Assembly: GCA_023150835.1 (NCBI GenBank)
Contig: JAKLKB010000117.1
Coordinates: 1 to 29,243 of the forward strand
Source of the DNA: Myxococcota bacterium
GTDB lineage: Bacteria; Myxococcota_C; UBA6777
Direction of reading: 5' to 3'
Length of the DNA: 29,243 bases
Below the pieces are notes generated by a model that had not been told where the DNA came from, did no database searches, and worked only from the letters and a program-made list of their open reading frames with translations. How positions within the stretch are numbered: the stretch's first letter is position 1; the number at the start of each line of letters is the position of its first letter. Positions 1 to 29,243 of the stretch are shown in pieces. The position numbers and the translations under genes are program-made.

Positions 1-285
1 GCCCTCCCCCGTGAACAGGGGAGGGAGCGAAAGTCGGAAGCCTCGGGGATTTTGTTTTTTCATGACGCACGCTGTATGCACGAAATGCAGACGCTGCCCG
101 TTCCAACTTCCCCCCGTTCACGGGGGGATTGAGGGGGGGGAGAAAAAAAGAAAAGGCGATCAAGACCGACTCTACGAGGTTTTCACCTTAACCTAACGCC
201 TATGGGGCGCTGCCCCATACCCCGCCCCCTTAGCGCGGCTCCCTTGACCCCGTATGGACGGGACGAACAGACGTTTTTCAAACCA
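1..285 (+). repeat. Dispersed intergenic element, copy A (left end outside window)
   Basis: This is one of four copies of the same intergenic element and is cut by the window edge. It contains hairpin 1 (stem 2-9 with 18-25, loop CGTGAACA) and hairpin 2 (stem 110-116 with 121-127, loop TTCA). A poly-purine stretch follows, then the conserved block GGCGATCAAGACCGACTC. The right end reads CCTAACGCCTA and is followed by the palindrome TGGGGCGCTGCCCCA at 203-217. A less conserved 3' extension (CCCTTGACCCCGTAT, then GTTTTTCAAA) runs to about 285 and stops at the mutS2 stop codon. The right end of this copy is the closest inverted match to the left ends of the other copies (TAGGCGTTAGGT). No protein is credible here; short reading frames recur only because the DNA recurs. 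Confidence 0.9.
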
Positions 286-286
286 A

Positions 287-2959
287 TTAGGGAGAAAGCT
301 GCACAACAGTCACACCATTTCCGCCTTCTTCGCCATCTCCCGGGCGAAAAGAGATCACATAAGACGAGGTGCGACAAAAGTCGCGGATGGCTTCACGCAA
401 GGCCCCTGTGCCGTGTCCGTGGATCAAATACGCCGCGCCCATCTCTTCTTTGTAGGCTTTGTCTAAAAAGTTTTCTGCGAGATCAAGGGCTTCATCCACC
501 CGCATACCGCGCAGGTCGCAGGTATTCGAGGAGGTTTGAACCGCAACAAAACGGCTGGACTCTTCGCCTTCGACGACTGGTTCAACCGAGGTGCTCGGTC
601 TGCGAGTCCTTCGTTGGGGCGTTTTGGTGGCTTGTTGAACTTTGAGAGCGGCTTGGGGGGGACGCACCGCGTTGGCCGCCACACGCATCCGCAGCGTGCC
701 GATCTGGACCACCACTTCGCCTTGCGCGTTGGGGGCTTCGATGATCTCGGCTTGGGCTTTCATGTTGGGAAGAAAGATCTTGGTTCCGGGTTTAAGCAGA
801 TGCGCAGGGAGGGGTTCGGGGGCGGTGGGACGGGACTTTTGAATGGCCTTTCTGGCGCGTTCTTCGGCTTCTTTGATCAGCTTTTCGGAGCGTTGGATCT
901 CTTCCCACGATCCCTGCTTTTTTTGCAGGTGGTGGATCATCTCACGCAAGCTATCACGGGCCTCGCGAAGCTCTTTTCGTACAGCGTCCTCTTCGCCTGC
1001 CAACACACGCTCTCGCGTTCGATCCAGCTTTTCTTGTTTTTGCTGGACTTCTAGCAACTCGCGCTCAAGCTTTTTGCGCGCACGTTCGGCCCGATCGCGC
1101 TCCTCATAAAGCTCGGCGTACTGCTGTTCCAGTCGCGCCACCAACGTCTCAAAGCGATCCGTCGATGCCGACAACATCGACTCCGCACGACGACAAACCG
1201 CTTCATTCAGTCCCAAGCGACGAGCGATATCCAACGCACTCGATGTCCCGGGCGTTCCTAGATACAACCGATACGTCGGCGACAACGTTTGCAGATCAAA
1301 ACCCACACTCGCATTTTCAAAACCAGAATCCTCGTAAGGAAGGGCTTTGAGATACTCGTAATGCGTTGTCACAGCCACGAAGGCTTGTGTTGTTTGCAAC
1401 GTATGCAAGATCGAAGCAGCCAACACAGACCCTTGTTGGGGATCGGTGCCTACGATGATCTCGTCGATCAGTACGAGGGTTGCGCGATCGGCGCGATCCA
1501 AGATCTGACGGATCTTGACGATCTGTGCCGAAAACGTCGATAGATCCTGTTCGATACTTTGTTGGTCTCCGATATCTGTAAAGATCTCCCGAAACAACGG
1601 GACTTGGCTTCCTTCTCGCGCAGGGATCGGCAACGCTGCACGCGCCATCAATGCACACAGGCCCATCGTCTTGAGATTCACGGTCTTTCCGCCTGTGTTC
1701 GGACCGCTGATGATCAGCACCCGCGCTTGCTCGCCAAGCATGATATCGTTGGCGACCACCTGAACCCCTTTCAGAACCAACAACGGATGACGCGCTTGTT
1801 TGAGAACAAACACGCCTCCTTCTTCGGCAGGCGCAAGCGACGGAACCGACGCATCCAGCCGCTCCGCAAAACGGATCTTGGCCTGTACCACATCGATATC
1901 GCGCAGGATCTCCAGATTCGACAGGAACGTTTGAAGCTCCGTTGCGACTTGCGCGCTTAACTGCATCAAGATGCGCAGTTCTTCTTGGGCCACGTCGTTT
2001 TCGGCCATGCGTAGGGCGTTATTGAGTTCGACAAGCGGCTGCGGCTCGATGTAGATGGTTGCCCCACTCCCCGACGATCCATACACGATCCCCGGAAACC
2101 GCCCACGTTCGGAGGCTTTGACGGGTAACACATAGCGATCTTCGCGCAGCGTATAATAGGTGTCGGTCAAGTATTTGCTTTGAGCAGAAGTAAGGTAGTC
2201 TTGAAGCTTTCGGCGCAGCCGCTCGTGACAAGCCCGAACTTCGGCACGCAACGCCCCCAATTCCCACGAAGCGTCTTCGCGCAATTGGCCGTGTTCATCG
2301 ATCGCACGCTCGATCTCACGGCGCAAACGTGCAAGCGGCGACAGCAACTCCCCCCGCTCCCACAAAGCCGCTGCTTCGTCCTTGTACGTTTCCAAAAAAT
2401 TGCGGACTTCACTGGCAACTTGCAGCGCACGAGCGATCTCCAAAAGGTCGGCCCCTTCGAGATGTCCGCCTTTGTCGAGACGCAATAGCGCAGCACTCAT
2501 CTCAGGGATGTTTCCCATCGGGATCTCTTCGCCGTATTCGTGCAACAAAAACAAACCTTCTTCGATCTGCTTGTACTCGCGTTGAATCGCGGCTCGCGTC
2601 GAAAAAAAGGGCAACCGCTCCGCAAGCAATTGCCCCCATGACGTGCGACACAGCGACGCCAAAAATCGCGTAATCTTCGACCACTCCAACGCTTCGAGCG
2701 CTTCTTGATCAAAGGAAAAAGCGGAAGCTTCCATCCGAAAAAAAGCAGGATGGGGACTTGCTTTGGTGGCTTCGGCGCTCGGGTCTGTTTCAGGTGAAGC
2801 GATGATAAAATGCGCAGGTTCCGTATCCAGAGAGGGCGCATCTGTCCCAACGCCCCCTTGTTCGGCGGTTTTTGTAGCTTCGGCTTGGCGAACCGAGGCG
2901 TCCGCTTTTTTTACAAGGTTTTTGTTTTTTGTGGGGTTGGATTCAGCGGAGGGTCGCAT
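287..2959 (-). CDS. mutS2: Endonuclease MutS2 (MutS-family ATPase with Smr domain)
   Basis: This 890-residue protein belongs to the MutS2 family, known for suppressing homologous recombination or acting on branched DNA and, in Bacillus, on collided ribosomes. Visible are the core/lever helices, Walker A GPNTGGKT at about residues 419-426, Walker B with D499-E500 followed by IIVGTDPQQG, a long charged coiled coil after the ATPase, and a C-terminal Smr domain from about 814 (DLRG motif, then HGHGTGALREA). The mismatch-recognition domain of MutS is absent, as expected for the family. I chose the ATG at 2959 because AGGAT lies about 8 bases upstream; the frame stays open to 3154 but that extension lacks support. 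The first ~75 residues are low-complexity and unlike the family core. The stop codon abuts repeat copy A. Confidence 0.93.
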   Translation of the reverse strand: MRPSAESNPTKNKNLVKKADASVRQAEATKTAEQGGVGTDAPSLDTEPAHFIIASPETDPSAEATKASPHPAFFRMEASAFSFDQEALEALEWSKITRFLASLCRTSWGQLLAERLPFFSTRAAIQREYKQIEEGLFLLHEYGEEIPMGNIPEMSAALLRLDKGGHLEGADLLEIARALQVASEVRNFLETYKDEAAALWERGELLSPLARLRREIERAIDEHGQLREDASWELGALRAEVRACHERLRRKLQDYLTSAQSKYLTDTYYTLREDRYVLPVKASERGRFPGIVYGSSGSGATIYIEPQPLVELNNALRMAENDVAQEELRILMQLSAQVATELQTFLSNLEILRDIDVVQAKIRFAERLDASVPSLAPAEEGGVFVLKQARHPLLVLKGVQVVANDIMLGEQARVLIISGPNTGGKTVNLKTMGLCALMARAALPIPAREGSQVPLFREIFTDIGDQQSIEQDLSTFSAQIVKIRQILDRADRATLVLIDEIIVGTDPQQGSVLAASILHTLQTTQAFVAVTTHYEYLKALPYEDSGFENASVGFDLQTLSPTYRLYLGTPGTSSALDIARRLGLNEAVCRRAESMLSASTDRFETLVARLEQQYAELYEERDRAERARKKLERELLEVQQKQEKLDRTRERVLAGEEDAVRKELREARDSLREMIHHLQKKQGSWEEIQRSEKLIKEAEERARKAIQKSRPTAPEPLPAHLLKPGTKIFLPNMKAQAEIIEAPNAQGEVVVQIGTLRMRVAANAVRPPQAALKVQQATKTPQRRTRRPSTSVEPVVEGEESSRFVAVQTSSNTCDLRGMRVDEALDLAENFLDKAYKEEMGAAYLIHGHGTGALREAIRDFCRTSSYVISFRPGDGEEGGNGVTVVQLSP

Positions 2960-3129
2960 CGTTTTATCCTGTATGTTTTCTCGTTCGATATGGGCCAAAC
3001 CCACTCCCCCCAAGGATTCGCTTCTGTGAGAGTCGAGAAGGGGTAGTAGGCAGAGATGGATCATCCCATATCGCCCATGTATGGAGGGGTTCGTTGTGAT
3101 ACCTGTTGGGTGAGGGAGAGCATGGAAGG

Positions 3130-3465
3130 CTAGTTGGGGAGTGTATCTTGGCAAGTCTCAAATCGACCGTCCCGTCCGCCCGGGATGTGCGTTTCGGGGT
3201 CGCTACAATCGATCTCGTTGATCGAAGCGCGCTCACAGATCTGGATCTGGCAGGCTGAAAAAGGCTGCACGATGTACTCATCTAATTTGGAACCCTCAGG
3301 GGAAGTTCCGCCGCCAAAGTTGATCTGACACTTTCGTTTGAGTTCTTGAAAATACGCGATACATGGGCCGGTTGCGCATCCGCTCTCCCATGACACCATC
3401 AACCCCAACCCAACCAAGATCACACATCGCACAAACAAAGTTCTCACCATCAAGCCACGCAACAT
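3130..3465 (-). CDS. Small predicted lipoprotein, Cys-rich
   Basis: This 111-residue protein has an N-terminus typical of a lipoprotein signal peptide: Arg-containing n-region, hydrophobic stretch VILVGLGLMV, then SGC with Cys at residue 30 as the probable lipidated residue. The mature part is short and contains several further cysteines (GPC, KC, AC, ICER, DCSD, TC), suggesting disulfides in the periplasm or on the cell surface. I recognise no family. The ATG at 3465 has AAGG just upstream; an alternative ATG at 3450 would shorten the n-region and still give a lipoprotein. It is co-directional with mutS2, 170 bases upstream of it. The first 170 bases overlap another minus-strand frame described separately. 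Confidence 0.6.
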   Translation of the reverse strand: MLRGLMVRTLFVRCVILVGLGLMVSWESGCATGPCIAYFQELKRKCQINFGGGTSPEGSKLDEYIVQPFSACQIQICERASINEIDCSDPETHIPGGRDGRFETCQDTLPN

Positions 3466-3610
3466 TCGCCTTGTCTTTCTCGCGTTCTTTCTTGTGGAAT
3501 CGCGTGATCGAACCCTTGTCGATCACGATGTCGCCCCACAACGCGCCTTGTGTGCCATGCGGATAACACAGACGCAACTCCACTGTCAACGGTTCTACTT
3601 GACAACCCAC
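3296..3610 (-). other. Competing or broken reading frame upstream of the lipoprotein
   Basis: A GTG-initiated minus-strand frame begins GCQVEPLTVELRLCYPHG and overlaps the start of the lipoprotein gene in another frame. The codons before its GTG, in the same frame, read LIYFAVLVI, a TAG stop, then RVVGCQ. That looks like a lipoprotein signal peptide and lipobox interrupted by a nonsense codon at about 3617-3619. One reading is that a second lipoprotein gene decayed here; another is chance. The remaining bases up to 3795 separate this stretch from the divergent gene at 3796 and probably hold promoters for both directions, but I cannot assign boxes with confidence. Confidence 0.25.
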
Positions 3611-3795
3611 TACTCGCTAAATCACCAAAACTGCAAAGTAAATTAGCCCGCCATCTCCCTTCTCTCCCCTCCAAAAACGCACTCCTGATGTCTCCGCCCC
3701 AAAAAACTTTTTCCCTCCCTGTAAGCCCTGCCCCCTCTGCTGCGTTTGTCGCACAACGGAAGCCCAACCGACCCTGAAATCCTTGGAGGCCCAAG

Positions 3796-5334
3796 ATGTC
3801 TCTTTGCTCTCGTGTTTGTCTGTTGTTTCGCGCTGCTTGGCTTGTCTCGCTTGGCACGCTGTGTTGGCTCAACGCACGGACAGCCCCCGCACAAGCTGCC
3901 CCCCCTCCCCAATATGCCCCCGCTCCGCCCGATCCGAGCGGCTATCACCTCCCCACTTTTTCTTGCCAAGGCATCGGCTGTGAGGCCATGTCCGAACCTC
4001 AGATCCGCCAACATTATCAGCAACGTGTTTACACCTTCCAACAACGCCAACAGGGCCGCTACGTCGCCCACAGCGTCGTGCGTTATGCCCCGCCCCCTTA
4101 CGCTCCCAACATCCCCTACGGTGGGCTGTACGCAACGCAACTCCAACACCACCGCAACCGTATGCTCTACCATCGCGGGCAGTTTCTTTACAAACAGCGG
4201 ATGCTCCGCCACGATGAACCCCAAAGCCCCCCACCTTACTACGTCTATCAACAAAACCTGCGGATGCTCTCGTACCATCGCCAACGGATGCAGTACCACT
4301 ATCAGATGATCCAGCACTACCTCCGCCTTCGGATGCAGCACGCCTATCAACAGCAACAGTACCACTATCGCCGTTATCATCACCGCCGCTATCACCGCCC
4401 TTATCACCGTCCCCCGATCTACCGCAAAGAGCCTCGCTTTGCTTTTCGCTTCGATCTCGGAACCGCAGGCACATGGTATGACCCTCAAAACCAACACCTT
4501 GCGATGGATATCAGCGCACTAACGGTCAGTTTTGCTGGACGCACCCCCAACGGAAACACCTTTGGTAGCGGCTTCAAACTGCTTCAAATGGACAACGAAG
4601 GCTGGAAAACCCACTGGACCCGCCCATACGATTGGTTGGAAAAGAATGAGTGGGGCCATTTCTACTTTTTCGGAAAAAACAAGTACTTTGGGATGCAAGC
4701 AGGATTTGTGACGTACCGCGATGTTCGCTGGTCGCTCAATGATCTCAACGAAGCGCTGGTCGCCCAAAACCTCCCCAAAACCACACTCACCCCCGAAGCA
4801 CTCCAGATCCTTCTGCCTTCTCTCAAGATCGGCTTCCAAGTCCCAGATGATGCGGTCGCTCCTGTAGGTTTCAGCCTTTCCGTCGGCGGACAGATGCTTC
4901 AATGGGACTTCCAAAGTTTCCGCGCCTACGCCGAAGCCCAGCTTTCCTTTGCACGCGTGTTGCGCTTTGTGGCTCGCGGCCAGTACCAACAAGAACAAAG
5001 CCTGTTGCAGCCCGAAAAGAAGAAAAATAGCTGTGGCTGCGTATCTTCGGCCCTTTGGGAAGGTCGCTTCTGGGAAGGTCAACTCAAAGGACAGATCGAT
5101 CTCTTTAGCCTCTTTGGGCGCAAAGAAGGCCGCGCCAGCTTTTGGAGCACACGCAACGATGCGATCTGGGGGCCGATCTTCCTCGACTTTGGTGTGCGCA
5201 TCCGTCAAGTCGATCAACACCGCATCATCAACCCCCAAGAAAAGCTGCTCTTCCAAGAAGGCGCAGGCGTCCGTTGGGGATTCTTCGTCGGCTTGCGCGT
5301 CGGCGCGGACAATACACCTCTCTTCATGCAATAA
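3796..5334 (+). CDS. Secreted His/Tyr/Gln/Arg-rich protein with beta-rich C-terminal domain
   Basis: This 512-residue protein starts at an ATG preceded by TTGGAGG. Residues 1-34 form a signal peptide with probable cleavage after AQA. A Pro/Ala/Tyr stretch follows, then from about residue 70 to 215 an extremely His-, Tyr-, Gln-, Arg- and Met-rich region with clusters such as YHYRRYHHRRYHRPYHRP. Residues ~220-512 are regular, with alternating hydrophobic residues and many aromatics (for example FRFDLGTAGTWYD, GVRWGFFVGLRVG), suggesting an outer-membrane barrel or surface beta domain. I do not recognise the family. The His/Tyr/Met-rich tract could bind metal or act as a cationic wall- or LPS-binding segment; that is inference. 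It is convergent with the AlkD-like gene, with repeat copy B between them. Confidence 0.85.
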   Translation: MSLCSRVCLLFRAAWLVSLGTLCWLNARTAPAQAAPPPQYAPAPPDPSGYHLPTFSCQGIGCEAMSEPQIRQHYQQRVYTFQQRQQGRYVAHSVVRYAPPPYAPNIPYGGLYATQLQHHRNRMLYHRGQFLYKQRMLRHDEPQSPPPYYVYQQNLRMLSYHRQRMQYHYQMIQHYLRLRMQHAYQQQQYHYRRYHHRRYHRPYHRPPIYRKEPRFAFRFDLGTAGTWYDPQNQHLAMDISALTVSFAGRTPNGNTFGSGFKLLQMDNEGWKTHWTRPYDWLEKNEWGHFYFFGKNKYFGMQAGFVTYRDVRWSLNDLNEALVAQNLPKTTLTPEALQILLPSLKIGFQVPDDAVAPVGFSLSVGGQMLQWDFQSFRAYAEAQLSFARVLRFVARGQYQQEQSLLQPEKKKNSCGCVSSALWEGRFWEGQLKGQIDLFSLFGRKEGRASFWSTRNDAIWGPIFLDFGVRIRQVDQHRIINPQEKLLFQEGAGVRWGFFVGLRVGADNTPLFMQ

Positions 5335-5382
5335 CTCACCGACTTCTCTCAACATAGGACTCGCACAGTTCAGTCGTTGTTG

Positions 5383-5701
5383 TGGGGCTTTTCCCCATAG
5401 GCGTTAGGTGAAGCGGAGGAAAGCCCCCCACCCCGCCCTCCCCCGTGAACAGGGGAGGGAGCGAAAGTCGGAAGCATCGGGGATTTTGTTTTTTCATGAC
5501 GCACGCTGTATGCACGAAATGCAGACGCTGCCAAAAGGCGATCAAGACCGACTCTACGAGGTTTCCACCTTAACAAGGCGCGTATGGGGCTTTTCCCCAC
5601 ACCCCACAAGGAGTGACAGCCCCCTTGACCCCGTATTTGGCGAAGAGATCACTGTTTTTCAAACCAACGACGCTCTCGCTTGAACTTACGCAAATACGGG
5701 G
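5383..5701 (+). repeat. Dispersed intergenic element, copy B (internally deleted)
   Basis: The core (5398-5584, 187 bp) lies between perfect 15-bp direct repeats TGGGGCTTTTCCCCA at 5383-5397 and 5585-5599. The left end reads TAGGCGTTAGGTGAA and the right end, inverted, TACGCGCCTTGTTAAGG. Hairpin 1 is present, but hairpin 2 and the poly-purine tract are missing: GCAGACGCTGCC runs directly into AAAAGGCGATCAAGACC, making the core 52 bp shorter than copies C and D. The 3' extension includes CCCCGTAT (5629-5636) and its inverse ATACGGGG (5694-5701), followed by ATTTTTC, so the whole region may act as a terminator. It sits between the convergent ends of the 3796-5334 and 5744-6445 genes. Confidence 0.92.
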
Positions 5702-5743
5702 ATTTTTCGAAAAAACGCCCCGATCACCCACCCATCGGCCCGA

Positions 5744-6445
5744 TCATATGCTCCCTTTTAAGTATGCTTGACGCTGCGGTTCTTCGAGCTTTTCGATGGC
5801 ATAACGCAGCATCGTTCGCGGCATCTTTTTGTAGCGCGTCCCCAAAAAGCCCTCCATCACGGCAAGATCGCGTTTTCCGATCTCGCGCAACATCCACCCT
5901 ACCGCCTTGTGGATCAAGTCGTGCTTGTCCTCCAACAACACCTCCGCGATCGCCAGCGCCGTCGCAAACTCTCCCCCACGAATCAACGCAAAACATGCCA
6001 ACATCGCGATCCGCCGCTCCCACAACGAAGCCGATCGCGCCCACTCAAACAGCGGCCCATGATCCCGATTTCGCAAATATGCCCCCACAATATGCGGCGC
6101 ACTCAGATCGATCAGATCCCAATTGTTGATCCGCGCTGTCGAGTCGATATAACGACCGTATATCCGCTGCTTTGTCTCTTCGTCTCCACGTTCAAAACGA
6201 TCCACCCACATCAACACACCCAACATCCGATCTTCGTGATACGCCGATGCCAACAACCACTCGATCTGATCTTCTGGCAAAGCCCGATAAGCCCGCACTA
6301 TCCGACGAATCACAGGCATCTTGATCCCACGAAACTGATCACCCTCCCCATACTCTCCCGCTCCTGTCTTGAAAAAACGCCCCAAGATCGCGGCATCCGT
6401 CGCTTTGCTCGCACCCTTCAATTCGTCTTGCAACTTTTCCCACAT
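5744..6445 (-). CDS. alkD: AlkD-like DNA alkylation repair glycosylase
   Basis: This 233-residue all-helical HEAT-like repeat protein matches the DNA alkylation repair family, which excises N3- and N7-alkylated bases. Family hallmarks are visible: GIKMPVIRRI near the N-terminus, NWDLIDLSAPHIVG with W109 and D113, SLWERRIAML with the R144/R145 pair, HDLIHKAVGWMLREIGKRD with W184, and MPRTMLRYAIEKL near the end. From memory, these align with the Trp, Asp, Arg and Trp that line the lesion pocket of Bacillus cereus AlkD, so the enzyme is probably active. I prefer the ATG at 6445 (GAGGGCAGG just upstream) over 6487, where AGGTGA touches the start codon. The gene is divergent from the 6701 gene, with 255 bases between them. 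Confidence 0.9.
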   Translation of the reverse strand: MWEKLQDELKGASKATDAAILGRFFKTGAGEYGEGDQFRGIKMPVIRRIVRAYRALPEDQIEWLLASAYHEDRMLGVLMWVDRFERGDEETKQRIYGRYIDSTARINNWDLIDLSAPHIVGAYLRNRDHGPLFEWARSASLWERRIAMLACFALIRGGEFATALAIAEVLLEDKHDLIHKAVGWMLREIGKRDLAVMEGFLGTRYKKMPRTMLRYAIEKLEEPQRQAYLKGSI

Positions 6446-6700
6446 CCTGCCCTCGCCTTGTCTTCTTAACCAAACAACTCCATTCACCTAAACATCGGCC
6501 CCATCTGTCACACTTTTCCCACGCCAAACCTTCCGTTCGTTAATGCGCTTCGATTTTTTAAGAAACTCTGCGTAATACCAGACGATACTCCATGATGAAG
6601 ATCTGCCAAAGCTGTTTTGTGGCTGTTTCATAACAAGCCGCCAAACAACCCAAGCACAACCTCTACAAAACATCTTGCCACCCAAATGTAAGGAGATGCC

Positions 6701-8332
6701 ATGAGCGTCCGTCGTTCGGATAATAACAACAATATTCAGCGCACCCAACAGGCCCAACAGGCCCAACAAACCAACCGCAACAGCGCTCCCTCTTCGACTC
6801 CCACCACACGCAGCAGCGGCAACTCCTTTGAAACGGGCCACTCCCGCCCCAATTTCGCTCAACCCCAATTCTCCCGCCCCCAGATCACCACCCAAAGCAA
6901 CACACAATACGTCAACGGTCGTCCTCAGTCCAACTCGACAACCGCACAGATCCAAGGCCGAAACCTCGAAGGATCGGCCCAACTTGACACCCAATTTGGC
7001 CGCAATGGTCAGATCACCCAACAAGACTTTAGCGCCAACATCACCCGAAACTACGGCGCAACCACCATCAACCAACAAGCCCAAGGCAGCTACACCAACC
7101 AAACCACCTACAACAGTTCCTCCAACAGTCGCGGCGTCGATTACCAATACAATCGTTCCGCCTCGGTCAACACCAGCGTGACCCACGATTACAACGCCGC
7201 ACAACGCGGAACCCCCGAATACGCCGCACAACGCGAAGCCTACGCACAACGCGCTGAAAACCTCCAAACCCTCCAAAATGCCGGAAACTACGCCGCCGAA
7301 AACCTTGGCTTGCGCACCACCCTCGCCGAAGGCTCCGTCAGTTCCCAATCCCAAGCTGCCCTGATCGACAACGGCAGCACCTTTGTGGGCGCTCGCGCAC
7401 AAGCCAACGCCCAAGGCTCCGTCACCGTCGGAACCGACGGCGTCCATGCCCAAGGCAACGCCGAAGCCCGCGCTGGTGTGTACGCTGAAACCGCAGGACA
7501 AGCCACCGGCGCTTATGGCACCGTCGCAGGCAGCGCAGGCGCTCGTGCCGAAGTGTACGCCACCGCCGAAGGCCAAGCCAGTCTCGATCTCAATGGCCTC
7601 AATGCCCAAGGTCGCGTCGCTATCGGTGCTGAAGTCTCCGCCGATGTTCACGGCACTTACACCACACCCCCTGTCACCATCGGCGGCGTCGATATGACCG
7701 CTGGCATCGACGCAAACGCTCGCGTCGCCGCCCAAGCCGAAGCCTCCGCAAGTGGCCGCGTCCAGATCACCGGCAACCCGCCCACCGCCATCATCGAAGG
7801 CGAAGTCGGCGCTTCTGCCGTCGTCAAAGCCGAAGCAGACGCCACTATCCATGTCGGACCCTTCTCCGTTACAGGCTCCGCCTACGCCAGCGCTGGCGCA
7901 GAAGCCCGCGCCCAAGGTGCGATCGGATTCGATGACGGAAAACTCACCATCAGCGGCGGAATCGGCGCGGCACTCGGCATCGGCGCTGGTGCTGACGTCT
8001 CCATCACCGTCGATGTCGGTGCCATCGGCAACGCCGCTGTTGGCCTCGCCCGCGAAGGCGCTCAAGCCGTCGTCAACACACTCGATGCCAACAACAACGG
8101 TCGCCTCGATATCGGTGATGCCGCTGCCATCGGTCAAAACGCTGTGAACACCGTTCGCGATGGTGTCCAAGCCGTCGGCAACGCCATCGGTGATGGTGTC
8201 CAAGCCGTCGGTAACGCCGTGTCCCAAGGCGCTCAAGCCGTCGGCAACGCCATCTCCAACGTCGGCAACGCCATCGGCGACGGTATCTCCAATGCCGGAA
8301 ATGCTGTCAAAGAATTTTTCAGCGGTTGGTGA
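6701..8332 (+). CDS. Repetitive Ala/Gly-rich protein with EF-hand-like loop and amphipathic 11-residue repeats
   Basis: This 543-residue protein starts at an ATG with AAGGAG upstream and has no signal peptide. Residues 1-200 are Asn/Gln/Ser/Thr-rich and disordered-looking. Residues ~220-450 alternate small and polar residues in short strands (GARAQANAQG, AEASASGRVQ, VTGSAYASAGAEARAQG), suggesting a repetitive beta structure. At 462-473 the loop DANNNGRLDIGD fits the calcium-binding pattern of EF-hand/dockerin loops. The last ~60 residues are 11-residue repeats such as DGVQAVGNAIG, ending in KEFFSGW, which would form an amphipathic helix. I do not recognise the family. The middle resembles, in style only, stalk or packing regions of some polymorphic toxins and phage-like structures. 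The TPR gene follows 193 bases downstream. Confidence 0.8.
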   Translation: MSVRRSDNNNNIQRTQQAQQAQQTNRNSAPSSTPTTRSSGNSFETGHSRPNFAQPQFSRPQITTQSNTQYVNGRPQSNSTTAQIQGRNLEGSAQLDTQFGRNGQITQQDFSANITRNYGATTINQQAQGSYTNQTTYNSSSNSRGVDYQYNRSASVNTSVTHDYNAAQRGTPEYAAQREAYAQRAENLQTLQNAGNYAAENLGLRTTLAEGSVSSQSQAALIDNGSTFVGARAQANAQGSVTVGTDGVHAQGNAEARAGVYAETAGQATGAYGTVAGSAGARAEVYATAEGQASLDLNGLNAQGRVAIGAEVSADVHGTYTTPPVTIGGVDMTAGIDANARVAAQAEASASGRVQITGNPPTAIIEGEVGASAVVKAEADATIHVGPFSVTGSAYASAGAEARAQGAIGFDDGKLTISGGIGAALGIGAGADVSITVDVGAIGNAAVGLAREGAQAVVNTLDANNNGRLDIGDAAAIGQNAVNTVRDGVQAVGNAIGDGVQAVGNAVSQGAQAVGNAISNVGNAIGDGISNAGNAVKEFFSGW

Positions 8333-8525
8333 TCCACCCCCACTCTCTCTATGATCTCGCCCCCCACTCTACCCGTCTGCCCCTATCCTTCCGCACTCAT
8401 CGATCTTTCTTCGCTCGTCCACCCCACTTGTGCGCTCATCTCTTCTCTTGCACGCATCCCCCATTATGCGGCATGATACCCACGCTACATTCTTTTCTGC
8501 CCCCAACACTCGCAGGAGGTTGATC

Positions 8526-9899
8526 GTGTCGAACTACGAGGCTCTCAAACGACAGGCACAAGCCAAACTCAAAGAACGCAATGCCCCCGAAGCCCGCGCA
8601 CTCTTTCTGCAAGCCGCACAAGCCAAAGGGATCGATCTTCAAGCCCTTTTGCGACAAGGCGATATCTTGCTCCACCAAGGCAAGATCCCCGAAGCCACCC
8701 AGATGTACCTCAAAGTCATCGAAGAAAATCCAACCGATATCACCGCGTTGTTGGCCCTCGCCCGTTCTGCCCTCTTTATCAACCAAACCGCAGACGCCGA
8801 ATCCTTTTTGATGGGCGTCGAACGCATGGAACCCGAACATCCGCAACTTCACACCTTGCGCGGTCTGCTCTGTGAGACCCAAGGCGATCTGCCCAAAGCC
8901 CTCCGCTCTCTCGAACAAGGCGCGGCCTTCGGCCCCAAAGACTACCTCGCTCAGTACAATTATGGCCGATGTTTGGCTGCAACCCACGACAACGCCAAGG
9001 CCATCCCCTTCTTGCAACAAGCCACCCAACTCGATCCCAAAAGCTATGACGCCTATTATGCCCTTGGGATGGCCCAAACCCACCTCGGACAATACGGCGA
9101 TGCCGTCTTGTCTTTTCAACACGCCATGAAGATCGCCCCCAAACGGCTCGATATCTACGCCACGATCGCCGATGTCCTCATGAAAGCAGGCGATCCAGAA
9201 CACGCCCTCCAAGCCCTCAACCTTGGGATGAACACCGTCGAAGAACACCCCGCCCTCCTACAAAAAGCCGCCGCTGTCTGCGCAGCTTCCGGCAAGATCG
9301 CCAACGCGGTTCAGTACCTTGAGCGCGTCGTCGAAAAAATCCCCGACTACTACCAAGCTTGGCTCAACCTCGCCAGTTTCTACATCCTCACCCAAGACCT
9401 CGAACGATCCGAAGCCGCAAGCAAACGCGCCGTCGCGATCAATCCCAAAGACTGGCAAGGACATTACCAACTCGGCAACCTCTACGAAGCCGTCAAACTC
9501 TACGACCAAGCCGAAGCCGCCTATCGAAAAGCCGTTGAATGCGCCCCCCAAGAACCCCGCGCCCACGCCAACCTCGGCATCGTCCTCTTGCAAGTCGACG
9601 ACCGACTCAAAAACAAAGAATCCACCGGCTGTTTCGAACGCGCTATCCAATACGCCACCCCCGGAGATTACCGCTGGCACTACAACCTCGCTCTCGCCTA
9701 CGCCAAACTCGGCCTCAAACCCCGTACCCGCGAACTGATCAACGAGATCCTCGAACACTCCAAAGACGAGGAACTCCTCGACGCCACCAAAGCCCTCCAA
9801 AAAAACGTCTTCTCCACCCAAGACGAAATGAAACTCAGCCTCGCTCTCTCTTCCCTCCGCATCGTCAAACCCCCCCGCTCCCACGAAGACGAAGAATAA
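8526..9899 (+). CDS. Tetratricopeptide-repeat (TPR) protein
   Basis: The protein has 457 residues. I chose the GTG at 8526 because AGGAGGT stands 6 bases upstream; the frame is open further upstream to 8430 without a ribosome-binding site. Nearly the whole protein is TPR, with roughly 10-11 helix-turn-helix units recognisable by the W/L-G-Y-A-P pattern (for example AYYALGMAQTHLGQYGDAV, AWLNLASFYILTQDLERSE, GHYQLGNLYEAVKLYDQAE). There is no signal peptide, membrane segment or catalytic domain, so it is probably a cytoplasmic scaffold. The end is charged (PPRSHEDEE). The nearest neighbour is the repetitive protein at 6701-8332, which may be a partner, but that rests on position alone. Repeat copy C begins 19 bases after the stop. 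Confidence 0.88.
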   Translation: MSNYEALKRQAQAKLKERNAPEARALFLQAAQAKGIDLQALLRQGDILLHQGKIPEATQMYLKVIEENPTDITALLALARSALFINQTADAESFLMGVERMEPEHPQLHTLRGLLCETQGDLPKALRSLEQGAAFGPKDYLAQYNYGRCLAATHDNAKAIPFLQQATQLDPKSYDAYYALGMAQTHLGQYGDAVLSFQHAMKIAPKRLDIYATIADVLMKAGDPEHALQALNLGMNTVEEHPALLQKAAAVCAASGKIANAVQYLERVVEKIPDYYQAWLNLASFYILTQDLERSEAASKRAVAINPKDWQGHYQLGNLYEAVKLYDQAEAAYRKAVECAPQEPRAHANLGIVLLQVDDRLKNKESTGCFERAIQYATPGDYRWHYNLALAYAKLGLKPRTRELINEILEHSKDEELLDATKALQKNVFSTQDEMKLSLALSSLRIVKPPRSHEDEE

Positions 9900-9918
9900 T
9901 TCGACACATCACAAAATG

Positions 9919-10187
9919 TAGGGGCTGCCCCCATACGCGCCTTGTTAAGGTGGAAACCTCGTAGAGTCGGTCTTGATCGCCTTTTTTTTTTCTCCCCCCC
10001 CCCTCAATCCCCCCGTGAACGGGGGGAAGTTGGAACGGGCAGCGTCTGCGTCTCGTGCATACAGCGTGCGTCATGAAAAAACAAAATCCCCGAGGCTTCC
10101 GACTTTCGCTCCCTCCCCTGTTCACGGGGGAGGGCGGGGTGGGGGGCTTTCCTCCGCTTCACCTAACGCCTATGGGGGCTGCCCCCA
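9919..10187 (-). repeat. Dispersed intergenic element, copy C (inverted)
   Basis: The core (9934-10172, 239 bp) has the same length as copy D but lies in reverse orientation. It is bracketed by TAGGGGCTGCCCCCA (9919-9933) and TGGGGGCTGCCCCCA (10173-10187), which agree at 14 of 15 positions. Read on the minus strand it starts TAGGCGTTAGGTGAAGCGG, carries both hairpins, the poly-purine tract and the GGCGATCAAGACCGACTC block, and ends with the CGCGTA terminus. Unlike A, B and D it has no copy of the 3' extension beyond the direct repeat. It lies directly downstream of the TPR gene. Between it and the tandem repeat at 10454 there are ~266 bases in which I see no supported gene. Confidence 0.92.
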
Positions 10188-10453
10188 TAGGATATCGTGT
10201 GAGTCCGCAAGCAACGCTTTTTCGGAATAGATCGCAAAGGTTCACGGAAAAGGTGGCGACGTCTGCTTTTTCGACGACCCATCGCCGCTCCCAAAAGACA
10301 GACCCATCCGTGTGATCTCTCAACTCCACCGACCGCCCATCACTCACCAAGCAGCCAAGATTCCCATCGTATCGAGAAGATCGTCTTGTCATTGCGATGC
10401 GCACACGTCTTGCGATAACGCCCGATGAACCTTGCCGATCCGCAAACAGCGAA

Positions 10454-10552
10454 AAGGCATCACGAAAACGTGAACAAGCCTCACCCAAACACACAAAGGC
10501 ATCACGAAAACGTGAACAGGTCTCATCAATATGCACAGAGGCATCGGGAAAA
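10454..10552 (+). repeat. 42-bp tandem repeat with paired CACG-AAAA-CGTG palindromes upstream of comM
   Basis: Two full units (10454-10495 and 10496-10537) and a partial third starting at 10538 precede comM. Both full units begin AAGGCATCACGAAAACGTG and so carry the palindrome CACGAAAACGTG at 10461-10472 and 10503-10514. The 42-bp spacing corresponds to four helical turns, placing both palindromes on the same face of the DNA, as expected for a cooperative operator. The unit is a multiple of three, so the frame upstream of comM stays open, but the ribosome-binding site at the end of the third unit argues the repeats are untranslated. Confidence 0.7.
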
Positions 10553-10564
10553 AAGGAGGCAGAG

Positions 10565-12088
10565 ATGGATGTTTGTGTCTTGTCGGGCGCAGTCTTGGGG
10601 ATCGATGCGTACCGTTTGGAAGTGGAAGTGGATGTATCCAACGGGCATCCAACGTTTGATCTGGTTGGATTGGCCGACGGTGCGGTGCGAGAGAGCCGCG
10701 TGCGAGTGCGTTCAGCACTCAAAAATGCGGGTTTTCCGTACCCTTTGCACACACGGCGGATCACGGTCAATCTGGCTCCTGCGGATATCCGCAAAGAAGG
10801 AGCGGCCTTTGATCTTCCGATCGCCTTGGGGCTGTTGGCCGCGTTGGGCGTGCTCCCGCCCTCGGCGTTTCAAGATATCCTGTTTGTCGGAGAGTTGGCG
10901 CTCAATGGCGATCTTCGCCCGATACGTGGGGCTTTGCCGATCGCGGTGATGGCGCGACAAGAAGGTCTGCGTGCGATCGTGCTTCCCCGCGAAAATGCCC
11001 CCGAAGCGGTTGCGGTCGAAGGATTGGAAGTCTACGGATGTTCTTCTCTTGGGGAGTTGGTGGATTTCTTGATGGGTGAGTTGCAGATGGAGGCTTGGGA
11101 GACCCTTTCGGTGGGCGATCCTGCGGATGCGCGCTGGCCGATCGATCTGCAAGACGTACGCGGTCAGGAGCATGTCAAGCGCGCTTTGGAGATCGCCGCA
11201 GCAGGACTCCATAACCTCCTGATGATCGGCCCTCCGGGCTGTGGAAAGACCATGCTTGCGCGACGTCTCGCAACGCTGTTGCCTCCGCTGTGTTTTCAAG
11301 AATCCCTCGAAACCACCAAGATCTACAGCGTGTGTGGCTTGCTTCAAGAGCATGGATTGATGTCCCAACGCCCTTTTCGCGCCCCCCATCATACGATCTC
11401 CGAAGCAGGTCTGGTGGGTGGTGGTAGTGTGCCGCGCCCCGGTGAGATATCGCTCGCTCACCACGGGATCTTGTTTCTTGATGAGCTACCCGAGTTTCGG
11501 CGCAACGTGCTCGATGTCCTGCGCCAGCCCATCGAAGAACGCAGCGTCACGATCTCGCGGGTCTCTTCAACGCTGCGCTACCCATGTAATTTTTTGCTCG
11601 TTGCGGCCATGAATCCCTGTCCCTGCGGTCATCACGGCCACAACTGCCGCTGTGGTCAGCTTGATGTCAACCGCTATCAAGGCCGCATATCCGGCCCATT
11701 GCTCGATCGCATCGACTTGCACGTCGAAGTCCCCGCCGTCCCCTTCCAAGATCTGCGCGAAGATCGCCTCGGAGAAAGCTCGGCCACCGTCCGCGCCCGT
11801 GTGATCGCAGCCCGCCAACGCCAAGCCGAACGCTTCGCCGACACCCCCCACCAAGTCAACAGCCAGATGCAAGCCAAAGAACTCCGTCAACACTGCCCGA
11901 TCCAACAAGACGCCATCCGCCTTCTCGAACGCGCCACCCAACAATTCGGCATGAGCGCTCGCGCCTTCGATCGCATCCTCAAAGTCGCCCGAACCATCGC
12001 CGATCTCGCAAACGAAGAACACATCCATAGCCACCACATCGCCGAAGCCATCCAATACCGCACTTTGGATCGCCGACTGGCCGCCTGA
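10565..12088 (+). CDS. comM: YifB/ComM-family Mg-chelatase-like AAA+ ATPase
   Basis: This 508-residue protein is a ComM homologue; in naturally transformable bacteria ComM is a hexameric helicase that promotes branch migration during DNA integration. Domain order is the N-terminal Lon-substrate-like fold (GHPTFDLVGLADGAVRESR, then NLAPADIRKEGAAFDLPIALG), the AAA+ core with Walker A GPPGCGKT at 222-229 and Walker B ILFLDE with D306, then the family signature NPCPCGHHGHNCRCG and the C-terminal helical domain. The ATG at 10565 follows GGAGG at good spacing; an in-frame extension to 10397 runs through tandem repeats and is not supported. The recA-like gene starts 20 bases after the stop, so the two are probably one operon. 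Third-position base use changes from mixed to strongly C-rich around 11600. Confidence 0.95.
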   Translation: MDVCVLSGAVLGIDAYRLEVEVDVSNGHPTFDLVGLADGAVRESRVRVRSALKNAGFPYPLHTRRITVNLAPADIRKEGAAFDLPIALGLLAALGVLPPSAFQDILFVGELALNGDLRPIRGALPIAVMARQEGLRAIVLPRENAPEAVAVEGLEVYGCSSLGELVDFLMGELQMEAWETLSVGDPADARWPIDLQDVRGQEHVKRALEIAAAGLHNLLMIGPPGCGKTMLARRLATLLPPLCFQESLETTKIYSVCGLLQEHGLMSQRPFRAPHHTISEAGLVGGGSVPRPGEISLAHHGILFLDELPEFRRNVLDVLRQPIEERSVTISRVSSTLRYPCNFLLVAAMNPCPCGHHGHNCRCGQLDVNRYQGRISGPLLDRIDLHVEVPAVPFQDLREDRLGESSATVRARVIAARQRQAERFADTPHQVNSQMQAKELRQHCPIQQDAIRLLERATQQFGMSARAFDRILKVARTIADLANEEHIHSHHIAEAIQYRTLDRRLAA

Positions 12089-12108
12089 ACCCAAAAGGAA
12101 ACCTCCCC

Positions 12109-13113
12109 ATGCTAACAAGCAAATGGAATACCCTCAAACGCTTTCTTGTGGGCCTTGAACAACAATTTGGGCAAGGCTTGCTCCAATCCGCCCCCGAATC
12201 CCCCCTTCCTGCCGTCTGGTCGAGCGGTTCGTGGGGACTCGATCAAGCCCTCGGTGTGGGCGGCTATCCAAAAGGCCGCATGATCGAGATCTTTGGCGAT
12301 GCCGGCGTCGGCAAATCTACCTTGGCCCTCCACGCGATCCAGTCCTGCCAACAAGCCGGTGGATTGGCTGTTTACATCGACGCCGAACACGGTCTCGATC
12401 TTTGCTACGCAGGCGTCTTGGGGGTCCGACTCAACGACCTCTTGATCGTCAAACCCAGCAGCGCCGAACAAGCCCTCGGCACGATCGAAACACTCGTCCA
12501 AAGCCGACAAGTCGGGATGATCGTTCTCGATTCGATCGCCGCGCTCGCCCCCCAGATCGAGATCGACACCCAAGGCCAAACCGAACAGATCTTCCTCCAA
12601 GCACAGCTATTGAGCCGAACCCTTCGGCGTTTAAGCAGCCTCCTGCACCATACACCCACCACCCTACTTTTTCTCAACCAACTCCGCTATCACCCCCAAG
12701 CCGCCCAAGTCCTCCGCGAAACCACCCCGGGCGGCCACGCCCTCAAGTTCTACGCCTCGATCCGCCTCGAACTTGTCCACAAAGGCCACTTGCTCCAAAA
12801 CGACCGCATCCTCGGCCAGCACATCCTCGCTCGCGTCCTCAAAAACAAATCCGCCCCCCCCTACCAAGAAGCCCACCTCACGATCCGTTATGGCGAAGGC
12901 ATCGACTCCTGCGCCGATCTCCTCCAACGCGCCATCCTCCACGGCATCGTTCAACGCGATGAACACAAGCACTTGTGTTTTCCCAACGGTATGCTCGGCC
13001 CCAACTACGATGCCGCTCTCCATGCCCTTCGACGCAGCCTCCCCTTGCAAGAGCAGCTCACCACCCTTGTCACCGCCGTCCCGCCCCACCTTCAACACGA
13101 ACCCGCTGCCTGA
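12109..13113 (+). CDS. Divergent RecA-family recombinase paralogue
   Basis: This 334-residue protein matches RecA along the ATPase core: Walker A GDAGVGKST (63-71, K69) in place of the usual GPESSGKT, YIDAEHGLD with the catalytic Glu at 93, Walker B IVLDSIAAL, NQLR, GGHALKFYAS, and KNKSAPPYQEAHLTIRYGEGID, which parallels KNKIAAPF...YGEGIN of RecA. The two DNA-binding loops are altered: loop 1 reads EIDTQGQTEQIF where RecA has EIEGEIGDSHMG, and loop 2 reads RYHPQAAQVLRETTPGG, keeping the loop length and the Glu but losing the Phe-Gly-Asn-Pro run before it. The acidic C-terminal tail is missing. The start has AAAGGA upstream. Coupling to comM points to recombination or transformation. It is probably a second RecA, though a highly divergent sole RecA cannot be excluded. 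Confidence 0.82.
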   Translation: MLTSKWNTLKRFLVGLEQQFGQGLLQSAPESPLPAVWSSGSWGLDQALGVGGYPKGRMIEIFGDAGVGKSTLALHAIQSCQQAGGLAVYIDAEHGLDLCYAGVLGVRLNDLLIVKPSSAEQALGTIETLVQSRQVGMIVLDSIAALAPQIEIDTQGQTEQIFLQAQLLSRTLRRLSSLLHHTPTTLLFLNQLRYHPQAAQVLRETTPGGHALKFYASIRLELVHKGHLLQNDRILGQHILARVLKNKSAPPYQEAHLTIRYGEGIDSCADLLQRAILHGIVQRDEHKHLCFPNGMLGPNYDAALHALRRSLPLQEQLTTLVTAVPPHLQHEPAA

Positions 13114-13187
13114 ATGATAGCTTTTTCGCGGCGACGGCTTCTGTTGCCGCATCTGCGTCGATCACTTTCAACACGAACCCGCTGCCT
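13091..13187 (+). repeat. 21-bp direct repeat spanning the 3' end of the recA-like gene
   Basis: TTCAACACGAACCCGCTGCCT occurs at 13091-13111, where it encodes the last residues before the stop, and again at 13167-13187, 76 bp downstream in non-coding DNA. The bases before each copy do not match. Between them is a GC-rich inverted repeat (13128-13135 with 13143-13150, one G-T mismatch) without a T-run. It may be the scar of a small duplication or deletion at the gene end. Confidence 0.7.
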
Positions 13188-13212
13188 AAAGAAAGCAGCC
13201 CGATCTGTCCGC

Positions 13213-13716
13213 TTAAAACAGCACTTCTTCGAGATGGCGTTGAAAGCGTGCGAGGGTTCCGTCTTGTTGCTGGACGTTGCGTTGCCGAAGCAAAAGCAAC
13301 AAGGATTCGCGCTTAAACATAAACTCGGTCAGGATGCGGTTGATCTGATCGACTTGCCACAAGATCTCTTCTTGTTTGAGCCCATGACGAGCAGCGTCAC
13401 AAAGCGCATCGCGGCTGACGGCGTAGGCCGACTCACGGGCTTCTTCGAGGGCGGCGTTCATCGCGGCATAACTGGCATCACGTGCGACTTTGTAGACCGA
13501 ACGGGCGGCGTCTTGCGCAGCATAGAAGGCATAACGCAAGGCTTGTTCGGAACATTTTCCTTCGATAAACAACCGCTTGTAGCGAAGGGCTTCGAGGCTC
13601 CGAGGATCGGGGGTTATGCCGATCTGGCGACAACGTCGCAACGCCCGTTCTGCACAATCACAAGCGAAGGTATGCAAAAGATGGTCAGGTATTTTCTCCC
13701 ACGGCCATAAGTACAT
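13213..13716 (-). CDS. Alpha-helical Ala-rich protein (immunity-protein-like), unknown function
   Basis: This 167-residue protein starts at an ATG with GGAG six bases upstream; the frame extends to 13788 but that part reads through the preceding gene. It begins MYLWPWEKIPDHLLHTFACDCAERAL and then forms Ala-rich helices with the repeated pattern YAxxAAxDAARxVYKVARDASYAAMNAA. The layout (FACDCAER, then PDPRSLEALR, then Ala-rich repeats) resembles a widespread group of uncharacterised proteins sometimes labelled putative immunity proteins; I recall this only loosely. Its start overlaps the stop of the receiver gene by 32 bases, so the two are probably translated together, hinting at a link with the phosphorelay. 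There is no toxin gene beside it, which weakens an immunity role. Confidence 0.7.
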   Translation of the reverse strand: MYLWPWEKIPDHLLHTFACDCAERALRRCRQIGITPDPRSLEALRYKRLFIEGKCSEQALRYAFYAAQDAARSVYKVARDASYAAMNAALEEARESAYAVSRDALCDAARHGLKQEEILWQVDQINRILTEFMFKRESLLLLLRQRNVQQQDGTLARFQRHLEEVLF

Positions 13717-14119
13717 GTGCTGCTCCGTTGTGGTGTTGGTGCCGGATCCAGATCTCTCGGATCTGTTGGGGCAACGCCATCGGATCAAAGGGCTTGGTGA
13801 TCACGTCGAGCGCACCGAGCGCTTTGTAATGCTCGATCTCGTGAGCTTGTGCTTTGGCGGTCATAAAGATCACGGGGGTCTGTGCAAAGGCGGGCAGAGT
13901 CCGCAGCACTTGCAACATCGTGGGGCCATCCATCTCAGGCATCATCACGTCTAGCAAGATCAGATCGGGTCCAAATCGCTCAACCTCTGCGAGCGCAGAG
14001 GCTCCGCTATCGCACAAATGCACCGTAAATCGACCGATCGCTTCCAAAGCGAGTTTAGCGATGGCTTGGATATCAGGTTCGTCTTCGACATACATGATCC
14101 GTTCAAGGGCTGCGTCCAT
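13685..14119 (-). CDS. Single-domain response regulator (CheY-like receiver)
   Basis: This 144-residue protein is one receiver domain and nothing more. The acidic pair is E12-D13 in MYVEDEPD, the phosphorylated Asp is D57 in LILLDVMMPEMDG, the switch Thr is T87 in IFMTAK, and the conserved Lys is K109 in VITKPFDP, so it should be phosphorylatable. I chose the ATG at 14119 because GGAG stands 7 bases upstream; the frame is open to 14167. It lies 61 bases downstream of a histidine kinase gene, its likely donor, and overlaps the next gene. Without an output domain it would act by protein contact or as a shuttle. Confidence 0.92.
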   Translation of the reverse strand: MDAALERIMYVEDEPDIQAIAKLALEAIGRFTVHLCDSGASALAEVERFGPDLILLDVMMPEMDGPTMLQVLRTLPAFAQTPVIFMTAKAQAHEIEHYKALGALDVITKPFDPMALPQQIREIWIRHQHHNGAAHVLMAVGENT

Positions 14120-14180
14120 CTCGCCACTCCACACAAAAAAGCAAAGATCCCCTATTTGCGAGAACACGGAGGGGTCGCTG

Positions 14181-15662
14181 TTAAAAGGCGCTCGGCGAGA
14201 CGTTGCGTCCTGCGGCGTGGTTGGACAACCGAAAAAAGAAAACGGTTCCCATCCCCGCCCCAGAGCGAAAACCGATATCGCCGTGCAAGCGTTCGATGAT
14301 CGCTCGTGCGATGCTTAAACCAAGGCCCGTACCGCCTTTCAAGCGCGTGCTTGAGGCTTCGGCTTGGGCAAATTTTTCAAAGACACGCGGTTGAAAAGAA
14401 AGCGGGATCCCCGAGCCTTGATCGATCACCTCGACGAGAGCGCGATCTTGATCGGGAAGCAGCCGCACACGCACCACCCCGCCTTTCGGCGAAAACTTGA
14501 TCGCGTTCGACAGCAGATTGGTCAACACCTGAATCAAGCGATCGCCGTCGACGAGAACTTCTGCACAAAAGCCCGCAGCAACGTCCAGTTGGAGCGTGAC
14601 GCCAAAGCTTTGTGCGTAAGCGCGGTTCGATTCGATCGCTTGTTCGAGCAGATCGCGCAGGGCGTGGCGTTTGAGAGAAAAATCCATCTTGCCCGATTCG
14701 ATCTTCTCGATATCAAGGATATCGTTGATCAAACGCAACAAACGCTGACTATTTTTGTACGCGATATCCAACATCCCCACAGCCGCAGAAGGCAGTTCTC
14801 CAACCACGCCCCCCACCATCAATCCCAAAGACCCCATAATCGAGGTCAATGGCGTACGCAACTCGTGGGAGACGATCGACACAAACTCATTCTTGAGCAT
14901 CTCCACGCGCTTGCGTTCGGTAATGTCGCGAAAGATCCCACGCAGCGTCTTGTTTCCGTCGTAAAGCCGACAACTCACGTTGCCTTCGACTTCCAAGATC
15001 CCCCCGTCACGCCGCACAAACCGCGTCTCAAAGCGCTCGTTTTGTTCGTGCTCCAACAACCGCGCCATCACCGCACGATAATTCCCGATCTCATCGGGGT
15101 GCAGCAACGCCTCGATCTGGCCCCCTTCCACTTCTTCTCGCACCAAGCCCAAGATCGAACAGCATACTTTGTTGGCGTACAAGATCCGCCCGTCTTCATC
15201 GCTGACATGGATCATATCGCTTGCGTGTTCAAACAAATCGCGCAAGCGCGATTCACTTTCTTTAAGGGCCGACTCTGCGCGCTTTCGCATCAACTGGGCC
15301 TTGATCCGCGCCAACGCGATCGGAAAGTCGACGGGCTTTGTGATGTAGTCGTTGGCCCCTTCTTGCAGACTTTCTCCCAGCCCTTCGCTCTCGTCTTTGG
15401 CTGTCACCATGATGATCGGCAGTTCGCTTTGTGAGTAGAGCTTGCGCAAACGTCGCAACATCTCCACCCCGTTGACCTCGGGCATCATAATGTCCAACAA
15501 GATCAAGTCGTAGCACTGCTGATCCATCTTCCGCACTGCGCTCGAATACCCCTCCGCTTCGTCCACCACATACCCCGCCTTCCCAAGACGACGACGCAAA
15601 AGATCGCGGTTGACCTCGTTGTCATCGACCACCAAAAGCCGTTCGCTTTGTGTTGCAGCCAT
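14181..15662 (-). CDS. Histidine kinase with N-terminal receiver: REC-PAS-HisKA-HATPase
   Basis: This 493-residue cytoplasmic protein has a receiver at residues ~8-125 (D13-D14, phospho-Asp D57 in LLDIMMP, T87, K109), a PAS domain at ~135-250 (ending in FRDITERKR), a dimerisation domain with the phospho-His H266 in [11 protein letters not shown], and an ATPase domain with the N box NLLSNAIKFS, G1 DQGSGIP and G2 GGTGLGLSIA. No membrane segment is visible. The N-terminal receiver suggests that it is regulated by an upstream phosphodonor, perhaps the 123-residue receiver or the large hybrid kinase encoded upstream. The start has GGAAGG upstream. The last ~12 residues (NVSPSAF) are a short tail without a domain. 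Confidence 0.93.
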   Translation of the reverse strand: MAATQSERLLVVDDNEVNRDLLRRRLGKAGYVVDEAEGYSSAVRKMDQQCYDLILLDIMMPEVNGVEMLRRLRKLYSQSELPIIMVTAKDESEGLGESLQEGANDYITKPVDFPIALARIKAQLMRKRAESALKESESRLRDLFEHASDMIHVSDEDGRILYANKVCCSILGLVREEVEGGQIEALLHPDEIGNYRAVMARLLEHEQNERFETRFVRRDGGILEVEGNVSCRLYDGNKTLRGIFRDITERKRVEMLKNEFVSIVSHELRTPLTSIMGSLGLMVGGVVGELPSAAVGMLDIAYKNSQRLLRLINDILDIEKIESGKMDFSLKRHALRDLLEQAIESNRAYAQSFGVTLQLDVAAGFCAEVLVDGDRLIQVLTNLLSNAIKFSPKGGVVRVRLLPDQDRALVEVIDQGSGIPLSFQPRVFEKFAQAEASSTRLKGGTGLGLSIARAIIERLHGDIGFRSGAGMGTVFFFRLSNHAAGRNVSPSAF

Positions 15663-15742
15663 CTTGTCTCGCCTTCCTTGCTCGCAGATGCCCTATGTTC
15701 GCCGAACGTGCGTGCTGTCTCTCCGAATACCCGTGTTTTTTG

Positions 15743-16114
15743 CTAAACAACGTCAGGCAAAAAGCGACGGATCTTTTCCATCAATCGGGCGATTTCGATC
15801 GGCTTGGTGTCATAATCGTCACAACCGGCCTCCATCGCTTTTTCTCGATCACCCGCCATCGCATGAGCGGTCAACGCGATCACGGGGATGCGCTGCGTCG
15901 CGGGGTCGCCCTTGAGCCTTCGCGTGGCTTCCCATCCATCCAACCCCGGCAAGCTCAGATCCATCAAGATCAGATCCGGCAGATGCTCCTTTGCGACCCG
16001 CAATCCTTCGAGTCCGTCCTGCGCGATCAGCACCACAAATCCGCGTCGCTGCAAACGCCGCGTCAACATATCTCGGTTCATCTCGTTATCTTCAACCAAC
16101 AGCAACTTACGCAT
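15743..16114 (-). CDS. Single-domain response regulator (DivK/CheY-like)
   Basis: This 123-residue protein is a lone receiver: E8-D9 acidic pair in LLLVEDNEMNRD, phospho-Asp D52 in LILMDLSLPGLDGW, T82 in IALTAHAM, and K104 in DYDTKPIE. The sequence style (EDNEMNRDML, TAHAMAGDREKAMEAGCDDY) is that of receivers that relay phosphate to or from hybrid kinases. It lies between two kinase genes on the same strand, with 127 bases to the upstream gene and 80 to the downstream one. AGAGGTGA stands about 12 bases before the ATG. No output domain is present. Confidence 0.93.
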   Translation of the reverse strand: MRKLLLVEDNEMNRDMLTRRLQRRGFVVLIAQDGLEGLRVAKEHLPDLILMDLSLPGLDGWEATRRLKGDPATQRIPVIALTAHAMAGDREKAMEAGCDDYDTKPIEIARLMEKIRRFLPDVV

Positions 16115-16241
16115 CCGACCGATCTCGTCACCTCTGCCCCATCCAAATCATCCGATGGATGAGTCTATTCGAACGACGCTCAACCCTCGCCAACAAGGGA
16201 CGGCTTTTTCCAAAGCATCGCAACCAACGCAAACACACTTG

Positions 16242-19200
16242 CTAAGAAAGACGTTCCAAACGCGACAACCATTCACACACGCCCAGCAACAACACACTTT
16301 CCTCCGAATCATCAAAGACCGCACTCACAAGGCCCAAAAGACCCGCCTGAAGCTGCACTTGCTCTCGCTTTTGTACAATCAGCGCGATCGGGATATCGCC
16401 CCACAACGGATTGGAGCGCATCGCACGTAAAAAAGCAAAACTGTCCAACGAAGACACCGCCACATCGATCAAGATCGCATCGGGAGTTCCCCGATTTAAG
16501 GCGCTCACCGCTTCATTTCCGTTGCGTGCGATCACGGGAAACCAACCCACCCCATGCAACCGCTCCGAAAGCAGATGGCCCAAACGCTCGTTGCTCTCGA
16601 TGATCAATACTTTTTGTTGCCCAGAACTCACAGACAGCGTCCGCAAATTCTGCAACAACAGTCCCCGATCCACGGGCTTGGTCATATAACCCGAAGCTCC
16701 CCACGCAAACCCTTGGCTCTTGTTGTCCAACATCGACAAGATCAACACAGGGATCCGTGCAAGCGCTTTGTCTTGCTTCAAACGCTTGAGTACGCTCCAT
16801 CCGTCCAAACCCGGCAAGATCACATCCAAGGTGATCACCTGTGGTCGCAAAGCAGAAGCCATCTCAAGGGCCGTTTCTCCATCCCGCGCAAGCGCCACCC
16901 CAAAACCTTCGCGTGTCAAGATCCGCGTCATCAAATCCAACATCGCAGGATCATCATCCACCACCAACACCAACGGCATCGGATGCCCCTGCCCTTCCGC
17001 AGCAGACGTAGCTCCAGAAACAGGCATCACCCCTTCTCGAACCACGTGGCTTGCCTCAAACACTCCGCTCCCCCACTTCGTCTTCTCCGCCCCCACAGCC
17101 GCCGCTGGTTCTCGTCCCGCCCCCACAGCCGCCGCTGGTTCTCGTCCCGCCCCCACAGCCGCCGTTGGTTCTCGTCCCCCCCCCACAGCCACCGAGGGTT
17201 CTCGTTCCACCAAAGCAGAAGAGGGGGGCGGCAAAGAAAGCGTAGGCAGCGACAAGACAGGATTTGAGATGCGTGTACCGCGCAAGGTCGGTTCGGGTTG
17301 GATAGTGGGAAGCGAAAAGGCGGATGTCTTTTTGATCGGGTTGGGGTGCGAACTTGTCGGAGAGGTCAGGGGTTCTGCGGGCTGCTCTTCTGTGGGTGGG
17401 AAGGAAGGCAAAGGAAAGGGAGTCGAGCGATTGACACGAAAAGATGCAGGCGGAACGGCTGAGATGCGGCTATTGTGATCGGAGGATCCGCCTGTGCGCA
17501 AGGCAGGGTGGGTTCGCCGCAATTCTTTTGGCGGGGACTCCGCCGCCGCTCGTTGCAACGGCTCTTGTTCGGTCGAAGAGCGCCGTTGGTTCGGGGTTTC
17601 GGGCGAAGAACGTTGCAGCGGCGAGGTTTCGGGCGAAGAACGTTGCAGCGGCGAGGTTTCGGGCGAAGAACGTTGCAGCGACGAGGTTTCGGGCGAAGAA
17701 CGTTGCAGCGACGAGGTTTCGGGCGAAGAACGTTGCAGCGACGAGGTTTCGGGCGAAGAACGTTGCAGCGGCGAGGCTTCGGGCGAAGAGTGTAGGGATT
17801 CATGCTCGGTCGAAGAACGCCGCAGGGTCGGGGTTTCCGTCGAAGAGCGCCGTAGGGTCGGGGTTTCCGTCGAAGAGCGCCGCAGGGTCGGGGTTTCCGT
17901 CGAAGAACGCCGCAGGGTCGGGGTTTCCGTCGAAGAGCGCCGTAGGGACGAAGTTTCAGAGGAAGAGTGTAGAGGTTGATGTTCGGTCGAAGAGCGCCGC
18001 AGATCGGTGGGTAGAGGGGGAGAAAGAGGTGGGTGATCGCTCTTGGCTCCGAGTCCGATCACGACACGAGGAGCGGAAGGTGCGGGATCGCCGAGAGATG
18101 CGTTGGATTCTCGGCTGCGCGGTGCAGGTTCGAGATCGACGGCGAGGTTTTGCGGCAAAAAGACCGTAAAGCGCGAGCCTTTCCCCGGGAGGCTATCGAC
18201 TTCGATATCTCCCCCCATCATCCGGCAAAAATGCCGACTGATCGCCAACCCAAGCCCTGTACCGCCGTACTTTCGGCTTGTCGAAGAATCTGCCTGAGAA
18301 AAAGCCCGAAACAACAGCTTTTGCTGTTCCTGTTCGATCCCGATGCCTGTGTCCTCGACAGAAAACACCACCCACTGTTGTCCCCCACGCCGTATCTCGC
18401 TGATGCGCAAATTGACCTCGCCCTGTTGCGTAAACTTGCAAGCGTTGGACAACAGATTGAGCAATACTTGGCGCACCTTGGTTGGGTCGCACAAAAACTC
18501 TTGGGGCTCGGCTTCCATCTTCAACGAGAGGCGGTTTTGATTTTTCTCTGCAAGCGGTCGGATCGTCGTCATCACGTCATGGATCATGTCGCGCAGTCGC
18601 ACAAACTCCATAAACAATTCCATCCGCCCCGCCTCGATCTTCGAGAGATCGAGAACATCGTTGACCAGCGCCAACAAGTGCTTGCCCGAGGCGTTGATCT
18701 TTTCCAGATCGGTCACGAGATCTTCGTAACATCCCTGCTGGATATCCTCTTGCATCATCTCGCTGTACCCGATGATTGCGTTGAGTGGCGTGCGCAACTC
18801 GTGGCTCATATTCGCCAAGAATTGGCTTTTGGCGTTGTTCGAGGCTTCTGCACTTTCTTTGGCTTTGCGGAGTTCTTGCTCGATGCGCTTGGTCTCGCTG
18901 ACATCGGTCGACACCGAGACTCCGCCCACCACCGCCCCCTCTTCGTCAAAAAGCGGCGTATAATACGCCTCAAAAAACGCTCCTTCGATCTCAAGGATCG
19001 TAAAGATCGCCTCCCCTCCCAAGACACGCTCCGCGCAATGGCGAATGGTTTCGTTGCCCAAGGATACGATCGACTGCCCCACAAGCTCGGCGCTATTCCA
19101 GCCGATCTGATGAAGGTTCCGCCCCAACGCCAACGTGATCACGCCCGCTCCATCGAAGACAAAGAAATGGATCGGAGCGCTATCCAAGATCATCTGCATC

Positions 19201-19721
19201 CATGCTTGATTTTCTTCGAGTGCTTCTTCGGCGCGTTTGCGTTCGGTCGACTCAAGCCCCGTCCCCAACACCAAGCGGCGCCCCTTAAAAATGATCGGAG
19301 CCAAGGTCAGATCCAACCAACCGATCCCACCGTCGCGCCGCTGAAAAGCGATCTCAAAACGCCGCTCTCCAAATTGATGCCGTAAAGACACCAACGCATC
19401 GTGAAGCTGGGCGCGTTCCTCTTCGGCGATCAGTTCCCAAAAAACCCCTTCGATCAGCTCGTCGCGTGTGTAGCCCGTCAACCGAACCAACGCAGGATTG
19501 ACATACAACAGCTCCGTATCATGCAATACAAATGTCGCAGCAGGCGATATCTCGGCCATGATCTGAAATTCTTCGCTGTCCAACTCGCGTTTGGGGGTTG
19601 TCTGCCAACGCGCTTGTTCCTCCGCCAACAGCGCCATCATCTCTTCGTAGGCCTCTTCATCTTTACAAAGCTGCCTCAAGCGCCCACGCGACTCTCGATC
19701 CACGCCAGCCTCCGCATCCAT
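16242..19721 (-). CDS. Large hybrid histidine kinase: PAS-PAS-HisKA-HATPase-repeat linker-REC-REC
   Basis: This 1159-residue protein has a short coiled N-terminus, PAS 1 (~50-165, FRDGG-like core and STERKRAEE exit), PAS 2 (~170-290), HisKA with H307 in [11 protein letters not shown], and an ATPase domain with N box [10 protein letters not shown] and G2 [11 protein letters not shown] ~380-residue Ser/Pro/Arg-rich linker with two families of 10-residue repeats follows. Receiver 1 has DDD at its start and phospho-Asp D966 in [13 protein letters not shown], with Lys in MTKPVD. Receiver 2 has IESNE instead of an acidic pair, keeps D1086 in [10 protein letters not shown], but lacks the conserved Lys (VFDDSE), so it is degenerate. 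No membrane segment is visible. Two direct repeats lie upstream of the start at 19769-19862. Confidence 0.93.
17089..17208 (-). repeat. Four 30-bp tandem repeats encoding [10 protein letters not shown]-type units
   Basis: Within the linker of the 1159-residue kinase, four consecutive 30-bp units encode [30 protein letters not shown] and REPAAAVGA. The last two units are almost identical in DNA, suggesting recent expansion. The unit length keeps the frame, so copy-number changes would lengthen or shorten the linker before receiver 1. Confidence 0.85.
17546..18005 (-). repeat. About 16 tandem 30-bp units encoding L[RQ]RSS[TP]ETxx repeats in kinase linker
   Basis: The linker contains 16 consecutive units, mostly of 10 residues. 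Two sequence classes alternate in blocks: [10 protein letters not shown] (five units, the last [10 protein letters not shown]) and [12 protein letters not shown] (six units, the last [10 protein letters not shown]), with two 9-residue spacers LHSSSETSS and LHSSPEASP and variant end units ([29 protein letters not shown]). Units within a block are identical or nearly so in DNA, a sign of ongoing unequal exchange or slippage. The reading frame is kept throughout. Confidence 0.9.
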
Positions 19722-19768
19722 ACGACGCTACCGCGCCCATGCCATCGCGTCTTTCGCTCCTATACGTC

Positions 19769-19862
19769 CGTTTCTAAACCCTTGACCGCAGCCGAGAACA
19801 CCTCGTCTTTTGCCAACCCACAGCAGTGCATCGCGTTTCTAAACCGTTGACCGCAACCAAGA
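19769..19862 (-). promoter_or_regulatory. Paired ~29-bp direct repeats upstream of the large hybrid kinase gene
   Basis: On the minus strand, copies at 19862-19834 and 19797-19769 share GGTCAA(C/G)GGTTTAGAAACG and differ at only a few of 29 positions. They lie about 48 and 113 bases upstream of the kinase start. The 65-bp spacing is not a multiple of three, so the repeat cannot reflect a repeated peptide. It may be a binding site for a regulator; no -10/-35 boxes can be assigned with confidence. Confidence 0.55.
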
Positions 19863-19899
19863 CCCCTGCGCCTTTGATCAGACTCGAAACACCAAGGTA

Positions 19900-22776
19900 T
19901 CAGCCACCAAGCACCGATGTTTGGGGCTTTTTGGGGCAGCACCATGCAGACAACGCACGAGCAAGCGTTTCTTGACGGACGGGCTTGGCCAGATAGTCAT
20001 CCATTCCTGCGTCCAACGCACGTTGTTTGTCTTCTTCGAGGTCGCTTGCACTCATTCCGATGATCGGAAGTCCTTTTGCGAAGCGTTGTCGGATCAACGC
20101 AGTGGTTTGATAACCGTCCAGTTCGGGCATTTGACAATCCATCAGGATGGCCTTGTAAGGCACATCACACGACCGCTGCAAACAAAACAAGGCTTCTTGG
20201 CCATTCGACGCCAAGTCCACCGCGTAGCCCAGCCGATCGAGGGTCAGCGTCATCACACGCTGGTTCAGCAAGTTGTCTTCGACCACCAACACACGAGGAT
20301 GCTCGGCTTTTTCCGCAGAAGATCGTGCCTCTCCTTGATCTTGTTGGAGAAAAGAGATGTCTGATTTGTTGTTTTTGGGGGGGCGTGTCTGGGGTGCCTT
20401 TTCCATTCGTGCTTCCTTCTCCCCTACGCGCAAGTCTTTTGTTTGCAAACCCCGCCCCCTCGCAGGATCGCCCTCAAAACGTTTTGTCGGATACCCCGTT
20501 CTTTCTCCACCCCCACGCGGAGAAAAACGTTCTGTGGTTATAGAATGCTTTTGTTGTTCTGTCGAGAGCGTCGTTTGAGTATGGCCGATGCTGTACGCCA
20601 ACGCATCTACCGCGTGGCGGGAGCCAAACGCCGAGGGATGGCCGACGTTCTCTGTGTAAGCGGCCTGTTCTTGGCGCGCCAAAACAGCCGAAGGATGGGA
20701 CGACATCGACGAGGGGGAGAGATGGGAGATCGCTGCGAGCGAAGGGTGGGCTTCGCCCCAGCGATCTTGCGGATGATAGGAAGGAAACAGATCGGAGCGT
20801 TCGAGGCGGATCGAAGTGCTTGATGGGGTGGTTCCTGCTTTTTTATAGGGATTGCTCGTGACGTGGCGTTGCTCTTTTTGCCAAGCCAACGCCAACGAAA
20901 GAACCCGCCGCATCTCTTCTTGGCGAACGCGCCGTTCAAAAACAAAAAGCCCTGCACGCGCCGCCGCCCAACGCGGCACAAAATGGGGATTCGAGAGCGA
21001 TACCACATACGCACAACGCGAAGCTACGGGAGATTCCGCATAACTCGCCAACCAAGACCACGCCTGTTCTTCCATGCCATCGGCCTCGATCCAACACAAC
21101 GAAACTCCCGTCGGCTCATGTTCAGACCACAACAACCGCGCCTCCGCCTCGTAGAGGCTCCCGACGCTTTCACACATACATCCCCACGCCGACAACAAAC
21201 GCCTCGCCCAAACACGCCGCGTTCCGAGTCGATCCACCCACAAGATGCGCGGTGGCGGCACCCAACTCTCGATCCCAACCAGCGGCAAAGCAGGCGTGGG
21301 TGATCCATTCCACACCAACCCACTTCCCTGTTTTTGGGTCGTCAACGGCAACCACACCGCAAAGCAACTTCCGATATCGGGAACACTCGACACTTCGATC
21401 CGGCCCCCCATGCGCTCCGCCAGTTGTTTGGCGATCACCAAGCCCAAGCCCGTCCCTCCAAAGTGGCGGCTTGTCGAAGCATGAGCTTGTTCAAAGATCG
21501 AAAAGAGCCGAGGGATGGCCTCGGCTTCGATGCCGATCCCTGTGTCGCGCACACTCAAACGCACGCCTTCGCCCAAGCGTTCGGCATGTACGGACACCTC
21601 TCCTGCTTGGGTAAACTTTAAGGCGTTGGCGATCAAGTTCATCAAGATCTGCCGCAAACGCAGCGGATCGCCCCAGATATGGTGCGGAAGATCAGGGTCG
21701 ATCATACCCACCAACGGCAGTGACTTGTTGTGCGCTTGGGGCCAAAAAAACGACAAGACGCTCTCGATCAAGTCGGGGAGATCAAACGAGACCTGTTCAA
21801 GTTCGAGGCGACCCGCCTGTAGCTTGGAAAAGTCCAAGATATCGTTGACCAGATCCTGAAGCATCAGGCCCGACTCACGGACGATCTGGAGCAGCTCGTT
21901 GTCGTCCAATTGTCGTTGCTCGTTTTGCAGCAGCTCCAAGGCCGTCAACATCCCATGCAACGGCGTGCGGATCTCGTGACTCATCCGCGCCAAAAATGCC
22001 GAGCGCTCTTCGGCGGCTTGTACAGCTTCTTCGTGGGCTTGTTGTAGCTTTCGTTCGAGATTTTTGTGCGCGGTGATATCGCGTACGATCACCAAGGCTT
22101 CTTCGGGATGGACGGCCACGATCCGCGCCTCGTAAGCGTGTTCTCCCGCTTGACGCTGCTTGACGCTGTATTCCATCTGTTGTGCAACCCGCGAGGTCAG
22201 CACAAGATCGATCTTCTCTTGCATCTTTTCATCGATCCCAACGGGCCAAGGGCGTTCCGCTGCGCTTTGTGGATCAAACACATCCCGCCAACTCAAGGCA
22301 TCCCGTACTCGGGCGTCTTCGCTCACATGAAACAAACAATCCGGCAATGCGTACAACAATGCCCGATGTCGCTCCTCGATCTGCTCAAGGGCTGCCTTCG
22401 TTTGCTCGCTCTCTTCTAACTGTCGCCGCAATCGCCCCCCCAAAGCGTGCATCTGTCCAAGCGACAAACCCACCCACGAAAACAATGCCATCCCCGCAAG
22501 GTACAGACTTGGCTGGTGAACGATCTCGTTCGGATAGCCCGCAAGATACAACAACGTGGTCTGATTCCCCATCGCCACCATCGCTGCCAACAAGCCCACG
22601 CGCCGCCCTGCGATCCCGCCGCTCAATCCGACAGGAACCACCGCCAATAAACCTGCCAATGCGCCAAAATTCCGATACAACGGCAGATACAGCGCCCACA
22701 TCCCGATCCATGAAAGCCACATCAAGATCACCCAAAGGCTTCTTCGATCTGTGATGTCGCTGATCTTCTGGCTCAT
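19900..22776 (-). CDS. Membrane hybrid histidine kinase: 4 TM-PAS-HisKA-HATPase-pseudoREC-REC (BarA-like)
   Basis: This 958-residue protein begins with about four membrane helices (residues ~13-110, no large periplasmic loop). A coiled coil and a PAS-like domain to ~240 follow, then HisKA with H267 in MSHEIRTPLHG, and an ATPase with N box NLIANALKFT and G2 GGTGLGLVIA. Residues ~505-635 look like a receiver that has lost its active site (ILWVDRLGTRRVW, then CWIEADG). A ~190-residue low-complexity linker leads to a canonical C-terminal receiver with D880 in ILMDCQMPELDGY and LAKPV. The pattern is that of BarA/ArcB-type phosphorelay kinases but without a C-terminal Hpt domain, so a separate Hpt protein is expected elsewhere. 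The start has GAGGGGGTG upstream; rnd ends 96 bases before it. Confidence 0.93.
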   Translation of the reverse strand: MSQKISDITDRRSLWVILMWLSWIGMWALYLPLYRNFGALAGLLAVVPVGLSGGIAGRRVGLLAAMVAMGNQTTLLYLAGYPNEIVHQPSLYLAGMALFSWVGLSLGQMHALGGRLRRQLEESEQTKAALEQIEERHRALLYALPDCLFHVSEDARVRDALSWRDVFDPQSAAERPWPVGIDEKMQEKIDLVLTSRVAQQMEYSVKQRQAGEHAYEARIVAVHPEEALVIVRDITAHKNLERKLQQAHEEAVQAAEERSAFLARMSHEIRTPLHGMLTALELLQNEQRQLDDNELLQIVRESGLMLQDLVNDILDFSKLQAGRLELEQVSFDLPDLIESVLSFFWPQAHNKSLPLVGMIDPDLPHHIWGDPLRLRQILMNLIANALKFTQAGEVSVHAERLGEGVRLSVRDTGIGIEAEAIPRLFSIFEQAHASTSRHFGGTGLGLVIAKQLAERMGGRIEVSSVPDIGSCFAVWLPLTTQKQGSGLVWNGSPTPALPLVGIESWVPPPRILWVDRLGTRRVWARRLLSAWGCMCESVGSLYEAEARLLWSEHEPTGVSLCWIEADGMEEQAWSWLASYAESPVASRCAYVVSLSNPHFVPRWAAARAGLFVFERRVRQEEMRRVLSLALAWQKEQRHVTSNPYKKAGTTPSSTSIRLERSDLFPSYHPQDRWGEAHPSLAAISHLSPSSMSSHPSAVLARQEQAAYTENVGHPSAFGSRHAVDALAYSIGHTQTTLSTEQQKHSITTERFSPRGGGERTGYPTKRFEGDPARGRGLQTKDLRVGEKEARMEKAPQTRPPKNNKSDISFLQQDQGEARSSAEKAEHPRVLVVEDNLLNQRVMTLTLDRLGYAVDLASNGQEALFCLQRSCDVPYKAILMDCQMPELDGYQTTALIRQRFAKGLPIIGMSASDLEEDKQRALDAGMDDYLAKPVRQETLARALSAWCCPKKPQTSVLGG

Positions 22777-22872
22777 CTTGCACCCCCTCGTGCATCACGT
22801 GCCAACCCATTCCACTTCCAACCTTCAAACGTCGGCAGAACATAAATGCTTTTCACTCAAAAAGATAGCCCC

Positions 22873-24018
22873 TTAGTTTTGCAAAGCATCCAGCAACGCA
22901 CGTCCATATCGCCGCACGCGCCACCCAGACATCCCCGGTACTTTGGCCAAAGACACCAGATCGCGTGGCCGATGAAGCAGACAATTCTTCAACAACTGAC
23001 CCGAAAACAACAATCCCCCTTCGATCCCCTCTGCCTCTGCCAGCGCATTGCGCCAATCGCGCAGTCGATCAAAATGCTCCACGTCCAACGAAGACTCTGA
23101 CACACGGCCTTTTTGCGTTCTGGGCTTTTTTGGCAGAGGGCGCAGCGGCCCTTGGCTCCGTACCACCGCCTCGATCAACAGTTCTCCATACTCTCGGATC
23201 TGCGCAGGCTTCATCCCTCGTAAGGCCGAAAGCTCCTTCACTGTTCGCGGTTCTCGTACCGCCATCTCGATCAAAGCATGATCAGGAGCCACCAAAAATG
23301 CGGCCTTGTTGATCTCTTCGCAGATCAGATGTCGGGCCACATACAAAGCGTGCAACGTTTGAAGCTGTCGCGCAGAGAGTTCTTTGGCCCCCTTCAACCG
23401 AAGAAAACCGCTGGAATCAAACAATTTCTCTTCGTAGTGGGTTTGTTGCGCGATGTTGCGCGACTCTTCTAATGCCGCATCCAACCAACCGCATTCTTCA
23501 AGCTGTTCCAACAGCAAGTCCTTGAGTTCGAGCAGATGGCGAACATCCGTAGCCGCGTAAGCAAGCGCCTCTTCGGGCAACGGGCGTATCGACCAATCCA
23601 ACGTCTGAAACTGCTTGGTGATCTGCAACCCAAAGAAACGCTCCAACAAAGCGCTCAATCCACGTCCGGGGAGCGCCAAAAATCCCGCCGCGATCTCCGT
23701 ATCAAACAGCCCTTGCGCATGGATCTGATAATCTCTTTGCAGGTTCAAAAGGTCGTTGACTGCGCTATGAAAGACTTTTAAGCGCTGTGCATCCGACAAA
23801 AATTCACGCAAGATCGCGATCGACGCTTCCCCAAGCGCCAGCAGATCCAACAACGCTACCTGCCCGCGTGTCGCAACTTGCATCAAACAAAGCCGTGGGC
23901 GGTAGCTATGAACCCCATCGCTTTCCGTATCCACAGCGTACTCTTGTTCTTCGCGCACACTTGCCCACCACGCCGCAAAGATATCGTCCCGATCAATCCA
24001 CTGCCACATCTGCACCAC
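22873..24018 (-). CDS. rnd: Ribonuclease D (DEDDy 3'-5' exonuclease with HRDC domain)
   Basis: This 381-residue protein carries all RNase D exonuclease motifs: VDTE (D30, E32), FHSAVNDL (D89) and YAATDV (Y154, D158), the DEDDy set that binds two metal ions. The family phrase KQFQTLDWSIRPL is present. An HRDC domain follows at about residues 205-285, and a second HRDC-like helical region ends the protein (LVSLAKVPGMSGWRVRRYG). The known role is 3' trimming of tRNA and other stable RNA in the cytoplasm. It starts at GTG (24018, with alternatives GTG 24015 and ATG 24009; GAGAGGGAG lies just upstream) and overlaps the kinase gene by 26 bases, so it is translationally coupled to it. Confidence 0.95.
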   Translation of the reverse strand: MVQMWQWIDRDDIFAAWWASVREEQEYAVDTESDGVHSYRPRLCLMQVATRGQVALLDLLALGEASIAILREFLSDAQRLKVFHSAVNDLLNLQRDYQIHAQGLFDTEIAAGFLALPGRGLSALLERFFGLQITKQFQTLDWSIRPLPEEALAYAATDVRHLLELKDLLLEQLEECGWLDAALEESRNIAQQTHYEEKLFDSSGFLRLKGAKELSARQLQTLHALYVARHLICEEINKAAFLVAPDHALIEMAVREPRTVKELSALRGMKPAQIREYGELLIEAVVRSQGPLRPLPKKPRTQKGRVSESSLDVEHFDRLRDWRNALAEAEGIEGGLLFSGQLLKNCLLHRPRDLVSLAKVPGMSGWRVRRYGRALLDALQN

Positions 24019-24952
24019 GCTCCCTCTCTATCTGCGCAACCCACGTCCTCAAAAACGCCTCGCCTTCTTCTTCGGCTTGTTGCGCCAATGCCTCCAACTC
24101 CCCAAGCACCACTTCCGCACTTTCGGCACGCGCCTCCAAACTTGGCTCCAATACGCGCTCCAAGATCGGCTCCACTTCCTCACGCCAAGGCAAGTCAACC
24201 CCCACCATCGGCGGCATCTGCAACACCGGCAACCTCTCCAAGATCTGCTCTGGTGACATCCCTGCAAACAAGCGCCGCCCCATCAACATCTCCCACATCA
24301 CCAACCCCCACGAAAACAGATCCGATCGCGGCTCCACAGGCCGCCCACAAGCCGCCTCAGGCGACAGGTACGCAAAACGCCCGCGCAGCGAGTCCCACGC
24401 CGTCTGCCGCAAGATCACATCCGACACCGCGATCCCCAAGTCCGCCACTTTGACCCAACCTGCGGTACTCACCAACAGATTCGGCGGCGAAAGATCCCGA
24501 TGCACTACCGATATCTTCTTTCCTTCGGACACTTCGGCTTGATGAAGGTAACACAGCGCACGCAAGACCTGTATCCCTACACACACCGCTGCTTGCGCAG
24601 GCCAACGCACGCCCCGCTGTTGGGTCTCCTGCAACAACACACCCAGATCACAGCCTTGCACATACTCCATCAAAAGATACGGCGCTGCGGGATCTTCACA
24701 ACCCGCTACATACGACGCCAGATGCGGATGTTGCAAACGCTCCATCATCCGAATCTCATCACAAAACATCGCGATGATCTCGTCGTCCGCATCAAACGGA
24801 AAACGCAAGGTCTTTAAGGCATAACGCACACTTGGATCGTCTTGCGGCCCCACCAGCCACACCGAGGCCACTCCGCCTTCGGCCAACAACCGCAACGCGA
24901 CCCAAGACCACTCCCGCAAGACCATGCGCTGCACAACACTCGATCCCCTCAT
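23993..24952 (-). CDS. Hanks-type Ser/Thr protein kinase, cytoplasmic
   Basis: This 319-residue protein is essentially one kinase domain. It shows a degenerate Gly loop (AEGGVASVWLV), the ATP-anchoring lysine K47 in YALKTL, helix-C glutamate E66, the catalytic loop VHRDLSPPN (D153, N158), metal-binding D171 in ADLGIA, and SPE in place of APE. No membrane helix or sensor domain follows; the ~45 C-terminal residues are a Glu/Ala-rich coiled coil. The ATG at 24952 overlaps the rimI stop as ATGA, with GGAG 8 bases upstream, so kinase and rimI are coupled. Substrates are unknown. A candidate by motif is the RRSS-rich linker of the hybrid kinase downstream, which is inference. Confidence 0.93.
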   Translation of the reverse strand: MRGSSVVQRMVLREWSWVALRLLAEGGVASVWLVGPQDDPSVRYALKTLRFPFDADDEIIAMFCDEIRMMERLQHPHLASYVAGCEDPAAPYLLMEYVQGCDLGVLLQETQQRGVRWPAQAAVCVGIQVLRALCYLHQAEVSEGKKISVVHRDLSPPNLLVSTAGWVKVADLGIAVSDVILRQTAWDSLRGRFAYLSPEAACGRPVEPRSDLFSWGLVMWEMLMGRRLFAGMSPEQILERLPVLQMPPMVGVDLPWREEVEPILERVLEPSLEARAESAEVVLGELEALAQQAEEEGEAFLRTWVAQIERERGADVAVD

Positions 24953-25446
24953 CCCTTCGGCTCCATCGACAACACAAACACCCACGCATCCTCGATCGGC
25001 TTGTCGTAATACTTTTTCCGCAGACCCACCTGTTCAAACCCAAACGACCGATACAAGCCGATCGCTGCAACATTCGAGATCCGCACTTCCAAAAAGATCT
25101 CCAACACCCGCGCTTCTCGCGCAATCCGTATCGCATCCTCCAGCATCTTCCGACCGATCCCCATACGCTGATACGCCGGAAGCACCGCCACATTCAATAG
25201 ATGCAACTCGCTTGGCAACAACCAAGACAAACAATACCCCACAGGGATCTCTTCTCCACCAAGAGGATCGCGCAATACCGCCAAGCGAAAACGCGACCAA
25301 GGATGCGTAAACTCCGGCTCCAAGGCTTTTAATGACCACGGGTGCGGCTGTGCCATCCGCTCGATTCGGCATATCGCCGAGATATCGGCCTGCGTCGCCT
25401 GACGCAACGACAAGACTTGCCCTTGTATCTCTAAGATCGCGCTCAT
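24949..25446 (-). CDS. rimI: RimI-like N-alpha-acetyltransferase (GNAT family)
   Basis: This 165-residue GNAT protein contains the acetyl-CoA-binding signature NVAVLPAYQRMGIGRKML and the RimI-type C-terminal motif EVRISNVAAIGLYRSFGFEQVGLRKKYY. The N-terminal half carries RQATQADISAICRIERMAQPHPWS, typical of RimI, which acetylates the N-terminus of ribosomal protein S18. Other small GNAT enzymes with the same pattern cannot be excluded. The ATG at 25446 has AAGGGG 4-5 bases upstream; the frame is open to 25470. It follows the FGE-like gene by 66 bases and overlaps the Ser/Thr kinase gene by four bases. Confidence 0.88.
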   Translation of the reverse strand: MSAILEIQGQVLSLRQATQADISAICRIERMAQPHPWSLKALEPEFTHPWSRFRLAVLRDPLGGEEIPVGYCLSWLLPSELHLLNVAVLPAYQRMGIGRKMLEDAIRIAREARVLEIFLEVRISNVAAIGLYRSFGFEQVGLRKKYYDKPIEDAWVFVLSMEPKG

Positions 25447-25512
25447 CAAACCCCTTACGACCTGTCCCACGCCACCGCCGTCGCCACCTTCATCTTCCCC
25501 CGCCTGTGCGCT

Positions 25513-27357
25513 TTATTCACGCGGTAGCTGGATCAATGTCAGATTGAGATGGCTTGTGCCGACGCGGTAACGCTCCATAAACTGACGGATATTTCTGTGC
25601 CGAAAGCCTTTATAGCCATCCTTGGCTTTTTCCGCAAGCAAACGCTTGTACGCTAGACCGTGCTGAATGTTGTAATGAAAGTAACTTTTGCTCTTCGATC
25701 CCCAACGCGGATGCGAGACCGTCCGAATGATCAGACTCAAGTTGTCCATCGGCATGATCTCAAAACTCTCCCGATAATGCGGGCTGTAGGGCCAGTACTC
25801 CTCCGCATTGGAAAAGTAAGCCATCCGCACCACGATCCCCATCTCTTTGGCGGCCTTCGCCACACCGCGCAAGCTGCTCTCTTTCAACAAGTCCCCCGGC
25901 ATCGCACGAAAACGACCGAGCAGATGAAGCTTGCGGATATGCTCGTAGTGGCGCGGCGTGATCAACCAATGCTCTTTGTTCGCAAAGGTCTTGGCTTTCG
26001 CAAACTTTTCGCTAAAGTACCGAAAGAATTTCCCGCGATAACGCCCATAAGCCCGCAAGATCATCTTGCGATCAGGATCTTCTTTGTAAGTTTCTTCAAG
26101 CAAGGCTTGGCTGGTCTTTGCACGTTTGGGATCGTAGTACTTGACGAATTCTTGGCCTGTCTCCGCCTTCAACAAAAAGGCGCGATGCACCTTGTGAACC
26201 CAAGGGATCACCGCGTCATAATCCATCAGCCACACATACTCCGAACGCGCCCACGCAATGAAGTTATAGTTTTGATCGGCCCCGATCCCGACATACCCTC
26301 CCCCCAAGTTCTGGATATAGGGATGCCACAAGTACGGATGGCTTTCATTGGAGGTGACGTAGTGGTTGGGGTCGCGACAATCACTGCCTGAGCGCCCTGC
26401 GCGGGGACACAGTTTTTTGTTGGCGAGGACATCTTCGGGACTCTTCCAAAACAGTTTGTTGTGCTGTTCGGAAAGCGGTGTCGCGGGAGTCGAGATCGCG
26501 GGGCGAGGCTTGAGATGCAGATAAGTCCCCGCTGTTTGCGCCAACGTCGGGGTGCTTGAGGCACAACGAATACCCGCCATCATGCTCGGAAGATTGGGGT
26601 CTGCCGCTTTGCGTGTGTAGGCAGCAAGCTCGTTGGGGCCGCGCAGAAACGACCCACCCCGCAAGATCTTTTGGCTCGAAGTGGAGCAATCATCACGCCC
26701 ACCACACGGGCCTTTGGGATCGTTTCCTTGGCAAGCCTCACCACAAGCCCCTTCACAAGCCCCATAACACGGGGTGTACCAGTCCTGCACCCACTCGGCG
26801 ACGTTCCCCGACAAATGAAACACACCAAAACCTTGTGCTTCACGCCCCTTGGTTCCGACAGGATGGCGTGGGCCACAGCGCGAAGTGTGGGCTCGCCGAC
26901 ACGTCGGAGCTTCTTTGCCCCAAGGATAGTCCGTACCGTTGGGACCGCGTGCTGCCCGTTCCCATTCCGCTTCGGTCGCAAGGCGCTTTCCGACAAAGCG
27001 GCAGTACCGCACTGCATCGTACCAAGTGACATGTGTCACAGGATTCTTTTTTTGCAAAAAAGACGGGCTGATCGGGATACCAAACGGACGAAAACAACCG
27101 CCCGCTTTGACGCAACGATCATACGCTTCGTTGGTCACTTCGTGCTTGTCCAGATAAAAGGTCTCGACGGTCACTTGGGCCGCTGGTTTGGCGTTCTGCT
27201 CGCTATCATGGCCCCGCGTAAAGCTACCCCCCACGATGCACACCATCCCTTCGGGAGCTTCTTTGCAAGGGGCCGCTGCATGGGCGGCCACAACATTCAA
27301 ACACCAAACCACGAATCCAAGGCCCACGCTCCGCCCCATTCTTCCGATTTTTCGCAT
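25513..27357 (-). CDS. Secreted FGE-sulfatase-like protein fused to a predicted methyltransferase-like domain
   Basis: The protein has 614 residues. The ATG at 27357 has GGAG nearby and gives a clean signal peptide (MRKIGRMGRSVGLGFVVWCLNVVAAHAA). Residues ~33-270 are an FGE/SUMF1-like domain: HEVTNEAYDRCVKAGGC, VTWYDAVRYCRFVGKRLATEAEWERAARG, GNVAEWVQDWY, ILRGGSFLRG, AGIRCAS. The two active-site cysteines of true formylglycine-generating enzyme are not evident in the last section, and a Cys/Gly-rich insert (YGACEGACGEACQGND) is present, so it is probably a non-FGE relative. Residues ~300-614 carry GGGYVGIGADQNYNFIAWARSEYVWLMDYD, which resembles from memory a family of predicted Rossmann/methyltransferase-like proteins (annotated LIC_10091-like). 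The fusion is unusual and the protein is probably periplasmic. Confidence 0.85.
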   Translation of the reverse strand: MRKIGRMGRSVGLGFVVWCLNVVAAHAAAPCKEAPEGMVCIVGGSFTRGHDSEQNAKPAAQVTVETFYLDKHEVTNEAYDRCVKAGGCFRPFGIPISPSFLQKKNPVTHVTWYDAVRYCRFVGKRLATEAEWERAARGPNGTDYPWGKEAPTCRRAHTSRCGPRHPVGTKGREAQGFGVFHLSGNVAEWVQDWYTPCYGACEGACGEACQGNDPKGPCGGRDDCSTSSQKILRGGSFLRGPNELAAYTRKAADPNLPSMMAGIRCASSTPTLAQTAGTYLHLKPRPAISTPATPLSEQHNKLFWKSPEDVLANKKLCPRAGRSGSDCRDPNHYVTSNESHPYLWHPYIQNLGGGYVGIGADQNYNFIAWARSEYVWLMDYDAVIPWVHKVHRAFLLKAETGQEFVKYYDPKRAKTSQALLEETYKEDPDRKMILRAYGRYRGKFFRYFSEKFAKAKTFANKEHWLITPRHYEHIRKLHLLGRFRAMPGDLLKESSLRGVAKAAKEMGIVVRMAYFSNAEEYWPYSPHYRESFEIMPMDNLSLIIRTVSHPRWGSKSKSYFHYNIQHGLAYKRLLAEKAKDGYKGFRHRNIRQFMERYRVGTSHLNLTLIQLPRE

Positions 27358-27534
27358 CCCTTCGCTCTCCAAACATCCAGCGTCTACACAACGAGGCCAC
27401 TCAACATAGCCCCACAACATCGACCCCACCGCACAGATGGCATCAAGTCATCCCCCCTACAAACCACAACCACCAACCAAACGCAAATTTCTCACCCGCT
27501 CCCCTCTGCTCACACAACAACGCCATCATTTCGG

Positions 27535-27567
27535 TTTTTGCGAGGATTTTTGCGAGGATTTTTGCGA
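27535..27567 (+). repeat. 12-bp tandem repeat next to copy D
   Basis: TTTTTGCGAGGA is repeated twice and followed by a partial third unit (TTTTTGCGA). It ends 9 bases before the left direct repeat of copy D. It is a simple tandem repeat in non-coding DNA upstream of the FGE-like gene. Confidence 0.85.
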
Positions 27568-27576
27568 TGGTGTTTG

Positions 27577-27952
27577 TGGGGTTTCACCCCATAGGCGTTA
27601 GGTGAAGCGGAGGAAAGCCCCCCACCCCGCCCTCCCCCGTGAACAGGGGAGGGAGCGAAAGTCGGAAGCATCGGGGATTTTGTTTTTTCATGACGCACGC
27701 TGTATGCACCAAATGCAGACGCTGCCTGCCCGTTCCAACTTCCCCCCGTTCACGGGGGGATTGAGGGGGGGAGAAAAAAAAAGGCGATCAAGACCGACTC
27801 TACGAGGTTTCCACCTTAACAAGGCGCGTATGGGGTTTCACCCCACGCCCCACAAGGGACTATCGCCCCTTGACCCCGTATCGGCGAAGAGATCAGGCGT
27901 TTTTCAAAACAACGACGCTCTCGCTTGGAGGGCCGCGAACACGGGGTTTTTT
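27577..27952 (+). repeat. Dispersed intergenic element, copy D (full length)
   Basis: The core (27592-27830, 239 bp) lies between perfect 15-bp direct repeats TGGGGTTTCACCCCA at 27577-27591 and 27831-27845. It carries the left end TAGGCGTTAGGTGAAGCGG, hairpin 1, hairpin 2 and the poly-purine tract, and the right end CAAGGCGCGTA. A four-base TGCC duplication distinguishes it from copy A at GCTGCC(TGCC)CGTTCC. The 3' extension resembles that of copy B and includes CCCCGT (27874-27879) and ACGGGG (27941-27946) followed by TTTTTT, a possible intrinsic terminator with a very long loop. It lies downstream of the Rpn-like gene and upstream of the FGE-like gene, both on the minus strand. Confidence 0.92.
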
Positions 27953-28004
27953 CTCAGCATAGGACTCATACGAAATCCACAGGGTGCGTGATCGCAAAAC
28001 GTAG

Positions 28005-28026
28005 GGGCAGCCCCCTGTGGCTGCCC
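28005..28026. other. Perfect 8-bp inverted repeat (GGGCAGCC/GGCTGCCC)
   Basis: A stem GGGCAGCC with loop CCCTGT and GGCTGCCC lies just after the 3' extension of copy D, preceded by CGTAGG as in the end of copy C. It is a GC-rich hairpin without a clear T-run on either side, so terminator function for the minus-strand gene ending at 28208 is possible but unproven. It may be an empty or decayed relative of the GGGGNNNNNCCCC sites that bracket the dispersed element. The rest of 27953-28207 holds nothing I can assign. Confidence 0.5.
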
Positions 28027-28207
28027 GAAAACAGGGCAGTTACAGCGGATCGCACCTACCCTTCGCGTACACATCTTTCGGATATCGTATAAACCATCCG
28101 TTCCTCCTCAAACAATCAACCAACAAACCGTGCGAAGAGGTCTTCTTGCGGGTGCCACACTCGCTTTCCTCTTCTTCCCACCCATGCAGCCACCTGTCCC
28201 CCTCAGA

Positions 28208-29243
28208 TCAGCCTTCTTCCTTCGTCGCTGTGGGTTCTCCCACCGCTTGCGCTTGCAGCTTCGCTACCGCTTCCGCCGCCAGCCCCGTCACTTTCGTGAT
28301 CTGCTCCATCCCCAGTCCCATCTCCAGCAGCCGCAACGCCATCTCCCGCTTTTCTTCTTCTCGTCCCTGCTGCAAACCCTGCTGCAAACCCTGCTGCAAA
28401 CCCTGCTGCAAACCCTGCTGCAAGGCTTGTTGTTTCACATAATCGATCAAAGGATTTTGTTCCAACCAACTCATCTTAATCTCCTCCAAAATCTCCGATA
28501 TCGCAAAGACACGCGCAAAAAAGAACGCCGCCATCGCCAACAGATCTTGCTTGCGATCTTCTTGCGCCTCACTTCCCATAATGGCCTCTGCAAGCCGTTT
28601 GATAAAGGGTTTTTTCGCACCTTTCATCAATGCCGCAAAAGGCAGCAGATACATCGGCGCTTCTTTGACGAACGCCTCCGCATCATATCCCCCCGGCAAC
28701 CACACCTCTCTCCATCGCACCGAGGCGTGTAGCTCCCCCTGCAACACCATCGTTTCCTCGCACCTTCGCTGCCAAGCGCCCTCTGGCCAATACGACGGCG
28801 CATCCACACCCACCTGCCAGACAATGTGCATCACCGGTAACTTTTCCTTTTCATACAATCCCCAACCATACATCCCCAAACGCCGACCCATCCGAGGATT
28901 GTACGACGATTCAAACTCCAGATGTACCAAAAAGCTCTCTTCCTCCCCATCCTTCTGCGTCTTCACCCGATACACCCGATCCGTCAAACGATGCGTCATC
29001 TCCACTTCCCCGCCCACCGCTTCACACGACGCTATCCCCTCGATACCCCCCAGATATCCCACCAGTTCCGCACCATACGCATCTGCCAACCGCTTCATCA
29101 TCTCATCGAATGGCGTCCGCTCTTTCTTCTCCTCGCCCTCGCTCTTTCCTGCTTCTCCAACCTCGCTTTCTTCTTCAACCTCTCCCGTCTCTCCAACTTC
29201 TCTTGCTTCTGCACTCTCAACGCGCTTTCTGCTTTTTCTTTCT
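28208..29243 (-). CDS. Rpn/PD-(D/E)XK family nuclease-like protein, 5'-incomplete
   Basis: The reading frame ends at 28208. It has ATG codons at 29101 and 29098, but it remains open all the way to the window edge through a Glu/Lys/Arg-rich stretch, so the true start may lie outside. The part from 29101 has 297 residues. Residues 41-64 contain D41 and E62-F-E64 in LVHLEFESS, followed by RMGRRLGMYGWGLY, a layout typical of Rpn-type recombination-promoting nucleases/putative transposases; the usual last position of the motif (Gln or Lys) is Glu here, so activity is uncertain. A glutamine-rich tandem repeat (LQQG) and a C-terminal helical segment with MEQITKVTGLAAEAVAKLQ follow, as is common in this family. 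Confidence 0.82.
   Translation of the reverse strand, partial: ERKSRKRVESAEAREVGETGEVEEESEVGEAGKSEGEEKKERTPFDEMMKRLADAYGAELVGYLGGIEGIASCEAVGGEVEMTHRLTDRVYRVKTQKDGEEESFLVHLEFESSYNPRMGRRLGMYGWGLYEKEKLPVMHIVWQVGVDAPSYWPEGAWQRRCEETMVLQGELHASVRWREVWLPGGYDAEAFVKEAPMYLLPFAALMKGAKKPFIKRLAEAIMGSEAQEDRKQDLLAMAAFFFARVFAISEILEEIKMSWLEQNPLIDYVKQQALQQGLQQGLQQGLQQGLQQGREEEKREMALRLLEMGLGMEQITKVTGLAAEAVAKLQAQAVGEPTATKEEG
28366..28423 (-). repeat. 12-bp tandem repeat encoding LQQG units in the Rpn-like gene
   Basis: The plus strand reads CTGCTGCAAACC about 4.5 times, encoding consecutive LQQG units on the minus strand. The unit keeps the frame, so copy-number variation would change only the length of a helical linker. 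Such QQG repeats are frequent in Rpn-type proteins. Confidence 0.9.

Follow-up and report, generated by a model that had tools for sequence, protein, structure and literature searches.

The four repeated elements in the window, the whole 29,243-bp stretch that was analyzed, add a new member to a known class of mobile elements, and their choice of target is unusually clear: they insert almost only into a hairpin-forming repeat present about 600 times in the genome. We consider it likely that all four are non-autonomous MITEs, moved in trans by an IS231-like DDE transposase from the IS4 family that works by cut and paste, makes an 11-bp stagger, and favors the first hairpin of a high-copy intergenic repeat, here called rep1. 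This reading is built on exact element ends, an 11-bp duplication, a target preference, plentiful empty targets, and an internally deleted sibling that retains a coding start; we infer the IS4/IS231 type of the transposase and the cut-and-paste movement. The window is one entire contig of a 7.56-Mb genome in 239 contigs. For ComM, the best relatives reach only about 56% identity and come from many different phyla.

The motif TGGGGN5CCCCA has 6 exact matches in the window, where shuffles predict 0.05. They lie at 203–217 (central bases CGCTG), at 5383–5397 and 5585–5599 (both CTTTT), at 10173–10187 (GCTGC), and, around copy D, at 27577–27591 and 27831–27845 (both TTTCA). The original prediction had described these as copy-specific 15-bp repeats that bracket each copy, with matching ends in copies B and D and agreement at 14 of 15 positions in copy C, and all of this was borne out. 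For copy C, the other flank is TAGGGGCTGCCCCCA (9919–9933, against 10173–10187), and the sole differing base is the outer target base, which lies outside the 11-bp duplication. Between the paired palindromes of the window copies lies a repeat of 191–243 bp. The features are as follows.

1–204, forward strand: copy A, right part of a MITE truncated by the contig start, with right end TTAACCTAACGCCTATG
205–215, unstranded: right 11-bp duplication of copy A, GGGCGCTGCCC; its left partner lies beyond the contig
5385–5395, unstranded: left duplication of copy B, GGGCTTTTCCC
5396–5586, forward strand: copy B, a 191-bp MITE without the second internal hairpin
5587–5597, unstranded: right duplication of copy B, GGGCTTTTCCC
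5585–5708, forward strand: rest of the rep1 hairpin repeat that is the target of copy B
9921–9931, unstranded: duplication of copy C, GGGGCTGCCCC, left on the forward strand
9932–10174, reverse strand: copy C, a 243-bp MITE in reverse orientation
10175–10185, unstranded: duplication of copy C, GGGGCTGCCCC, right on the forward strand
27579–27589, unstranded: left duplication of copy D, GGGTTTCACCC
27590–27832, forward strand: copy D, a 243-bp MITE used as the reference copy
27833–27843, unstranded: right duplication of copy D, GGGTTTCACCC
27831–27952, forward strand: rest of the rep1 hairpin repeat that is the target of copy D, with a T run at its end

The element reads CATAGGCG...CGTATG. It is about 240 bp long (mostly 152–277 bp), contains no gene, and carries CATA(G/C)GCG at both ends. 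Genome-wide, two probes found 56 left and 75 right ends, and 167 ends lay within 3 mismatches of CATAGGCGTTAGGTTAAG; counts of ends lead us to estimate roughly 130 copies. Being short, multicopy, without coding capacity, and bounded by terminal inverted repeats and a duplication of fixed length, these elements are MITEs. Complete copies, 55 from this genome and 2 from a congener, numbered 57, and their two flanks were compared, as had been suggested. Identical 11-mers flanked 40 of the 57, a 10-bp match was found in one, and matches of 9, 12, or 13 bp in none; when the pairing of flanks was shuffled 10,000 times, the mean number of identical pairs was 4.7 and the maximum 13. GGGN5CCC was present in 38 of the 40 duplications, which comprised 18 distinct sequences, each alike on either side of its own copy. 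The off-consensus target GGGCAGCGCAC (L028) was also faithfully duplicated.

The target-site duplication is 11 bp long, GGGN5CCC. The proposal that a palindromic target is duplicated upon insertion thus holds, while the sizes put forward for it, 15 or 5 bp, do not. In all 40 matched copies the inner dinucleotides are CA and TG (the element starts with CA and ends with TG), whereas the outer TG/CA is found in only 27. Because the inner bases are constant and the outer ones vary, the apparent 15-mer is made up of target TG, the 11-bp duplication, and element CA, with the mirror image on the other side; duplications of 15 bp and of 5 bp are both rejected. CATA... and ...TATG can be assigned to the element, since copies in targets other than TGGGG/CCCCA fix the boundary. 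Copy C is one such case: its left junction is ATGTA-GGGGCTGCCCC-CATACG and its right junction CTATG-GGGGCTGCCCC-CATAGG, with 11 bp in common.

The remaining 17 of the 57 copies, which lacked an exact flank match, included near-misses, some of them a single base off, and apparent recombinants. In 4 of these 17 (L054, L116, L196, and L026) the flanking loops were reverse complements of each other, where 1.35 were expected (P = 0.026). These four may reflect recombination between copies, inversion, or misassembly; such origins have been proposed for the imperfect flanks of ISRm22 (PMC1525189).

The palindrome that serves as target is abundant, with 609 occurrences in this genome (2 for the reversed-pattern control) and 506 in one congener, against 13–15 in three genomes from other genera of the family. 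In two samples, together 1.38 Mb, an adjoining element was missing from 34 of 49 palindromes in the one and from 39 of 43 in the other, 73 of 92 in all. Most of these empty palindromes are the 5′ hairpin of rep1, a repeat of about 120 nt in which TGGGGYNNNRCCCCA is followed by CAAGGGAGCGCGGCTCCCTTG and by a longer arm that closes with CCGT/ACGG and a T run. Several covarying hairpins and the 3′ T run characterize it, as in the window copies at 5585–5708 and 27831–27952. In an alignment of 39 copies, the top pair of the loop was C-G in 19, U-A in 16, U-G in 1, and unpaired in 3. Over the whole structure, two-sided changes were seen in 31 cells against 14.4 in shuffles (0/500), and pairing reached 87%, compared with 36–43% in slid controls. 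A search of the window against Rfam gave no family match. The analysis uncovers a covarying hairpin repeat of about 600 copies that has no Rfam match and is confined to one genus among the five genomes of the phylum compared: hundreds of copies occur in this genus, and sister genera are nearly devoid of it. A terminator-like or REP-like nature is conceivable, and the repeat may itself be mobile, being missing at one orthologous locus (L373).

Insertion at gene ends, which had been suggested as a preference, was not supported. By rough ORF calls, 28 of 92 palindromes fell within called ORFs, compared with 86% of random positions, and the spacers that held palindromes were divergent in 18 cases, tandem in 30, and convergent in 9; the palindromes avoid genes, not divergent spacers. 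A second repeat family, GTAGGGGC[A/T]GCCCC..., receives other insertions; such a second target is the dispersed repeat TACGATATCCGC...GGGCAGCCACAGGGGGCTGCCCCTAC...GGGCGGATTTCGTA, which has inverted ends (L408:440-540, L410:538-665, L002, and L004).

Positions 4 and 8 of the duplication were complementary in 37 of 40 insertions, against 117 of the 238 unoccupied intergenic GGGN5CCC sites in the sample (P = 7e-8; intergenic status from a simple ORF caller). The preference extends past GGGN5CCC, and recognition of a hairpin or of an extended symmetrical sequence would fit equally. We infer that self-complementarity of the target, perhaps as a hairpin or cruciform, matters beyond extended sequence alone. 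A stronger version, which we regard as improbable, is that the transposase reads its target as a hairpin or cruciform and not as sequence. The GGG-N5-CCC would then be required to be self-complementary, its variable positions would need only to pair, and the MITE would have co-evolved with a genus-specific structured repeat that acts as a renewable landing pad. With 40 reconstructed insertions and hundreds of empty sites in one genome, these elements offer an extensive natural record of how an IS4-type element chooses its targets, from which one can ask whether sequence or hairpin structure is what the enzyme reads.

The original prediction had also called for empty sites. These are plentiful within the same genome, as the unadjoined palindromes show, but a clean orthologous empty site was not found in the single congener examined (G001, 93–95% identity over the window genes) at copies A–C and several further loci. 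At copies B and C the congener lacks such an element, but its spacers there have been rearranged and contain a different repeat, and at locus L003/L373 it has neither rep1 nor MITE. At four other orthologous loci (copy A, L426, L023, and L002) it does carry an element in the same target. The ends of these elements match a sister element about 567 bp long, and the orientation is the same at two loci and opposite at the other two. Independent hits on one site explain the shared-target loci of both genomes; no insertion rate can be derived from them, as both loci of each pair were chosen for being occupied.

Two rival accounts were considered. The flanks could be parts of the hairpin repeat whose likeness is maintained by gene conversion, or by recombination among neighboring palindromes, and not by duplication at insertion, an alternative raised in the original prediction. 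A palindrome of such high copy number makes likeness by chance or exchange possible, and the excess of reverse-complement loops among the non-matching copies points the same way. Yet the identity spans exactly 11 bp in register, the off-consensus sequence at L028 stands on either side of its copy, and most palindromes stand alone without an element. With 18 distinct duplications, every one of them matching across its copy, gene conversion is needless, and we judge it very unlikely. Still less credible is that element and hairpin repeat form a single composite repeat that spreads as a unit, the MITE insertion being ancient. Most insertions do lie inside rep1, and the congener lacks both at L003/L373. 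However, the same MITE is also found in the second repeat family, a longer relative lies in ACCCTCACCCC, and four loci of the congener show the same target occupied by another element, one of the 567-bp kind, in either orientation. As a general account the composite repeat is refuted, since most rep1 copies contain no MITE.

The family of the transposase is a separate matter. Members of the IS231 subgroup of the IS4 family have ends of the form CAT-------AA--TAA--- and generate direct repeats of 10–12 bp (PMC2266710). The MITE ends fit this signature in CAT at positions 1–3 and TAA at 15–17, as does the 11-bp duplication in length; at positions 11–12, where the signature has AA, the left end has AG (A11 only) and the right end TT (neither base). 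Judged by their sequence, the ends, together with duplication length and target, point to an IS231-like member of the IS4 family. A 333-bp sibling (L388:14743-15075) has the same ends and an ORF that starts with MKHTPKERTSSLLFEQQRTLIEELAQKHGILKRRRQIRCIGELLFMLQLVALANTCLRTAAELF... behind a Shine-Dalgarno-like sequence and covers the first 65 or so codons of a putative transposase; the sibling resembles an autonomous copy that has lost its interior. Its N-terminal fragment gave no significant family match, the sole one of interest being a weak match to DUF4372 (E = 0.09). Other traces of an autonomous relative, this sibling aside, were decayed end fragments only. Longer elements with MITE ends, or relics of them, were seen to be full of the short tandem repeats CGGAAAGTA and CTTCGCTCC (L129:2075-2967, L131:2266-2926, and L440:17300-17650).

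An intact partner was sought in several ways. A PF01609 profile search returned five hits in the genome, none with MITE ends, and in five relatives found no intact copy with such ends; the one IS4 copy bearing YREK has ends unlike those of the MITE. Neither an N-terminal peptide search of the available DNA, plasmids, and viral contigs nor a search for generic GGGN5CCC-flanked pairs up to 6 kb yielded an intact partner, and element, end, and repeat patterns had no match in GTDB contigs, viral contigs, and plasmids. A DDE transposase of another family with duplications of about 11 bp, converged on similar ends and target, is a possible but less likely reading of the same mobile element: the assembly holds no IS4-type transposase with MITE ends, and the N-terminal fragment matches no family significantly. 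Against it, the duplication length, the CAT start, and TAA at 15–17 fit the IS231 subgroup (PMC2266710), and none of the contigs read is shorter than about 2.4 kb (the shortest has 2,391 bases), so that loss of a collapsed 1.5-kb IS from the bin is to be expected.

Under the preferred reading of an IS231-like enzyme, a DDE transposase acting in trans would mobilize the gene-less MITEs. It would cut GGGN5CCC with an 11-bp stagger and join the element ends, 5′-CATA(G/C)GCG...TTAAG, to the cut target, so that each copy has its own 11-bp duplication on either side. The favored target is the first hairpin (TGGGGYNNNRCCCCA) of the high-copy intergenic repeat, and the element would shuttle among hundreds of equivalent safe sites. 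Such safe-site targeting into repeats would account for the genome tolerating roughly 130 insertions. The autonomous partner is pictured as a roughly 1.5-kb IS that has the ends CATACGCGCTAGGTTAGCGCTGTAGAC...TTAACAAGGCGCGTATG and a DDE/YREK ORF starting with MKHTPKERTSSLLFEQQRTL.

Several known systems resemble this one in part. REP elements are units of 20–40 bp with a GTAG/CGTC tag and a RAYT transposase. As in REP/BIME systems, the target here is a high-copy intergenic palindrome (609 copies) serving as an IS target, but it is about 120 nt long and has a T run at its 3′ end in addition to several hairpins. IS231A has the target consensus GGG(N)5CCC and is known to insert into the ends of Tn4430. 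In the Bacillus cereus group, non-autonomous members of the IS231/MIC231 system are mobilized in trans (PMC1196294), and the present elements share its CAT ends, TAA at 15–17, and a duplication within 10–12 bp (PMC2266710). They differ in their non-Bacillus host, in being gene-less and about 240 bp long, in the absence of the AA of the end signature, in that no transposase was seen here, and in having a high-copy genomic hairpin as target. All copies of ISRm22, an IS4-family element of Sinorhizobium meliloti, lie at the axis of an intergenic REP palindrome, and some of their flanks are recombinant (PMC1525189). The likeness lies in an IS4-type element at an intergenic palindromic repeat with some recombinant flanks, but ISRm22 has a transposase and 6-bp repeats (PMC1525189), whereas the elements described here lack a gene, are flanked by 11-bp repeats, and number roughly 130.

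The window also contains 30-bp in-frame repeat arrays at 17057–17236 and 17508–17996, within a large histidine kinase gene (16242–19721, reverse strand).
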